NCBI GenBank assembly: GCA_029881495.1
Contig: JAOUMJ010000017.1
Span: 1 to 63,083 of the forward strand
Direction of reading: 5' to 3'
DNA from: Nitrospinota bacterium
Lineage (GTDB): Bacteria; Nitrospinota_A; UBA7883; JACRGQ01
Length of the DNA: 63,083 bases
The position numbers were made by a program, and so were the translations under genes. Positions within the stretch are counted from its first letter, which is position 1. The number at the start of each line of letters is the position of its first letter. The notes beneath the pieces were generated by a model, which worked only from the letters and a program-made list of their open reading frames with translations, was not told where the DNA came from and ran no database searches. This document shows, piece after piece, positions 1 through 63,083 of this stretch.

Positions 1-343
1 CCCCGGCCTCCTCAGTAGTGAAACGCTCATCCACATACTCGACTTTCAGGCCTGTTTCAGCCTCAAGCGCCCTGCCGAACTTCATTACTTTTGGATAGAT
101 AGTCCCCTGACTGCCGTCAAGCCTTAAAGGGAGGCCGAGAATTATCTTTTCCGCGCCGACTTCATCAATTATCGCCTTGACTGCCTCGATATTTACGCGT
201 TTTCCGACGCTTTTAATCATGCGGAGAGGCTGGGCCGTTTTCCCCAACTGGTCGCTTATGGCGACACCAATACGCCTTTCGCCATAATCAAGCGCTAAAA
301 CCCTAATTTTATTTACCTTTCCTCCAGAATCCGCATATCCCAT
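1..343 (-). CDS. ruvX: RuvX/YqgF Holliday junction resolvase-like nuclease (partial)
   Basis: The reverse strand reads as a YqgF/RuvX protein that runs off the window edge, so its C-terminus is missing. Diagnostic blocks are LALDYGERRIGVAISD (RNase H fold, first catalytic Asp), LGLPLRLDGSQG, and DERFTTEEAG at the cut. The family has been linked to Holliday junction resolution and pre-16S rRNA maturation. The ATG at 343 has no Shine-Dalgarno sequence and lies inside a good minus-strand -10 box. A GGAGG at 325-321 sits further in, so translation may start internally, possibly at the ATT at 307-305, which would give the canonical M-R-V-L-A-L-D-Y-G start. The family call is firm; the start is not. 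Confidence 0.93.
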   Translation of the reverse strand, partial: MGYADSGGKVNKIRVLALDYGERRIGVAISDQLGKTAQPLRMIKSVGKRVNIEAVKAIIDEVGAEKIILGLPLRLDGSQGTIYPKVMKFGRALEAETGLKVEYVDERFTTEEAG

Positions 344-370
344 TGTAAAGAAAACGAGTTGACTTGACAA
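342..370 (-). promoter_or_regulatory. Candidate sigma70-type promoter for ruvX
   Basis: On the minus strand TTGTCA (370-365) and TACAAT (347-342) are separated by exactly 17 nt. The -10 box overlaps the first ATG of ruvX. If it is used, the transcript would begin downstream of that ATG. Confidence 0.45.
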
Positions 371-454
371 ATGCATTCTGGTAGCTTTCAACGTGCAACA
401 AAGTTGCTGGTATCAACAATAACCTGTAAAGAATCATACAGTTAGGAGGTCCTC

Positions 455-1027
455 TTGGGCGGTCTGCGGGAAAAGATTTTCCACCATACCATCAATACGT
501 CTCTCGCCAATTTGAGAAGCGAGATGTGCAAGAAATACAAGCCGAAAAAAGAGGGGCGTTTCTTCCTTGACGGGATCACATACGAGGTGAGCGAAGGGAA
601 GCTGACGGTTGACGGGATACAGATAGAGATAAGCTCCAAAATACCAAACGAAATATTTGACAAGAAGGGCCTCAGTGAAAAATATTTCAAGGAAATAAAA
701 AGAATAATGTCTTCAAAGGACAAGAAACCTTTGGACGTAAAAATGGAAAACATCATCCACTCCACCACTATAAACGAGATCAAGGAGCGGGATTACGTTA
801 AGTGTACCTACGTTTACAAGGAAGATGAACTTTTTACCGACAGCGAAGTAATGAAAGTAGTGAAAGAGGCCGAAAGCGGGAAAGTGGATCTCTCCGGAAT
901 AACCGGCGTAAATACCGCCGCCGGACGCGCCGTGATATACATAATCGGCGAAAACATCTTCAAGACTGCGAAAAAGAACCTGGAAGATCTTGTTGATGCC
1001 AACAGCGAAGCGGCAAAGAAGTTTTAG
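455..1027 (+). CDS. Conserved-looking hypothetical protein upstream of prfB
   Basis: A 190-residue soluble protein that I do not recognise. It starts at TTG (455), with AGGAGGT at 444-450 as ribosome binding site. It ends in TAG directly abutting the prfB ATG at 1028, so the two are probably co-transcribed and translationally coupled. The sequence is mixed alpha/beta and rich in Lys and Glu. It has a glycine-containing segment around residues 140-160 (SGITGVNTAAGRAVIYIIGE). No signal peptide or membrane segment is visible. The strong ribosome binding site and zero spacing to prfB support a real gene; the function is unknown. Confidence 0.75.
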   Translation: MGGLREKIFHHTINTSLANLRSEMCKKYKPKKEGRFFLDGITYEVSEGKLTVDGIQIEISSKIPNEIFDKKGLSEKYFKEIKRIMSSKDKKPLDVKMENIIHSTTINEIKERDYVKCTYVYKEDELFTDSEVMKVVKEAESGKVDLSGITGVNTAAGRAVIYIIGENIFKTAKKNLEDLVDANSEAAKKF

Positions 1028-2177
1028 ATGATACATACACTCGATGAAATCAAGGCAATCCTTCTCGACCTGACCGCCAGGATGGAACGTCTTCGAGGTT
1101 TTCTTTGACTTTGAAAGCAAGGTAGAAGAACTCGAACGACTGGAAAAGAAAATTCACGAACCGGATTTCTGGAACGATCCCCATTCCGCACAGAAACTGT
1201 TAGCGGAAAAAACCGCGCTGACAAACCGCGTTAAGCTGTTCAAAGATACATACATGAAGGTAAATGACGCGTCACAACTCCACCAGATGGCGGAGGAAGA
1301 AAAGGACAACGAAACGATCGAAGAGATCGACCGCTCCCTGAAAAAACTGGAAGACGAAGTATCCTCGCTTGAGATAAAACTCACGCTTTCCGGCGAATAC
1401 GACCGCGGTAGCGCGATAGTTACCGTCCACGCCGGGGCGGGGGGGACCGAATCGCAGGATTGGGCACAGATGCTTTTCAGGATGTACATGCGCTTTGCCG
1501 AGAAAAACGGATTTAAAACCGAAGTGCTCGACTACCAGCCGGGAGAAGAAGCGGGAATTAAGAGCGTCACCTTTTCAATTGACGGCGAATATGCATACGG
1601 ATATTTGAAGGGGGAGACCGGGGTTCACCGCCTTGTGCGCATCTCGCCGTTTGATTCCAACAAAAGACGGCATACCTCCTTCGCAAGCGCGCATGTGCTC
1701 CCGGAGATCGACGACAACGTGGCGGTGGAGATAGATGAAGCCGATCTAAAGGTCGACACGTATCGCGCGTCGGGAGCCGGAGGACAGCACGTAAACAAGA
1801 CCGATTCCGCGATAAGAATTACCCATATACCTACCGGAGTCATTGTGCAGTGCCAATCTGAGAGATCCCAGCATAAGAACAGGTCGACCGCCATGAAAGT
1901 ATTACGATCCAAGCTTTTCGAAATTGAAGAGGACAAGAAAAAGGACAAGATCGATTCCATCTCCGGCGAGAAGAAGGAGATAGGATTTGGAAGCCAAATA
2001 CGCAATTACGTACTTCAGCCATACAGGATGGTCAAGGATGCGAGAACCGGCCTTGAAACCAGCAATACCGAAGCGGTGCTCGATGGGGATATAATGCAGT
2101 TCATTGAAGCGTACCTGTCGAGTTCCGGCAACAAGCCGAAACCTGCAAATTCGGGATCAACCAGCGGGAAGGCGTAA
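1028..2177 (+). CDS. prfB: Peptide chain release factor 2, with programmed +1 frameshift
   Basis: RF2 recognises UGA and UAA stop codons and triggers peptide release on the ribosome. Frame 0 starts at ATG 1028 and reaches an in-frame TGA at 1106-1108 after 26 codons. A +1 shift on CTT TGA C resumes at GAC 1107 and runs to 2177, giving about 382 residues, a little longer than the usual ~365 because of a low-complexity Ser/Gly/Lys tail. SPF (RISPFDSNKRR) is the RF2 stop-recognition motif, and GAGGQHVNKTDSAIRITH carries the catalytic GGQ. The gene abuts the unknown gene upstream and is followed two bases later by the PseG-like gene. The frameshift is the classic autoregulatory signal, not a mutation. 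Confidence 0.97.
1094..1109 (+). promoter_or_regulatory. prfB programmed +1 frameshift site
   Basis: The slippery sequence CTT TGA C is at 1103-1109. A Shine-Dalgarno-like GAGGT (1095-1099) ends three bases before the CTT, the same spacing as the E. coli element. When RF2 is scarce, slow reading of the UGA allows the shift into the RF2 frame. Confidence 0.92.
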
Positions 2178-2179
2178 TA

Positions 2180-3220
2180 ATGTCGAAAAAGAAAAACGAA
2201 AAGAGAGTTCTTATCCGGGCAGACGGATCGAAAAAAGTCGGGTTTGGGCATCTGGTCCGCACTGCGAATCTCGCCCAGGAGCTGATCAAGGCTGGGTGGG
2301 TTGTAAAATTCTTTACCCTTATGGAAGAAAACGACAAAAGCCCCGCGAACTTCTTCGAACTGCGCAACCTCAAATACCGTAAGGAGCTGAAGACAATTCA
2401 CGATCCGGCCAAGGTACACTTGGAAGAGATGAAACACTTTAACTGCTCCATCACGATACTCGACTCCTATTCGGTGGACGACTCCTATCGACATTACCTT
2501 AAAAAGGCCGGGGTTACCATTATCGCCGTGGACGATGTATACAAGCATTACTCCCACTCCGATATAGTTCTGAACCACAATCCCTCCGCGGACACCAGCC
2601 GATACGGGGATTACCGCGGGAAGATGCTGGTTGGCCCTACCTACTCGCTGATAAGTCCGAGATTCAGCAATATCAAAAGAAAGCTCCCCTCATGGCTAAG
2701 TCCCCCCAACATCCTTGTCACCATGGGGGGCTCCGACGCAACGGACCAGAGAACCCGCGTGGTGCGCATACTTGAAAGCATGACGGAAAAATTCAACATC
2801 ACCGTCGTCGGCGGATTCTACTCCGCCAGATCCGAAACCGGAAAAAAAGGGAGCGGTGTAAAACATAAAATTGAGTTCATCGGAAAGAGCGACGATTTCC
2901 CCGCAGTTGTTGAAAAATCCGACGCCGCTATCACTGCCGGAGGAATTACGACAATGGAGCTTGCATCAGCCGGCATTCCGTTCATTGTGCTCCTTACCGA
3001 TTCCTTTCAACTCGACAACGCGAAAGAATGGGAAAAACTTGGAGCCGGCATTTACGGCGGAGATACATCGAAACTTTCGGACGAAGAGTTAAGGGAGGTT
3101 TTCAGCCGGTTCATCGCGCTGAACAGGAAGTGGGTGACAATGGGACTTTCCGGACGCGAAATATTCGACGGCAAAGGTGCGGAAAGAGCGGCTCAAAAGA
3201 TCACAGAATTCCTCTCCTGA
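2180..3220 (+). CDS. PseG-like nucleotide-sugar hydrolase / GT-B fold protein
   Basis: A 346-residue protein of the PseG/SpsG type (UDP-2,4-diacetamido-2,4,6-trideoxy-beta-L-altropyranose hydrolase and relatives). The N-terminal RADGSKKVGFGHLVRTANLA block carries the family's GxGH motif. The middle segment ILVTMGGSDATDQRTRVVRIL and the C-terminal AITAGGITTMELASAGIPFI are typical of the two Rossmann-like lobes. PseG acts in pseudaminic acid synthesis, but no other pse or sps gene is in the window, so the true substrate is uncertain. The start two bases after the prfB stop suggests co-transcription. An alternative is an uncharacterised GT-B glycosyltransferase. Confidence 0.75.
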   Translation: MSKKKNEKRVLIRADGSKKVGFGHLVRTANLAQELIKAGWVVKFFTLMEENDKSPANFFELRNLKYRKELKTIHDPAKVHLEEMKHFNCSITILDSYSVDDSYRHYLKKAGVTIIAVDDVYKHYSHSDIVLNHNPSADTSRYGDYRGKMLVGPTYSLISPRFSNIKRKLPSWLSPPNILVTMGGSDATDQRTRVVRILESMTEKFNITVVGGFYSARSETGKKGSGVKHKIEFIGKSDDFPAVVEKSDAAITAGGITTMELASAGIPFIVLLTDSFQLDNAKEWEKLGAGIYGGDTSKLSDEELREVFSRFIALNRKWVTMGLSGREIFDGKGAERAAQKITEFLS

Positions 3221-3272
3221 AACAACCTTTTTCTTGGATAGCCCCGCGATGGGGAATACAATGTAAACCAAT

Positions 3273-4493
3273 ATGGAATTTACAGAAACTAAACCGCTTG
3301 TCAGAATCGTGGAACCTGTCCCTATCGAATACGGTGGACAGAAACTCATTCTCCTAAGGGATCCGCAGAGGATTACCGACATCACCCTTACCGTTTCCTT
3401 TCCGGCCTACTGGGTTATCAGCCAGATGGACGGCCAAAATACCGTGCAACAGATAAGGGACGCGTACAACGGCACGTTCAAAACGAGCCTCCCTGTCAGC
3501 GAGGTGGAAAAACTGGTGTCGATGCTCGACAAATCATTTTTCCTTGAAAACGACAACTTCAGCAAACACAGGGAATCGGTGATAAAAACGTTCTTTGACA
3601 GCGATACTCGACCGGCAGTCCTTGCCGGGCAGAGCTACCCCAAGGACGGCAAGGAATTAAACGCAGAACTTGACAGTTACCTGTCGCAATTCAAGCCGAA
3701 CGGAAAGATACCGTACGCCATTGTCGCCCCCCATATCGACCTGAAAGCGGGCTCCCGCTCCTTTGGCGCGGCCTTTTCAAATCTCAAGGATTCAAAAGCT
3801 GAAACATTCCTGATACTGGGAATAGGCCATTCGCTCGGCGGGGATTTCTTCGCCTGCATAGACAAGGATTTCGAAACACCGCTAGGCAGAAGCGCCATAG
3901 ACATGGAATTCCAGGGGGAACTTGAGAAATACTTCGGAGAGCCGATATACAACGACGCCTTCGCCCACAAGTTCGAACATTCGATCGAATTTCAGGTTCT
4001 GTTCCTGCAAAAACTTTTCGGTGGAGATTCAGGCAGAAAAATTGTCCCTATCCTCTTCTCGTTCCCGGACGAGATAGACGGGCTGGATCATCCGAAATTC
4101 AACCTGGCCCGGGTTCAGGCTTTTTCCAGCGCGCTTAAAAAAACGGTAGAGAAAATGGGTGACCGTCTCTGCATCGTTGCAGGGATAGATCTCGGGCATA
4201 TCGGAAAAAGGTTCGGTCAGCCGGATGGAGCCACAAAAGAGCGTCTTGAACTTCTTGAAAAGGAGGACAGGGAACTTCTCTCGTTTGTCGCCGAAGTGAA
4301 CAAACCGGAATTTCATAAACTCGTGAAGAATATAAATCCGAAAAACAATATCTGCGGTTTTCCAGCCCTTTACATCCTGCTCGACCTCCTGCAAGGAAAG
4401 AAGGGGGAACTGCTCGACTACGGTCAGAGCGTGGAAGGGAACAACGACTCCGCAGTATCGTTCGCCGCAATGGCGTTCCACCACGAATCGTGA
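3273..4493 (+). CDS. amrB: AmmeMemoRadiSam system protein B (Memo family)
   Basis: A 406-residue protein whose C-terminal part (about 115-405) matches the Memo family, related to LigB-type non-heme iron dioxygenases. Visible motifs are VAPHIDLKAG, GIGHSLGGDFF, FAHKFEHSIEFQ and GIDLGHIGKRFG, which supply the conserved histidines. The first ~100 residues form an extra domain with a winged-helix or PqqD-like look (YWVISQMDGQNTVQQIRDAY). Memo proteins co-occur with AMMECR1 and a radical SAM enzyme in an unresolved system; those two partners are at 47655-49174, about 43 kb away. No strong ribosome binding site is visible before the ATG. Confidence 0.88.
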   Translation: MEFTETKPLVRIVEPVPIEYGGQKLILLRDPQRITDITLTVSFPAYWVISQMDGQNTVQQIRDAYNGTFKTSLPVSEVEKLVSMLDKSFFLENDNFSKHRESVIKTFFDSDTRPAVLAGQSYPKDGKELNAELDSYLSQFKPNGKIPYAIVAPHIDLKAGSRSFGAAFSNLKDSKAETFLILGIGHSLGGDFFACIDKDFETPLGRSAIDMEFQGELEKYFGEPIYNDAFAHKFEHSIEFQVLFLQKLFGGDSGRKIVPILFSFPDEIDGLDHPKFNLARVQAFSSALKKTVEKMGDRLCIVAGIDLGHIGKRFGQPDGATKERLELLEKEDRELLSFVAEVNKPEFHKLVKNINPKNNICGFPALYILLDLLQGKKGELLDYGQSVEGNNDSAVSFAAMAFHHES

Positions 4494-4601
4494 AAAAACG
4501 GGGCGGTTTCATAACTCCCCCCCATCCCGCATACAGTATTGATTTACTCAATGGAATCAAATAGCATCTCTCTTTAATAATTTGAATTTAGGAACATAAC
4601 C

Positions 4602-5189
4602 GTGACATCCCAAAACAGCGTAAAAAAGATAGCCATCGCAAGCGACCATGGCGGATATGAGCTGAAGAAAGCGATAGTAGAACTCTTTCTCGAAAAAGGG
4701 ATCGAATTCGACGATATCGGCACAAACTCGACAGAATCGGTCGATTATCCCGATTTCGCCCATGATGTGGCGGGGCGTATCGCCAACGGTCAAAATTCCA
4801 GGGCTATACTCATATGCGGCACAGGGATCGGAATGAGCATAACCGCGAACAGGTATGAGAACGTACGGGCCGCCCTCTGCAACGATGTCTTTTCTGCAAA
4901 GATGAGCAGACAGCATAACGATGCGAACGTCCTTGTTCTCGGCGGGCGCGTGGTAGGCCCCGGTCTCGCAAGGGAGATAGTCGACACCTGGCTCCAGGCC
5001 GAATTCGAAGGGGGACGGCACCTGCGCCGCCTCGGAAAAATAGAGAATGAACATTTAAAGAATGTCGTCCACGCCGTAGTCTCCAGACACATAAAGGAGA
5101 AAAAGGAGATGGACGAAAATGGAATTAAAAAGATCGTGTCGGAAACCATTGACCAAATATCTCAAAAGAACGAGAAGGAGAAGAAATGA
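4602..5189 (+). CDS. rpiB: Ribose-5-phosphate isomerase B
   Basis: RpiB interconverts ribose 5-phosphate and ribulose 5-phosphate in the pentose phosphate pathway. The motifs [26 protein letters not shown] and [11 protein letters not shown] are characteristic. The protein is 195 residues, about 45 longer than usual, because of a charged C-terminal helical tail. It starts at GTG 4602 after a TTTAGGA ribosome binding site. Its stop overlaps the glyA start (ATGA at 5186-5189), a common rpiB-glyA pairing that suggests translational coupling. Confidence 0.95.
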
Positions 5190-6436
5190 CGCCTCTTGAA
5201 AAACTGGATCCGGAAATTTTCAAGTCGATACAGGATGAAACCCGCAGACAGTCTTCCACACTTGAAATGATAGCTTCAGAAAATTTTGTTGAGGAAGCGG
5301 TACTCGAGGCGCAAGGCTCCGTTCTGACAAACAAGTATGCTGAAGGATACCCCGGCAAGAGGTATTACGGCGGCTGCGAATTCGTCGACGTGGCGGAAAC
5401 GCTCGCTATCGAACGGGCGAAAAAGATCTTCGGCGCGGATCACGCAAACGTACAGCCACACTCCGGTTCGCAGGCGAATACAAGCGTCTACGTCGCCATG
5501 CTGAAGCCCGGTGACAAGATCATGGGGATGGACCTCTCCCACGGCGGACATCTAACGCATGGTCATCCGATTAATATCTCCGGCAGGATGTACAACATCG
5601 TCAGCTACGGAGTAAACAGGGATACCGAGAGAGTTGAGGCGGACGACATCCTACGCATAGCACGCGAGCACAAGCCGAACCTGATAATCGCCGGGTGGTC
5701 GGCATATCCGCGCATACTCGATTTCGAGGTTTTCGCGCAGGCGGCAAATGAAACAGGCGCCCTACTCATGACCGATATGGCACACTTCGCAGGACTCGTC
5801 GCCGCGGGGCTTCACCCAAGCCCGGTGCCGCACTCCGATTTCGTAACAACAACTACACATAAAACCCTCCGCGGTCCGCGCGGAGGGATGGTGCTCTGCA
5901 AAAAGGAACATGCAAAAGCTCTCAACTCCGCCATCTTCCCCGGTATTCAGGGGGGGCCACTCATGCATGTAATCGCAGCGAAGGCGGTTGCCTTCAAGCT
6001 CGCGCTTGAGCCGGAGTTCAAGGTTTATCAGGCACAGATATTGAAAAACGCGAAAACCCTTGCGGACAATTTATTGAGCGCGGGTTTCAGGCTGGTAAGC
6101 GGCGGGACAGATGTGCATCTTGTGCTTGTCGACCTTAGACCCAAGAACATAACCGGCAAGGAAGCTGAGGAGGTTCTTGAAAAAGCCGGCATTACCGTTA
6201 ATAAAAATACGATCCCATTCGATCCTGAAAAACCGATGGTAACGAGCGGCGTACGCATCGGCACACCTGCGCTTACCACGAGAGGGATGAAGGAAAAAGA
6301 GATGACACAGATTGCCGAATGGATAACCGAGGCAATAGAAAAGCGTGACAACGAAACAGCTATCGGTGAAATCAGAAAGAAAGTGGAAAAGCTCTGCGCC
6401 AACTTTCCGCTGTATAAAGACCGGCTTGTAAGCTGA
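5186..6436 (+). CDS. glyA: Serine hydroxymethyltransferase
   Basis: GlyA converts serine and tetrahydrofolate to glycine and 5,10-methylene-THF using PLP. The protein is 416 residues, the normal length. Signature segments are [48 protein letters not shown] and the PLP-lysine block [15 protein letters not shown]. It overlaps the end of rpiB by four bases and ends in a hairpin terminator facing the convergent virion-gene operon. Confidence 0.98.
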
Positions 6437-6449
6437 CGCTCCAAGCCGG
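6421..6449 (+). terminator. Hairpin terminator between glyA and the virion-gene operon
   Basis: CCGGCTTG (6421-6428) pairs with CAAGCCGG (6442-6449) around a 13-nt loop that contains the glyA stop codon. A weakly T-rich stretch follows. It lies between convergent transcripts and could work in both directions. Confidence 0.55.
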
Positions 6450-6472
6450 CTTCAATTATTAGGGGTGAGTTA

Positions 6473-7864
6473 TTAAATCTCCACCGCTGAAATAACAATA
6501 GTCGTCGCGAACGTGCCGTTCCGCTCGATATAAATATTTCCGTCGCTGTCACATGGACACCATCCGGTATCGGTATGATTCTTCGCCGCAACTACCGCAT
6601 CAACTCTCGGCCCCTCCGCTCCGGCACTCCCTGCCCGAAGCATCAAATATGTATCGACAGCTCCCGGATTCCCGGTCAGCCGCGCCTTCACCGCCTTACA
6701 TCCTCTCGGTATCTTGCCGTTGGATTCGCTTTCCAGATTAATAGCCGCGTTCGCGGAAACCGATGTGGCATTGTAATTCGTAAGCGTCACCGGCTTGTCG
6801 AAATGGATAACGTTTTTACCGGGGGAATAATTCCCTGTTCCTATTTTTGAGCCAAGAATCAGCATTGGTCTGGATATATAAGTATTCAAACCGATTGCAC
6901 CAGTAACCGATATGCCGTATCTCAATGCCGTTGCTCCGACAGGTACTGTTATAGTTTTCTCGATCCAAACAAGGCTACCGGTTTGGGCCACATCGCTATA
7001 AGAGACAGTAGTTCCATCATCAATTACGATTTTGGCGGTGTTCCCGGCTTCCGTATATACAAAACAGCCGAATGTAATAGTCCGCCCTTGATATTTTTTA
7101 AGATGTGAAATTTCTGTGTAGTTATACGGCCCATAGAGCCACCTCTCGGACGCGGAGCTGTTTTTTATCCATGCCGCATACTGTCCCTTTCCTTTTGTCT
7201 GGTCGGTCAGTCTGTGTCGATACGATTCTAAGGTATCGCTTCGCCATCCATCAAATACCGGGACACCGCCGGTTTTTTTACCCGGCACCACTTCGTGAAG
7301 CGTGAGGTTGTCAATCGTGCCGGTAAATGCGGAACCTACGGATATCCCTGTATTGGCCCCAGCCGAACCCGTGGCGATGAATCGTCTAGACCAAGTTCCG
7401 TTTGCATTTATAACTTCACTTCCAGATACACCCTCGGCATTGAAGCGTATATAACCGCCAACATATCCAGACACATCAATTTTAATTTCATAAATAGCAT
7501 CTTTTGTAAGCGTCTTTGATTGAAGCACCGCGCCTGTGGCCGCGGTTCCCGCGACATTATTCGCGCCGTATGCCCACCCGGTGCCTAAAGCCCACCCTGT
7601 CGCATCCCCCGTGAACGTGGCATTACTGAAAATTTCGTTGGCATCACCGGGCGCTGAAACGCTTCCATCGACGGCGGAATACATCCCCGCCGAATTGCTA
7701 CACCCGCCGAAGTTAGAATTAGTAAGTAGATTTATTCGTGCGAGGGTGCTCAAGTAACCGATGTTCTCGTCGAGGAGGTCGAGGTTCTGGTCGTACTCCG
7801 TCTTGTACTCGCTGTCGAGAACGCTTTTCTTCAGCCCGTTCGTCGTTGTCGATTCAACTGTCAT
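6473..7864 (-). CDS. Virion appendage protein with carbohydrate-binding-like domains
   Basis: A 463-residue protein, the last gene of the island. The N-terminal ~70 residues include a phage-like segment (SEYKTEYDQNLDLLDENIGYLS). Two beta-rich stretches follow, around 75-180 and 210-340 (FSNATFTGDATGWALGTGW; ERWLYGPYNYTEISHLKKYQ), resembling CBM/galactose-binding modules. The C-terminus (SVSANAAINLESESNGKIPR onward) looks like another beta-sandwich. Such proteins usually form fibres or receptor-binding parts. The start is supported by AGGAG eight bases upstream. The specific function is an inference from composition and position. Confidence 0.7.
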   Translation of the reverse strand: MTVESTTTNGLKKSVLDSEYKTEYDQNLDLLDENIGYLSTLARINLLTNSNFGGCSNSAGMYSAVDGSVSAPGDANEIFSNATFTGDATGWALGTGWAYGANNVAGTAATGAVLQSKTLTKDAIYEIKIDVSGYVGGYIRFNAEGVSGSEVINANGTWSRRFIATGSAGANTGISVGSAFTGTIDNLTLHEVVPGKKTGGVPVFDGWRSDTLESYRHRLTDQTKGKGQYAAWIKNSSASERWLYGPYNYTEISHLKKYQGRTITFGCFVYTEAGNTAKIVIDDGTTVSYSDVAQTGSLVWIEKTITVPVGATALRYGISVTGAIGLNTYISRPMLILGSKIGTGNYSPGKNVIHFDKPVTLTNYNATSVSANAAINLESESNGKIPRGCKAVKARLTGNPGAVDTYLMLRAGSAGAEGPRVDAVVAAKNHTDTGWCPCDSDGNIYIERNGTFATTIVISAVEI

Positions 7865-7915
7865 TCTATATTCTCCTATCTATAGTAAGGGAGGGTTTCA
7901 AATCCTCCCGGGTAG

Positions 7916-9046
7916 TCACCCATAACTTGCTCCCGAATCGGTCCCCTTTCCGTGGCGATGACCGAAATAATGCCCGAATCCCCCCGCATTGGCGGGTCTG
8001 TGTGAAACAACCAGTTTTGGAAATACGCTGAACGGCGTGTCGACTGCCGATGGAACATTTAACCGCATCTGGATGTGCCGCGCCGCTCCTGGTGGTATGT
8101 TGCCGATCCTTCGCCCTTCGCTCACCGGTTCGCCGCCGACAGGAGCAAAAAAGGAATGCGCGTCGTCCGTAATGCCTGTACCAGAAACGCCGGAGCTTTT
8201 TACCTCCAGCCATTTTTCATCAACCATTTCCTGACCATTTGGGAGCGAACCTCCGCTGTACTCGCCGTCCGTCAAGGCAAGAGAGAGGTAAACATCTTTC
8301 ATCTCCAAAACTTCCGCTGTTCCGCTCTTCCGGTTCCAAAGATACAGCGTCATCTCGGCCGACATTTCGCCGCTTTTCAAAAGTCCGAAATATAGAGTGT
8401 CGATCTTCACACCAGAAGAGGTGTAAATTTCCACTTCCGGGACCAGGAGACGATATGAAGCAAGCAAATATTTTTGTATCGTCTGGAAATTGGAATAAAT
8501 ATTTGAGAAATTCTTAACCGATCTCTGCAGATTGGAATAGCGGGAAGAGGCCGTCTTTGTCATCGGCTGGAGCACGTCATATCTTGGAATTGTGGATTTC
8601 ACCAGATAGAGCCTCTCCATAAGCTCCATCTCCTTGATCCCAGTAAAGTACGCGCTGAAGGGGGTATACCAGTGGTCGATGATCTCCAGCTTGTAGTAGA
8701 GATAAGCCGTAGAATTTGAAAATGCATACTCAAACCACTGATCCGCGTTTGTCGATGTAGCTTCCGTCAACAGATTGTCCCACACGCTATCGTCGTTGGA
8801 GCCGTACAGCTTGAAATTCTTTATCAGCAACACCGACCCGCCTGTCGAATAGTCGGGGCGAAGGCGGAGTTTTTCTCCCCTCTTCGCGGTAGCAAGCTGA
8901 TACTTTATCCACTGCGGAGAGGTAGTCGCGCTCGCTTGCCACTTGGTTCCGGTGTCGTCATCGAAACCCTTGCTCGGCGTATTCGAGCCGTTTGTGCTGG
9001 AAGCTGTGGCCGTCCCCCCTATCAGGAAATCGATATCGTATGCCAT
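7916..9046 (-). CDS. Virion appendage protein with N-terminal F5/8 type C (discoidin) domain
   Basis: 376 residues. Residues ~10-145 read as a discoidin domain: GGTATASSTNGSNTPSKGFD, WQASATTSPQWIKYQL and YYKLEIIDHW are the expected cores for cell-surface carbohydrate binding. The C-terminal half is a separate structural domain (VEIYTSSGVKIDTLYFGLLK, WLEVKSSGVSGTGIT) of a kind seen in phage structural proteins with IPPGAARHIQMRL-like ends. It follows the upstream gene by a few bases (coupled), then there is a ~50-bp gap to the terminal gene. It probably contributes to attachment; I do not know the receptor. Confidence 0.7.
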   Translation of the reverse strand: MAYDIDFLIGGTATASSTNGSNTPSKGFDDDTGTKWQASATTSPQWIKYQLATAKRGEKLRLRPDYSTGGSVLLIKNFKLYGSNDDSVWDNLLTEATSTNADQWFEYAFSNSTAYLYYKLEIIDHWYTPFSAYFTGIKEMELMERLYLVKSTIPRYDVLQPMTKTASSRYSNLQRSVKNFSNIYSNFQTIQKYLLASYRLLVPEVEIYTSSGVKIDTLYFGLLKSGEMSAEMTLYLWNRKSGTAEVLEMKDVYLSLALTDGEYSGGSLPNGQEMVDEKWLEVKSSGVSGTGITDDAHSFFAPVGGEPVSEGRRIGNIPPGAARHIQMRLNVPSAVDTPFSVFPKLVVSHRPANAGGFGHYFGHRHGKGTDSGASYG

Positions 9047-9049
9047 CTC

Positions 9050-9826
9050 TTAAACCGTGTCCGCCTTGAAGGTGAATGAAAAATAGTTGTTCGCGTACCG
9101 CTGACTCGTTACGCTTACTACCCTTTTTATCCAGAGGCCATACACCGCTCCCGCCGCCAAGTTTCCAATTGAAAGGGCGTTCGCTTCCCCTGCGGCTGTG
9201 TAAAAGGTAAGGCCGGTCGGCGCGGTTGTCTCGTTTGCAATGCTCTGGATCGCGTTGCTGACCGGAAGCTCTATTGCTATCTCTACAGCATCGTCGGCAA
9301 ACGGAGTGTTTGTTTCGATCCACACCTTCATTGAATTCATGGCGGCGGCGGAATCGTTCTTTACCATCACGGCGCGGTACTCGGTGCGTCCGACAGCAGC
9401 TTCCCCCGACAAGACATTGTCGAAAAGATTTTCCGACATTGTGGCAAGCGCAATGCTATCGCTCTGATTGGATGCCGGAAGGCTCGCCGACGTTACGGTA
9501 ACTATCATGTATTTTGTCGCGGTGTCGGAATACAAGACGTAGGAACCGTCAGCAGAAACATCCACTCCGGGTCCGGCCGTATCTCCCGGTGCAGTGTAGG
9601 CCAGAAGTTTGCCGGTGAACGTAAATCCAAGCGTTGCCGAACCGGCCCCGCTTGGCGATGGCACATCGTTTATCACAACACCGGTCACGTTTGACGGCGC
9701 GCTTGCCGAAAGCGATTTTAATACCGTTCCGGAACGCTTCCCTCCAAGCGACGCGCTTGGATTCGATTGCGGGTCGCCGTCCGTGGCGACACCCGTTAAA
9801 TAAATATTCAAGTGATCTTCAGCCAT
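9050..9826 (-). CDS. Virion protein with an Ig-like domain shared with the decoration protein
   Basis: 258 residues, beta-rich, no signal peptide. Residues ~46-127 form a module whose pattern (NVTGV, FTFTGKLLAY, DGSYVL, SASLPASNQSDSI) also occurs in the putative decoration protein at 16238-16888. The C-terminal part (GRTEYRAVMVKNDSAAAMNS, IGNLAAGAVYGLWIKR) resembles domains of phage structural proteins that sit on neck or tail parts. Co-expressed with the neighbouring appendage genes. I do not recognise a named family for the whole protein. Confidence 0.65.
   Translation of the reverse strand: MAEDHLNIYLTGVATDGDPQSNPSASLGGKRSGTVLKSLSASAPSNVTGVVINDVPSPSGAGSATLGFTFTGKLLAYTAPGDTAGPGVDVSADGSYVLYSDTATKYMIVTVTSASLPASNQSDSIALATMSENLFDNVLSGEAAVGRTEYRAVMVKNDSAAAMNSMKVWIETNTPFADDAVEIAIELPVSNAIQSIANETTAPTGLTFYTAAGEANALSIGNLAAGAVYGLWIKRVVSVTSQRYANNYFSFTFKADTV
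9446..9691 (-). repeat. Shared Ig-like module, copy 2 (protein-level repeat)
   Basis: Encodes residues ~46-127 of the 258-residue appendage protein. It aligns by eye with the module at 16322-16546: NVTGV start, FT-TG-LL-Y core, DGSY-L, then TV-SASLP-QSDSI-L. Confidence 0.6.
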
Positions 9827-9869
9827 TATTTCCTCCTGTAAATGATCTGGCGGTGCTTGAAACCCGCCC

Positions 9870-10853
9870 CTACAATGTTGATTGCCGTTTTGCTTTAATC
9901 GTCATCCGCTCGTCCCTCGGCTGAACTCTGTAACCGATCTCCGTCACCTCGACTATTTCGGAAATACCCGCACGCGAAAAATTCAGTTTCAAACGGGAGC
10001 CGAGCTCAATGTATGGATTTATTCTTGAAAGCGAGAAACGTAATTCCGCATGGCCGACCTCAAGACCTGACGCCATCGAGGATTCCGAATACTCGAAATC
10101 AAATTCACCGCCGATGCCAACCGGATTGAATGGCTGACCGGGCGCGGGATCCTCAACCAGCCGATATACGATCTGCCCGTTGCGGTCGCCGTACCTTATC
10201 CTTTTCTGCCCGACAAGCGGATTTGATTTATCCTGCTCCCCTATCAGAATTGCGTCCGCCGCCATAAGCGCGTTTGGATAATTCCCTACGCAACCGCCGA
10301 CCGGTTCCAGCGGATAGAGCGTCGCATGTTCTATCGGGTCGAGCACCACATCAGCCGCGTAATCGGCGTGAATGGTGGAAACTATTGCAGGCTTCGTGTA
10401 GTCGCTCATCCGTCCCGCGACGCCCGTCACATCATCAATCCGTATCTCCACTGTCTCCGCGCCGTAGCTTTCCGTTATCCCGCCGGGGAACGGCACACCG
10501 GTCAAAAGGGGAATTTCCTTTTCACCGCTAACTGTATGCGCGACAAGGTAGATCCGTATCCTGTCGAAATCTCCCGGCACAAGGAGGTTCTGCCACCCCC
10601 CCGATGTTCGGGGATTCTTTTCGTCCGGCCATGCTATCGTGAGCGATGCGAATGTGCCGGAGAAGGAAGTTCTGCCGCTGAAACCGGCGATAACCCCGAG
10701 GTCGGTTACAGCCGCCCCGTCGTCCCAGACCGCTCTTAAGCGCTTCATTATCTTTTTCGGTTCAGGCAATGTTTGCGGAACGGAGCTTCGGGTCAGGGTC
10801 TCCACCACCTCTTTGTTGGCAATGACGGCGCTTACCGGAAAAAGGGAGATCAT
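9870..10853 (-). CDS. Putative baseplate/hub-like virion protein
   Basis: 327 residues. The C-terminal stretch (INPYIELGSRLKLNFSRAG, EIVEVTEIGYRVQPRDERM) resembles the closing part of tail hub proteins of the gpD/gp44 type, where a surface-normal vector line is followed by a strand-rich end. The N-terminal half (VTDLGVIAGFSGRTSFSG, VEIRIDDVTGVAGRMSDYTK) reads like a beta-barrel domain. Start at 10853 with AGGAG nine bases upstream; its stop almost touches the next gene. Hub assignment is tentative; another tail adaptor is possible. Confidence 0.5.
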   Translation of the reverse strand: MISLFPVSAVIANKEVVETLTRSSVPQTLPEPKKIMKRLRAVWDDGAAVTDLGVIAGFSGRTSFSGTFASLTIAWPDEKNPRTSGGWQNLLVPGDFDRIRIYLVAHTVSGEKEIPLLTGVPFPGGITESYGAETVEIRIDDVTGVAGRMSDYTKPAIVSTIHADYAADVVLDPIEHATLYPLEPVGGCVGNYPNALMAADAILIGEQDKSNPLVGQKRIRYGDRNGQIVYRLVEDPAPGQPFNPVGIGGEFDFEYSESSMASGLEVGHAELRFSLSRINPYIELGSRLKLNFSRAGISEIVEVTEIGYRVQPRDERMTIKAKRQSTL

Positions 10854-10855
10854 TA

Positions 10856-11197
10856 TTAAATTTCTCCTGTTACGGCAAGGCTGATTTTCACCGCATAGCA
10901 GTTATCGGATTTCCGCCTGCTCTCGAAGGAACTTACAAGACATGCATACTCAGCAAGCGGTTCCGAATAGCCGACAGGCGCGCCATTTTGAAAATATCGG
11001 TAGAGAACAAAGAGCTTGTCCCTGTCCAGCTCCGTCTCCAGCGCAAACGAAAGGTCCGAAGCCGAAGAACCGACCATCCTTGAATCGGTCCCTTCCAGCG
11101 TCTCAATAGAGACCACCCTGTTTTTCAGGCGCAACGCCTCGAACCCCGGAACCTCAAGAAAAAGTCCCGCATCGTTCAAACTGAAAAGTGTCGCCAT
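10856..11197 (-). CDS. Small virion protein of unknown role (tail adaptor-like)
   Basis: 113 residues, no membrane segment. Begins with a beta-rich MATLFSLNDAGLFLEVPGFE and ends with YAVKISLAVTGEI, a layout seen in small tail-completion or adaptor proteins. It lies two bases upstream of the hub-like gene on the same transcript. I do not recognise the family. Confidence 0.6.
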   Translation of the reverse strand: MATLFSLNDAGLFLEVPGFEALRLKNRVVSIETLEGTDSRMVGSSASDLSFALETELDRDKLFVLYRYFQNGAPVGYSEPLAEYACLVSSFESRRKSDNCYAVKISLAVTGEI

Positions 11198-11206
11198 AAC
11201 ATCCCC

Positions 11207-12916
11207 CTACAAATAAAAGAATTCAAGATTTTTGCATTCAAGCTTCACCGGGTTCGCCCTGAATGAAACTCCCCCCGGCGAATAATCGATATCGTGAATC
11301 TTCCCTTGGGCGTAGAAGGAAATCTTTGACAGCTTCGGGAATATCCGTTCCGGGTTAACCTCTTCGTTGAAAACAAAAGGATAGGCGGCGGAAAAATCTG
11401 CCGCGATATTTCTTATGACATCCGACCCGCTGTTTATTTCAAAGTAGCCCGGAAAAACTCCGTATTCCCCTGATGGTGATGGGGGCGGCGTCACGTCGGC
11501 TCCGCCTGAATCAAAACATCTCATCAGGAGGTTTCCGATATTATCGAAATCGTTTTCATCTCCCGACATCGGAACATTGAACGCCATATCGGTTAGCAAC
11601 CCGGAGGCGAAACCGATTGGATGTCCTTCGGCGTCCCTTCTCGGCTTGCTCCTGAACAATCCAAACCGCCCGTTATGAGCGGAAGGGAGAGAAGTTCTCA
11701 AACTTGAAAAATCAGCGCTCCCTGGGGAAACATAAAGAAGGGAAAAATGGAGATCAAGATTTACTTCGCATACCGATGAATACGCCGGCATCCCTGGTTC
11801 CGATGTATACCAACTCGTGTTTATTGTTGAACCGTCCAGATAATCGGGGTATGGGGCCTTGCTGAACGTAAGTATCATGCAGGCCGGGAGTTGAAGGCCG
11901 GTTCCATAGCCATCCACGTCAATGTAATGATCGTAAGTATCGGAGGTAAAAAGATTCACAGACATGTTCAGGTCCTTACCGGAACAGAAAAGCGGAATAC
12001 TCACCTCAGAAGAGACTGCAACGGGAGGGGATATTATTATCGGGCTGTCCGACTTTTGAAAATATATCGGCCTTGGAAATTTCACCGATGCGTAATCATC
12101 CCTCGCCACAGTGAAACCCTCCTCCAGCACCGCGGTCTCAACAGCAAGCGAGCCGCCATTGACAGCGATGCCTGCCGGGATTCCAAACGGGAAACCTTCT
12201 TTTACATAGATATCGGAAAGCTTTACGTCCCACCTGTTAATTTGAAAACTTCCGTTATCCCAAACTTCGTAGTCGAGCGGATCGGTTTTAATTTTGCTGA
12301 ATATGAAATATCCCGGATGATCGTCCTCCTCATTCGGATGCCCGCCGCCGTTTTCAATATCGGCCGTCGAAGGGGAGTAACCGCTCCAACTCTCGTTCCT
12401 TGACGCACAGCCTGTTTTCGGTTTCTGTCCGCATCCATACCCTGCTACCCACGGCTCCCCGTCCCGTGGTAGAAGACAGTTCTTCTCATCCTTGAGATCA
12501 TGAATGACTGCAACACAATCACCGACCGAATATGAGTGCTCCTGCGGAAGCAGTGCGCAACTGGCATCTTGGAAATATGCGAGGCCGTACGCGATTTTCG
12601 ATATCACCTTTTTTCTGTCGAGGGCATATGCGCCCCCCATCCTCTCCCCCCATAGATACATTGCTGAAGCTGTTGCCGGCTTACTCTTTGCCAGTTCACT
12701 AGCGGAAGCCCATCTTTTGGAGGTTCTGTATGGGAGAAGCCTGGAGTCGCATGGAGAGTATCTGCCGTCCGGCACGAAGAGCCGGTAATGTTCTCCCGCT
12801 ACAAAATTGAAATCGGCAACGGCGCTCTGTACCGGATAACTGTTTCCGAGGTCATCAGCAACCATAAACCACCCTTCCATGCCATCAATCGGCATAGTAA
12901 CCTTCGCCCTCCCCAT
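11207..12916 (-). CDS. Large virion protein of unknown family
   Basis: 569 residues and the largest gene of the island. It has no visible transmembrane helix and no tape-measure-like coiled coil. The middle contains several Cys-bearing stretches (CALLPQEHSYSVGDCVAVIH, CGQKPKTGCASRNESW) and Asp/Gly-rich loops (YDHYIDVDGYGTG) suggesting an extracellular beta-structured protein. Its start overlaps the stop of the 80-residue gene by one base. By position it sits where a Mu-like phage would carry sheath and tail genes, but it shows no sheath motif. Function unknown. Confidence 0.65.
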   Translation of the reverse strand: MGRAKVTMPIDGMEGWFMVADDLGNSYPVQSAVADFNFVAGEHYRLFVPDGRYSPCDSRLLPYRTSKRWASASELAKSKPATASAMYLWGERMGGAYALDRKKVISKIAYGLAYFQDASCALLPQEHSYSVGDCVAVIHDLKDEKNCLLPRDGEPWVAGYGCGQKPKTGCASRNESWSGYSPSTADIENGGGHPNEEDDHPGYFIFSKIKTDPLDYEVWDNGSFQINRWDVKLSDIYVKEGFPFGIPAGIAVNGGSLAVETAVLEEGFTVARDDYASVKFPRPIYFQKSDSPIIISPPVAVSSEVSIPLFCSGKDLNMSVNLFTSDTYDHYIDVDGYGTGLQLPACMILTFSKAPYPDYLDGSTINTSWYTSEPGMPAYSSVCEVNLDLHFSLLYVSPGSADFSSLRTSLPSAHNGRFGLFRSKPRRDAEGHPIGFASGLLTDMAFNVPMSGDENDFDNIGNLLMRCFDSGGADVTPPPSPSGEYGVFPGYFEINSGSDVIRNIAADFSAAYPFVFNEEVNPERIFPKLSKISFYAQGKIHDIDYSPGGVSFRANPVKLECKNLEFFYL

Positions 12917-13158
12917 CAGCCGTTTAACACCTTCAGAATATTCTCCTGCCTGGCCCGAATGATTATCTCTTCAAGTACGCGGGATACGAGTTCCGCTATC
13001 GCTCCGTCGGTATTTTCAACCTTGACTGAAATTGGCTGTGACTTCTCACGGGAGAGTACGGCGATGAGCGCATCTATCTTCGCGATCAATTCCTTGATTG
13101 AAGGTGGCGCCTCCGCTGGAACGCCATTTGGGTCGATGGTTCGATTTGTGTCAGCCAT
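12916..13158 (-). CDS. Small virion-operon protein of unknown role
   Basis: 80 residues. A proline-rich start (DPNGVPAEAPPSIKELIAKI) leads into two helices (IKELIAKIDALIAVLSREK; AIAELVSRVLEEIIIRARQE). It may be a small helical connector or chaperone. It overlaps the following 569-residue gene by one base, which supports expression. Family not recognised. Confidence 0.55.
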   Translation of the reverse strand: MADTNRTIDPNGVPAEAPPSIKELIAKIDALIAVLSREKSQPISVKVENTDGAIAELVSRVLEEIIIRARQENILKVLNG

Positions 13159-13172
13159 TTCTCTCCCCTCCT

Positions 13173-14150
13173 TTACGCGCCTGCGACGATCGGCCCGGCA
13201 ACCGGAAGAAGGAGGTATTCGCCCGCCATAAGTTCACCCGGCTGATATGATAAGTTGTTTTCAACAAACGCATAGAAAATTTCCTTTCTTGTCCCGGCTG
13301 AATCGGGCATGAATTCAAAAAGCCTTACGCTCCCTTCAATGCGCCTTAGCAGATCCGACTGATCGCCGGAAAGTGATATTTGAATACGACCTTCCTGAAT
13401 CTTCGACTGCGCAAGCCTGGAAAACGAATAGTCAAACTCCCTCCTTGAATAGGGAGGGGTGATTGAAAACATATCGACAGGAGCCACCACCGGTTCGCAG
13501 TACGTTATATAGATATTTTTCGATACTCCTCCGGTATGGATAAGGGGGAGCTCTTCCCGGAAGATGACTTTTCCCTCATGCGGAGAGAGGTCAAAGCTCG
13601 GCGCAAACGAATACTCCGGAAAAAATGATATTTCGCTTTCGCTTATCGGCCCGGACACATCAGAAAGTTTCAATATGGCGATCTCAACCTTTCCCACGTC
13701 TACAAATGGCGGACCTCCCGCAGCGCCTCTCGAATCGGAAAAATTCGCCCCCTCCGTACCGTCAACCAGTGAGATGCTTCCAAGAGAGTTGGCGACGACC
13801 GAAACCTTTTTCACGCTCCCTGATACCGGCCTGGTTATCGTGATATCGGAGGATGCGTTCACCGCGACCTCCGCACCTGCGATCCAAAGCGAACCTTCGG
13901 AGACATCCACCGCATCCGAAATGCCTGAGGAGGCTCCTCTTATCCGGCAGCCGTTTCGCAGACCGTCGGGGCGCACCACTGGGCGGCGGTCGACCCCGTT
14001 CTCATCCTGTTCGCAGAGTGAAAAACTTGCAGCGCCGCAGACAAAGGTTCTGCTGTCGCCGGTACCGGTCATCAGTTGCGGGCCGGCCTGAGAAAATGAA
14101 TCCTCGATCTTCAACTGCATCCCGGAGGTTGTAGGCAATTTAACGCTCAT
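13173..14150 (-). CDS. Virion protein of unknown family following the DUF1834 gene
   Basis: 325 residues, beta-rich. Segments such as SEGSLWIAGAEVAVNASSD, GKVEIAILKLSDVSGPISES and NNLSYQPGELMAGEYLLLPV suggest stacked beta-domains of a tail or baseplate protein. In phage Mu this slot leads to gp38 and the sheath L, but no sheath or tube signature is visible. The start has AAGGAAAAT directly before ATG. Function unknown. Confidence 0.6.
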   Translation of the reverse strand: MSVKLPTTSGMQLKIEDSFSQAGPQLMTGTGDSRTFVCGAASFSLCEQDENGVDRRPVVRPDGLRNGCRIRGASSGISDAVDVSEGSLWIAGAEVAVNASSDITITRPVSGSVKKVSVVANSLGSISLVDGTEGANFSDSRGAAGGPPFVDVGKVEIAILKLSDVSGPISESEISFFPEYSFAPSFDLSPHEGKVIFREELPLIHTGGVSKNIYITYCEPVVAPVDMFSITPPYSRREFDYSFSRLAQSKIQEGRIQISLSGDQSDLLRRIEGSVRLFEFMPDSAGTRKEIFYAFVENNLSYQPGELMAGEYLLLPVAGPIVAGA

Positions 14151-14165
14151 ATTTTCCTTTTCCGT

Positions 14166-14594
14166 TCACTCAAAAATTTCCAGTTCCCATTCCTGCCGAA
14201 AGACCGTCTGTGTATCCGATTTATCAAACACGCTTTCCCTGACAAACCGGATCGGCTGAATGTTCAAGCCTGCGTCCGACCCCTGGAGAATATTTCGCGC
14301 GGTATCAAGTGTGTTGTATATCCCCCCAGTGACAACGTCACCCCTTACTGCGGAAGAGGGGGATCGGAGGTTTCTCGCCACGATGTAGAGATGAAACGAG
14401 AACAGATGTCTTTTCTTCATCGCGCTTCGGACACCGGTGGTACTTCCATTAAAAACCACAAACACTTTCGGCGATGTCACCACCTCTTTTAAAAACTCAT
14501 CCGCCGACGGTTTTCTTCCGAATACCGAGGCTTTCATCCCGCCGCTCTCTATAGCGGTTACTATCGCGTCTTCAAGCTGGTTTGCCGTGTACAT
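14166..14594 (-). CDS. Mu gp37-like protein (DUF1834)
   Basis: 142 residues. Opens with YTANQLEDAIVTAIE and continues PKVFVVFNGSTTG and RHLFSFHLYIVARNLRS, ending IRFVRESVFDKSDTQTVFR with EWELEIFE, the layout of the DUF1834 neck/tail-terminator-like family next to DUF1320 in Mu-like prophages. It directly follows the DUF1320 gene (3-bp gap). Role inferred: head-to-tail joining. Confidence 0.72.
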   Translation of the reverse strand: MYTANQLEDAIVTAIESGGMKASVFGRKPSADEFLKEVVTSPKVFVVFNGSTTGVRSAMKKRHLFSFHLYIVARNLRSPSSAVRGDVVTGGIYNTLDTARNILQGSDAGLNIQPIRFVRESVFDKSDTQTVFRQEWELEIFE

Positions 14595-14597
14595 CCG

Positions 14598-15029
14598 TTA
14601 CCACTCCGACAGTTTTGTTCGCGAAAATTTGCGCTCTTCCGCCGTATATCCGACGCTTGATGCTAATACGCCCGAAGGTGAAGGTTTGTCGACCACCCCT
14701 TCAAGAGCGACCTTGCGTTCACCGACCAGGCTGAAAAAACTAATAGCCATTTTGTAGGCATCCTTCCACGCCGGGCCTTCAACCGAACGATAGAGGTGAA
14801 GTTTGTAAATGGCGATAGACGCCGAATACTCCTTTACTATCCTCGGGACCGGGGAGAGAGGCACCTGATACACAGGGGATATGAATCCGTTTATAAGTGC
14901 GTCCGCGTCTTCGATCGCCGCGCTTACAAGAGCGGTATCGACGACACCGCTTCCGCTCCTGTCCGTCAGCTGTATCAGCAAAGCCTCGTCGACCCTCTCC
15001 TTTAAATCCGCCTCTGTTGAATATGCCAT
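14598..15029 (-). CDS. Mu gp36-like head-completion protein (DUF1320)
   Basis: 143 residues. MAYSTEADLKERVDEALLIQ, SAAIEDADALINGFISPVY and VPRIVKEYSASIAIYKLHLY form the DUF1320 pattern of Mu gp36, an adaptor at the head vertex. It follows the capsid gene and precedes the DUF1834 gene, exactly as in Mu-like phages. Confidence 0.82.
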   Translation of the reverse strand: MAYSTEADLKERVDEALLIQLTDRSGSGVVDTALVSAAIEDADALINGFISPVYQVPLSPVPRIVKEYSASIAIYKLHLYRSVEGPAWKDAYKMAISFFSLVGERKVALEGVVDKPSPSGVLASSVGYTAEERKFSRTKLSEW

Positions 15030-15085
15030 TTTCGTTTCCCTTTTTTTGTGGGGCGGACCGAAACGGCCCGCCCCTGACCGATTGG

Positions 15086-16078
15086 TTACGCGCCGCCGGT
15101 GGAACCGAAGATGAGGTGCGGTAGACCGTAACCCGAATTGCCCCGGTAATCGACGCCGTATACATACTCCTTGCGCATGAAAACGTTTTCGTCCGCCAGC
15201 TGGTCAAGAGCGACAAACTGCGGCTCCCTCCTGGTCTGGAATATGAACGGTTTCGCCGCATGCCTGAGGTCCGCAAGGAACCAGTAGGTAGGATTCGCGG
15301 CAAGTTCCGGCGCGACTATTACGTCGGCTGAATCCTTCCAGATATTCGTCTCGCCGTTCGCCGATTTATCTGCGCGCAATATCTGCCTCGCAAGCCCTTC
15401 CATCTGCGGCGGAACGATGAGGAAATTCGGAAGTATCCTGAGCGGACGCCCTTCGTCATTCACGAGGCTCATCATCTGCGCCCTCGCATCCTGATAGGTC
15501 GTCGCGCTCAGCACGTCAGCCGAGGTATTGCTCCATGCCGCGAGCTTGCCGTTCGGATGCGACGCGGAGAAAAAGTTCTGGCCATCAAAACATAGCGAGG
15601 TGAAACCTTTCACCAGGAGATCAAAGATAAGTTCGTCCGGATGCTGTTTTGCCGATTCGGCGAGCTGTTCTATCATCGGCCTGTAAAGGCCTATCGCGTC
15701 GTCTTCGATGTCGTTCCTGTCCACCGAAACGGTAGCTTCAAAATCGCGGTTCTTTATCACAAAACCGTCTACCGAAAGATCCTTGACCACTCTTTCCCCT
15801 ATCCACTCGCGAAGACCGGGAAACTGACCGAGCCACTTGTACTCTTCCTGCCTTGCCGAAGAGGGGACAACAACCGCCAGGTTACGAAGCGAAGTCGCCG
15901 CGCCGTCGTATGCTCTCTGGAAAACAGTCTTAAATCCTGTGTATGCCGCTTCAAGCGTCGCCTGATTGATCACTACGCCAAGCAACGCCACATTCCTAAG
16001 CGATAGAGGCGCGCTATCGTCTCCGCAAATAACCACGGCAATGACCGCCGAAATGAAACTTGATATTCTCAAAAACAC
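15086..16078 (-). CDS. Major capsid protein, Mu gpT type
   Basis: 330 residues. After the N-terminus the protein matches gpT-like heads: NQATLEAAYTGFKTVFQRAY, DRNDIEDDAIGLYRP, FDGQNFFSASHP and ILPNFLIVPPQMEGLARQI. The GTG at 16078 has AGGAG seven bases upstream but would add a ~35-residue hydrophobic leader that is odd for a capsid. Homologues usually begin at about the NQATLEAAY block, so a start at GTG 15973 is possible although it lacks a good ribosome binding site. The capsid identity is solid; the start is open. Confidence 0.88.
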   Translation of the reverse strand: MFLRISSFISAVIAVVICGDDSAPLSLRNVALLGVVINQATLEAAYTGFKTVFQRAYDGAATSLRNLAVVVPSSARQEEYKWLGQFPGLREWIGERVVKDLSVDGFVIKNRDFEATVSVDRNDIEDDAIGLYRPMIEQLAESAKQHPDELIFDLLVKGFTSLCFDGQNFFSASHPNGKLAAWSNTSADVLSATTYQDARAQMMSLVNDEGRPLRILPNFLIVPPQMEGLARQILRADKSANGETNIWKDSADVIVAPELAANPTYWFLADLRHAAKPFIFQTRREPQFVALDQLADENVFMRKEYVYGVDYRGNSGYGLPHLIFGSTGGA

Positions 16079-16114
16079 TCTTTTACTCCTTTTAATAGAT
16101 AGATTTTTTATTGC

Positions 16115-16150
16115 CCCCCCTCATGGAAGCGATGACTTCCATGAGGGGGG
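16115..16150 (-). other. Perfect 15-bp hairpin between decoration and capsid genes
   Basis: Six C plus TCATGGAAG (16115-16129) pairs fully with CTTCCATGA plus six G (16136-16150) around a 6-nt loop. On the minus strand it is followed by an A-rich tract rather than a T-tract, so it is more likely an mRNA processing or stability element upstream of the capsid gene than a terminator. The rest of the 159-bp gap shows nothing else. Confidence 0.7.
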
Positions 16151-16237
16151 ATGCGCATATCCGGCGCGAGGCGACAGGGAAGTGGTCCCGTAAAAAGGGG
16201 GTGATAACAGAACGGGACATAAAGGCAGGCATTCCCC

Positions 16238-16888
16238 TCAGCTCCTCGCCGCCGTTGAAATATCAATGAAACACGAGCTTGCCGAAACAACCTCGATTAT
16301 CCTTCCGACCTTCTGGCTCCTCAGCTGGATACTGTCGCTTTGATCGGTTCCCGGAAGAGACGCCGAAACTACCGTGGCGATAACGTTCGAACCATCGGTA
16401 GCTGTCAGTGTGTACGAGCCGTCGGTACCGACATTTACCGCAGTGCCGCCGCCATAGGAAAGAAGCGTACCGGTCGCCGTGAACGCCAGCGTCCTTGTTC
16501 CGCCGGTCGATAACGCCGTCCTCGCAAGTGTGACCCCTGTCACGTTCGCAGGCTGGGCTACTATCCCCTTACCTACCGAATTGTCGTCGACGACAAACGC
16601 GTCCTTCAGCATCTCCGACTGCGTGATCGCGGAAGTTGACACTTCGAATATCCCGGTGAGGTACCCTTCGCACGTCACATCGCCATTGGCCCCGGCGCTG
16701 TTATCGGCGAACCTGCGGGCTACACCGAGGAATGTCTCGGATGAGCTGTCGCTCGACGGAACCAGATACCCCGCCGAATTTGCACTGACAAGACTGCCTG
16801 CAAATATTTTCACCGCGGCGGCTACCGGAAGCTCGAATATTATCCCCTGCTTCCTCTCTGTCTTTTTGTCCTTTGTTAAAACTGCCAT
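16238..16888 (-). CDS. Putative capsid decoration protein with inserted Ig-like module
   Basis: 216 residues from ATG 16888, which has AAGGAG eight bases upstream (a TTG six bases earlier is less likely). Residues ~10-100 (KQGIIFELPVAAAVKIFAGS, SETFLGVARRFADNSAGANG) resemble the small decoration/cement proteins found before the capsid gene in Mu-like phages. Residues ~115-189 are an extra Ig-like module shared with the appendage protein at 9050-9826. The C-terminus (GRIIEVVSASSCFIDISTAA) resumes the base domain. Its role on the head surface is inferred. Confidence 0.7.
   Translation of the reverse strand: MAVLTKDKKTERKQGIIFELPVAAAVKIFAGSLVSANSAGYLVPSSDSSSETFLGVARRFADNSAGANGDVTCEGYLTGIFEVSTSAITQSEMLKDAFVVDDNSVGKGIVAQPANVTGVTLARTALSTGGTRTLAFTATGTLLSYGGGTAVNVGTDGSYTLTATDGSNVIATVVSASLPGTDQSDSIQLRSQKVGRIIEVVSASSCFIDISTAARS
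16322..16546 (-). repeat. Shared Ig-like module, copy 1 (protein-level repeat)
   Basis: Encodes residues ~115-189 of the decoration protein: NVTGV, FTATGTLLSY, DGSYTL, VVSASLPGTDQSDSI. It is the counterpart of 9446-9691. Confidence 0.6.
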
Positions 16889-16900
16889 TACCAACTCTCC

Positions 16901-17452
16901 TTAACTGTTATAGGTGTCGAATACTTCCCTGGAGATACCAAGGAGCGAGTTTATTTTTTCCTGAACTTCGCCTATCGCCTCGACAGCCGAACCGGAATTT
17001 TTCGCCGAGACTATTTCCCCCATCCTGACGATCGACCTGCTGTTGGCGAGGAATCGGCTGAATCCTTCAGGATCGGAAGAAGCGTAGCTATATGCCCACT
17101 CCTTCTGAGCCGGAAGAATTTTTCCCGACTCGATAGCGGAACCGATCTTTTCCTTCAGCTCCTTCTCTTTCATTGATGTGAGCTCTTCCCTAAGTCGCGC
17201 CAGCTCTTCGATGGTTGAGGCTGTTTCCTCTATCGTCCCGCCAGTCGATTCAATCGCCGTTTTTGCCGCCTCGAGAACTTCCTCCTCCCCGGCTTCTTCC
17301 GGCATATCGAGAGTGGCTTTCAAATTCGCAATACCCTCCCGCGCGGAATGAAGCATCTTTATGCTTTCAACCGCTTTGGATAAAACATCCGGCGTTTCCG
17401 TTTCCTCAGCAAGGCCCAGCGCCTCCTTGAGGCCTATCAACAATTCATGCAT
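16901..17452 (-). CDS. Nested scaffold protein (gpZ-like), internal start in the protease gene
   Basis: An in-frame ATG at 17452 is preceded by GGAGG (17462-17458) with five-base spacing, the best ribosome binding site in this part of the island. The product would be 183 residues starting MHELLIGLKEALGL, mostly helical. It matches the known Mu arrangement in which the scaffold is translated from inside the protease gene. Inferred from sequence only. Confidence 0.65.
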   Translation of the reverse strand: MHELLIGLKEALGLAEETETPDVLSKAVESIKMLHSAREGIANLKATLDMPEEAGEEEVLEAAKTAIESTGGTIEETASTIEELARLREELTSMKEKELKEKIGSAIESGKILPAQKEWAYSYASSDPEGFSRFLANSRSIVRMGEIVSAKNSGSAVEAIGEVQEKINSLLGISREVFDTYNS

Positions 17453-17887
17453 TTTTTCCTCCATTAGATTTTGGTTTAAAAGTGGCTTCATCGACCCGAT
17501 ATTCGGGTGATTCGTAAGACCGAAACTGACTACCCTTTCTATGTGCAGTCTCCCGCCAACAGAATGGGCGGGATTGAAGACAAAAACAGGAGACAGGTAG
17601 CGGAACCCTTTTTGCCTTAGGGACTCCTCCCCCCTTTGTGTCCATTCGATTTTTCCATACAGCCCGTCTGGAGTTGTTTCAAGACTATTCAATGCAACCC
17701 ACCCAGCCGCTTCGGCCTCCGAGGCGGTAAACGATTCATGCCCGAAGTCGACCGGGATGTCGCGCCCCTCCCTTTTCGCTCCTTTGAGGATTCTCTCAAG
17801 AGCCTCCGCGTCTATAACCTGCAGTCCCGCTTCGTGCGCAAAACTCCCCGCGGGAACGAGCTGTACCTTTTTGTTTATCAAATTCAT
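16901..17887 (-). CDS. Mu gpI-like head maturation protease with C-terminal scaffold
   Basis: 328 residues. The protease part covers ~1-145: DIPVDFGHESFTASEAEAAG, GLYGKIEWTQRGEESLRQKG, GFRYLSPVFVFNPAHSVGGR and VSFGLTNHPNIG are the gpI-type blocks. The remainder is a helical scaffold (TIEELARLREELTSMKEKEL) with an EWAYSYASSDPEGFSRFL end. It overlaps the portal stop (ATGA). A nested start at 17452 allows the scaffold to be made alone, as with I/Z in phage Mu. No MuF (gp30) gene separates it from the portal. Confidence 0.85.
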   Translation of the reverse strand: MNLINKKVQLVPAGSFAHEAGLQVIDAEALERILKGAKREGRDIPVDFGHESFTASEAEAAGWVALNSLETTPDGLYGKIEWTQRGEESLRQKGFRYLSPVFVFNPAHSVGGRLHIERVVSFGLTNHPNIGSMKPLLNQNLMEEKMHELLIGLKEALGLAEETETPDVLSKAVESIKMLHSAREGIANLKATLDMPEEAGEEEVLEAAKTAIESTGGTIEETASTIEELARLREELTSMKEKELKEKIGSAIESGKILPAQKEWAYSYASSDPEGFSRFLANSRSIVRMGEIVSAKNSGSAVEAIGEVQEKINSLLGISREVFDTYNS

Positions 17888-19134
17888 CGCGCCGCCCCCT
17901 TCCCGTTTTCACTGCGGAGGACTTCTTCCACGCTTGAAGGGGGGAGTATCCCGGCAGACTCGTATAGCTGTGAGACAGGAAGCGGTAGCCCCATTTCGAA
18001 GAGCTTTCTCAGGTCATCAAGCTTTTTTGTTTTTGATTCGCGGTTCTCGAAATCAGAAACAAAACGTGGATAGACTTTCTGCTCCCCGAAATTCGCCTTG
18101 ATGAGGGGGACAATGAAATCCCTTGTCAAAGTCTCATCAAGCATCGCGCAATCGAAACGGAGTATGTCCATCCTCACCCTGTCGTGAACATTGCCAAGTG
18201 AGTATGAACCGCTCTGCCCGTGCTCCGTCGTAAGCGTCTGCCCCAGCACCCGCTTGCTCTTCTGACGATTGAAAAACTCGACTGCGTTCTGAAAAAGATC
18301 GTGACTGCCGGCTAGCCGCGATTCTATGAATTCTATTGTTGTATCCTCGCTGATAATCGCCGCCGCGTCCGAGCCGAGATCCTGCACAGCTTTTTTCAGG
18401 ATATTCCGCGAACTTTCATCGGCAGACGGCTTGAATTTGCCAAGTCTTAACGGAATTCCGTACACATCCATGAAAGACATCCAGTCTTTTATGGAGTAAT
18501 TGGTAAAAAGAAAGTACCACGCAAGGCCGCGGTACAGCCCCCCCTGCAAAAGACCGCTCCCCGCCGAACGGTTTATGTGAAAAATGAATTTATCTCGCGG
18601 AAGCTTCTCCCCTTCAGACTCTCCGTATGGGAGATAGAGCGGAAACTCAAGTATCTTTCCGCCCCCCTTCATGTCGAAAAAGGTAAAGAGCGTCTGCGGA
18701 CAAAACTTCAGTTCGCTCACTATCAGGTTTCCTTCGCGAACCTCAAAGACCATCTCAGTAACCGAAAAGCCTTTTCCTATCGATGAAAGGATGTCGTGAA
18801 TGGCAAGAGTTTTTCCGCTTATCCCCTCCCACACCTCGGAGATGAAATCGCAATGCTTCCTCGCCTCATCGCTATCAGAGGCTGGAACAATCCGCCTTGA
18901 TGTGGAAGCTGTCGCGGTTATCCTCGTCTGCATGACGGTAGCAAGATGGATATCCTTCTCCTCCATTTCGCCGAAAAGCTCCATCGCGTTTCTGCAGTAA
19001 CCCTGGTCAAGCTCCCTCAACAGGGAGGCAAGCTTTTCAGGTGTGAGGTTCTTTCCCGGGTAAGAGCGGAATCCCGCGGGCGAGACAGCCTCAACCAGCT
19101 TGACCCCAGGCGCAAATTTTCCAGAATCGTTCAT
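17884..19134 (-). CDS. Portal protein, Mu gp29 type (DUF935)
   Basis: About 416 residues from ATG 19134; a reading frame open to 19155 would add seven residues but has no ribosome binding site. Matches DUF935 portals: LTPEKLASLLRELDQGYCRN, MEEKDIHLATVMQTRITATA, YRGLAWYFLFTNYSIKDWMS, MDVYGIPLRLGKFK and GQTLTTEHGQSGSYSLGNVH. The portal forms the DNA entry ring of the head. Immediately downstream of the large terminase and overlapping the protease gene. Confidence 0.9.
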   Translation of the reverse strand: MNDSGKFAPGVKLVEAVSPAGFRSYPGKNLTPEKLASLLRELDQGYCRNAMELFGEMEEKDIHLATVMQTRITATASTSRRIVPASDSDEARKHCDFISEVWEGISGKTLAIHDILSSIGKGFSVTEMVFEVREGNLIVSELKFCPQTLFTFFDMKGGGKILEFPLYLPYGESEGEKLPRDKFIFHINRSAGSGLLQGGLYRGLAWYFLFTNYSIKDWMSFMDVYGIPLRLGKFKPSADESSRNILKKAVQDLGSDAAAIISEDTTIEFIESRLAGSHDLFQNAVEFFNRQKSKRVLGQTLTTEHGQSGSYSLGNVHDRVRMDILRFDCAMLDETLTRDFIVPLIKANFGEQKVYPRFVSDFENRESKTKKLDDLRKLFEMGLPLPVSQLYESAGILPPSSVEEVLRSENGKGAAR

Positions 19135-19138
19135 ACCT

Positions 19139-20650
19139 TTACCATCTCCATCCATTTGAAATTTGTTTTTCAGCTCCGTATCGAGGCCTTCGGCTCAATG
19201 TTTCGTAAACTATCTGTTCCTCCCTTCCCTCTTCCATACCAGCTAGGCACGCGAGGAAAAGGGCCCATGCCGCGTCGGCATGATGCTCCGAAGAGGATGC
19301 CACCGTGAAAATGACGTTCCCCGCGCCGGTAATTTTCTGCTCAATCGACATAAGCTGTGATATGAGAAACCTGTCGAGCGGCAGGACGAGCCTGTCATCC
19401 ATGAGATTCACGCGAAAGAGGTTGATCATTTTCGCTTTCGATTCCGCCGTGAAATGTACAGGGATGATCCTCTCTCCGAAACTGTCTTTCAGTCTCTCGG
19501 AAAGGTGGAGCCCTATTCCTGTCGAATCGATAGCCACCCTCCTTACTCCGTGGCTAACCGCCTCGCATAGAACCTTCTCCTGCGAAGTGAAATCGACATT
19601 CGCAAGCCGCACAAGCATCCTCGCTTCCATACGGCCGTTTTTTGTTTTGTCGAAAATGAAAAGCGCCGATTCGTCCTTTTTTCTTCCGACGTCATACCCG
19701 GCGAAAGCTGAACCTTTTATCCGGCACTCCAGCCACTGCCAGTCCGACATGGCGGGAACTCCGTTTATGGTTGCGAACATCAGATCGGCATCGTCGGTGA
19801 CGCCGTAATCCGGCGTACAACATCCGGTTATCGAGTCGACCGGGAACGCCGAAGAGAGCGAATCGAGAAATTCAAGCTCCGACTCCTGTCGGAACGCGGC
19901 CTCCGGCATCGAACCATAAATAAGGCGCATAGAAGGGGTCCCGAAACTTTCTACCCTTTCGGCTGTGGAAAGCTTCGGGGCCTCCAACTTTGCCCGCGCC
20001 ACATCCACGCAAAGCGCGCTCGATTCCCACCATGGGACTTCGAAGAGGGAAAAGCCGGGATACTTCCCCCTTGAGATCGGATAAAAAACCGAATCGGCGC
20101 CAAGCGGGGTGCTCTCTATAACTAGAATGTCGTTCTCGCTTCGCGATGTGGAGTGAAGAGCGCCTTCATATATCTTCGCCGCGTCACGGCAGTGGGGGAG
20201 TTCGGAGATACCAATGTCTCCCCCCTTCCCTCTTGGAGGACGGGAAGCAAGCGACCTTAGCGCGGACCTTCCGCCGCCCGAATCCTCGAAAAGAAGTTCG
20301 GTGCGCGATCGCGCCACCCGCTTTTTCCTGAATCTGCGCGGTATCGAGTCGTAAATGGCGTCCGCATATTCTATCTTCCCTTTTGCCTCCTCAAGATTCA
20401 TGCTGATGAAGGTGCCTGAATAGTTTCTCTTCAGCTGTGAGCGGATGAACATTTTGAGCGTCAACGCCCAACTCCCCCCGACGCGCCTGCTCTTGAGGAT
20501 ATTTATGAATTTCGACTCGCATCGCAAAAACTCCCTCTGCCAGTCATCCAGCCTTATGCTTCTGCCGTTTGCCTTCACAAGGAGTTCCGCGAAATTCTCC
20601 GGCTTTATCAGCCAGGCTAAGAATTCCTTATTGTCGGCGCGGTCAAACAT
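19139..20650 (-). CDS. Terminase large subunit, Mu gp28 type
   Basis: 503 residues. The ATPase domain has a degenerate Walker A (SRRVGGSWALTLKMF). The nuclease domain shows acidic blocks in AGYDVGRKKDESALFIFDK, VRRVAIDSTGIGLHLSERL and SSEHHADAAWALFLACLAG. It packages DNA into the capsid. It starts within the end of the small-terminase gene (8-base overlap). No truncation seen. Confidence 0.9.
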   Translation of the reverse strand: MFDRADNKEFLAWLIKPENFAELLVKANGRSIRLDDWQREFLRCESKFINILKSRRVGGSWALTLKMFIRSQLKRNYSGTFISMNLEEAKGKIEYADAIYDSIPRRFRKKRVARSRTELLFEDSGGGRSALRSLASRPPRGKGGDIGISELPHCRDAAKIYEGALHSTSRSENDILVIESTPLGADSVFYPISRGKYPGFSLFEVPWWESSALCVDVARAKLEAPKLSTAERVESFGTPSMRLIYGSMPEAAFRQESELEFLDSLSSAFPVDSITGCCTPDYGVTDDADLMFATINGVPAMSDWQWLECRIKGSAFAGYDVGRKKDESALFIFDKTKNGRMEARMLVRLANVDFTSQEKVLCEAVSHGVRRVAIDSTGIGLHLSERLKDSFGERIIPVHFTAESKAKMINLFRVNLMDDRLVLPLDRFLISQLMSIEQKITGAGNVIFTVASSSEHHADAAWALFLACLAGMEEGREEQIVYETLSRRPRYGAEKQISNGWRW

Positions 20651-21290
20651 CAGCTACACCAGCCTTGTTATTTTGGAATTGCTCGTAAAGGGCCTGCATC
20701 TGCTCAAGTTCAGCGAGGTCGTCCTTCAAACCCTCCTCGGCGACAAGTTTTTCAAATTTTTGTATCAGCGACTTTTCGCATTTTGCATAAGCCTTCTTTA
20801 ATGAAGCGTCATTTGCTAACTCCATTCTGACCAGCTGGATGATCTTCGCCGCAAGCGCGCCCGACAGCTTCTCCCCCGTGGTAGATTTGAGGCGCATCTT
20901 CTTGTAGTCGTTCGTAACCTTTATTACGTCCTTTATATCCCAGTCGCCGAAAGCATCTTCCTCGATGGAATACCTGTTGAGACAATCGACATAAACTGCG
21001 TGTTCAAGCACCGCTTGAATATGCGATACATCTTCACCAACTTTTATCTTTTCCAGAAATTCCCTTACTATCTGCGCGCCGCTATTCTTGAAAAGAAGGT
21101 TCCGGCTCACCTTCTCCCCTTTCCCCTGCATGTATTCTGTAATCTGCTTTTGGGGAATCGTCCGGTTCAGTGACTTCCTGATGGAGTTTTGAATTTGAAT
21201 CGCATTTTTTCCGTCTTCGATGCCGCGCGAAATTATTTCCTTCGCTTCAGGTGAGATCTCTGCGGCGGTCGGCCTTGCACGTTTTTTCAT
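20643..21290 (-). CDS. Terminase small subunit, Mu gp27-like (DUF3486)
   Basis: 215 residues, all-helical. The start (RARPTAAEISPEAKEIISRG) resembles the DNA-binding N-terminus of DUF3486 proteins, and the C-terminal acidic helices (EEGLKDDLAELEQMQALYEQ) suit oligomerisation. Its position directly before the large terminase is the strongest evidence. Confidence 0.72.
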   Translation of the reverse strand: MKKRARPTAAEISPEAKEIISRGIEDGKNAIQIQNSIRKSLNRTIPQKQITEYMQGKGEKVSRNLLFKNSGAQIVREFLEKIKVGEDVSHIQAVLEHAVYVDCLNRYSIEEDAFGDWDIKDVIKVTNDYKKMRLKSTTGEKLSGALAAKIIQLVRMELANDASLKKAYAKCEKSLIQKFEKLVAEEGLKDDLAELEQMQALYEQFQNNKAGVADV

Positions 21291-21292
21291 TT

Positions 21293-21880
21293 TCAGGAAA
21301 CTCCCGCCTCGCTAACGCCGTTTTCAATTACGTCGATCCCCTTCGCGGTGATGCGCGCCATGAAGACCTGCTCTCCGCCGACGCTGTATGTATTGAGCGT
21401 TAAGAGGGATTTCCTGTCGAGGTACCAGAGATGGAAGCGGATCTCTTCAAGTAGCAGATTGGAAAATCCCGATTCCCTGAATTCCTCCAGAATTTCCGTA
21501 TCCTCATTAAAATACTCCTGGAACGAGTTGCAGTACGAAAGTATCTTTCTGCGAAGCTCCTTTTGATATTCAAGCTTTGTGTACTGCCCCGAAGAGGCCT
21601 CCACACCCCGAACGGTCACCGCGCCGTCCAATACGTCGATCCCCGCCGGAGTTATCTGTATGGAGGATGTTGACCCGTTTTTTCTCAGCAAGACAAGTTC
21701 CTTCTGCTCAAGGTAGTTGAAGAGTTCCTGCACATGCTCAAGGGAGAGGGCTGGAAACCTTGTCTTGAGATTGGAGGCAATCGCCCTGTCGGTCTGCGGA
21801 TGAAGATAAAGCTCTCTTGCCAGCTGAAGGAGATGTTTTCTCAGTACCCTTTTCTTTGCGGCGTTCAGAGGCACGTTCAT
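21293..21880 (-). CDS. Tandemly duplicated winged-helix phage protein
   Basis: 195 residues made of two similar ~85-residue units (about 13-94 and 109-194). Each is a winged-helix pattern ending in a signature: ITPAGIDVLDGAVTVRGVE and ITAKGIDVIENGVSEAGVS. Mu-like prophages usually carry a single ~100-residue unit of this type (VpaChn25_0724-like, from memory) between the DUF2730 and DUF3486 genes. The duplication is unusual. Function unknown; DNA binding in packaging or regulation is plausible. Confidence 0.75.
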   Translation of the reverse strand: MNVPLNAAKKRVLRKHLLQLARELYLHPQTDRAIASNLKTRFPALSLEHVQELFNYLEQKELVLLRKNGSTSSIQITPAGIDVLDGAVTVRGVEASSGQYTKLEYQKELRRKILSYCNSFQEYFNEDTEILEEFRESGFSNLLLEEIRFHLWYLDRKSLLTLNTYSVGGEQVFMARITAKGIDVIENGVSEAGVS

Positions 21881-22302
21881 TATTGTTTAATCCCTTCCAT
21901 GGTTAATCTTTCGTAAATGGAATCTATCTTGTGATTAATGTTCGCGGCGAACGCGCCAAACTCCTGCCTGCTTGCGAACGACTGCGCGTGCGATCTCGAA
22001 AGTTTTTCTATCCTTTTCTCCATTTCATCCATGTTCATATCGCTCTGGCTTTTGATATTTCTGATCACCTTTATGAACTCCCTCCTTGCCCTTATGGAAA
22101 GATTGCGGATTTCGCGCCCCCTGCGTGCGTCCTTATGCGCAATCTGCTTCTTGAGTTCCTTTGCTTTCGCCTGCAACTCCTCAAAATTTGCGTCCATCTT
22201 CCTGTCCATGGACGTCAGGGTTCGCTTCCCAAGGAACAAAAGGAGCGACCAGCCGATGCTGATGAACAAAACCAGTAATTGCGCAACAAGGCTTTCAAAC
22301 AT
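21880..22302 (-). CDS. DUF2730-like membrane/coiled-coil phage protein
   Basis: 140 residues from ATG 22302, supported by GGAAGG six bases upstream; a TTG at 22323 is possible but weaker. An N-terminal transmembrane helix (LVAQLLVLFISIGWSLLLF) is followed by a long charged coiled coil. This matches the small Mu gp25/DUF2730 type that opens the late head operon in Mu-like prophages. The first gene of the island's operon; its role is unknown. Confidence 0.7.
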   Translation of the reverse strand: MFESLVAQLLVLFISIGWSLLLFLGKRTLTSMDRKMDANFEELQAKAKELKKQIAHKDARRGREIRNLSIRARREFIKVIRNIKSQSDMNMDEMEKRIEKLSRSHAQSFASRQEFGAFAANINHKIDSIYERLTMEGIKQ

Positions 22303-22336
22303 AGGTTGCCTTCCCGGAATCAAGGTCGATAGAAAT

Positions 22337-22410
22337 GAATACCGCGCCAGCCATCACTGGGACAGCCCGTTTAAACTTTAATTGCCCCGCTAGATGGCGG
22401 CGCGGTATTC
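22337..22410. repeat. Long inverted repeat upstream of the virion operon
   Basis: GAATACCGCGCC, one bulged A, then GCCATC (22337-22355) pairs with GATGGC plus GGCGCGGTATTC (22393-22410): 18 bp with a single bulge around a ~37-nt loop. It lies 35 bp before the first virion gene and would form in its leader RNA. Confidence 0.65.
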
Positions 22411-22460
22411 CCCTGTTTCTTTTTCCGTATTTCTCAAAAGTCCTGGTAGCAAAATTCATG

Positions 22461-22489
22461 ACCGAAAAATAACCGAAATTTCAACCGAA
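22461..22489. repeat. Three helically phased ACCGAA repeats, candidate operator
   Basis: ACCGAA occurs at 22461, 22472 and 22484, spacing 11 and 12 bp, close to one helical turn. The cluster is next to a possible minus-strand -10 (TATACT, 22494-22489). A regulator-binding site for the virion operon is an inference. Confidence 0.4.
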
Positions 22490-22671
22490 GTATATCGCTA
22501 TGCGGTCATTTGCAAATAAAACAGAATTTTGATGATTGATACGCTTCCGGTGAACTACAATCTAAAGGCAAACCTGGTGGATTTGACGGGATATAGACCT
22601 GATTCCTGTCGCCTGTCACCGACGCTTACAACTTAAGGAAGTTTTTTTAAATTTTAAGATAAGACTATGAT

Positions 22672-22700
22672 TTGACTAGCATTAATATATTCGGTAAATT
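22672..22700 (+). promoter_or_regulatory. Promoter of tRNA-Leu
   Basis: TTGACT (22672-22677), 17-nt spacer, TAAATT (22695-22700), ending 9 bases before the tRNA. Spacing and position fit a sigma70 promoter. Confidence 0.7.
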
Positions 22701-22709
22701 AACAAGGTT

Positions 22710-22792
22710 GCGAAAGTGGCGGAACTGGTAGACGCGCTGGATTTAGGATCCAGTGGGTAACCGTGGGGGTTCGAGTCCCCCCTTTCGCACCA
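22710..22792 (+). tRNA. tRNA-Leu(UAG), CCA encoded
   Basis: The acceptor stem GCGAAAG/CTTTCGC closes the cloverleaf. The anticodon stem CTGGA/TCCAG carries loop TTTAGGA with anticodon TAG, reading CUA leucine codons. The extra arm is of the leucine type, the T-arm has GGTTCGAGTCC, and A plus CCA end the gene. Intact, so not an obvious used integration site. Confidence 0.97.
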
Positions 22793-22811
22793 GGCGAATT
22801 TTTGGCAAAGG

Positions 22812-22840
22812 TTGCTTATTGGAATTACCGGTCTTATAGG
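22812..22840 (+). promoter_or_regulatory. Candidate promoter for tig-clpP-clpX-lon
   Basis: TTGCTT (22812-22817), 17-nt spacer, TATAGG (22835-22840), 32 bases before the tig start. A moderate match. Confidence 0.4.
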
Positions 22841-22872
22841 TACCGGAACAGTTTAAATAAAGGAAAGACGAC

Positions 22873-24213
22873 GTGACGACTACAGCAGAAGATATAAAGA
22901 TAGAAACAACCGACGTCCAGCCATGCGTAAAGAAGCTGGATATTGAGATCCCCGAACCGCTCGTTTCAAAGGAATACGCCAAAGCGCTGAACAGCATCAG
23001 GAAAACAGCCGCTGTTCAGGGTTTCAGGAAGGGGAAGGCTCCAAAGGAGATCCTCGAAAAACTGTATTCGCACTCCCTTCTTCTGGAAGTCGGGCAGAAG
23101 ATGATCAACGACAGTTATGAAAAGGCGGTCACCGACAAAAAGGTAAGAGTTTACGGCGATCCGGCCATTGAAAATGTCGTTGTGGAGCAGGGGAAACCGA
23201 TCTCCTATTCGGCGACGGTGGAGACGATACCCGAAGTAAAACTCCCAGACTACTCCTCCTGGAGTTTTGATAAAAAGATCGAGAAGCTGGATGAAAGCGA
23301 AGTGGAAAAACCTATCCAGAACACGCTTGAACAGTTCGCCGAACTTGTCCCTGCCGATGAAAATCCGGTAAAGGAGGGGGATTTCATCATTGCGGACTAC
23401 TCGGCAACAATGGATGGAAAGGTAATGGAGAACATGACCGGTGAAAACCGGGAGATGATAATCGACTCCAGTGAAGGAAACCTTCTTGCCTCATTTTTCG
23501 AACAGATAATAGGGATGAAGAAAGGGGAGGAGAAGGAGTTCACGGTAAAACTTTCCAAGCAGTTCCCTGATCCCGAACTGGCCGACAAGGAGGCGCTTTT
23601 CAAGGTGAAGATCCACTCCATCAAAGAGAAGAAGCTTCCCGAGCTGAACGACGAATTTGTTTCCACCAACACATCCTTTAAAACCGTGGAGGAGATGAAG
23701 GAGTCGATTAGGAAAAACCAGACCGAAAACCTAAAGCGGAAAGCCGAGGAAATGCTCAGGATGGAAATTGTCGACAAATTCATAAAAGAGACAAAGTTCG
23801 AGCTTCCGCCGAACATGGTAGGTGAGTATGCCAACATGCACGCAAACCGGGTTAGGGAGCGTGCGCGGTGGAGCGGGATCGACCTGGAGAAAAGTCCCGG
23901 ATTCAAAAAGGACGAATTCGAAAAGGCCTGCCTAGTAGAGGGTGAAAGGCTTGCGCGCGAAGATGTGATAATCAGCGCCATAAGCGAACAGGCCGATGTA
24001 AAGCCGGATCCCAAGGAGATAATGAACGTCCAGAAAGAGTATCTCCAAATGATTGAAAACCAAGGCTCTTCCGCAAAAAACATGGAAAACGCGAGGAGGA
24101 GAGCTCTCTCGCTTGCCATAAAGGAAGTTCAGACCGGAACAGTTTATAAATATCTTTTTTCAAAATTAAACATAACGGAAAAAACTGTCGATAAAAAGAA
24201 GGAGAAAAAGTAA
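22873..24213 (+). CDS. tig: Trigger factor
   Basis: Ribosome-associated chaperone and peptidyl-prolyl isomerase. 446 residues from GTG 22873 with AAAGGAAAG upstream. The N-terminal ribosome-binding domain holds [20 protein letters not shown] (signature GFRxGKxP). The FKBP-like PPIase domain begins near [18 protein letters not shown], and the long helical C-terminal domain follows. It opens the conserved tig-clpP-clpX-lon order; its stop overlaps the clpP start by one base (TAATG). Confidence 0.97.
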
Positions 24214-24839
24214 TGCCGTTAATACCTATAGTCGTTGAGCAGACCGCCAGAGGGGAGAGGTCCTATGATATCTACTCCAGACTTTTGAAGGACCGAATCA
24301 TCTTTTTGGGAACGGCTATCGACGACCACGTAGCAAACCTGACGGTAGCCCAGCTCCTTTTTCTTGAAGCGGAAGATCCCGACCAGGACATCTATATCTA
24401 CATAAACTCCCCCGGCGGCGTGGTCAGCTCCGGTCTTGCGATATACGATACGATGCAGTTCGTGAAACCCGACATTCAAACCATCTGCACCGGTCAGGCC
24501 GCCAGCATGGGTTCGCTTCTCCTCTCCGCGGGAACCAAGGGGAAGAGGTTCTCCCTTCCGAACGCCAGGATCATGATCCATCAGCCGTCATCCGGCTTTC
24601 AGGGTCAAGCCACCGATATTGAGATACAGTCCAAGGAGATCGGACGATTGAGGACGTCGCTTGAGAACATATACTCAAAACATACCGGTCACCCTCTGGA
24701 AAAGATAAACAGGGACTGCGAGAGGGATTTTTTCATGACCGCCAAGGAGGCGAAGGAATATTGCCTGATCGATGAGATAATAGAAACCAGGGCCATGGCC
24801 AAGAAAAAGGCTGACGGTAAAAAAGGCGATAAGAAATAG
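24213..24839 (+). CDS. clpP: ATP-dependent Clp protease proteolytic subunit
   Basis: 208 residues, the normal size. The catalytic serine is in [17 protein letters not shown], the histidine in [13 protein letters not shown] and the aspartate near NRDCERDFF. ClpP forms the barrel that degrades substrates delivered by ClpX. Translation is coupled to tig. The C-terminus carries a lysine-rich tail ([12 protein letters not shown]). Confidence 0.98.
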
Positions 24840-24859
24840 GTTAATATAGGAGTAAGAAT

Positions 24860-26101
24860 ATGCCAAAGAAGGACGACAATCGCAACCTTGGGTGTTCTTT
24901 CTGCGGAAAGAGCCAAAGCGAGGTTAAAAAACTTATTGCCGGTCCCATGGTTTACATATGCGACGAATGCATCGACCTCTGCAATGAGATAATCGTTGAG
25001 GAGTGGAACCAGGAGAAGAGCGCCGCTTTTGCCGGGCTCCCGAAACCTTCCGAGATCAAGGCGATACTCGACGACTATGTTATCGGGCAGGATCACGCTA
25101 AAAAAGTCCTCTCTGTTGCCGTGCACAACCACTATAAACGGGTTGACGCCAATATCGGCGTGGACGATGTCGAACTCCAGAAGAACAACATACTCCTCAT
25201 AGGTCCCACAGGGACGGGAAAGACGCTCCTGGCGCAGACGCTCGCGAAACTTCTGAACGTCCCTTTCACGATAGTCGACGCAACTACGCTTACCGAGGCC
25301 GGCTACGTTGGCGAAGATGTGGAAAACATCATTCACCGGCTTCTTCAGGTGGCAGAGTATGACATCGAAAAAGCCCAGAAAGGGATCATCTATATCGACG
25401 AGATCGACAAGATCAGCCGCAAGACCGACAATCCATCAATCACCCGAGACGTTTCGGGAGAAGGTGTTCAACAGGCGCTTTTGAAGATTATCGAAGGGAC
25501 CGTTGCCAACGTCCCCCCTCAGGGCGGGCGAAAGCATCCACAACAGGAATTTCTGCAGGTCGACACTACAAACATACTCTTTCTCTGCGGCGGCGCATTT
25601 GTGGGCATCGACAAGATTATTGAAAACCGTCTTGGCAAGGTGACGGTAGGTTTCGGCGGAAAGATCAAATCGAAGAAGGATGTCGACAAGTCGATGTCGC
25701 TCAAGGAGGTGCTCCCCGAAGACCTGTTAAAATTCGGACTCATCCCGGAATTCATCGGCCGTCTCCCTGTTTGCGCGGTAATGGATGAACTAACAGAGGA
25801 TATGCTGAAGGAGATCCTCGTAAAGCCGAAAAACGCACTTACAAAGCAGTACCAGAAACTTTTCAGCTTCGACAACATCAAGCTCAGATTTTCCGATACG
25901 GCTCTTAACGCGATCGCCAAGGAAGCGATAGAGCGAAAACTTGGCGCGAGAGGGTTGAGGGCAATTCTTGAAAGAGCGATGCTGGATATCATGTATGAGA
26001 TCCCGGGAAACACTGAGATAGAAGAAGTCCTCATAAACGAGGAAGTAATAAAGCATAACGCCACCCCTCTTATCTCATACAAGAAAAAGAAAGTCGGCTA
26101 A
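24860..26101 (+). CDS. clpX: ATP-dependent Clp protease ATPase subunit ClpX
   Basis: 413 residues. The N-terminal zinc-binding domain has four cysteines ([11 protein letters not shown] and CDECIDLC). Walker A is GPTGTGKT, Walker [10 protein letters not shown], and the ClpP-docking loop is seen at [12 protein letters not shown]. It unfolds tagged proteins for ClpP. A TATAGGAGTAAGAAT ribosome binding region precedes the ATG; lon begins two bases after its stop. Confidence 0.98.
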
Positions 26102-26103
26102 AT

Positions 26104-28539
26104 TTGGAACAGATAGACAACAAGGACAAGCTCGCTTCCTTTTTCAAGAACGGCATGGAACTCCCGCTGTTGCCGCTTCGCGATATAGTTATATTCCCGA
26201 CGATGGTCGCACCGCTGTTCGTCGGGCGTGAAAAGTCGATCCGGGCCGTTGAACACGCGGTCGACAACAACGCAAACTATATTTTCCTGTCCGCTCAAAA
26301 ATCGGCAAATGACGAGGCGCCGAATCCGGATGCGATCTATGAAACAGGCTGTATCTCCGAAATAATACAGGTCTTCAAAATGCCTGACGGCACGGTGAAG
26401 ATCGTAGTTGAAGGGATTGCGCGCGCCACTGTGGAAAAGTACACCTCAAAGAAACCTTTTTACATGGTTACGGCGAATCCGATACTCGATGAGCCGGAGG
26501 AAAAGACCGGAACAGAGCTTGAAGCTCTCTCAAGAGGAATTAAATCGATTTTCGAAAAATTCGTAAAAATGGATAACCGGCTCCCTTCTGAAATTACATC
26601 CGCCGTGTCGGAAATATCAAATCTCGAGGAACTAGCAAACACGGTCATGTCGCATGTCGGCCTCCGCACAGGCGACAGGCAATCGATACTGAGCGAGCGA
26701 TCGCTAGCCAAAAGGCTTGAGATGATAATCAATTTCCTGGAAACGGAAATTGAGATCCTGATGATAGAGAAGCGCGTGAAAACTCGCGTTAAAAAGCAGA
26801 TGGATAAAAGCCAGAAAGAGTACTACCTCAACGAGCAGATGAAGGCCATACACAAGGAGCTCGGACGTACTGACGGAAAATCGGAAATAGAAGAGTTCCG
26901 GTTAAAAATCAAAAATGCGAAAATGCCCGCCGATATAGAAACAAAGGCAGTGAAGGAACTTGCCAAACTTGAGCAGATGCCCCCTCTTTCGGCTGAAGGG
27001 ACGGTTGTAAGGAATTATCTGGAATGGCTTGTCGATATACCATGGAATAAAAAAACCGATGACAACCTTGACACAAAGAGCGCTCAAAAGATACTCGATA
27101 GCGACCATTACGGACTGGAAGACGTAAAAGAGAGGATCCTCGATTACCTCGCCGTGAAGAAACTTTCGAAAACAGGGCGCGGCCCGATACTTTGCCTTGT
27201 CGGCCCTCCGGGGGTCGGAAAAACATCGCTGGGAAAATCGATAGCCCGTTCACTGGGGCGCAACTTCGTAAGGGTTTCGCTCGGCGGTGTTAGGGATGAG
27301 GCCGAGATAAGGGGTCACAGAAGGACATATATAGGCGCTCTGCCGGGGAGGATAATCCAGTCGATGAAAAAGGCAGGGAGTATCAATCCGGTCATGATGC
27401 TCGACGAGATAGACAAGATGAGCATGGATTTTCGGGGTGATCCTTCGTCCGCCCTCCTTGAGGTGCTCGATCCGGAACAGAACAGGAATTTCAGCGATCA
27501 CTACCTTGAAGTCGATTACGACCTTTCAGAAGTGATGTTTATCACCACGGCGAATATGCTTCATAACATACCGGGTCCCTTGCGCGACCGGATGGAGGTG
27601 CTTGAGATCGCAGGATACACCGAACTGGAAAAACTACAGATCGCGAAGAATTTCCTTATCAAGAAGGAGCTAAAGGAGCACGGCCTCTCCACCGAACAGC
27701 TCGATCTGCATGACGCCGAAATTAAAAAAATTATTTCAAATTACACCCGTGAAGCTGGGGTCAGGAACCTGGAGAGGGAGATAGCTACCGTCTGCAGAAA
27801 GGTGGCAAGGAAAGTGGTCGAGGAAGACAATTACAACGTCGTGCCGGACGCAAAGGATATCGCGAAGTATCTCGGCCCCGAGAAGTTCCTGGTGGAGTTA
27901 GCGGAAACTCACAGCGAATGCGGTTTCGCGCACGGCCTTGCATGGACGGCGGTCGGCGGTGAAGTAATGCACACTGAAGTAAGCATTGTCCCCGGGAAGG
28001 GGAAACTGACGCTTACCGGAAAACTTGGGGAAGTGATGAAGGAGTCGGCGCAAGCGGCGCTTACATACATACGTTCCCGCTCCGACAGATTCAAACTGGA
28101 CAGAAATTTCTATTCGAAAACCGATATCCATATCCACCTTCCGGAAGGGGCAATACCAAAGGACGGGCCGTCCGCAGGAATAACTATGGCCTCGGCGATG
28201 GTATCGGCTTTCTGCAACATTCCGGTAAGGCACGACGTGGCGATGACCGGTGAAGTGACATTACGGGGGAAGGTACTCCCTATAGGCGGCTTGAAGGAGA
28301 AAGCCCTCGCCGCCCACAGAGCTGGCATAAAGGAAGTGGTTTTCCCATACGAGAACGAGAAGGATCTTGAAAAAATACCGGAAACAGTAAGGCAGGAGAT
28401 GAAATTCACAAGCGTGAAGACAATGGACGATGTATTGAACATCGTCATGACGGAACCTGTCTTCAGCGACAAGAAAAAAAGGGTCAGAAAGAAAGATGCT
28501 CCACAAACCGACGCATCTCCTCGCCCGGGCATCAACTGA
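26104..28539 (+). CDS. lon: ATP-dependent protease Lon
   Basis: 811 residues. The N-terminal substrate domain opens [19 protein letters not shown], Walker A is [12 protein letters not shown], and the Ser-Lys dyad lies in [15 protein letters not shown] and [13 protein letters not shown]. The start is given as TTG 26104 without a clear ribosome binding site, so translation may depend on coupling with clpX; the ATG before ELPLLPLRD is an alternative. The last gene of the proteostasis run; the C-terminal tail is basic. Confidence 0.96.
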
Positions 28540-28858
28540 TCTTTTCCGCCGCTTCACAATCGGCACGGCCCAAAATGCGAATTCCGCGCATATGGCTCTG
28601 TTACCCGCCTGTTTATCATTTTCAATCTGCGGAAACCGCCATACATTTCACCCAATATTTAAACGAAACCTAATATAGTTAAATAAGGAAATATTTAATA
28701 TGCTCGTTGGGAGTCCAGCCAGGAAAGAAGGGGGAAAAGCATGAACAAGTTTCATGGCACAGCTCCCTGTTTAATGGATGCGATACGAATTATAATGAAC
28801 TGAGAATTTAAACTTTTTAAAACCGGTAACGGATACAAGGAAAAGGGATATCAGATAG
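28540..28858 (+). other. Intergenic region before the ClpX paralogue
   Basis: A 319-bp gap. It contains a perfect TATAAT at 28791-28796 (no good -35), so the ClpX paralogue may have its own promoter. It also holds two tiny overlapping reading frames (28699-28743 and 28741-28803). Otherwise AT-rich with nothing recognisable; no terminator hairpin after lon could be seen. Confidence 0.5.
28741..28803 (+). CDS. Possible 20-residue leader peptide
   Basis: MNKFHGTAPCLMDAIRIIMN, preceded by an AAGGGGGAAAAGC ribosome binding region. Its ATGA overlaps the stop of a 14-codon frame starting at 28699. It contains the TATAAT at 28791, so it may be chance. Low confidence. Confidence 0.2.
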   Translation: MNKFHGTAPCLMDAIRIIMN

Positions 28859-30487
28859 ATGGTTCAGAAAATCATTCCGAAGGAGATGATAGACAAGATA
28901 ATGGAGGAGTACGCCTGCACACGCGAAGAGGCTACCCAGGCGTTCCTGGAAGCACAAAGCACATTTGAGGAAACCCTGCATGAAAAGCTTGGGATGACCT
29001 CGGAGGAGAAATCAAAAGCAAAGGAAGGGCCCACTCTCCTAACCCCGTATGAGATAAAGGAATATCTCGACAAATTCGTAATAGGCCAGGAAGTTTATAA
29101 AAAGCGGCTCGCGATCGCCGCCGCTTACCACTTCGCCATGGTAAAAGCCAAGACCGACAAGCCGGACATAATCGATCGCTACAACGTAAGGAGATTCAGA
29201 AAAAAGAACACCCTGATAGCCGGTGCATCGGGTAGCGGGAAAACATACTGCGTCGAGGTCCTGGCGGACCTGATGGGCGTACCCGTGAATGTTGTGGACG
29301 CCACCGATTACACGGAGGCCGGATACGTCGGCAAAAGCGCGGACGATATGATACGGGAGCTTATAAATATGGCCCCTGGTGAAACCAAGCGGGAAAAAGC
29401 TGAATTCATAAACCGTTTCGGCGGCCTTATCTTCATCGATGAAATGGACAAAAAAGCGAAAGAGGGAAACATGGTCGGGATAGATGTATCCCGCGAAGGA
29501 TTCCAGCGCTCGGTACTGAAACTTATCGAACGAAAACTGGTATCCATAGACGATCCAAACTCCCCCTCCTCCCAGATACAGGAGCTTGTGGACCAGCAAA
29601 GAGGGATTAAATCTTCCAAAAAGAAATCGATGATCAGCACGGAGAACATACTCTTTATACTCGGAGGCTCCTTTCAGCGTCCGAACGACAGTATGGAAAC
29701 CATCGTAAAAAAACGGCTGGACAATAAGAGCGGGAGAGTAAAGGAAGACGGGTCGCTGACGATCAGCGGCTTTTCCGTCACTGACGCCGAGACGCGGAGG
29801 GATACCTATCGGAACTACTACAAGGAGGCCATAGAGGACGACTATATCCGCTTTGGAATAATACCGGAGCTTGTCGGCAGAGCACCTATCCGCACCTATG
29901 TAAATCCCTTGTCGAAAAACGACCTTGTCAGGATCATGACCGAGACGGAGGATTCTATCCTCAACCAGTACAAGCTGGAGTTCGAGCTGTTCGGAATAAA
30001 GGTAAACTTTACAAATGAAGCGATAGAACATGTGGCAACCAAGGCCGAAAAGAAAAAAACTGGAGCCAGGGCGCTGGTGAGCGAATGGGAGACCATCCTG
30101 ACCGATTTCCAGTACACCCTGCCGGGTACCAATTTCGACACTCTTACCGTCAACGAAAAAATATGCAGCCACCCCCAGGATCAGCTTCTGGAACTTTTCG
30201 AGAAATCACCGCTGTTCGATTTTGTAAACAGGTTCAACAAGGAGTTCGGCATACAGATAAAATTTTCGGATGATGCCGCAAAATATGTCGAAGAGTACGC
30301 CAAAGCCCATAGCGTGCAGGTCTCGGACGCTCTTGAAAAACTGATGTCCGGCGCGGCGGCCCTGAACTACATCAACCTGAAAGGGGAATTCCTGGTAGAA
30401 AAACATATGCTGGACGACGAAAAATACTTCGACAAACTGTATGTCGACTGGCATAAAAAACAGATGGAAACACCGCCGGAAGAGTAG
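28859..30487 (+). CDS. ClpX-like AAA+ ATPase lacking the zinc-binding domain
   Basis: 542 residues, a divergent paralogue of ClpX. Instead of the zinc domain it has a short helical N-terminus (EEYACTREEATQAFLEAQ, UBA-like). The AAA+ core keeps Walker A GASGSGKT (122-129), Walker B LIFIDEMDK (190-197), the YTEAGYVG block and a sensor-2 region (EKKKTGARALVSEW). The region of the ClpP-docking loop reads LTISGFSV rather than the VGFG of its neighbour, so docking to ClpP is doubtful. An extra ~90-residue C-terminal helical region follows. The location beside tig-clpP-clpX-lon suggests a proteostasis role; the substrate is unknown. Confidence 0.85.
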   Translation: MVQKIIPKEMIDKIMEEYACTREEATQAFLEAQSTFEETLHEKLGMTSEEKSKAKEGPTLLTPYEIKEYLDKFVIGQEVYKKRLAIAAAYHFAMVKAKTDKPDIIDRYNVRRFRKKNTLIAGASGSGKTYCVEVLADLMGVPVNVVDATDYTEAGYVGKSADDMIRELINMAPGETKREKAEFINRFGGLIFIDEMDKKAKEGNMVGIDVSREGFQRSVLKLIERKLVSIDDPNSPSSQIQELVDQQRGIKSSKKKSMISTENILFILGGSFQRPNDSMETIVKKRLDNKSGRVKEDGSLTISGFSVTDAETRRDTYRNYYKEAIEDDYIRFGIIPELVGRAPIRTYVNPLSKNDLVRIMTETEDSILNQYKLEFELFGIKVNFTNEAIEHVATKAEKKKTGARALVSEWETILTDFQYTLPGTNFDTLTVNEKICSHPQDQLLELFEKSPLFDFVNRFNKEFGIQIKFSDDAAKYVEEYAKAHSVQVSDALEKLMSGAAALNYINLKGEFLVEKHMLDDEKYFDKLYVDWHKKQMETPPEE

Positions 30488-30645
30488 TATCCGAAGATCA
30501 TTTTTAATGTGAGCGTAGCCCGTTTATCACTGGTAAAATACAAAATCATGCAATTGGAAGGGGAAATGGATATCAACACAGAATTTCGGTTTCATTTGCG
30601 CTCCACCTGTTTATTGTTCCCCGAATATGGTAAAAATCTGTAGTC

Positions 30646-31188
30646 ATGAAAAATAAGAGAAACGCATTTATCGCTCTTCTACTCGTATTCGGTACATTGG
30701 CAGGCTGCGTGAAGGATATTCCGGAACCTGTCACCAACGCGGACTATTTCGACCAAAAGATGGAACAACTCGCGATCACCCTTGCGAACAACGACATAAA
30801 GAGGATAAGCAAAGCGGCTGTCCTTGATTTTAAAAACTCGGATGGCCGCACCTCCCAGCTTGGGAGATACCTCTCCACTAAATTTACCGATATCATCATC
30901 AGGCATCAGCTCTATACGATCCCTTCCTTCGGAGAGGTAGACAGCGCCATAAAATCCGAAGGGGTAAAATATAACGGAACGCTGGACAAGGAATCCGCGA
31001 TGAAACTTGGAAAGGCCCTGAATGTTGAAGGCCTTATAGTCGGCGTAATTTCCGACCTGCAAAAAGGGAGCGATATAGACCTTATAGTCAGCATAATAGA
31101 GGTTAAAAGCGGGAACATCATATCTTCGGCAAATATAAACCTGTTAAGGAGCAAATCGGTCAGCACTATGCTGGACAATACCTTGTAA
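30646..31188 (+). CDS. FlgO/CsgG-like outer membrane lipoprotein
   Basis: 180 residues. A lipoprotein signal with LAGC lipobox (Cys21) targets it to the outer membrane or periplasm. The remainder matches the FlgO pattern: AAVLDFKNSDGRTSQLGRYL, KFTDIIIRHQLYTI and AMKLGKALNVEGLIVGVISD. FlgO-type proteins are found with flagella but also elsewhere; no flagellar gene lies nearby. Function uncertain, fold fairly clear. Confidence 0.72.
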   Translation: MKNKRNAFIALLLVFGTLAGCVKDIPEPVTNADYFDQKMEQLAITLANNDIKRISKAAVLDFKNSDGRTSQLGRYLSTKFTDIIIRHQLYTIPSFGEVDSAIKSEGVKYNGTLDKESAMKLGKALNVEGLIVGVISDLQKGSDIDLIVSIIEVKSGNIISSANINLLRSKSVSTMLDNTL

Positions 31189-31325
31189 CCGCATCGTCAA
31201 TGAAACCGTCCCGCGCCGAAGCTACCGAAGCTCGAACTGAACGCAGTTGAGGAACGCTAAAGATATCCGGAGTGGGGAAATATGAGCGCCAAGTGGAAAT
31301 TCTCTAAAATTGGAAATTCAGAAAC

Positions 31326-32009
31326 ATGAAAGTAAAAATTTGCGGTCACACAAGGCTTGAAGACATTGCCTTTTCATTTGACTGCGGCGCCTACCTCTGC
31401 GGGGTCGTGGTGGAAGTCGCTTCCTCAAAAAGATCGGTTTCAGTGGATACGGCCATCCCGCTGTTTGAAAACTACAGGAACAGGATGGTAGCGCTCACGG
31501 CAGATGCTGATAACCACCTTCTCGACAGGATCGCTACACGCCTGAAACCTGGAGCCTTGCAGCTTACGGCAAACGAAACTCCTGAAAGAGTGAAGGAAAT
31601 AAGGGAACTCTATGGTATCCCCGTCTATAAATCACTCCATCTCCCCGCCGACAGCGGGACAAAACAGAAAACCTCCAACCTGGTCAGCACAGCCAAGTTT
31701 TTTATCGAAACCATAAGCCACTATAAAAAAGCGGGGGCAGACGGCTTCATACTTGACACCTCCATTCCGGGTTCCTATGGAGGATCAGGGAAAAGATCGG
31801 ACTGGGGGATAGCAAAGCAGATTATCGCCGGAACGGACGCGAAGCTCTTCCTTGCAGGGGGGATAGACCCGGAAAACGCGGCTGAAGCGCTAAAACTCCA
31901 ACCGTTCGCGATCGACCTCGCCAGCGGTGTCGAGACCGCCCCAGGATTAAAATCGAAGGACAAGATAAAAGCCCTTTTCAAGGCGGTAAACTCCTTAAAC
32001 GACCTTTAA
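31326..32009 (+). CDS. trpF: Phosphoribosylanthranilate isomerase-like protein
   Basis: 227 residues with a TIM-barrel layout. KVKICGHTRLEDIAFSFDCG is the TrpF start with the catalytic Cys, and LFLAGGIDPENAAEAL plus FAIDLASGVETAPGLKSKDK are the phosphate-binding end. The usual fourth-strand QLHG motif is altered (LQLTANETPERV), and no other trp gene is in the window, so it may serve another isomerase reaction. It precedes a STAS-like gene with a 23-bp gap. Confidence 0.8.
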   Translation: MKVKICGHTRLEDIAFSFDCGAYLCGVVVEVASSKRSVSVDTAIPLFENYRNRMVALTADADNHLLDRIATRLKPGALQLTANETPERVKEIRELYGIPVYKSLHLPADSGTKQKTSNLVSTAKFFIETISHYKKAGADGFILDTSIPGSYGGSGKRSDWGIAKQIIAGTDAKLFLAGGIDPENAAEALKLQPFAIDLASGVETAPGLKSKDKIKALFKAVNSLNDL

Positions 32010-32032
32010 AAAGGATATAATGGTTTCCAGTC

Positions 32033-32440
32033 ATGGGAGAAAGTAGCAGAGAATTATCGTCGGAACACATCTCCACCCGTACAGGCAGGGGATGGATGCG
32101 GAAAGACGGTATCTGCCAGTTTGTTTTCAATCTCCACGCCGAGGTCAAGCTCGAAGACGCGGTTTCAAATATCGCGACCGTGGTAAAACTGACAAAGGGG
32201 AAGGCATCCCCTCTCTTCGTCGATATCCGGGGGGCAAAGTCGATCACTCTCGATGCGCGAAAATATTTTTCCGGCAAAGAGAGCGGCGATGCTGCGACAG
32301 CCACTGCGCTTTTCGTTGGCGGCTCGGTAAGCAGGGTTCTTGGAAATTTCTTCCTCCGCCTCGATAAACCCGATTACCCGATAAGTCTCTTCTCTTCGGA
32401 ACCGGACGCGATCCAATGGCTGAAAACATTTATAAAATGA
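32033..32440 (+). CDS. STAS/SpoIIAA-like protein (DUF7793 type)
   Basis: 135 residues. PLFVDIRGAKSITLDARKYF, ALFVGGSVSRVLGNFFLRLD and SLFSSEPDAIQWLKTFI form a pattern I associate with small STAS-fold proteins common in Bacteroidota and deltaproteobacteria. Soluble, no signal peptide. Probably a regulatory or scaffold domain; partner unknown. Confidence 0.6.
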   Translation: MGESSRELSSEHISTRTGRGWMRKDGICQFVFNLHAEVKLEDAVSNIATVVKLTKGKASPLFVDIRGAKSITLDARKYFSGKESGDAATATALFVGGSVSRVLGNFFLRLDKPDYPISLFSSEPDAIQWLKTFIK

Positions 32441-32473
32441 TCCTATATTAACGGCATGAGGCAGAGGGAGAAT

Positions 32474-33868
32474 ATGCCAAACGGAAGATTGAACGTGTTC
32501 ACCGCCGTTTGCGTGCTTTCAATTTTCACAGCAATTACCGTGGCTCCGAAACCTCCAGCCTTCTCTGATACCGGCATTGCCCAGAACAGCACAAAGAGAA
32601 TGACAGGCCTCCCTGAAGAGCCGCTCCTCACAAATGTTATAATAGGCGATTCTTCGTGCCGCATTGAGTGGAAAGAGAGCCAAACCGCCGCCGGATACAA
32701 TCTATACCTCCAGATGGAGGAGGGAACATATAAACTTCTGAACACCTCCATGATCATTGACGATTTCGTCAGGATCACCGGCCTGGAAAATGGACAGCCG
32801 CACCGGTTCGCTTTGACGTCCGTTAGCCCTAACGGAAAGGAATCGGCCGCCTCCGAAACCGGGCTGGTAATACCGGTTGGATACTCCCACAAGATCCTTC
32901 CCATTACAGGCGGCTCAAAGGCCTCCGATTACCGCCTCTTCTCCTTTCCGTTCAGAACCGGTAAAAACAGCCCGAAAGAGATCTTCTCATACTTCCCGGT
33001 TTACGACATAAACGAATGGAGGCTTTTCTCCCGTGAAAGGGATGGATATAAGGAATATAAAGACATTCCGGCAATCGAACCGGGTCGCGGGTACTGGCTG
33101 TTGACAAGAAAGAACAGTGAGCTTTTCCTCTCGGGTAAAACCGTAAATCCATACGAGCCGTTTACGATCCAGCTCCGCCCAGGATGGAACATAATCGGCT
33201 CCCCCTACCTCTTTTCGGTTGAATGGAAGGAAGTGCTCCAGCACAACAGCCCGGATGAAAAAATTGAAACTGTTGCCTGGGAGTTTGCCGACGGGGGATT
33301 CAAAAAGGCGGATTCCCTTGAACCGTTCAAGGGGTATTACATATACAACGGGAACTCAAAGGATGCGGAACTCCTTATCCCCCCTATACCTCACCACTCC
33401 GAAACATATTCGGAAGATGGTTCATCTATATCGGGCATGGTTGCCAGCGCCGGTTCAACCGGTGATAGCGGCTGGGCGCTCTCCCTTTCCGCCGCGGACG
33501 GAGCATACAGCGACAATGACAATATCATTGGGGTAAATCCGACAGCCGAAACCCGGGAAGACGGCTCTCTCCGTTCAATGGAGCCGCCATCCTGGCCACA
33601 GCACCTCTCTCTTTTTTTCACAGGAAAGGGTGGAGTAAACCAGAAATTCTCCCGCGATATCAGGAAGGATGAAGGTGAATGGCTTGCCTATGTAGGGGGG
33701 GGTGAAAATAAAAAGGTTACCATCAGTTGGGAAACATTGAAAAGCGGCCCTGTGCCTGTCCTCGTCGATACGATATCTGAAAAGGAGATCAGGATGTCCG
33801 GCAACGGTTCATACACCTTTGCCAGAAAGGATATGAGCCCGAGAAAATTCATTATCCGGTCAAAATGA
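32474..33868 (+). CDS. Secreted protein with fibronectin type III domain
   Basis: 464 residues from ATG 32474, which has GAGGG five bases upstream (an ATG at 32456 has none). A signal peptide covers ~1-30 (FTAVCVLSIFTAITVA). An Fn3 domain covers ~50-145 (NVIIGDSSCRIEWKESQTAA, GLENGQPHRFALTSVSPNGK). Two repeats of a GYW/W-x-IIGSP type beta-module follow (EPGRGYWLLTRKNSELFLSG; RPGWNIIGSPYLFSVEW). Exported, perhaps surface-attached. Function unknown. Confidence 0.7.
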   Translation: MPNGRLNVFTAVCVLSIFTAITVAPKPPAFSDTGIAQNSTKRMTGLPEEPLLTNVIIGDSSCRIEWKESQTAAGYNLYLQMEEGTYKLLNTSMIIDDFVRITGLENGQPHRFALTSVSPNGKESAASETGLVIPVGYSHKILPITGGSKASDYRLFSFPFRTGKNSPKEIFSYFPVYDINEWRLFSRERDGYKEYKDIPAIEPGRGYWLLTRKNSELFLSGKTVNPYEPFTIQLRPGWNIIGSPYLFSVEWKEVLQHNSPDEKIETVAWEFADGGFKKADSLEPFKGYYIYNGNSKDAELLIPPIPHHSETYSEDGSSISGMVASAGSTGDSGWALSLSAADGAYSDNDNIIGVNPTAETREDGSLRSMEPPSWPQHLSLFFTGKGGVNQKFSRDIRKDEGEWLAYVGGGENKKVTISWETLKSGPVPVLVDTISEKEIRMSGNGSYTFARKDMSPRKFIIRSK

Positions 33869-34178
33869 ACTGCAAATAGCCCTTGTTGCCAGAATATCCG
33901 ATGCCAGCCTGATTTGGTTCGGCTTATCCGCCGCGCAAAACAGCTCCATTTCGATACATTCCATTAACCATCATCAGAAAATGTAACTAAATTAAAAATA
34001 TGAAAATATGTGAAGTTTCGAATAGAATAGCCGATGAAGAGAGGCATAATTATTAATTTACAAACAGCTTTCGGGGAATGCGAAAGCGGGGAGCAAAAGC
34101 AAAAAAGCTGAATTTGCTTGGAAATCTTCTCTCTGATTCCAATTCCCCATTTTTTTGTATTTTTTGTCTGGAGTGGAA
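33869..34178 (+). other. Intergenic region upstream of the chemoreceptor
   Basis: A 310-bp AT-rich gap. A 7-bp hairpin GCTTTCG/CGAAAGC lies at 34067-34087, followed by GGGGAGCAAAAGC and an AAGCAAA/TTTGCTT inverted pair. It is leader-like structure, with nothing I can name. Confidence 0.5.
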
Positions 34179-36176
34179 ATGTTTAGCAATAGATCTTTAC
34201 GGTTCAAAATTCTGAGTGGTTTTTCCCTGATGATAGCCATAATCCTTGTTTCAGGAGCTGGGGCATACTGGGGCTTTTCTGCCATCAGCAACGCCATGAT
34301 AAGGATAACTCAAGATGAAGCACCGCTTGTTGATGCTTCTATGGAGATGAAAGCGGATATTAACGACGCTCTTATAAATCTTGAAAAATACAAATCCGCA
34401 ACTACATTGATATCCACAGCAACCGAAGCGGATATAAACAAGCTTATTACCGATTTTGACCACCTTGTTGAAATATACGATATTTACACCGACCTCATCC
34501 TCAAGGGGGGGGATTATGAAGGCCTTCATTTCAACGCTACCGACAACACACAGCTCTCCAATAAGACGCTTGAAGCGGACGCGATGCATAACGATAAATT
34601 CCAGCCGCTGGTAAAGAAACTCCATGAAAACGGTAAGATCAGGAGAAAGCTGAAAACCGACATCGAAAACGCAATGGTTGCGATGGAAAAGACATTCGAG
34701 GAGGTGACCGATGCCTGCGCTGCAATGGAAACCGCCGTGAAAAAGGTTATCGCCGATAAAAGGAACGGAGGCCAGGAAGCGGCCAGCCTCATTACCACCG
34801 AAGTCCCCTGGATGGACATCTCCATGGAGCTTGTTATCATCATTTCCGAATCAAGGATTGCCATAGAAGAGATAGTGCAGACAAGAGACGAAAAGGAATT
34901 GGCCGAGCTCGAGAAGGAGTTCTCCGAAACGATTGCAAATTTCGATCACAACATTGACGCCCTGCTTAGCGGCGGAACCACCTCCATGGGGAGAGTGCCC
35001 GCTGTTTCGGTGCAATCCATCAGGGATCTGGTAACACGGATCGACAAGTTCCATAACGACTCCTTTCAGCCCGCCGCAAAAAAAGTGGTAGAGGCACAGC
35101 ATGCCATAGCGGACGTCTCCACGGAGATAGATAAACTCCTTGTCGATCTTGATGCCGTGGCAACAGCACAGAAAAACATACTTGGAGAGGTTGAAGAGCT
35201 TGCGGCAGGGGAAATGGCCGAAGCCACAGAGGAAGGCAATAGCGCGAGGAATATGGCAAACACCATATTCGCTTTTATGCTTATTTTTTCCGTTGCCGCC
35301 GGCGTTGTGCTGGGATTTCTTATCACTGCCTCTATTACCCGACCGATAAACGCGATCATGGAACATCTGAGGGAAGGATCGGATCAGGTCACCACCGCGT
35401 CAAGCCAAATATCCGAATCGTCACAATCCCTGGCATCCGGCGCCACGGAGCAGGCCTCCGCCCTCGAAGAAACATCGTCGTCACTCGAAGAGATATCGGG
35501 AATGGTCAAGCAGAATGCCGACAACTCCAATCAGGCAAATGCTATGATGGGCGAATCAAACAGAAACGTCAAAGAAGGGGTCGAATCAATGGCCCACATG
35601 GTAAAAGCCATGGACTCCATAAAAGACTCCTCGAACGAGATAAGCAAGATCATAAAGGTCATTGAAGAGATAGCCTTCCAGACAAACCTCCTCGCTCTTA
35701 ACGCCGCGGTAGAAGCCGCGAGAGCTGGAGAACATGGAAAAGGTTTTGCGGTCGTTGCCGAAGAGGTGCGAAACCTGGCTCAACGCTCCGCTACGGCCTC
35801 GAAGGATACTGCCGCCCTGATAGAAAATGCGGTAAATAAATCGATCGAGGGTGCCAAGATAGTCGAACAGTCGGCTAAATCACTTGAGGCCATCGCCACT
35901 GGCAGCAAAAAGGTAGGCGACCTGGTCTCTGAAATATCCGCCGCTTCAGGAGAACAGTCTCAGGGTGTTTCGCAGGTTACCCAAGCGGTTCACCAGTTGG
36001 ACGAGGTTACACAGAAAAATGCCGCCGTCGCCGAACAGTCCGCGTCCGCCAGCGAAGAGCTTAGCGCGCAGGCGGAAAGCCTCAACGGACTGGTGGACGA
36101 ACTTGCCGAACTCATTTATGGAAAAGGAAATATCGGGACGGCCGTGAAAGGCTCGCTCCCGGCGCCAAAGCATTAA
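34179..36176 (+). CDS. Methyl-accepting chemotaxis protein
   Basis: 665 residues from ATG 34179 (GGAG six bases upstream; a TTG at 34155 is less likely). TM1 is ~10-32 ([20 protein letters not shown]), a ~330-residue helical periplasmic sensor follows (helical-bundle or HBM-like), and TM2 is near 365-390 ([20 protein letters not shown]). The cytoplasmic signalling tip [20 protein letters not shown] and [13 protein letters not shown] is intact. No long HAMP is obvious. It signals to CheA/CheW, which are not in the window; ligand unknown. Confidence 0.95.
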
Positions 36177-36182
36177 TCCTGC

Positions 36183-36213
36183 CGGGATTGCCGAACAGCT
36201 TTCGGCAATCCCG
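36183..36213 (+). terminator. Hairpin after the chemoreceptor gene
   Basis: A perfect 13-bp stem CGGGATTGCCGAA (36183-36195) / TTCGGCAATCCCG (36201-36213) with a 5-nt loop, six bases after the stop. It has no T-tract, so it may stop transcription weakly or protect the 3' end. Confidence 0.6.
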
Positions 36214-36390
36214 ACCTGATCCCATCCAACAACCCCCGGACATAGATCCGGCTACAGACGAATACTTTGTTTTGTAGCGAGTGCGGGCTACATCTGCATG
36301 AAGGTGGTCAGGGATATAGAAAATATAAAAAAGCCGGACCGGTCTCGCTTGGGCCAACAGAAGACGATGAAGATCTGCGCTCTTCCCTTA

Positions 36391-36408
36391 ATGAGCCTTA
36401 CGGCTCAT
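36391..36408 (-). terminator. Hairpin spanning the ahbD stop codon
   Basis: ATGAGCC/GGCTCAT with a TTAC loop; the ahbD stop codon lies in the loop. It has little T-tract, so it is a weak terminator candidate. Confidence 0.4.
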
Positions 36409-37624
36409 CTATCTCAATAAGCGCCGATTTCGAGAGGTCTTCCAGCGGCTGGTAGGTGCAGTACGGTTCCGCTTCCATGTAATCATTCTTGTCGTAAAAA
36501 GCTCGCGCGCGGCACCCTTCGCAGACCGTCTTGTAATCGCATATCCCGCACTTCCCTTTAAGCGCGTCAGGATTGCGCAGGTTCTTGAAGACTTCAGAAT
36601 TGTCCCATACGTTCTTGAACGACTCCCTGTGGATGTTCCCAGCTTCAACCGGAAGATAACCGCAGGGGAACACCTGCCCCTTGTGCGAGATGAAGCATAT
36701 CGACGAACCGGCGAGACACCCCTTGGTCATCGCCGCCATGCCGTGTGTCTTCGGCGTTATGGTAACGCCGTCCGCCGCGGCCCTCTCCCTCATTATCCTG
36801 AAGTAGTGAGGGGCGCAAGTCGCCTTTGTCTCTATCTTTTTCTCCATGCTCACATCGTAGAACCAGTTGAGCACCTCTTCGTACTTTTCCGGCTCCAGCA
36901 TCTGGTCGTCCGCTATCTGCACGCCGCAGCCTACCGGAACGAGCATGAAGATATGGAGCGCCACCGCGCCGAGATCAACGGCATTTTTATATATATCCTT
37001 GACCTGATCCACGTTGTGTTTTGCTATCGTGCAGTTTATCTGAACATCCATGCCGAGTTTCTGGAGATTCTTCATCCCTTTCACGGCGCGGTCGTAAGAG
37101 CCGGGGAGCTTTCGGAAGTTATCATGAACCTCTCCAAGCCCGTCGAGGGAAATGGAGACCCTCTGAATACCTGATTCGACTATCTTCTCCGCCATCTTCT
37201 CGTCGACCATCGTCCCGTTTGTCGCCAGCGCAACGGTCAAACCCTTCTCACCGGAGGCGTACTTCGCGATATCGAAAATGTCCGGCCTGAAGAGAGGCTC
37301 GCCGCCAGAGAGAACAAGGATCGGTTTCCCCATTTCGGCGATTCCGTCAATCATCTTCTTCGATTCTTCAAAGGTCAGGTCATCTTTCATCAACTGCTTG
37401 GAGACGTCAAGGCGTCTGCAGTGTATGCACTCCAGATTGCAACCTGCGGTTGTCTCCCAAAATACAAGACGCACCTGGTTCTGCGTGTTCCCCATGTATT
37501 TCTTGGAATGCTCGTGGGCTACCCCTTCGGGCATATCCTTCAGGTCTTTGTATGTATCCTTGATAGTTCCCGGATGCCCGCCCGGGTGCCCTCCGCCGGG
37601 ATGCCCCGGTTTCTTGCCATCCAT
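36398..37624 (-). CDS. ahbD: Heme b synthase, radical SAM/SPASM AhbD
   Basis: 408 residues. AhbD converts Fe-coproporphyrin III to heme b by two oxidative decarboxylations. The radical SAM motif is CNLECIHC. The SPASM part has CFISHKGQVFPCGYLPVEAG and CGICDYKTVCEGCRARAF. The segment LVFWETTAGCNLECIHCRR is characteristic of this enzyme. A Gly/His/Pro-rich N-terminus (GHPGGGHPGGHPG) is unusual and may bind metal. The gene overlaps ahbC by one base (TAATG). Confidence 0.88.
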   Translation of the reverse strand: MDGKKPGHPGGGHPGGHPGTIKDTYKDLKDMPEGVAHEHSKKYMGNTQNQVRLVFWETTAGCNLECIHCRRLDVSKQLMKDDLTFEESKKMIDGIAEMGKPILVLSGGEPLFRPDIFDIAKYASGEKGLTVALATNGTMVDEKMAEKIVESGIQRVSISLDGLGEVHDNFRKLPGSYDRAVKGMKNLQKLGMDVQINCTIAKHNVDQVKDIYKNAVDLGAVALHIFMLVPVGCGVQIADDQMLEPEKYEEVLNWFYDVSMEKKIETKATCAPHYFRIMRERAAADGVTITPKTHGMAAMTKGCLAGSSICFISHKGQVFPCGYLPVEAGNIHRESFKNVWDNSEVFKNLRNPDALKGKCGICDYKTVCEGCRARAFYDKNDYMEAEPYCTYQPLEDLSKSALIEIDEP

Positions 37625-38913
37625 TATATTGCCGTAGCTTTCTTTATAAGCAGATTATCAGGTACGGGGAACTCCTCCCCCTTTGCCTTTAGTTCTTTCA
37701 TCTTCTCAGGTGTAAGGCCGATCTCCTCATCCGTGAGGTAGCACGCGGGATCTGGCGCGGCTGGATCGCCGAATACAGTATTCCCTCTCACCCTCATTGA
37801 ACCGCCGCATGCGTCTATCCATTTGCATACGCTACAGCGCCCCTTGAGGTGGTCGAGCCTGTTCTTCAATACCTTCATGACAGGATCGGATTGGTCCATC
37901 CATATTTCGCCGAAAGGCCTCTCCTTGACGTTTCCAAAGGTGTAATCCTGCCAGAACTGGTCGGCATGGACGTTACCGAAGAAATCAATATCGGCAAAAC
38001 TTACGCCGGATGAATACCGTCCCCCTCCGTTCCATTCAAGCATTTTGAGAACCTCTTCGGCCCGCTTCGGATTTTTTTCTTTAAGTTTCATGTAGAGGTA
38101 AACGCCGTCCACATGGTTGTCGACGGTAAGGATATCCTTGTGAAGCCCCCGCTTGTGGAAATCCTCGGTTCGCTCCATGATGATGTCCATCGCGTGCCTG
38201 CTCTCTTCGTGTGTGAGATCCTCATTCGCGATGCTCCGTCCGCGGCCCGAATAAACGAGGTGATAGAAGCATGCCCTCTGAATCTCCTCCCGCTCTATGA
38301 AATCGAATATCTGGTGGAGATTTTCATAGTTGTGCCGCGTAAGGGTAAGGCGGAGACCCACCCTCTGATCCAGCTCCACGCAGTTCTGAAAACCTTCCAT
38401 CGCTTTCTTGAATGCGCCAGATTTTCCGCGAAAATGGTCGTTTATCTCCCCTATTCCGTCAAGCGAAATGCCGACATAAACAAAGCCGCTATCCTTGATC
38501 TTCCTCGCCACCTCCTTGTTGATAAGGACGCCGTTCGTGGAAAGGGTGCACCTGAGGCCGTTCTTTTTCGCGTGGTTAACCAACTCGAAGATATCGGGCC
38601 TGATGAGCGGCTCGCCGCCTGAAAAGAGGAGCGCGGGAATCTTGAACGCCGCCAGGTCTTCTATCAGTTTCTTCCCCTCTTCGGTGGTCAGCTCACCGCT
38701 GTAATCTTTCGCCTCGGAATCGGTGTAGCAGTGAATGCACTTCAGATTGCAGGTTCTTGTGATATTCCAGGCGGTAACAGGTTTCCGCTCGCTCGATGAT
38801 TTCGGCACATCGTGAGCGTGAGGCATAGACGCCATATGCTTTGACTGCGTGCCATACCTGATTGCGTCCCCTTCGTTTTCTGCTTCGCAGTAAAGCTTTG
38901 AAATTCCTATCAT
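37624..38913 (-). CDS. ahbC: 12,18-didecarboxysiroheme deacetylase, radical SAM AhbC
   Basis: 429 residues. AhbC removes the two acetate groups of didecarboxysiroheme to give Fe-coproporphyrin III. It begins MIGISKLYC, typical of AhbC, with the radical SAM motif CNLKCIHC and a C-terminal CSVCKWIDACGGSMRVRG iron-sulfur segment. GGAGG lies five bases before the ATG. It is followed by ahbD in one operon. Upstream is a hairpin followed by a T-rich tail that could attenuate this transcript. Confidence 0.9.
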   Translation of the reverse strand: MIGISKLYCEAENEGDAIRYGTQSKHMASMPHAHDVPKSSSERKPVTAWNITRTCNLKCIHCYTDSEAKDYSGELTTEEGKKLIEDLAAFKIPALLFSGGEPLIRPDIFELVNHAKKNGLRCTLSTNGVLINKEVARKIKDSGFVYVGISLDGIGEINDHFRGKSGAFKKAMEGFQNCVELDQRVGLRLTLTRHNYENLHQIFDFIEREEIQRACFYHLVYSGRGRSIANEDLTHEESRHAMDIIMERTEDFHKRGLHKDILTVDNHVDGVYLYMKLKEKNPKRAEEVLKMLEWNGGGRYSSGVSFADIDFFGNVHADQFWQDYTFGNVKERPFGEIWMDQSDPVMKVLKNRLDHLKGRCSVCKWIDACGGSMRVRGNTVFGDPAAPDPACYLTDEEIGLTPEKMKELKAKGEEFPVPDNLLIKKATAI

Positions 38914-38962
38914 TACATCCTCCGATACTTTCGGTTATTTTTCGCACCACTAAAACAAATAA

Positions 38963-38988
38963 GCCCGCTCCCTCCTCTTGGAGCCGGC
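38963..38988 (-). promoter_or_regulatory. Terminator-like hairpin in the ahbC leader (possible attenuator)
   Basis: On the minus strand GCCGGCTCC pairs with GGAGCGGGC (one C-C mismatch) around an 8-nt loop, followed by TTATTTGTTTTAG. This is the shape of an intrinsic terminator about 50 bases before the ahbC start. Confidence 0.5.
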
Positions 38989-39210
38989 ACCCTCTCTCGC
39001 CAAAGGGGTTTATTCTAGCACAATTTCATTCGCCGTCGAGACCGATGAAGGCATAAAAAAATGGCCCGCAGGCATTTAAAAGGATTAAATATCCGGCGAT
39101 TTTTGCCTGCTTGCCCATGATATCACCGATCATCACCCCTGTTCATCCATAAATAATCGCCTCGCAAGGGAGTCCCTTAATTCTCCGCGTGTCGCTAAAC
39201 TGTTGCCTGT

Positions 39211-39223
39211 ACCTGTAACAGGT
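39211..39223. promoter_or_regulatory. Palindrome upstream of hisG
   Basis: ACCTGT-A-ACAGGT, a perfect 6-bp palindrome with a one-base centre, ending 18 bases before the hisG ATG. A possible operator; the binder is unknown. Confidence 0.35.
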
Positions 39224-39241
39224 GATAGATTCTCCTGAACC

Positions 39242-39904
39242 ATGGAAAAAATGAATCTGACCGTCGCCATACCGAAAGGGAGAAACCTTAAGCCGACCAT
39301 CGAGATATTCAAGCGTGTGGGGATCGATCTTTCCGCATCGCTCGCCGACGACAGGAAACTGATATTCAAGGATGAAAAAACAGGGGTCTCCGGGATAATC
39401 GTGCGCGATACCGACATCCCGGTATATGTGGAGAACGGCGCGGCAGATATCGGGATATCCGGGAAGGACCAGCTCGAAGAGCAGGAGAGAAACATATACG
39501 AACTTCTTGATCTCGGATACGGCAAGTGCCGCCTTGTGCTCGCGGAACCAAAGGAGCTAAAGGAGAAGGACGACCCATCAAGATGGACAAATATCCGCAT
39601 CGCGACAAAGTTTACTAACCTCACTTCCAAATATTTCCTGGAACGCGGTATTCATGTCGAGATAATCAAGCTCTACGGCTCTATTGAAATAGCCCCGTTA
39701 GTCGGCCTTTCAGAGCGTGTAATCGACCTGGTATCGACCGGCAGCACTCTGAAGGCAAACGGCCTTGTGGAAGTGGAAACTATCATGGACGTAAGCGCGA
39801 GGCTGATAGTCAACCGCGCCTCACTAAAGACCAAGCATGAGCTCATAAGCGGGTTGACTAAAAAGATCGAAGATTCGCTTAAGAAGAACCCTATCGAGGA
39901 TTAG
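39242..39904 (+). CDS. hisG: ATP phosphoribosyltransferase, short form
   Basis: 220 residues, the short (HisG-S) form that normally needs HisZ; no hisZ is in the window. It catalyses the first step of histidine synthesis. Motifs are VAIPKGRNLKPTIEIFKRVG, ADIGISGKDQLEEQ and GLSERVIDLVSTGSTLKANG. It could start at ATG 39242 or at 39251. pyrE follows 3 bp later. Confidence 0.93.
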   Translation: MEKMNLTVAIPKGRNLKPTIEIFKRVGIDLSASLADDRKLIFKDEKTGVSGIIVRDTDIPVYVENGAADIGISGKDQLEEQERNIYELLDLGYGKCRLVLAEPKELKEKDDPSRWTNIRIATKFTNLTSKYFLERGIHVEIIKLYGSIEIAPLVGLSERVIDLVSTGSTLKANGLVEVETIMDVSARLIVNRASLKTKHELISGLTKKIEDSLKKNPIED

Positions 39905-39907
39905 ACC

Positions 39908-40489
39908 GTGGGCAACAGAAAAAGACTGCTGGAGATACTCGCCGACAAGTCCTTCATGTACAGCGAGGAGCCTACGTTCCGGCTCGCCTCCGGGAAGATG
40001 AGCTCTTACTATGTAAACTGCAAAAAGACCGCTTACGACCCTGAAGGGATAAACCTGATAGGCGAAGCGGTTTGCGACCTGGCCGAAAAATATTCACCCG
40101 ACGCGATAGGGGGCTTGACCCTCGGCGCCGATCCGATCGCCGTGGCGGCCGCGGGAGAGAGCTTCAGGAGGGGAAAACCTGTAAAGGCGTTCGTGGTAAG
40201 AAAGCAGGCAAAGGAGCATGGGACCAAACTCCCTATCGAGGGGGATATGCACCCTGGTGAAAAGGTTGTCATTATCGAAGACGTGATCACAACCGGAGGA
40301 TCCGCAATAACGGCTGTGAAAGCGGCACGCGAATTCGGACTTGTCATAGCTTGTGTTATAGCCCTGGTCGACAGGGGCGAAGGGGGCAGGGAAGCGATAG
40401 AAGCGGAGTCCATCCCCGTGGAAGCGCTTTTCACGAAAGAGGATATCTTTCACCAATTCAGGGTTAAAAATGAAACTGGAAAAAGATGA
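39908..40489 (+). CDS. pyrE: Orotate phosphoribosyltransferase
   Basis: 193 residues starting at GTG 39908. It makes orotidine monophosphate from orotate and PRPP. The PRPP-binding motif is VVIIEDVITTGGSAITAV; MSSYYVNCKKTAYDPEG, GGLTLGADPIAVA and FVVRKQAKEHG are family blocks. It shares an operon with hisG (both use PRPP) and overlaps the next small gene by 20 bases. Confidence 0.96.
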   Translation: MGNRKRLLEILADKSFMYSEEPTFRLASGKMSSYYVNCKKTAYDPEGINLIGEAVCDLAEKYSPDAIGGLTLGADPIAVAAAGESFRRGKPVKAFVVRKQAKEHGTKLPIEGDMHPGEKVVIIEDVITTGGSAITAVKAAREFGLVIACVIALVDRGEGGREAIEAESIPVEALFTKEDIFHQFRVKNETGKR

Positions 40490-40751
40490 CATACTTTATG
40501 AAGAGCTTAAACTCGTACTGGAAAAACTCGGCGTCACGGTCGAACTCCGCAACCTTGTCGACGATGAACTGAGCATCCACAGCGGATACTGCGAATTGAA
40601 AAGCGGCCGTAAACTGATACTCGACAAACGCTTTTCCGCACACGAAAGGGTCAGCGTGATCATGCAGTTCCTGAAAACCAGGAACCTTGATAACATCTTC
40701 ATCCATCCCGCGATTCGCGCACGCCTGGAAAACATCGAAAAAAATGTTTGA
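40470..40751 (+). CDS. Small conserved-looking protein between pyrE and lpxK
   Basis: 93 residues, soluble, mainly helical with a central beta part (IHSGYCELKSGRKLILDKRF). It starts inside pyrE and ends overlapping the lpxK start by 8 bases, so it is embedded in the operon. I do not recognise the family. Confidence 0.65.
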   Translation: MKLEKDDILYEELKLVLEKLGVTVELRNLVDDELSIHSGYCELKSGRKLILDKRFSAHERVSVIMQFLKTRNLDNIFIHPAIRARLENIEKNV

Positions 40752-41823
40752 GAATCTTAGAACGAATAAACCGTGGGAATCTGGTATCTCCCCCTTCATT
40801 CTGGTTCCGCTCTCTTTCCTGTATGAAGGGCTCTATATCCTGAGGCTCTTTTTATATATCATCGGCCTCAGGAGACAGGAGAAAGTAGACGGGATAAAGA
40901 TCATAAGCATCGGTAACCTTACCGTCGGGGGTACCGGAAAAACACCGTTCACAATCTGGCTCGCGAGACGACTGGAAAAGCTCAACATAAGTTGCGCCAT
41001 AGTCAGCAGGGGTTACGGAAGGAGATCAACCTCCCCCGTGCAAGTGGTATCAGACGGAAAAACCCTTCTCGATGATTATCCCGAAGCTGCCGATGAAGCT
41101 CTTTTATGCGCGCAGACGTTAAAGAGTGCCCCTGTCATATGTTCCCCGAAAAGAACTTCCGGGATAAAACATGCGCGGGACGCATTTAAAACCGACGCGG
41201 TGATACTGGACGACGCATTTTCCCACATCTCCGCCGGTCGCGACCTGAATATACTTCTCATTGACGCCGTCAACCCTTTCGGCAACGGGAAGCTCCTCCC
41301 TGCCGGACCTATGCGGGAGCCGGCGGCGTCGATCCGCAGGGCCGACGCGGTTGTTATCACAAGGGCCAATATGGTCGATAAATTCGCAATCAGGAAGATC
41401 GAGAATTTCATAAGGCCGTTCATCCCCGAAGAGAGCATCCACCTTGCCGATTTCAAACCTGGCGACATAGTTTCCGGTTCCGATGAAATGGTGAACGCTG
41501 AAGAATTCCTCGCCGGGAAAACGGTCTACCTTCTCAGCGGCATAGCGTCTCCCGGCCAATTTGAAGAGACCGTGAAAGGATTGAAGGCCGAGATAAAGGA
41601 CCATTTCGCTTTTTCCGACCATTACAAATTTACAAAAGAAGATATGGAATTCGTCCTGGAGAATTCCGGGAAAAACATCATCATTACCACCGAGAAGGAT
41701 TTCGTGAGGATCCCGGCGGAATACAGAAGTAAATTCTTCAGACTGACGATCGAATTGTCATTGAGAAGAGAGAATGCTTTCCTCCCCCTTGTAGAGAAGC
41801 TTTTTCAGACGTCGAAATTATAA
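40744..41823 (+). CDS. lpxK: Tetraacyldisaccharide 4'-kinase
   Basis: About 359 residues from ATG 40744. LpxK phosphorylates the lipid A disaccharide at the inner membrane. It has an N-terminal membrane-association helix (LYILRLFLYIIGL), a Walker-type P-loop in ISIGNLTVGGTGKTP, VSRGYGR, and HPxK-like lipid-kinase blocks. The DDGFQH motif of the family is altered to LDDAFSH. The 3' end overlaps the convergent GH57 gene by 19 bases. It demonstrates a lipopolysaccharide-type outer membrane. Confidence 0.92.
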   Translation: MFENLRTNKPWESGISPFILVPLSFLYEGLYILRLFLYIIGLRRQEKVDGIKIISIGNLTVGGTGKTPFTIWLARRLEKLNISCAIVSRGYGRRSTSPVQVVSDGKTLLDDYPEAADEALLCAQTLKSAPVICSPKRTSGIKHARDAFKTDAVILDDAFSHISAGRDLNILLIDAVNPFGNGKLLPAGPMREPAASIRRADAVVITRANMVDKFAIRKIENFIRPFIPEESIHLADFKPGDIVSGSDEMVNAEEFLAGKTVYLLSGIASPGQFEETVKGLKAEIKDHFAFSDHYKFTKEDMEFVLENSGKNIIITTEKDFVRIPAEYRSKFFRLTIELSLRRENAFLPLVEKLFQTSKL

Positions 41824-44273
41824 AACCGCATAAGTTCCAAAATTTCCTCGCACTGACTGATGACAGCATTGAACTTGTGTTGAGGATCCTTTGCCGCAAG
41901 GAAATGAGGATAGAGCAGATTTCCAATCTCCCAATCATCGAGAAAAACTTCATGCTCCTTCAACAAAACCACTATTTTTGAGATCTGCATTATGGGGCAT
42001 TTACACTCGCCATCAAAACAGAGTTTCTTCAGATGCGTGGTGAGGAACCTTAATACATTTTCCCGCAATGCCCCATAGCCGAGCCTTACGCCCCATTTTT
42101 TGGCTTCGTTAAAAATTGCTACGAGCTTATCATAGTCTTCGAGACTCTCTATATCGGCAAAAAGCCCGTTCAGACGTTTTTCAAAAACATACTTTGCGGC
42201 AACCAGTATCTCCTCCGGCACCGCTGTATCCCGCTCAATGAACGACTCCATGAACTTTTTGTGCTTATTGAAAAGATTGTCATACGAATTCCCGATCTGC
42301 TCCTTTACGTCGAACGTAAGCATCTCCATAACCGAGTTCCTCTCCTTTTCAAAAAGGGAGGCGAATGAAAAACTTTCGGAAGGAAACTTCGAGTTGATCG
42401 TTTTTTGAAACGCGGAGATGGAGCGTGTTTGAAATCCCTGAACAAGATCTTCCTTTGTTCGCGTGTAATCATCAGAATCAGAATTTGGCTTCAGATAGCA
42501 TTTAAAATCATGTTTTCCAAGATTCAGCACGGCGAACTGAAATTCCCTTTTCTCGCGGGTGACCATCTCTTCCATCAATAGGCGCCCGACGGTGAGGACC
42601 TTCTCCTTTATTTCCCGCCTGTCAGCTTCAATGATGGAAAGATTAAACCGGTAGAGCCTCTTCAGGCGGAATTCCTCATTCTTTAGCGAATTTATTATTA
42701 TCCCCTGCGCGGCTACCCTCATCGGGTCGGTTGAGAGCGGTTTTATTCTCGCCAGATAGATATCGGCGCCGCTCCCTTCAGATGCAAAGTTGCTTTTCGC
42801 CCTTGCAAGCGTCTCCACAAAGCGGCTTTCAATATCCTCTTCCATGAACTCTTTTGCCAAGTCTATAGCCTTGGCCGAATATTTCAATACCTGCATCGCC
42901 TCAAGGCCGCAAATATCGGCAAAAAACCATCCGCAGGAGGTAAACATCTTCATGGCGGCTGACTGCATTTCCAAAAGCTTCAACGCCAGGGTGACTTCAG
43001 CGTCATTCAGCGGTTTAGCGGAGTGCTTCTCAAAAAACTTGTCCCCAGCTCTCCCTTCCCTTTCAAGGATCATCCCCACATAATCGTTTCTCGCCTCCCA
43101 GGGTGCTTTGAAATAATTGCTCCCCTTGGCCTCAAAGATCGCATCCAGTTTGTTCTTTAAATATTCAACGGCTTCCCGCATTGGCCCGCGCCACTTCTGG
43201 TTCCACCCTGGCTCGGACCCTGTCGTACAGCCGCAATCCGACCGCCATCTTTCCACGCCGTGCGCACAGCTCCATGAGCTGTTCTCGACGATTTTTACCT
43301 CCCATGCGGGGGGATGCTTTTCAAGAAACTCGCCGAAATTGCATACCTTCACATCGCCGGTCGCTTCAATAGTTTTTATCGCGGAGGAAAGCGCCATCTC
43401 GCCAAAGCGGTGATGATGCCCATAACTTTCTCCATCTGTGCCGATGCTGACGATCCGTGCCTCATCGCCACCTTTCCCGTCCGCGCTGAAAGCGTTCAAA
43501 ATTGAATTGCCGAAATTAATACCGTCTGCGAGTGCGCTGTTGAAGGCGACAGAATGCGACAGGGCGCCATGATAGAAGAAGATCGCTATTTCGCTCTCTT
43601 CGTCGGGCCGGAAGATATATGGCCTGGCGGTATCAACACCGTCACTGAAACCTTGCCACCCATCCTCGTCGTTATCGGGAGCGACCGTTCCCGCGGTCCG
43701 GTTCCTGTCCAGCCTCCTTATTTTTCCCGCCTGTGAAGGGGCGAGCAGAGTGAATTTTATCCCGTGCCTAGCGGCGATTGAGAGGCTTTCGCTGTCCACA
43801 GCGGTTTCGGCAAACCATATCCCCTCGGGTTTGCGCCCAAAACGATATTCAAAATCCCTTATCCCCCAAAGTATCTGCGTCTCCTTGTCGCGCGGAGAGT
43901 TGAGCGGCATTATCGAATGATTGTATACCTGCGCAATGGCGTTGCCGTGCCCCGAATGTTGCTTAGCGCTTGTTGCGTCAGATTCGACTATCTTCCTGTA
44001 AACATCCGGCTCCTGCCTTTCCAGCCATGAGAAGAGCGTCGGCCCAAAATTGAAACTTATCTTTTCATAGTTGTTGACTATCTCGGATATACGTTCCCGG
44101 CGCAGCACCCTTGACGCCGTATTCGCGTAGTAGCACTCGCGGGTGATTCTCTGGTTCCAGTCGTGATACGGGGCGGCGGATTTTTCCCGCTCTACTTCGC
44201 CGAGCCACGGATTTTCGCGCGGCGGCTGATAAAGATGGGCATGAATGCAGACGTACTTTAAAGACAGTGGCAA
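41805..44273 (-). CDS. Glycoside hydrolase family 57 protein with DUF3536
   Basis: 822 residues. The N-terminal GH57 (beta/alpha)7 barrel begins VCIHAHLYQPPRENPWLGEV; later blocks are GIWFAETAVDSESL and IVSIGTDGESYGHHHRFGEM, which should carry the catalytic residues. The C-terminal half is the helical DUF3536-type region. It probably acts on alpha-glucan storage polysaccharide. The start is uncertain: a TTG at 44273 has GGAG directly adjoining. It shares the operon with thrC upstream. Confidence 0.85.
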   Translation of the reverse strand: MPLSLKYVCIHAHLYQPPRENPWLGEVEREKSAAPYHDWNQRITRECYYANTASRVLRRERISEIVNNYEKISFNFGPTLFSWLERQEPDVYRKIVESDATSAKQHSGHGNAIAQVYNHSIMPLNSPRDKETQILWGIRDFEYRFGRKPEGIWFAETAVDSESLSIAARHGIKFTLLAPSQAGKIRRLDRNRTAGTVAPDNDEDGWQGFSDGVDTARPYIFRPDEESEIAIFFYHGALSHSVAFNSALADGINFGNSILNAFSADGKGGDEARIVSIGTDGESYGHHHRFGEMALSSAIKTIEATGDVKVCNFGEFLEKHPPAWEVKIVENSSWSCAHGVERWRSDCGCTTGSEPGWNQKWRGPMREAVEYLKNKLDAIFEAKGSNYFKAPWEARNDYVGMILEREGRAGDKFFEKHSAKPLNDAEVTLALKLLEMQSAAMKMFTSCGWFFADICGLEAMQVLKYSAKAIDLAKEFMEEDIESRFVETLARAKSNFASEGSGADIYLARIKPLSTDPMRVAAQGIIINSLKNEEFRLKRLYRFNLSIIEADRREIKEKVLTVGRLLMEEMVTREKREFQFAVLNLGKHDFKCYLKPNSDSDDYTRTKEDLVQGFQTRSISAFQKTINSKFPSESFSFASLFEKERNSVMEMLTFDVKEQIGNSYDNLFNKHKKFMESFIERDTAVPEEILVAAKYVFEKRLNGLFADIESLEDYDKLVAIFNEAKKWGVRLGYGALRENVLRFLTTHLKKLCFDGECKCPIMQISKIVVLLKEHEVFLDDWEIGNLLYPHFLAAKDPQHKFNAVISQCEEILELMRFYNFDV

Positions 44274-44280
44274 CTCCAGC

Positions 44281-45642
44281 CTAAATATTTTTTTCCAAGC
44301 GTTTGTCCAGAACCTTCCTTATCTTGTCTATATCAGGGTCCAATTCTTCCAGCTTGTTTGGATACCTGCTCTTGATCCCTTCAAGAGATGATTTATGGTA
44401 TTTCAGCTTGAAATCGGAAAACTTCAGTCCGTGAGCCGTGGATATCACAACCACCTTGCTGTTCTTCCCAATCTCCCCTCTTTCTTTGAGTTTCAGGAGA
44501 GCCGCAAGCGCCACGCCTGTATGCGGGCATGTGTACATCCCTGTTTTATCCGCCATCACGCTCGCCTCGACAAGTTCGCTCTCGCTTGCCTGCTCCACGA
44601 TACCGTCAAATTCCTTTAGGATATTTATCGCCTTCTGAATGCTGACTGGATCCCCTATCTGAATGGCGGAAGCCAGAGTGGATTTCGCCTTTACGGGGTG
44701 AAAATCCTTGAACCCGTTCTTGTAGGCCAGGTAGAGAGGGTTCGCCTTTTCCGCCTGGGCAACCACTATCCTCGGCCTCTTGGCAATTATGCCGAGCCTC
44801 TCCATCATCAGGAATCCCTTCCCTAGCGCGGAAACGTTCCCTAGATTTCCTCCCGGAATGATGACTATGTCGGGTACCTCCCAGTCAAACTGCTGCACCA
44901 TCTCGAGCGCGACCGTTTTTTGCCCTTCAATTCTCAGCGAGTTCATCGAGTTCGCGAGATAAATCTCGTTGTTCATCGTGATCTCCTTCACGACCTTCAT
45001 GCATCCGTCAAAATCGGTGTTGAGCGATATTACCAGCGCATCGTTCGCGATCGGCTGAATGAGCTGTTCCATGGAAACCTTATTCTTCGGCAGGAAAACG
45101 ATGCTTTGGATCCCGCCTGCGGCGCAATAGGCGGCAAGGGCGGCGGAAGTGTCCCCCGTGGAAGCGCAGGCAACCGCCTTGATATTCTTCCCCTCGGAGA
45201 TCATCTGTTTTACTACCGATACGAGGACCGTCATTCCAAGGTCCTTGAACGACCCTGTATGCGAATTGCCACAAAGCTTTATCCATAGGTCCCTGATGCC
45301 TATCTGTTCACCCAGCCTGTCGGCCCAGAAAAGGTTGGACAATCCTTCATACATCGAGACGATATTGGAATCGTCCACTATCGGGCAGACAAGCTCCTTC
45401 TTCCCCCAGACGCCGGAGCCGAATGGCCATACGTTTGAGTGTACCCTCCCTTCAAGAAGGGATTTCCATTCGCTGGCGCTTTTTTCAGCCAGTTTTTTGA
45501 TGTCGTGGTTTACCTGAAGAAGAGAACCACAGGTCGGGCAGGTATAGATTATCTCTTTTAGGGAATACTTCCCTTCGCAGCCGCCAATACACTCAAACCA
45601 GGCGTTATAAGTGTCGTTCTTGGATATCTCTGTTTGTCCCAT
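44281..45642 (-). CDS. thrC: Threonine synthase
   Basis: 453 residues, PLP enzyme converting O-phosphohomoserine to threonine. The PLP lysine is in [17 protein letters not shown], with [16 protein letters not shown] and [16 protein letters not shown]. An N-terminal cysteine pair motif ([20 protein letters not shown]) gives a rubredoxin-like zinc knuckle found in the longer ThrC class. The 203-bp region upstream (45643-45845) shows no obvious structure. Confidence 0.95.
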
Positions 45643-45845
45643 GGTCTGGATTCTAAATTAACAAGTTCATAAAAAACAAACTTTATTATCCTTCCCGCGC
45701 GACAGTATTTGAAACACCCCGGTTTTGCATGCCGAGGGGGCAATTATCACTATGAAATCGGATTAACCCGTTTTATGAAAAGTCCGCCGAATGAAATACG
45801 AAAACCTGAGATCATAACGGCGGATATCAGGCGCTTTCCGGCAGC

Positions 45846-46106
45846 TTAATCAGTTACCGGATGGACATGAACATACTTTCTTTCGTGCCCCTTCATCTTG
45901 AATTCCACGATGCCGTCAGCCTTGGCGAAGAGCGTGTGGTCGTTCCCCATCCCGACATTTTGACCAGGGAAAAACTTCGTCCCCCTCTGGCGCACTATTA
46001 TGTTTCCAGCCCTTACGGCTGCTCCGCCGTAGCATTTTACGCCAAGCCTTCGCCCGGCGCTATCCCTGCCGTTGGATGTACTTCCCTGACCTTTTTTATG
46101 AGCCAT
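45846..46106 (-). CDS. rpmA: 50S ribosomal protein L27
   Basis: 86 residues beginning [20 protein letters not shown] and containing [16 protein letters not shown]27 reaches toward the peptidyl transferase centre. It follows rplU with a 15-bp gap in the normal order. Confidence 0.98.
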
Positions 46107-46121
46107 ATCCCTATCCTTCTT

Positions 46122-46418
46122 TTAAGCAGTCTTTATCGAGGTAATCTCGACTACCGTATGTTTCTGGCGATGTCCGGTCTTTTTCCGGCTGTGTTTTCGC
46201 CTTCTATGCTTCTGAATATAGATCTTTGCCCCCATTACATGGGAAAGGATCTTGCCCTGAACCTTACCGCCGACCGTAACTGTCTTGCTGTCGGATCCGA
46301 TTATAACGTCGTTGAATTCAACCGTATCCCCTTCTTTCCCCTTAAGGAGATCTATCTCAACATGATCCGTCTCACTAACCCGGTACTGTTTTCCACCGGT
46401 TCTGATTACTGCAAACAT
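46122..46418 (-). CDS. rplU: 50S ribosomal protein L21
   Basis: 98 residues, MFAVIRTGGKQYRVSETDHV and KIYIQKHRRRKHSRKKTGHR are diagnostic. GGAGG lies just upstream of the ATG. Transcribed from a strong promoter at 46448-46476 together with rpmA; obgE, often third in the operon, is not present. Confidence 0.98.
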   Translation of the reverse strand: MFAVIRTGGKQYRVSETDHVEIDLLKGKEGDTVEFNDVIIGSDSKTVTVGGKVQGKILSHVMGAKIYIQKHRRRKHSRKKTGHRQKHTVVEITSIKTA

Positions 46419-46447
46419 TTTTCCTCCGTCATTTCTGAAAAGAAGAT

Positions 46448-46476
46448 ATTCTGCATGTTTATTGTCACCTTGTCAA
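46448..46476 (-). promoter_or_regulatory. Promoter of rplU-rpmA
   Basis: Minus strand TTGACA (46476-46471), 17-nt spacer, CAGAAT (46453-46448), 30 bases before the rplU start. Confidence 0.8.
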
Positions 46477-46557
46477 CATTTCTGCATAAAAAACTGAAAA
46501 AAAAGGGGTTTGGCGCAAATGACCGCTACTTTCAGCTATAATGGGGGCAAACGTACC

Positions 46558-46586
46558 TTGACATGAAAAATTACGGCTTGGATAAT
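46558..46586 (+). promoter_or_regulatory. Promoter of the polyprenyl synthase operon
   Basis: TTGACA (46558-46563), exactly 17 nt, GATAAT (46581-46586), 47 bases before the gene start. Divergent to the rplU promoter. Confidence 0.75.
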
Positions 46587-46633
46587 GGCATCAGGATCAT
46601 GGGGGACAGGAATTTGAGAGGAGAAACATCATT

Positions 46634-47653
46634 TTGCACGTTCGCGAAAATGCCGCCATCTCCGGGATAATAACCCCGGCTGATATTCAGGATATCCTGA
46701 AAAAAGAGCTGGCCGCTGTGGAGACCTCCATAAGCGAAAATTTCCAGTCTTCGGTAGCCATGATACCCCTTATCAGCGAATACCTCGTGAGCGGAGGGGG
46801 GAAAAGATTGCGCCCGATGCTCCTTCTCGCTTCAGCCAGACTGTGCGGATTCACCGGCAAGGAGAACGACAAAGACATTATTCATTCAACGATAATGGAA
46901 TACATTCACGCGGCATCGCTCCTCCATGACGACGTGGTGGACACCGCGGATCTCCGCCGAGGAGTATCAAGCGCGAACGCCAAATGGGGCAACCAGTACC
47001 CCGTCCTGGTGGGGGATTTTCTATTCGCGAAAACATTCTCCCTTATGGCAAAACATAGCCCGCCGGGTGTGATCGAGATAGTAAGCGAGGCCACGAGGCT
47101 CCTCGCCGAAGGGCAGATATTGGAGCTGGTTCACAGCGCCGACATAGAGATGACGGAAGAAAAATATATCGAGCTGATATTCAGCAAAACAGGGGCTCTC
47201 ATCACCGCCTGTTGCCAAACCGGGGGTATTATCGGCGGCGCGGACGAACAGCGTCTGAATGCCCTTTCGGAATACGGAAAAAACATCGGCATAGCTTTCC
47301 AGCTTGTTGACGATATTCTCGATTTCACTTCGGACGAAAAGACGCTCGGAAAGCCTGCCGGTCATGATTTTATTGAGGGACACGTCACCCTTCCGGTCAT
47401 CGCCGCCTTCGCAAAGGGGTCAAAGCAGGAAAAAAAGTTCCTTATGGAATCGATCAAGGACGAAGCGCTTGCCGTTAAAAATATTTCCCAAGTAATGGAA
47501 ATTGTGAAAAAACATGACGGCATTGAATACGCAACAACAATGGCCGAGAGCTACTCCGAGAAAGCTGTAGCTTCTCTTGATGTTTTCCCGGCGGGACAGT
47601 TCCTCGACGCCTTAAAGGGTCTCGCTGAATATATAGTCACCCGGAAGACCTGA
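46634..47653 (+). CDS. ispB: Polyprenyl diphosphate synthase
   Basis: 339 residues from TTG 46634, AGGAGA about nine bases upstream. It elongates isoprenoid chains for quinones. The two Asp-rich motifs are LLHDDVVDTADLRRG and QLVDDILDFTSDEKTLGKP. Product chain length (octaprenyl or other) cannot be read from sequence alone. It is followed by amrA one base later. Confidence 0.88.
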   Translation: MHVRENAAISGIITPADIQDILKKELAAVETSISENFQSSVAMIPLISEYLVSGGGKRLRPMLLLASARLCGFTGKENDKDIIHSTIMEYIHAASLLHDDVVDTADLRRGVSSANAKWGNQYPVLVGDFLFAKTFSLMAKHSPPGVIEIVSEATRLLAEGQILELVHSADIEMTEEKYIELIFSKTGALITACCQTGGIIGGADEQRLNALSEYGKNIGIAFQLVDDILDFTSDEKTLGKPAGHDFIEGHVTLPVIAAFAKGSKQEKKFLMESIKDEALAVKNISQVMEIVKKHDGIEYATTMAESYSEKAVASLDVFPAGQFLDALKGLAEYIVTRKT

Positions 47654-47654
47654 A

Positions 47655-48161
47655 ATGCACCCGTACGTCGAACTGGCGTCGGAGGCAATCAGGGAAAAGG
47701 TGCTGACCAATACGCAGACATCCCCCCCTTCACCGTTGCCCGCCGAATTTGAAAAACCGGCAGGGATTTTCGTCTCCATCAAGGAAGAGGGGGAGCTGAG
47801 GGGATGCATCGGCACAATTCTTCCGACCAGGCCAACACTGGCGGAAGAAATTATCGCGAACGCGATCGCCGCCGCAACCCGCGACCCGCGTTTCGACCCG
47901 GTGAGAGAGGATGAGCTTGAAAGGATCAATATTTCCGTGGACGTTCTCTCCGCGCCCGAACCTATAAACGGCATGGAAGATCTAGACCCGGTAAAATACG
48001 GACTTATCGTTTCATCCGGATTGAAAAGGGGCCTTCTTCTGCCGAACCTGGAAGGGATAGACAGGCCTGAACACCAACTGCAAATCTGCAAACGAAAGGC
48101 GGGGATCCATCCAAACGAAGCTGTTACCCTGCAAAGATTCACCGTCACCAGGTATAGATGA
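47655..48161 (+). CDS. amrA: AmmeMemoRadiSam system protein A (AMMECR1 domain)
   Basis: 168 residues. The AMMECR1 signature is GELRGCIGTI, with NAIAAATRDPRFDPV and GLKRGLLLPNLEGI. Reactivity unknown; it is one of three proteins that repeatedly co-occur. It overlaps the radical SAM gene by four bases (ATGA at 48158-48161). Confidence 0.93.
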   Translation: MHPYVELASEAIREKVLTNTQTSPPSPLPAEFEKPAGIFVSIKEEGELRGCIGTILPTRPTLAEEIIANAIAAATRDPRFDPVREDELERINISVDVLSAPEPINGMEDLDPVKYGLIVSSGLKRGLLLPNLEGIDRPEHQLQICKRKAGIHPNEAVTLQRFTVTRYR

Positions 48162-49174
48162 CAGGCAAGAACCTGAATGCCCAAAAGGAGGCTCTTTTCT
48201 GGAGAGGGGATGAGAAACGGCCCGGCCGCGTAGTCTGCTTCCTCTGCCCCTTCAAATGCATCCTTCCCGACGGAAAAACCGGAATATGCAAAGCGAAAAA
48301 AAATATCGGCGGAAGATTGTTCGCCATCTCCTACGGTCTCACCACCTCGCTGGCGATGGATCCGATAGAAAAAAAACCTCTCTATCATTTCTATCCAGGC
48401 ACGAAAATACTTTCACTGGGGCCAAACTCCTGCAACCTCGATTGCAGTTTCTGCCAGAATTTCCAGACTTCACAACTGAAAGCCCCCACTAGATTCATCT
48501 CCCCTGAAGAGGTTGCCCATGTCGCGAAATCGGAAGGGAGCGTAGGAGTGGCCTACACATATACCGAACCGCTGATGTGGTACGAGTTCATAATCGACAC
48601 CGCCCCTATAGTGAGAGGAGCCGGCCTGAAAAATGTGCTCGTGACGAACGCACACCTTGAAGAAGAACCGTTTATCAAGATCCTCCCGCTTATCGACGCT
48701 CTGAACATAGACATAAAATCGATGGACCCTTCCTTCTATCGGAAAATCTGCAAAGGGAAACTGGAGCCTGTACTGAACAACGTACGGCTTACCGCGGAAG
48801 CAAAGAAAGTGCATCTCGAAATCACCAATCTTGTAATTCCAGGGTTGAATGACTCCGAAGACGACTTTGTAAAACTTTCAAAGTTCCTGGCCGGGCTTGA
48901 CCCTTTCATACCGCTGCACTTTTCCAGATATCGCCCCATGTACAGGATGAACATACCTCCTACTCCGGTGGAAACGCTTTTCAAGGCGAGAACGATAGCC
49001 GAAAAATATCTTAAGTACGTGTTCATCGGCAACGTTCATGATCCGGATGGCAATACTTTCTGTCCGCATTGCAGGAGCGTGGTTATCGAGAGGGATTATT
49101 CGGCGACAAAGGTTAATCTGAAGAAAGGCAAATGCCTCAAGTGCGGAAATGATACGAAAATAATTTCGGAATAA
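48158..49174 (+). CDS. amrS: AmmeMemoRadiSam system radical SAM enzyme
   Basis: 338 residues. The radical SAM motif is CNLDCSFCQN in the LGPNSCNLDCSFCQNFQTS block; an N-terminal CPFKCILPDGKTGICKAK segment and a C-terminal CPHCRSVVIERD/CLKC zinc-ribbon-like tail (C-x2-C pairs) flank it. Pyruvate formate-lyase activase-like fold. Coupled to amrA; the Memo partner is at 3273-4493. Confidence 0.93.
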   Translation: MTGKNLNAQKEALFWRGDEKRPGRVVCFLCPFKCILPDGKTGICKAKKNIGGRLFAISYGLTTSLAMDPIEKKPLYHFYPGTKILSLGPNSCNLDCSFCQNFQTSQLKAPTRFISPEEVAHVAKSEGSVGVAYTYTEPLMWYEFIIDTAPIVRGAGLKNVLVTNAHLEEEPFIKILPLIDALNIDIKSMDPSFYRKICKGKLEPVLNNVRLTAEAKKVHLEITNLVIPGLNDSEDDFVKLSKFLAGLDPFIPLHFSRYRPMYRMNIPPTPVETLFKARTIAEKYLKYVFIGNVHDPDGNTFCPHCRSVVIERDYSATKVNLKKGKCLKCGNDTKIISE

Positions 49175-49216
49175 GGACGCTACTCTTTTTTCGAAGGGGT
49201 AACCGCCCAAGAGACT

Positions 49217-49298
49217 ATCCCCACCAAGCTCTTAGCTTGGCGATGCAATATCGCTTTATGAAAAGATATGGGGATTTATAAGGCGAGGAAAAATCGCC
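49217..49298 (+). ncRNA. Possible structured leader (three-way junction plus hairpin)
   Basis: ATCCCCA (49217-49223) pairs with TGGGGAT (49269-49275) and encloses CCAAGCT/AGCTTGG (loop CTT) and CGAT/ATCG (loop GCAAT). A second hairpin GGCGA/TCGCC is at 49282-49298. It lies 64-145 bp before a PilZ gene. No known riboswitch class recognised. Confidence 0.4.
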
Positions 49299-49361
49299 CT
49301 CCCGAAAACACCATTAAGTAAATCTGTCAACTCCTGGCGCGTGGTGTATTACAATTAAGAA

Positions 49362-49964
49362 ATGGTTAATGAAGAAAATCTTGAACTTCCGCCAGCCGGG
49401 ATAACGGTGGAAGTAGCCTTCCCTGTGGACTACCGCGTTCTGAAAGGGGAAGAAAGGGAGGACACTATCCAGAGTGTCCAAAGCCACAGAACCAGCGACA
49501 GGCTGGCTCTCCCCCCTCCCACCGAGGAGTACCCCTCCGACCTCTCCAAATTCCGTGATTTTCAGGATATCCCGGAACCTATAAGAAAAATGTGGCTTGC
49601 GATCGATCAGAAGCTTGATTCGCTGATACGCCATATCGGAGAGAAGGAGAGCGCCTTGGGCGGTTCCATGAAGGGAATTATTTCCGGCATTTCAAAAATG
49701 GGAGCCGTGCTGAAATGCGATGCTGACGAAGGAGACTATCTTCATATCCGGCTATCACCCCCCGCATACCCCCCATTCACGATAGATATCGTGGGGAAAG
49801 TGTCTGACGCGAGAACAGACCCTGCAGTACCAAAGGGGAGAAAGACCTGCAATTTACGGTTCGAGGCTCTGAATGTTGACGACCGTGAGCTTCTTATCAG
49901 CTATATCTTCAAGAGGCAGAGGGAGATACTGAGAGGGAAACATTCAGACGAAGCTGAGGAATAG
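49362..49964 (+). CDS. PilZ-like domain protein
   Basis: 200 residues. An N-terminal ~75-residue disordered, charged part precedes a helical linker (IRKMWLAIDQKLDSLIRHI). The C-terminal part (GIISGISKMGAVLKCDADEG, DYLHIRLSPPAYPPFTIDIV, CNLRFEALNVDDRELLISYI) has the order of strands of a PilZ/YcgR-like barrel but no clear RxxxR c-di-GMP motif. It may be a degenerate PilZ or adaptor. Convergent with the second PilZ gene across the structured region. Confidence 0.6.
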   Translation: MVNEENLELPPAGITVEVAFPVDYRVLKGEEREDTIQSVQSHRTSDRLALPPPTEEYPSDLSKFRDFQDIPEPIRKMWLAIDQKLDSLIRHIGEKESALGGSMKGIISGISKMGAVLKCDADEGDYLHIRLSPPAYPPFTIDIVGKVSDARTDPAVPKGRKTCNLRFEALNVDDRELLISYIFKRQREILRGKHSDEAEE

Positions 49965-50363
49965 CTCAAAAATCCCCTAAAAATCCGCTCAAACAACCCA
50001 TCGGCCCGACACCTCTTTTTTTAAAAAAAGCCCTTTAGTAAATTTTTCGGATTTTCGATAAGTTATATGTACAGAGGATAGTAAGTGAACTGGTTTTGTT
50101 GCGTGTAGGCCGTACCCGCGTAAAACCTCAGTGTTCATCGCCTAATGCGGATCCGGAGGAAACTCCGAATCCGCTTAGGCGCCTCCTGTATACCGCTCCC
50201 TTTTAGAAGGGAAAAAACAAAGAAGGGCCTTACTCCCCTTCCTTTTACCCGTATCACTCTACTTCCGGCTCTCTGACGAGGACGCTAAAAAAGCGCAACT
50301 CCAGAGAGAGGAAGTGGGGAGAATCTCCAGACCATCGCACTGTCACGGCTGAAGCTGACCGGG
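49965..50363 (+). other. Structured 399-bp region between convergent PilZ genes
   Basis: No gene on either strand is supported. Its 3' two thirds carries several strong stems (see 50139-50315); the 5' 150 bp is AT-rich with a TTATAT at 50063-50068 that could be a weak -10. Being between convergent stops, it needs no leader or promoter of its neighbours. Confidence 0.6.
50139..50315 (+). ncRNA. Candidate structured RNA of unknown family
   Basis: First hairpin 50139-50181: CGCCTAA/TTAGGCG, GCGGAT/ATCCGC and CGGAG/CTCCG stacked, with a GAAA tetraloop. Middle stems: CCCTT/AAGGG around 50200 and GAAGGG/CCCTTC (50222-50241), possibly enclosed by ATAC/GTAT. Last hairpin 50261-50315: ACTTCC/GGAAGT, CTCTCTG/CAGAGAG, GAG/CTC, CGCT/AGCG with an AAAAA loop. 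The GNRA loop suggests plus-strand transcription. It is not a match to tmRNA, RNase P or SRP RNA, and 6S could not be made to fit by eye. Confidence 0.5.
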
Positions 50364-50723
50364 TCAATCCGGTGTGTTGTATCTTATGACCTTGTAAAGC
50401 TCCAGCGAAGAATCGGAATCAACATCTGTGAAATTTATACCGAAACCCGGGTTTGATTCCCGTTCCTGCCAGTTGACAACCTTGAATTTCCCGTTGATAT
50501 TCACCTCCGGTGAATCACCAAAGGCAAGATTGAAGCTGAATGTCCCTTCAGTTCCCACAGGGGGCCGGAGATCGGATATAACAAAAACACCTTCCATGGA
50601 GATGTCCCATGTTTCGTCATAACGATGCGATTTGCCGCCGAAGGTCAAAACAAGGTCGGTAAGGAAATGAACTCTGCCGTAGTGGCGTTTCTCTTTATTT
50701 AGGTTATCCGTTTTTTCCCGCAT
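50364..50723 (-). CDS. PilZ domain c-di-GMP-binding protein
   Basis: 119 residues from ATG 50723 (GGAG nine bases upstream). The PilZ motifs are intact: RHYGR as RxxxR and DISMEG as D/N-x-S-x-x-G, followed by a beta-barrel end (VNINGKFKVVNWQERE). Its start overlaps the end of cobA-hemD by 20 bases, so it is read from that operon. Target unknown. Confidence 0.8.
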   Translation of the reverse strand: MREKTDNLNKEKRHYGRVHFLTDLVLTFGGKSHRYDETWDISMEGVFVISDLRPPVGTEGTFSFNLAFGDSPEVNINGKFKVVNWQERESNPGFGINFTDVDSDSSLELYKVIRYNTPD

Positions 50724-52230
50724 TGGAATAGAACTCCACAATTTTCTTGGTAAGGGCATCCATAGTGTATTCCGCCGGTTCTACATCTATTTTAAACCCA
50801 AACTTCTTTGCTGTGGTAGTGGTAATTGGCCCTATTGAGGCCACACGCAGTTTTTTCCTGATCTCTTCGATTTCGGTATCGGAGAACATGCTGACGAAAT
50901 TTGAAACTGTCGAAGAGGATGTAAAAGTGACCATATCCGCATCCCCATTCTTTATCGCCTCGAATAACTCGTCTTTCCTGGCGTCCGGTCTATGGGTCCT
51001 GTACGCCGTTACAACATTCACTTCGGCTCCTTTCTCCCTTAGCGTATCGGGGAGTACCTCTCTCGCCTCTTCGGCACGGGGTATCAGTATCTTCTTCCCC
51101 TTTACATCGCCGATCGATTCGAGAATCCCCTCCGCGCGGTATTCATCGGGCACCAAGTCGACCCGTATCCCGAGCGCTTCAACCGCCTCGCCCGTGCTCT
51201 TTCCAATGGCGCATATCTTCGGCCCCGCGAGGTCGCGGATATCGCGCCCCGTCTCCTTGAGCCTTTTCAGAAGATACGCAACGCCGTTAACTGACGTGAA
51301 GATCATCCAATCATATTTCCTTGCCTCCCCCAGCGCCTTGTCGAGAGGCGACCAGTCTTCGGGATCCGCCGTTTCAATGGTCGGGAACTCAATCGTTGCC
51401 GCGCCCATCTCCTGTAGCTTGTGAAGGAAATCGCTTGCCTGTGCGCGCGCCCGTGTGACGATTATGGTCTTGCCGAAAAGCGGCCTGTTCTCGAACCACC
51501 CCAGTTTCGGCCTCAGGGAAACAACCTCACCGACAATGATAAGTGACGGAGGCTTCACATTCCCCTTTTCAGCCACCTCAACTATATTTTTCAGTGTCCC
51601 GGTCCAGGTCTGATGTTTCGCGGTCGTCCCCCATCGAACAAGAGCGACAGGCGTTTCGGGACTTCGCCCGTTTGAAACAAGTTTATCGACAATGTACGGG
51701 AGGTTTTTAACCCCCATGTAAAATACCAATGTTCCAATACCGGTCGATATCTTCGCCCAGTCGATCGCGCTTTCATCCTTTGTCGGATCTTCGTGCCCCG
51801 TAATGAAAGCAAGTGACGAAGTGCAGGAACGGTGAGTTATCGGAATACCGGCATAGGCCGATGCGGCCACTCCGGCGGTGACACCGGGAACTACTTCAAA
51901 TCCTATCCCCGCCTCAACCAGCTCTTCGGCCTCTTCCCCTCCGCGGCCAAAAACATACGGATCCCCCCCTTTTAGACGGGCTATCGACTTCCCTTCCTTG
52001 GCCTTCCGCACAAGGAGGTCGTTTATCTTTTCCTGCGGGAGCGTGTGATCCCCCCCCTTTTTCCCAACATATATTATCTCTGCACCCTTTTTTACGAAAT
52101 CAAGGAAGCGGATATTAGCGAGGTAATCGTAGACTATCACGTCGCAAGTGCGGATAAGCTCCATCCCTCGCATCGTCATAAGGCCGGGATCGCCCGGTCC
52201 GGCGCCAATTAAATATACTTTTCCATTCAT
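50704..52230 (-). CDS. cobA-hemD: Fused uroporphyrinogen III methyltransferase / uroporphyrinogen III synthase
   Basis: 508 residues. The N-terminal CobA/SUMT domain (~1-245) starts YLIGAGPGDPGLMTMRGM and has GGDPYVFGRGGEEAEEL; the C-terminal HemD domain (~255-500) begins KTIIVTRARAQASDFLHKL. It closes the tetrapyrrole ring and methylates it to precorrin-2, the branch point to siroheme, the Ahb heme route and cobalamin. hemC and other partners are not visible. sirC lies at 57964. Confidence 0.95.
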   Translation of the reverse strand: MNGKVYLIGAGPGDPGLMTMRGMELIRTCDVIVYDYLANIRFLDFVKKGAEIIYVGKKGGDHTLPQEKINDLLVRKAKEGKSIARLKGGDPYVFGRGGEEAEELVEAGIGFEVVPGVTAGVAASAYAGIPITHRSCTSSLAFITGHEDPTKDESAIDWAKISTGIGTLVFYMGVKNLPYIVDKLVSNGRSPETPVALVRWGTTAKHQTWTGTLKNIVEVAEKGNVKPPSLIIVGEVVSLRPKLGWFENRPLFGKTIIVTRARAQASDFLHKLQEMGAATIEFPTIETADPEDWSPLDKALGEARKYDWMIFTSVNGVAYLLKRLKETGRDIRDLAGPKICAIGKSTGEAVEALGIRVDLVPDEYRAEGILESIGDVKGKKILIPRAEEAREVLPDTLREKGAEVNVVTAYRTHRPDARKDELFEAIKNGDADMVTFTSSSTVSNFVSMFSDTEIEEIRKKLRVASIGPITTTTAKKFGFKIDVEPAEYTMDALTKKIVEFYSNAGKNG

Positions 52231-52310
52231 AATTTAAGAGAGAAGACTACCATAAACACGCTTACCATTTCCAAATAAAGGTCGAAGTTTTTTTTGGCGC
52301 GTAGAAGGAT

Positions 52311-52706
52311 TCAATCCTGGCTCTTTTGTGACCTCTCCCACTCAAGGAACTTCTCAAGCTCTTCCTTTATATTGCCAAGAACATAGAAAATGAACACAAC
52401 GTCGTCCCCAAATCCTATTAAAGGTAAAAAATCTGGTATGGCGTCGAGTGGGTTAAGGAAATATATGACCGCCGCCACGAGGAGCACGATAGTTTTTGTA
52501 GAGACATCACGATACTCCCCCTTTACCCACGCCCTGATTAGCCGAATGAAGGCAAACAGGGTATCCAGTGCCGCGCCAAACGCGCTCCTGTTCCTTTCCG
52601 CTTTCTCCTTCGCCCTGTCCAACACGGATGAAAGACCTTCGCTGTCGCCAACCATGTCGTTCGCGCGGGATACGAACCTCTCGAAAAACCATGGCTCTTT
52701 TGTCAT
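52311..52706 (-). CDS. DUF1232 (YkvA-like) small membrane protein
   Basis: 131 residues from ATG 52706; a TTG at 52733 is open but poorer. The domain core (KTIVLLVAAVIYFLNPLDAI, PDFLPLIGFGDDVVF) is the DUF1232 hydrophobic signature. N-terminal amphipathic helix and charged tail. Function unknown for the family. Confidence 0.8.
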   Translation of the reverse strand: MTKEPWFFERFVSRANDMVGDSEGLSSVLDRAKEKAERNRSAFGAALDTLFAFIRLIRAWVKGEYRDVSTKTIVLLVAAVIYFLNPLDAIPDFLPLIGFGDDVVFIFYVLGNIKEELEKFLEWERSQKSQD

Positions 52707-52871
52707 TGCTGGATTTCCCCATGCTCCCGGCAAAATTTTAGTTTTAGGGAATTACACCCTTTGGACTTATATTGTTAGCAGATATTGGAAAATATGACAA
52801 ATAAAAGGAATACTTTTTATGCGAAGTACCGCTTGATGAACAGAATTGACGGCCTGAATTTCATACACAGG

Positions 52872-52901
52872 TTGACTTGTTTCAAAAGCATCACTTATCC
52901 T
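52872..52901 (+). promoter_or_regulatory. Promoter of the PsiE-like gene (possibly leaderless)
   Basis: TTGACT (52872-52877), 18-nt spacer, TATCCT (52896-52901). The start codon at 52909 lies at the expected transcription start, and no ribosome binding site precedes it. Confidence 0.55.
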
Positions 52902-52908
52902 AGTTGCC

Positions 52909-53355
52909 ATGAATCAAAATAACGAACCAGAGGATAAAATGAGAAATATTTTTCAGAAAATGCAAGTCCCGGGTCTGAGGATAATAGAGTTCGGCCTTGC
53001 TATTTTTATGGTAATCGTTGTCATCTGGGGTCTGGTCACCTTGGCATTTTCCATCCCCTGGTATGGCGAAATCTTAAACTTCAAACAGTTCAGGGAGATG
53101 ATGGAAGGTATCCTGAGCGATATCCTTCTTCTTGTTGTCGGCCTTGAACTTGCCGGGCTCCTCGTGCACAGAAAGATCGAATTTCTCATTGAAATTGTCC
53201 TGTTCGTCGTTGCGAGAAAAATGCTGATAAGCGCCTACAGCTCCACTGAAATCCTGTTAAGCGTTGTTGCGCTTGCCGGCCTCTTCGCGGTGCGGAAATA
53301 TCTCCTTATCTGCCCCGGCTGCGACAAGATTTTTGTGGAAAATAACAAAAGTTAA
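52909..53355 (+). CDS. PsiE-like phosphate-starvation-inducible membrane protein
   Basis: 148 residues with about four hydrophobic segments (IIEFGLAIFMVIVVIWGLVT, LLLVVGLELAGLLVH, EIVLFVVARKMLISAYSS, ILLSVVALAGLFAVRKY). The pattern IEL-x-L and ARKxLI fits the PsiE family. An unusual cytosolic tail has a cysteine pair (CPGCDKIF). Function unknown; probably leaderless mRNA. Confidence 0.7.
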   Translation: MNQNNEPEDKMRNIFQKMQVPGLRIIEFGLAIFMVIVVIWGLVTLAFSIPWYGEILNFKQFREMMEGILSDILLLVVGLELAGLLVHRKIEFLIEIVLFVVARKMLISAYSSTEILLSVVALAGLFAVRKYLLICPGCDKIFVENNKS

Positions 53356-53369
53356 ATCTGAGGAAAATC

Positions 53370-53609
53370 ATGGGTGGTGACGCTGAAAAAGAGATACTGA
53401 AGATACTTGAAACAGCCATGAAACGTGAAATCGACGCTGAAAAACTCTATCGACGCGGAGCAGAGATCGCCGTACGGCCGGAAGTAAAGAAAATGTTCAT
53501 TAAACTTGCGGATGAAGAAAAAAAACACGAAAAGGTATTAAGGGATTTTTACAGAGAGACCAAGAAACGTCTTGGTTTGAAGATTTTCGGAGAGGATGAT
53601 CCCAGCTAG
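53370..53609 (+). CDS. Two-helix ferritin-like protein
   Basis: 79 residues forming two helices with di-iron ligands in place: Glu20, Glu24, Tyr27, Glu49/Glu50 and His53 (REIDAEKLYRRGAEIA; ADEEKKHEKVLRDFY). Half of a normal four-helix ferritin, so it would have to dimerise, as encapsulated ferritins and some rubrerythrin-like proteins do. No encapsulin gene is in the window. Its end overlaps the next gene by 14 bases. Confidence 0.75.
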   Translation: MGGDAEKEILKILETAMKREIDAEKLYRRGAEIAVRPEVKKMFIKLADEEKKHEKVLRDFYRETKKRLGLKIFGEDDPS

Positions 53610-54069
53610 GGCGAAGAGGAGAATATCTGTCGCCGTAATCGGCGCGTCTGCCGCCGACAAGGGAACGGCAGACATAGCATATGACACCGGGTTCAGAATC
53701 GCAAAGGAGGGATGGACGCTTATCTGCGGAGGGCTGGGAGGCGTTATGGAACATGTTTCGAAAGGGGCATTTGATGCCGGAGGCCAGACGGTAGGGATAC
53801 TTCCAGGATACGCGCACGACGACGCCAACGAATACATTAAACTTCCAATTCCTACCGGACTGGGGCATGCAAGAAACGCCATAGTCGCCTCTTCAGCAAA
53901 CGGAATAATCGCTATCGGCGGAGAATACGGAACCCTTTCAGAAATTGCGCTTGGGCTGAAAATGGGGAAACCTGTCGTAGGGCTTTCAATCAATTTTGAC
54001 ATAAAGGGTGTGCTCCCCGCCAGCACGCCTGAAGAAGCAATCTCCATTCTCAAGGATCACCTTGCGTAA
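53596..54069 (+). CDS. TIGR00725-family LOG-like protein
   Basis: 157 residues. GGLGGVMEHVSKGAFDAGGQ and GLGHARNAIVASSANGIIAI, GGEYGTLSEIALGLKMGKPV are the nucleotide-binding core of the LOG/lysine-decarboxylase-like family. Molecular activity unknown for this subgroup (possibly a nucleotide phosphoribohydrolase-like protein). Its end overlaps the following lipoprotein start by 8 bases. Confidence 0.85.
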   Translation: MIPARAKRRISVAVIGASAADKGTADIAYDTGFRIAKEGWTLICGGLGGVMEHVSKGAFDAGGQTVGILPGYAHDDANEYIKLPIPTGLGHARNAIVASSANGIIAIGGEYGTLSEIALGLKMGKPVVGLSINFDIKGVLPASTPEEAISILKDHLA

Positions 54070-54835
54070 AACCCTAATTTCCCTATCACTCATCTCTATT
54101 TTCCTAATATCAGGATGCGCCTACGATCCAAATCTGAAACGGGACAAGCTGGCAAAAAGGGATGCCACAAGGCATCGGGTCTATATAGTAAACAGGGGGG
54201 ATTCTCTCTCAAAGATATCCAAAAAATATGACGTGGAGCTTGATGCCCTCAAGAAAAGAAACGGGCTTAAATCGAACAAAATAATCGTAGGACAACGCCT
54301 CTACATTCCGAGCAACTCCTTCAATGAGCAATATAAATCAGACAAACCCGTACCGCAAAAAGGTAGCAAAAAATGGAAAAGCGGCAGAAAAAAAACTGCT
54401 GACAAAAAAGGGGGAAAATATGTCCCCCCAACCAAAGCACCAAACATAGATATCCGTCTTGCCTGGCCCGTGAAAAATCCGAAGATAACTTCCAACTTCG
54501 GTGTACGGAAATCGGGCAAACATGACGGGATCGATATAGCGGCGCCGAGAGGAACTAAAATATACGCCGCCGCCGACGGCATCGTGCTGTTCAGCGGCTG
54601 GGGACCGACAGGTTACGGACTCACCGTTCTCGTTAAACATAGCGAAAATATCTTCACCGTCTACTCACACAACGATAAAAATATTGCAAGAAAAGATCAG
54701 AAGGTCAAAAAAGGGGATGTGATCGCGACGGTAGGAAAGACCGGAAGGGCCACCGGCGAACATGTTCACTTCGAAGTGAGGGTAAACCGGGTTGCCTACG
54801 ATCCTCTCGCCTACCTGCCAAAACTCGGAAAGTAA
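54062..54835 (+). CDS. LysM/M23 (NlpD-like) murein hydrolase or activator lipoprotein
   Basis: 257 residues from TTG 54062 (AAGGA five bases upstream), which gives a proper lipoprotein signal MRKTLISLSLISIFLISGC. A LysM domain covers ~36-80 (YIVNRGDSLSKISKKYDVEL), a basic linker follows, then an M23 domain with KHDGIDIAAPRGTKIYAAAD and GEHVHFEVRVNR. The HxxxD and HxH zinc ligands are both present, so it may be catalytically active, unlike many NlpD proteins. It acts at the cell wall. Translation is coupled to the TIGR00725 gene. Confidence 0.88.
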   Translation: MRKTLISLSLISIFLISGCAYDPNLKRDKLAKRDATRHRVYIVNRGDSLSKISKKYDVELDALKKRNGLKSNKIIVGQRLYIPSNSFNEQYKSDKPVPQKGSKKWKSGRKKTADKKGGKYVPPTKAPNIDIRLAWPVKNPKITSNFGVRKSGKHDGIDIAAPRGTKIYAAADGIVLFSGWGPTGYGLTVLVKHSENIFTVYSHNDKNIARKDQKVKKGDVIATVGKTGRATGEHVHFEVRVNRVAYDPLAYLPKLGK

Positions 54836-54895
54836 ATGGCCCACGGATGCAAAAAGGAATTTGTCCCTGCAGAAACCCCAGTCGCTCTTCCCCTG

Positions 54896-56662
54896 TTACT
54901 GCGCTTTCCTTAATACCTTTATGAACTTCTCGTCGATCCCATTCTTCTCCATCCAATCGATGCGATTCAGCATGCGAGCCTTGAAGATCATCCGGTAGGT
55001 ATCGAGATTTTTCTCATCGACTTTGTAGATTTTGTCATAACCTGGAAAGAATTTCTCCATGGAGCCTGGAGCCGGCACCTTCGTACCCGGCATCATGTTC
55101 CAATCAACCCATTCAATTTTATTGGCCGCGATAAGCGGGTAGAGAATAATCGACAGATCCTTCGATATGTCTATCTCTTTCCCGGCCTTTTCATCCACTT
55201 CGGAGATGAAAAATCCCCCTGTATTCAGAAGGAACCCGGATACTTTGTGTTTTTTAACGGTTTCAAAGAACATCTCACATTCGGTATTGCGCTTCCATAT
55301 GCCGAAGGGGTTGGCGCCAGGGGATATCTTCAGCTTGCCTATCTCCTCAAGGGAAATATTTTCAGCCGCGGTGCTTTTTGTGGAAAGGGTAATGTACAAC
55401 GCGGCCTGAAGGAGCGGGTCCTCGATAAGCGTTACCGGTCCCCATGTGTTGTCCTTCTGGATAGTACAGATAAAGTTCGGCGCCGGAGTATCAAGCTCGT
55501 TCGGATTCGCGCCGGGGAGGAAATGCCTCGCCGAAATACATCTTCCGTTCTTCGTGTAAACGTCCATGTAATAAGGTTTCCTGCTTCCAGATTCGTCGAA
55601 CAACACCAGGGCGTTCTCCGCGGACTGCACGGTTTTCTCCCAGAATGAGCCGGGATCGTATGCGTCCGTCTTGTTGTAGAGCCCCGCTTCAAGCCCCGAA
55701 GTCTCGTTTACATCCGCCTGCACGATAATGGCATCATCGTTGCCAAGCTCTACATCCTTGAGCGTGCCGTCCTTGATAAACTCATCGTGATACGCGTTGC
55801 CGAGCGAAGACTTGCCCGAACCTGAAAGGCCGATGGTAATAAACACCTTCTTGCTGCTGTCCGGCATTACCAGCGACTTGCTTGAACCGTGTATCGGCAT
55901 TCCAAGCCCGTTATTGAGAAAGGAGCTCCATATCAGCGAGAGAGCCGCTTTTTTACATTCACCGAAGTAGTAGTTGCCAAGAAGGAACGCCACGTTGTTT
56001 TCCACATCGAATATCATTTTAATGCGCGGCGGCTCCGGATCTTCCTTGTGTTCGCGCCTGTCGTGCGGGTTTACCCTGTTATGCCACGCCTCCCAGTCGG
56101 GATTCACCCAGTCGGGATGCGAGATGACCTTTATGTTCTTGAACCCAAGCGGCTTGCTCTTTTTATACAAACTTCTTGTTTCATCCGTTGACGGAACAAA
56201 ATTCATGATGAAGTCGAGGGCGTGCTTTGCGTATTTCTGGGTAACCATGAATTCACATTCACCCATCGCATTCTTGCTTCGGCCAAAAAAACATTTCACC
56301 TCCACCTTCGGAACAGGGAGGAGTTCGCGAACCACGTTCTTTATCAGTTTGCCTATTTCATCCACCTCGGAAGCGCTTGATTTGTCGACAACATGCCTGG
56401 CCCACGGAGAACGACCCGTATCCTTGCCCGTTATGCTTACAAGCACCTTGTTGTTTGTCTCGAACAGACCTACCCCAGCGACATCGGACATCAGAACATC
56501 CGTCTTAATTACGTTTGGCTGCAAACAAGCAAGCTCATAAGCGATGTTGATACCCCCCCTTCGGGTATTCGGCGAGCTGAAAAGCTGTACAGCCGAAGCC
56601 TCCAGAACGCTTCCAATATTCAATTTCCCGTTTTCATCTACCTTTGTCGGTATTGTGCTCAT
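54896..56662 (-). CDS. Phosphoenolpyruvate carboxykinase-like P-loop protein (DUF4914 type)
   Basis: 588 residues from ATG 56662, with GGAGG eight bases upstream. FITIGLSGSGKSSLG matches the PEPCK kinase-1a motif (GLSGTGKTTLS), and ELGNDDAIIV, ETSGLEAGLYNKTDAYDP match the positions of the kinase-2 and substrate loops, but the FNFEGGCYAK motif of true ATP-PEPCK is changed. It resembles the DUF4914 group. Gluconeogenic PEPCK activity is possible but not proven. Confidence 0.7.
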   Translation of the reverse strand: MSTIPTKVDENGKLNIGSVLEASAVQLFSSPNTRRGGINIAYELACLQPNVIKTDVLMSDVAGVGLFETNNKVLVSITGKDTGRSPWARHVVDKSSASEVDEIGKLIKNVVRELLPVPKVEVKCFFGRSKNAMGECEFMVTQKYAKHALDFIMNFVPSTDETRSLYKKSKPLGFKNIKVISHPDWVNPDWEAWHNRVNPHDRREHKEDPEPPRIKMIFDVENNVAFLLGNYYFGECKKAALSLIWSSFLNNGLGMPIHGSSKSLVMPDSSKKVFITIGLSGSGKSSLGNAYHDEFIKDGTLKDVELGNDDAIIVQADVNETSGLEAGLYNKTDAYDPGSFWEKTVQSAENALVLFDESGSRKPYYMDVYTKNGRCISARHFLPGANPNELDTPAPNFICTIQKDNTWGPVTLIEDPLLQAALYITLSTKSTAAENISLEEIGKLKISPGANPFGIWKRNTECEMFFETVKKHKVSGFLLNTGGFFISEVDEKAGKEIDISKDLSIILYPLIAANKIEWVDWNMMPGTKVPAPGSMEKFFPGYDKIYKVDEKNLDTYRMIFKARMLNRIDWMEKNGIDEKFIKVLRKAQ

Positions 56663-56892
56663 AATAAAAACCTCCTCGCGGTATGCCGGTAAATATGCTG
56701 ACTTCAGCAAAAATAATTGCTATTACTACATAAATAACTTTATGGATTACGCTGCGCACAGTCTATCAAAAAGAGGGGTACGAGACTATATCCAATATCC
56801 TGATTTCTCGTTTTTTTTACGCACTTTTCTGCCTACAGGAGAGGAAGGACAAGGAGTGAACTTGATGGAGCGGAACATAGGCTGTAATATTC

Positions 56893-57396
56893 GTGGAGAT
56901 GACACAAATTATCCGATACCCGGACAAGATATTGCTTCAAAAATCCAAAACCGTTGAGAAATTCGATAAAAACCTGGCCCTCCTTGGGGATAAGTTGCTC
57001 AAACATCTGGATATAAGTGGTGGGATAGGCCTCAGCGCGGTTCAGCTGGGGGAGCCGCTCCGCCTGGTGGCAATCGCCCATCCGGAGAGCGAAACCGGAA
57101 AAACAGGACGTATGCTCCTTGCCAATCCCGAAATCATCAAAACCGAAGGGAGCGTTTCGGACATTGAAGGGTGCTTTTCACTCCCGGGGTTGTGGCTTGA
57201 GATCGAGAGGCCGGAGAGTGTTGAAATAAAGGGGCAATTGATAACAGGTTTCCCCTTTTCAGCCCGGTTCACCGGCTACCTTGCGCGAGGGATGATGCAT
57301 GAAATTGACCACCTTGAAGGGAGGCTGATCTGGGATCTCCTGCCGGGACCAAAAAGGGAAGAAACCGTAAAAAATTACCTTTCAACAGCAGTTTAA
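56893..57396 (+). CDS. def: Peptide deformylase
   Basis: About 167 residues. The three zinc motifs are GGIGLSAVQLGEPLR (motif I, GxGLAAxQ with Ser for Ala), EGCFSLPG (EGCLS with Phe for Leu) and MMHEIDHLEG. It removes formyl groups from nascent chains. Start is uncertain: GTG 56893 or ATG 56899, with no clear ribosome binding site. The 230-bp gap upstream shows no clear promoter. Confidence 0.93.
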   Translation: MEMTQIIRYPDKILLQKSKTVEKFDKNLALLGDKLLKHLDISGGIGLSAVQLGEPLRLVAIAHPESETGKTGRMLLANPEIIKTEGSVSDIEGCFSLPGLWLEIERPESVEIKGQLITGFPFSARFTGYLARGMMHEIDHLEGRLIWDLLPGPKREETVKNYLSTAV

Positions 57397-57508
57397 ATCG
57401 GCATTACACACTTAATAGGGATATTTGGATTTCAAAACCGCCAAAACCGCCCCCATTTTTATGCTAGCATTAGCCATTATGCGAAACAGAGTTGGAAGAT
57501 CCTCATAG

Positions 57509-57964
57509 ATGAAGTGCCCGGCATGCCAGCATCCCGACACAAAAGTCGTAGATTCCAGGCTGAGCAAGGAAGGGGACACGATACGCAGACGCAGAGAGTG
57601 CATTCAATGCGAGGAGAGGTTCACGACCCATGAACGTATTGAAGAGATCCTTCCGGCGGTCATTAAAAAGGACGGTAGGCGAGAGGAGTTCAATCGGGAT
57701 AAAATACGGAGAGGTATCGATAAGGCTTTTCAAAAACTTGCCGTATCGGTTGCCGAAAAGGAAGCGTTGCTCGACAGGCTGGAGAAATTCGCGCGCGAGT
57801 GCGGCGACAAGGAGATATCCTCTTCCGTAGTCGGTGAAAAGATCATGGAAGAGCTGAAGAGCATGGATCAGGTAGCCTATGTAAGGTTTGCGTCGGTATA
57901 CCGCTCTTTTCGCGATGTGAACGAATTTATGGACGAACTGAAAAATTTGCTGAAGGATAAATAA
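57509..57964 (+). CDS. nrdR: Transcriptional repressor NrdR
   Basis: 151 residues. Zinc-ribbon cysteines [15 protein letters not shown] and [12 protein letters not shown], then an ATP-cone domain starting near [20 protein letters not shown]. NrdR represses ribonucleotide reductase genes. Its stop overlaps the sirC start by one base (TAATG). Confidence 0.98.
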
Positions 57965-58596
57965 TGCCGAAATTCTACCCGATGATGATGAACCTGAAAG
58001 AACGCACCTGCCTTGTGGTAGGTGGAGGAGACGTGGCGGCGCGCAAGATCGAAATGCTCGTTTCGTGCGGCGCGAAAGTTGTCGCAGTCGCGCCGGAAAT
58101 AGACGAATCGCTCGCGCCTCTCATTAATAGCGGAGACGTAAAACACCTGAAGGAAGAGTTTCGCGCCGAACACGCCGACAACGCGGTTCTAGCTATTGCG
58201 GCTACCGACAACGAAACGGTAAACCGGGCGGTATACGACTGTGCAACGAAAAGGGGGATCCCCGTAAACGTAGTGGATGTTCCGCACCTCTGCACATTCA
58301 TTGTTCCGTCCATCGTGGAGAGCGGCGACCTGCTGATAGCGATATCCACTTCCGGCAAATCACCGGCGTTCTCCAAAAGGATCCGCAAGGAACTGCAGAA
58401 AAAGTTCGGCCCGGAATACGGCGAAATGCTGGAGATAATGGGGAAGGTAAGGGATCTCTACAAGGATATAGAACCCGACCTGAATAAAAGAATGAAAACG
58501 CTTAGCGCCATAGCAAATTCAAATCTTCTCGACAGGCTAAGGGCTGGTGAACACCCCGATCCTGAAGAGGTTATTGAACAGACAATAACGGAATGA
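57964..58596 (+). CDS. sirC: Precorrin-2 dehydrogenase (siroheme synthase N-terminal type)
   Basis: 210 residues. The NAD-binding GGGDVAARKIEMLVSCGAKV motif and NVVDVPHLCTFIVPSIVESG (catalytic Asp) identify the SirC/Met8 family, which oxidises precorrin-2 to sirohydrochlorin. Translation is coupled to nrdR and followed by the CcsA/HemX-like gene. It provides the sirohydrochlorin that would feed siroheme and the AhbC/AhbD heme route. Confidence 0.93.
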   Translation: MPKFYPMMMNLKERTCLVVGGGDVAARKIEMLVSCGAKVVAVAPEIDESLAPLINSGDVKHLKEEFRAEHADNAVLAIAATDNETVNRAVYDCATKRGIPVNVVDVPHLCTFIVPSIVESGDLLIAISTSGKSPAFSKRIRKELQKKFGPEYGEMLEIMGKVRDLYKDIEPDLNKRMKTLSAIANSNLLDRLRAGEHPDPEEVIEQTITE

Positions 58597-58612
58597 ACAA
58601 GGCAGGAATTTC

Positions 58613-59401
58613 TTGAAAATATTGATGGCCCTCGCCGCATTTTGCTACTTCCTCGGGATGGTGAAATTTTTTCTCCATCTCGCTGTGAAGAGACAGATCC
58701 TCTTCTACCTCGCAACGGCGATGATCGTAGCGGGATTCCTCTTCCACACCGGGATGATGTTCAAGATATCCTCGATGACCGGTCACGGACCCTATACGAC
58801 TCCGTTTGAGCAGGCATCGTTTTTCTCATGGACCATAATGGGGATGCTCATAGTCGCCATCTTTTTCTCGCGCGTAACCGCGCTTGGCGTATTCGTCTCC
58901 CCGATAGGTTTTCTCGTTCTTGCCTATTCGTTCCTTCTGCCGATGAGCGACAACTCGCAACTTACGAACAATGAATACTGGCTTACGCTCCACCTGACGC
59001 TCTCCTTTCTGGCGCTATCGTCGTTTGTCGTCATATTTGCCGCCTCGATCATGTACCTCATGCAGGAGAGGCAGTTGAAGAGCCATCATCTCTCTGGGAT
59101 TTTTAAAAGAATGCCGGACCTGCAAACACTCGACACGGTGTTTCACAAAAGCCTCATCTTCGGATTTCCGCTTATAACAGTAGGAATGGGCTCGGCTTTC
59201 ATGCTTACGATAACGAAGTACGGTTCGCTACTCGGCCCGAAGCCGGGAAGAATACTCCCGCTCCTGATCATATGGGCAGTCTACGCTGTCATAATGATCG
59301 GAAGAAGCCTCCTGGGATGGCGCGGTCACGAGATAGCCCTGATGGGCCTCGTGGGGTTTGCGGGAGCAATGGCGGCGCTCGGCATACATCTCTACTTTTA
59401 G
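58613..59401 (+). CDS. ccsA: CcsA/HemX-like cytochrome assembly membrane protein
   Basis: 262 residues from TTG 58613 (AGGA upstream). About eight transmembrane segments, with GHGPYTTPFEQASFFSWTIM and EYWLTLHLTLSFLALSSFVV, RGHEIALMG, where the tryptophan and histidines fit the CcsA/HemX heme-handling family. HemX-type proteins are often next to hemA; hemA is not here. Probably handles heme or affects early tetrapyrrole synthesis. Directly follows sirC. Confidence 0.88.
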   Translation: MKILMALAAFCYFLGMVKFFLHLAVKRQILFYLATAMIVAGFLFHTGMMFKISSMTGHGPYTTPFEQASFFSWTIMGMLIVAIFFSRVTALGVFVSPIGFLVLAYSFLLPMSDNSQLTNNEYWLTLHLTLSFLALSSFVVIFAASIMYLMQERQLKSHHLSGIFKRMPDLQTLDTVFHKSLIFGFPLITVGMGSAFMLTITKYGSLLGPKPGRILPLLIIWAVYAVIMIGRSLLGWRGHEIALMGLVGFAGAMAALGIHLYF

Positions 59402-59528
59402 GAAAAACAGGCAACAGACAATATAATAGAGCTTCAAAGCGTATCATAAATATTCAGCGCCTATTTCGAGTCAAAAACGCTGGAATGCTTCTAAATGGAT
59501 TTACACCGATTATATTGAGGAGGATAAA

Positions 59529-60125
59529 GTGAACAGGATCTCGAGATTGTTTTTTGCATTTTCAATCGTTTTCGCGGTTCTGCCCGGCATGGTTCAGGCC
59601 AATACCTATACGATAGACAAGGGGCACACAACTATCGGCTTTTCGGTGAGACACATGGTCATTTCCAATGTCCGCGGACAGTTCAACAATTTTGAAGGAA
59701 CCTTTGTTTTTGATCCCAACAATATAGATCTCACCAGCGCCTCTGTGAAAATCGACGCGGCAAGCATTGACACCAACGAAGCGAAAAGGGATGAGCACCT
59801 CCGTACCCCTGAATTTCTCGATGTGAAAAAATTCCCTGATATAACTTTCGAGCTGAAAAGCTTCATGAAGCACGGAAACAATGAGGTCATGGGGAAAGGG
59901 GACATCACCATCCGAGGCATCACAAAGACCATCGCCCTGAAAGGGGAATTTATCGGAGCGGTAAAGGACCCGTGGGGGAACGAGCGCGTAGGATTTTCGG
60001 CTACCGGAGAGATCGACCGAAAGGAATTCGGCCTCACATGGAACAAGGTGCTTGAAACAGGCGGCGTCGTTGTCGGTGACAAAGTCACGCTGATCATCGA
60101 GGTCGAGGGGATCAAAAAGAAATAG
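59529..60125 (+). CDS. YceI family periplasmic protein
   Basis: 198 residues from GTG 59529 with GAGGAGG upstream. Signal peptide ~1-24 (FFAFSIVFAVLPGMVQA). The YceI lipocalin-like domain begins NTYTIDKGHTTIGFSVRHMV and includes FEGTFVFDPNNIDLTSAS and GKGDITIRGITKTIALKGEF. The family binds isoprenoid-like lipids in the periplasm. Ends in a terminator. Confidence 0.95.
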   Translation: MNRISRLFFAFSIVFAVLPGMVQANTYTIDKGHTTIGFSVRHMVISNVRGQFNNFEGTFVFDPNNIDLTSASVKIDAASIDTNEAKRDEHLRTPEFLDVKKFPDITFELKSFMKHGNNEVMGKGDITIRGITKTIALKGEFIGAVKDPWGNERVGFSATGEIDRKEFGLTWNKVLETGGVVVGDKVTLIIEVEGIKKK

Positions 60126-60137
60126 ACGATACCAGAG

Positions 60138-60170
60138 GCTCCGGTAACAGAGGCCGGAGCTCTTATTTTC
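60138..60170 (+). terminator. Intrinsic terminator of yceI
   Basis: GCTCCGG (60138-60144) pairs with CCGGAGC (60154-60160), loop of nine, followed by TCTTATTTTC. It overlaps the end of the convergent small gene. Confidence 0.8.
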
Positions 60171-60330
60171 TCTTCTCGTTCTTTATCTTTTTAACTGCCG
60201 CTATTACCACGACCACGGTCGTTACGGTCATTATGGCCAGTACCGCTAGCAGTACCTTTACCAATACCTCGTCTTGCTCTGCCGCCATGGGAGCGAACGA
60301 AGAGTATCTCATGATCACCGATGATAGCAT
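60163..60330 (-). CDS. Small single-pass membrane protein (55 residues)
   Basis: Reads MLSSVIMRYSSFAPMAAEQD, then a hydrophobic helix (KVLLAVLAIMTVTTVVVVIA) and a basic tail (KKIKNEKRK). The start has AAAGGAG about ten bases upstream, and TTGAAA-N17-TATATT (60440-60412) lies ~80 bases upstream. Positive-inside topology predicts the N-terminus outside and tail in the cytoplasm. A start at the MAAEQD methionine is possible. No family recognised. Confidence 0.65.
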   Translation of the reverse strand: MLSSVIMRYSSFAPMAAEQDEVLVKVLLAVLAIMTVTTVVVVIAAVKKIKNEKRK

Positions 60331-60411
60331 TCTGTATAATCTCCTTTAAAACCGTATTGCGCACTATTGCTGACATTTTTCGAAAAATAACAGCGCCTCC
60401 TGGCAACAATG

Positions 60412-60440
60412 AATATACTCCCCATACTCCCATGTTTCAA
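60412..60440 (-). promoter_or_regulatory. Promoter of the small membrane protein
   Basis: Minus strand TTGAAA (60440-60435), 17-nt spacer, TATATT (60417-60412). Confidence 0.55.
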
Positions 60441-60446
60441 CATGGG
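60429..60446. repeat. Short inverted repeat over the -35 box
   Basis: CCCATG-TTTCAA-CATGGG, stem of 6-8 bp, covering the -35 of the small-protein promoter. A possible operator. Confidence 0.4.
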
Positions 60447-60515
60447 ATATGTCAAAACGGCTTTCAACAACTTCCAAACAGGAAAAACATCGCGCCATGG
60501 CTGTATAATTGACGA

Positions 60516-61448
<933 letters not shown>

Positions 61449-61449
61449 A

Positions 61450-62415
61450 ATGGCGGTTCTCTCCATCGAAGATCTTGAGATACGTTTCAATACCCGCGAC
61501 GGATTTGGAACCGCCGTGGATGGCGTCTCTTTTTCGCTTGAGGCAAACGAAACTCTGGGCATCGTTGGGGAATCGGGTTGCGGCAAAACCGTCACCGCTC
61601 TCTCCATTCTCCGTCTCCTGCCCGAACCCCCGGCGGAAGTATACAGGGGGAGCATCATGTTCGACGGCAAGGATCTCCTGAAACTCCCGCAGAAGGAACT
61701 CCAAAAGATAAGGGGAGACAGAATAGCGATGATATTCCAGGAGCCTATGACCGCGCTCAATCCGGTATTCACTATCGGCGACCAGATTGGGGAGGTCTAC
61801 CGGATCCACCGAAACCTCTCATCATCCGAAGCAAAGGAGAAAGCGGTAGAAATGCTAAGGCAGGTAGGAATTCCCGATCCCGACAAGAGGGTGGATGAAT
61901 ACCCACACCAGCTAAGCGGAGGGATGAGGCAAAGGGCGATGATAGCAATGGCGCTCGCGCTCGACCCTGCCGTCCTCATCGCCGATGAACCGACCACCGC
62001 GCTTGACGTTACCGTTCAGGCGCAGATACTCCTCCTGATGGATGAGCTTAAGGAAAAGTTCAACACATCCATCATTCTTATTACGCACGACCTCGGAGTC
62101 GTGGCGCAACACGCCCAAAGGATCGTTGTGATGTACGCCGGGAAAATCATGGAAACCGGAAAGGTGACCGAGATATTCGAAAATCCGTCGCACCCTTACA
62201 CAAAGTGCCTGATGGAATCGATACCTTCAATTACCGGAACGCCGGAAAAGAAGCTGACTGAAATACCAGGCCTCGTCCCCGCTCTCGATTCCAAACCAGG
62301 CGGATGCCTCTTCCACCCAAGATGCCCGGAAGTGATGGACGAGTGTAAAACCACACTCCCCGGGTTTTACAAGGCGAGTGACGGACACACTACCGCCTGC
62401 CTTCTCTACCGATAG
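61450..62415 (+). CDS. Oligopeptide/dipeptide ABC transporter ATPase (OppD/DppD type)
   Basis: 321 residues. Walker A is GESGCGKT, signature LSGGMRQRAMIAMAL, Walker B VLIADEPTTALD, and H-loop ILITHDLGVVA. The C-terminal oligopeptide extension (CLFHPRCPEVMDECKTTLP, ACLLYR) has the cysteines of the OppD/F family. Its permease and OppF partner are not in the window. It directly follows the HDAC-type gene with one base between. Confidence 0.94.
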   Translation: MAVLSIEDLEIRFNTRDGFGTAVDGVSFSLEANETLGIVGESGCGKTVTALSILRLLPEPPAEVYRGSIMFDGKDLLKLPQKELQKIRGDRIAMIFQEPMTALNPVFTIGDQIGEVYRIHRNLSSSEAKEKAVEMLRQVGIPDPDKRVDEYPHQLSGGMRQRAMIAMALALDPAVLIADEPTTALDVTVQAQILLLMDELKEKFNTSIILITHDLGVVAQHAQRIVVMYAGKIMETGKVTEIFENPSHPYTKCLMESIPSITGTPEKKLTEIPGLVPALDSKPGGCLFHPRCPEVMDECKTTLPGFYKASDGHTTACLLYR

Positions 62416-62575
62416 AAAAATTCCCCGCTCCCCTTTTTCCGTGTAATAAGTGGGACATGATACAATCGAAAGATATAGCAATTTGATAACAATACATCCT
62501 GACTCCGAAAACTTTTTCGGATGAAGGATGTGGCATGAAGGCGGTACATTGTCCCAGATAGCAGGCACAGGTAGC

Positions 62576-63083
62576 ATGAGAAACGGAAATGCGGATCCCG
62601 CACAACAGCTAACATATAACCAGAAGCTGATATCAGAATATAAAAAAAAGCTGAAACCGCTCATAAAGATCCATCCGGTGATCTATGCCAGCATAGCCGA
62701 CAAAAATATTTCAGATGCGGCGTCTGAAATGTTTGTCAATGTGGGATTTACCTGCCACACGCCCACAAAGAACGAACAGGCCGAACTGGCAAAAACCATA
62801 GGTACCTGGCTCAAGAAGGGGCACATGGCACTTCTGCAGTACAGGCCGAAAGAGGCCGGCACTAATCTGATAAGTTTACTCCGCGCCATCCAGGGATATA
62901 CGACCAACTCCACCTTCTCCGGGCTGATACCGGTCTTTATCGGTACGGTAAACACCGACAAGCAGATCGAAATATTCAGACAGTTGGGAAATTTCGGCAT
63001 TAGATACGCCTGTTTCATATCCCCCAACACGCTCCCTGAAAAAAACGCGGAGGAACTGCTGGATCATCTCGCAAAATACACCG
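62576..63083 (+). CDS. Unrecognised soluble protein, open at the window end
   Basis: Open from ATG 62576 (or in frame from ATG 62528) to the end: at least 169 residues. Starts MRNGNADPAQQLTYN and continues into two alternating alpha/beta stretches (SDAASEMFVNVGFTCH; FSGLIPVFIGTVNT; FRQLGNFGIRYACFISPNTL). The layout is faintly like a receiver-type or TPR-adjacent domain, but no motif is decisive. C-terminus unseen. Confidence 0.6.
   Translation, partial: MRNGNADPAQQLTYNQKLISEYKKKLKPLIKIHPVIYASIADKNISDAASEMFVNVGFTCHTPTKNEQAELAKTIGTWLKKGHMALLQYRPKEAGTNLISLLRAIQGYTTNSTFSGLIPVFIGTVNTDKQIEIFRQLGNFGIRYACFISPNTLPEKNAEELLDHLAKYT

Follow-up and report, generated by a model that had tools for sequence, protein, structure and literature searches.

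A probable gene transfer agent-like particle with a Mu-type head, inherited with its host bacteria in a phylum close to Nitrospinota

The DNA analyzed here (the window) is an entire contig of 63,083 nucleotides, C17 of a 2.8-Mb draft genome (G000) from a phylum close to Nitrospinota. It carries an island of phage-type genes that we believe to be a domesticated, vertically inherited cluster for particle production, most likely working as a gene transfer agent (GTA), with a probability of roughly 0.66. The best reading is that the island would encode a GTA-like particle, independent of the known GTAs and with a head of the Mu type, and that the cluster descended with its bacteria. A first-pass annotation of the window had proposed a GTA-like or domesticated particle rather than an ordinary prophage. 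That proposal gained ground from the recurrence of the island and its locus in other genera, its spread across the phylum, largely congruent trees, and sequence constraint, but its argument from missing parts proved partly wrong.

Layout of the island and its flanks

By ORF reading, positions 6473 to 22323 hold 18 consecutive ORFs on the minus strand, many of which overlap or lie a few bases apart. None of the 18 contains an internal stop or a frameshift, which bears out the earlier description of intact one-strand genes with overlapping starts and stops. The cluster measures 15.9 kb. Both flanks are ordinary host genes, as had been stated. On the left, the island ends 37 bp from the end of glyA (5186 to 6436, plus strand), and on the other side, it adjoins tRNA-Leu (22710 to 22792, plus strand, called by ARAGORN) and tig (22873 to 24213, plus strand). 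An inverted repeat (6405 to 6475, on neither strand in particular; RNA fold of -23 kcal/mol, z of -2.3) lies where glyA and the island converge and may serve both as a terminator.

We searched the island against Pfam and PHROG and found no MuF, sheath, recognizable tape measure, transposase, or lysis gene, and no integrase, primase, or repressor. The island does not represent a complete Mu-like transposable prophage, as it holds no MuA/MuB-type or early genes and none were seen in the flanks of its relatives. It does not represent a cf-PICI either: the stretch from 6473 to 22323 is without an integrase or satellite replication and regulation genes, host genes flank it, and no repeats of at least 10 bp were found at its ends. 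The absence of integrase, transposase, primase, and repressor genes from the island and from such flanks as were visible, together with the lack of end repeats, argues against a live temperate phage or capsid-forming satellite of narrow host range, whose co-divergence with the host would be only apparent. The tRNA-Leu gene was considered as an attachment site and rejected, since it adjoins tig also in relatives with no island there, and there is neither an integrase nor an end repeat.

Packaging and head genes

The island contains a Mu-type head and packaging set of terminase, portal, protease, decoration protein, major capsid protein, gp36, and gp37, all on the minus strand. The first-pass annotation had assigned the run from DUF2730 to DUF1834 to Mu-type genes. 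Pfam and PHROG matches agreed on the Mu families, but the DUF2730 label rests on a weak PHROG match and has no Pfam match. The gene in question, g18 (21880 to 22323, probable ATG start at 22302), would encode a DUF2730-like small membrane protein (phrog_462; E of 3e-7) and is conserved in seven other genomes of the phylum. Behind it lie g17 (21293 to 21880), a winged-helix protein of the packaging module in the gp27-type position (phrog_436; E of 1e-17; relatives 35 to 66% identical), and g16 (20643 to 21290), which has no family match but occupies the small-terminase position, with position and sequence kept in relatives.

The terminase large subunit (TerL; 19139 to 20650) matched Terminase_6C (E of 4e-7) and PHROG terminases and is followed by a portal protein of the Mu gp29 type (17884 to 19155; Portal_Mu, E of 9e-89) and a head maturation protease/scaffold of the Mu I type (16901 to 17887; Mu-like_Pro, E of 8e-49). 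Next come a virion protein of the head decoration type (16238 to 16894; phrog_1731, E of 2e-28) and the major capsid protein of the Mu gpT type (15086 to 16078; Mu-like_gpT, E of 1e-97). The set closes with the gp36 head-tail adaptor (14598 to 15029; Phage_Mu_Gp36, E of 1e-25; phrog_195) and the gp37/DUF1834 protein (14166 to 14594; Phage_Mu_Gp37, E of 5e-12).

The catalytic motifs of TerL, both motor and nuclease, are invariant in seven relatives. This bears on whether the capsid has been retained for a use other than DNA transfer, such as an antagonistic particle or a compartment. Tail parts that are reduced and specific to lineages would fit such a use, but the terminase motifs, portal, and head-tail adaptors are all conserved, and this packaging machinery would be superfluous in a shell or in a weapon made of a tail alone. 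The lysis genes of relatives, described below, also point to release of particles. We regard another use as improbable.

The head genes resemble one another within the phylum more than they resemble viral genes. Major capsid identity was 59 to 79% within the phylum versus at most 57% in IMG/VR, and TerL identity was 44 to 62% within the phylum versus at most 34% in viral contigs, with the exception of one IMG/VR contig. That contig, the sole member of the TerL clade found there, is itself a cluster of the type seen in family f2. The codon usage of the head genes correlated with that of host genes at r of 0.79 to 0.89 versus 0.69 with the prophage on contig C5 of the same genome. A second Mu-type capsid gene on C5 was weighed as a part of the system and set aside, as it belongs to that separate prophage and is 33% identical.

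A reduced tail module

Eight further genes lie downstream of gp37, again on the minus strand. All eight had been described as carrying adhesion-type domains. The genes exist, but such a domain was found only in g02 (7916 to 9046), which has an F5/8 type C domain (PF00754; E of 9e-11) and is likely to bind a receptor. The gene nearest to gp37, g08 (13173 to 14150), is a probable tail-tube gene. It matched phrog_30644, and hhalign gave 99.9% to the tube-position gene of L213, an IMG/VR contig of a siphophage with a Mu-type head, in which the homologue follows gp37 and precedes a chaperone and a 908-amino-acid tape measure. A homologue in Marinobacter phage PS3 occupies the same gene position. 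Because g08 is homologous to the tube-position genes of both, the tube is probably present. Thus, the earlier list of missing parts stands for MuF, sheath, recognizable tape measure, transposase, and lysis gene, but probably not for the tube, given the homologue at 13173 to 14150.

The place of the tape measure is taken by g07 and g06. The 80-amino-acid g07 (12916 to 13158) is in the chaperone/tape-measure position and has a C terminus conserved in five genomes; that it is a mini tape measure is a guess. The 569-amino-acid g06 (11207 to 12916) is a tail-module protein specific to the family, conserved in five genomes of it and with no viral relative found. A small tail-tip candidate, g05 (10856 to 11197), had a weak profile match (P of 0.007) to the L213 gene that follows the tape measure. 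The hub/baseplate-like candidate g04 (9870 to 10853) is conserved in five genomes, and its match to the L213 hub candidate was not significant. The structural protein g03 (9050 to 9826; phrog_13135, E of 8e-15) has a domain in common with the decoration protein, its residues 44 to 127 matching decoration-protein C termini. The last gene, g01 (6473 to 7864), is tail-fibre-like; only its first 34 to 62 residues are conserved in relatives, and its C terminus is variable.

We infer that the tail of the island is reduced and noncontractile. Comparisons of g06 with the hub of family f4 and of g08 with the tube-like gene of f4 were not significant, PDB profile searches with g08, g04, and g06 returned nothing credible, and for the tail proteins g04 and g06, IMG/VR returned no relative. 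AlphaFold models were too poor for use (mean pLDDT of 36 for g08 and 41 for g06). Other families have other tails. In f4, weak matches were obtained for a 351-amino-acid gene (to tail genes) and for a 209-amino-acid protein (to tape measures). In f2, the genes after gp37 are a small ORF, one of about 132 amino acids, and a hub-like one of 881 amino acids, with neither a tube nor a tape measure. As judged from sequence, the head is conserved, and the tails differ and are reduced.

Loci and distribution in relatives

We examined 24 genomes of the phylum, the relatives being metagenome-assembled genomes that their depositors had labeled Nitrospirae or Nitrospinota. By capsid or TerL, the cluster was present in 12 of the 24 genomes and in 12 of 18 genera. 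The first-pass annotation had suggested a search for the island at the same glyA/tig locus, and this was successful. All 18 genes recur, with order and locus unchanged, in G001 from another genus of the same family, where glyA flanks them on one side and tRNA-Leu, tig, clpP, clpX, and lon on the other. In G006, from a third genus, the TerL-side end of the cluster adjoins tig; its glyA contig ends 200 bp past glyA, so the evidence for the same locus covers the tig side only. Host proteins are about 70% identical among the three genera that share this locus. A different locus is common to G013 and G017, which represent two genera of another family; six genes downstream of the cluster are collinear there, at 50 to 76% identity. 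The loci in G003, G004, and G005 differ again. No empty glyA-tig site was found in relatives, and glyA and tig are not neighbors in the island-free relatives examined.

Host genes stand on both sides of the cluster in G000, G001, G011, and G013. We read the flanking ORFs of the copies, the family searches having covered the island, and saw no integrase, transposase, replication, or repressor genes beside them. Mu-transpos_C was searched for across the genome with no match, but the control gave no signal either, so that this negative carries no weight. It had been proposed that tail, lysis, and transposase genes attached in relatives would mark an ordinary degraded prophage; a reduced tail and lysis genes are indeed attached, but none of the copies was seen to have a transposase or integrase next to it.

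Presence is patchy: in genus g6, only one of the four genomes has the cluster, and in g3, neither of the two does. Such patchiness, together with the other loci in G003, G004, and G005 and the constraint on structural genes, is what a live phage or satellite would also display. Against this stand the same locus in G000, G001, and G006, the other shared locus in G013 and G017, and the IMG/VR search, whose one TerL-clade contig was an f2-type cluster. We consider a live element improbable.

Descent and selection

Trees of seven concatenated head genes were compared with trees of five host genes. Both gave (G000,(G001,G006)), a group of G003, G004, and G005, and (G011,G018). Five of eight splits were common to the two, a number reached in none of 2,000 label shuffles. 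The host topology was not rejected by the element data (AU P of 0.073), and the element topology was rejected by the host data (P of 0.003). The conflicts sit among families f4 and f5 and within G003 to G005, where data are partial. Together with the shared loci, these results indicate a long descent of the cluster with its host, with a fixed locus within two clades.

Selection on the genes, another check that had been suggested, proved strong between G000 and G001. Neutrality was rejected for each gene tested in a pairwise codon model (2dlnL of 48 to 240, with dS saturated). Constraint alone would also be expected of a live phage. Domestication is therefore argued from the shared loci and the agreement of trees and not from constraint.

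Probable loss of the lysis cassette in the window

Lysis genes had been reported missing, which holds for the window, but relatives carry them attached at one and the same point. In G001 and G006, the interval from g18 to tig contains a holin-like gene, an SLT endolysin, and two spanin-like genes, which brings the G001 cluster to about 17 kb; G003 and G005 likewise have homologues of the endolysin and the spanins there, upstream of g18. Where relatives carry these genes, the window has about 390 bp between g18 and the tRNA-Leu/tig side. Within it, at 22334 to 22423 on the minus strand, lies a probable fossil of the C terminus of a spanin-like lysis gene, a scar of the holin/endolysin/spanin cassette. 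It was detected by tblastn with the spanin C termini of G001 and G006 (22.7 bits, reached in none of 200 shuffles) and has the right position and strand, just upstream of g18. No homologue of the G001 endolysin was found in the window's genome. Because of the short gap, the spanin-like remnant, and the absence of an endolysin homologue, the cassette has most likely been deleted in this genome. Release would then need lysis genes elsewhere, or this copy may have begun to decay. The loss is the main doubt on the activity of the window's copy.

The deletion lends itself to an ordinary degraded prophage, that is, a phage with a Mu-type head that has shed genes, early and lysis genes among them, and is now decaying where it sits. 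The single in-frame TAG codon in the G001 terminase and the patchy presence point the same way. Set against these are the 18 intact genes, under constraint among genera whose host proteins differ at about 30% of residues, the lack of early or integration genes seen beside copies in other genera, the common loci, and the congruent trees. On balance, we find a degraded prophage unlikely and favor the GTA-like particle.

Comparison with known systems

GTAs have been defined by six features: particle proteins derived from tailed phages (caudoviricetes), a fully endogenized genome, mostly vertical inheritance, encapsidation of mostly random host DNA, a particle too small for the whole GTA genome, and delivery of the DNA to other cells (PMC9662315). 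Tailed-phage ancestry is seen here in the Pfam and PHROG matches of the head, packaging, and connector genes and in the tube homologue. Endogenization is seen in the host genes on both sides of four copies, with no integration or replication genes seen, and vertical inheritance, with residual conflict, in the shared loci, common splits, and unrejected host tree. Since these are the three of six features that sequence can reveal, we call the cluster likely GTA-like and stop short of listing it among proven GTAs. In our model, the terminase would fill Mu-type heads with chromosomal DNA by the headful, docking on related cells would be by a short tail whose fibre tips vary, and release would proceed via the cassette kept directly upstream in relatives. 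It is somewhat more probable than not that this is an independent family of Mu-head GTAs that originated early in the Nitrospinota-like phylum and co-diversified with it, with tail reduction specific to lineages (one family having the 209-amino-acid tape measure, another having lost both tube and tape measure).

Like RcGTA and the alphaproteobacterial type I GTAs (rhodogtaviriformids), the island is a compact set of structural genes that is inherited vertically and has no genes for replication or integration. The tape measure of RcGTA is short, which may be compared with that in f4. Unlike RcGTA, the island has head genes of the Mu type (gpT, gp29, I, gp36, and gp37) and comes from an unrelated phylum. 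GTA genes may be spread across several loci (PMC9662315). FpGTA of Faecalibacterium, for which there are packaging, particle, and proteomic data, has two operons about 125 kb apart, no or a very short tail, and lysis genes that are sometimes in a separate operon and missing from some strains; Mu-like heads are not mentioned in that paper (PMC12946183). Compared by description, FpGTA resembles the island in having a compact head/packaging operon outside Alphaproteobacteria, as well as in its minimal tail and in lysis genes that may lie apart or be lost. Siphophages with Mu-type heads (L213, FP_Mushu, and B3/JBD30-like) have the same head gene order, and L213 has the tube homologue, but L213 has a full-length tape measure, the genomes of these phages are about 36 to 40 kb, and the TerL of the island forms a separate clade with 26 to 34% identity to phages.

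A 2022 classification recognized three independently exapted groups of GTAs (PMC9662315), and a 2026 paper described the Faecalibacterium element as one of very few GTAs outside Alphaproteobacteria (PMC12946183). Our search, which did not extend to preprints and most subscription papers, found no literature linking GTAs and Nitrospinota, and matches to Nitrospina were unrelated by title. GTAs with a known genetic basis are few, and a Mu-type lineage that co-diverged with a largely uncultured phylum would mean that another class of phage head has been domesticated. TerL, the capsid gene, and g17 offer marker genes for finding the cluster in particle DNA.

An approximately 80-residue domain is common to the structural protein g03 at the tail end of the window's cluster (9050-9826, minus strand) and the decoration protein (16238-16894, minus strand), with 36-48% identity in cross-comparisons with relatives. 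The cluster of G001, a genome from another genus of the same family, is intact apart from one in-frame TAG in the terminase (G001:C10 29914-29916, locus L104), which lies between the ATPase and nuclease halves.

In clusters of host family f2, the place expected for the tube, chaperone, and tape-measure genes holds at most one ORF of 55-59 aa (G011:C3 82850-83122, G018:C345 646-836, and L277 8236-8435). The last of these, L277 (IMGVR_UViG_3300036760_001543), is a 15-kb contig holding an f2-type copy of the window's cluster, although it is catalogued as a virus. Therefore, virus catalogues may hold clusters of this kind as viruses.

The window's own genome carries a prophage at G000:C5 ~20-51 kb (L173-L174) that is a separate element, outside the cluster. 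Its genes include one for a Mu-type capsid protein (33% identical), one for a methyltransferase, and one of 559 aa that resembles a tape-measure gene. A head set related to the cluster (capsid, 47%) was found in family f3 at G012:C79 ~61-80 kb (L116-L117), together with an unrelated terminase and two further genes, one of 661 aa that resembles a tape-measure gene and one that resembles a repressor gene. This element looks like an ordinary prophage.
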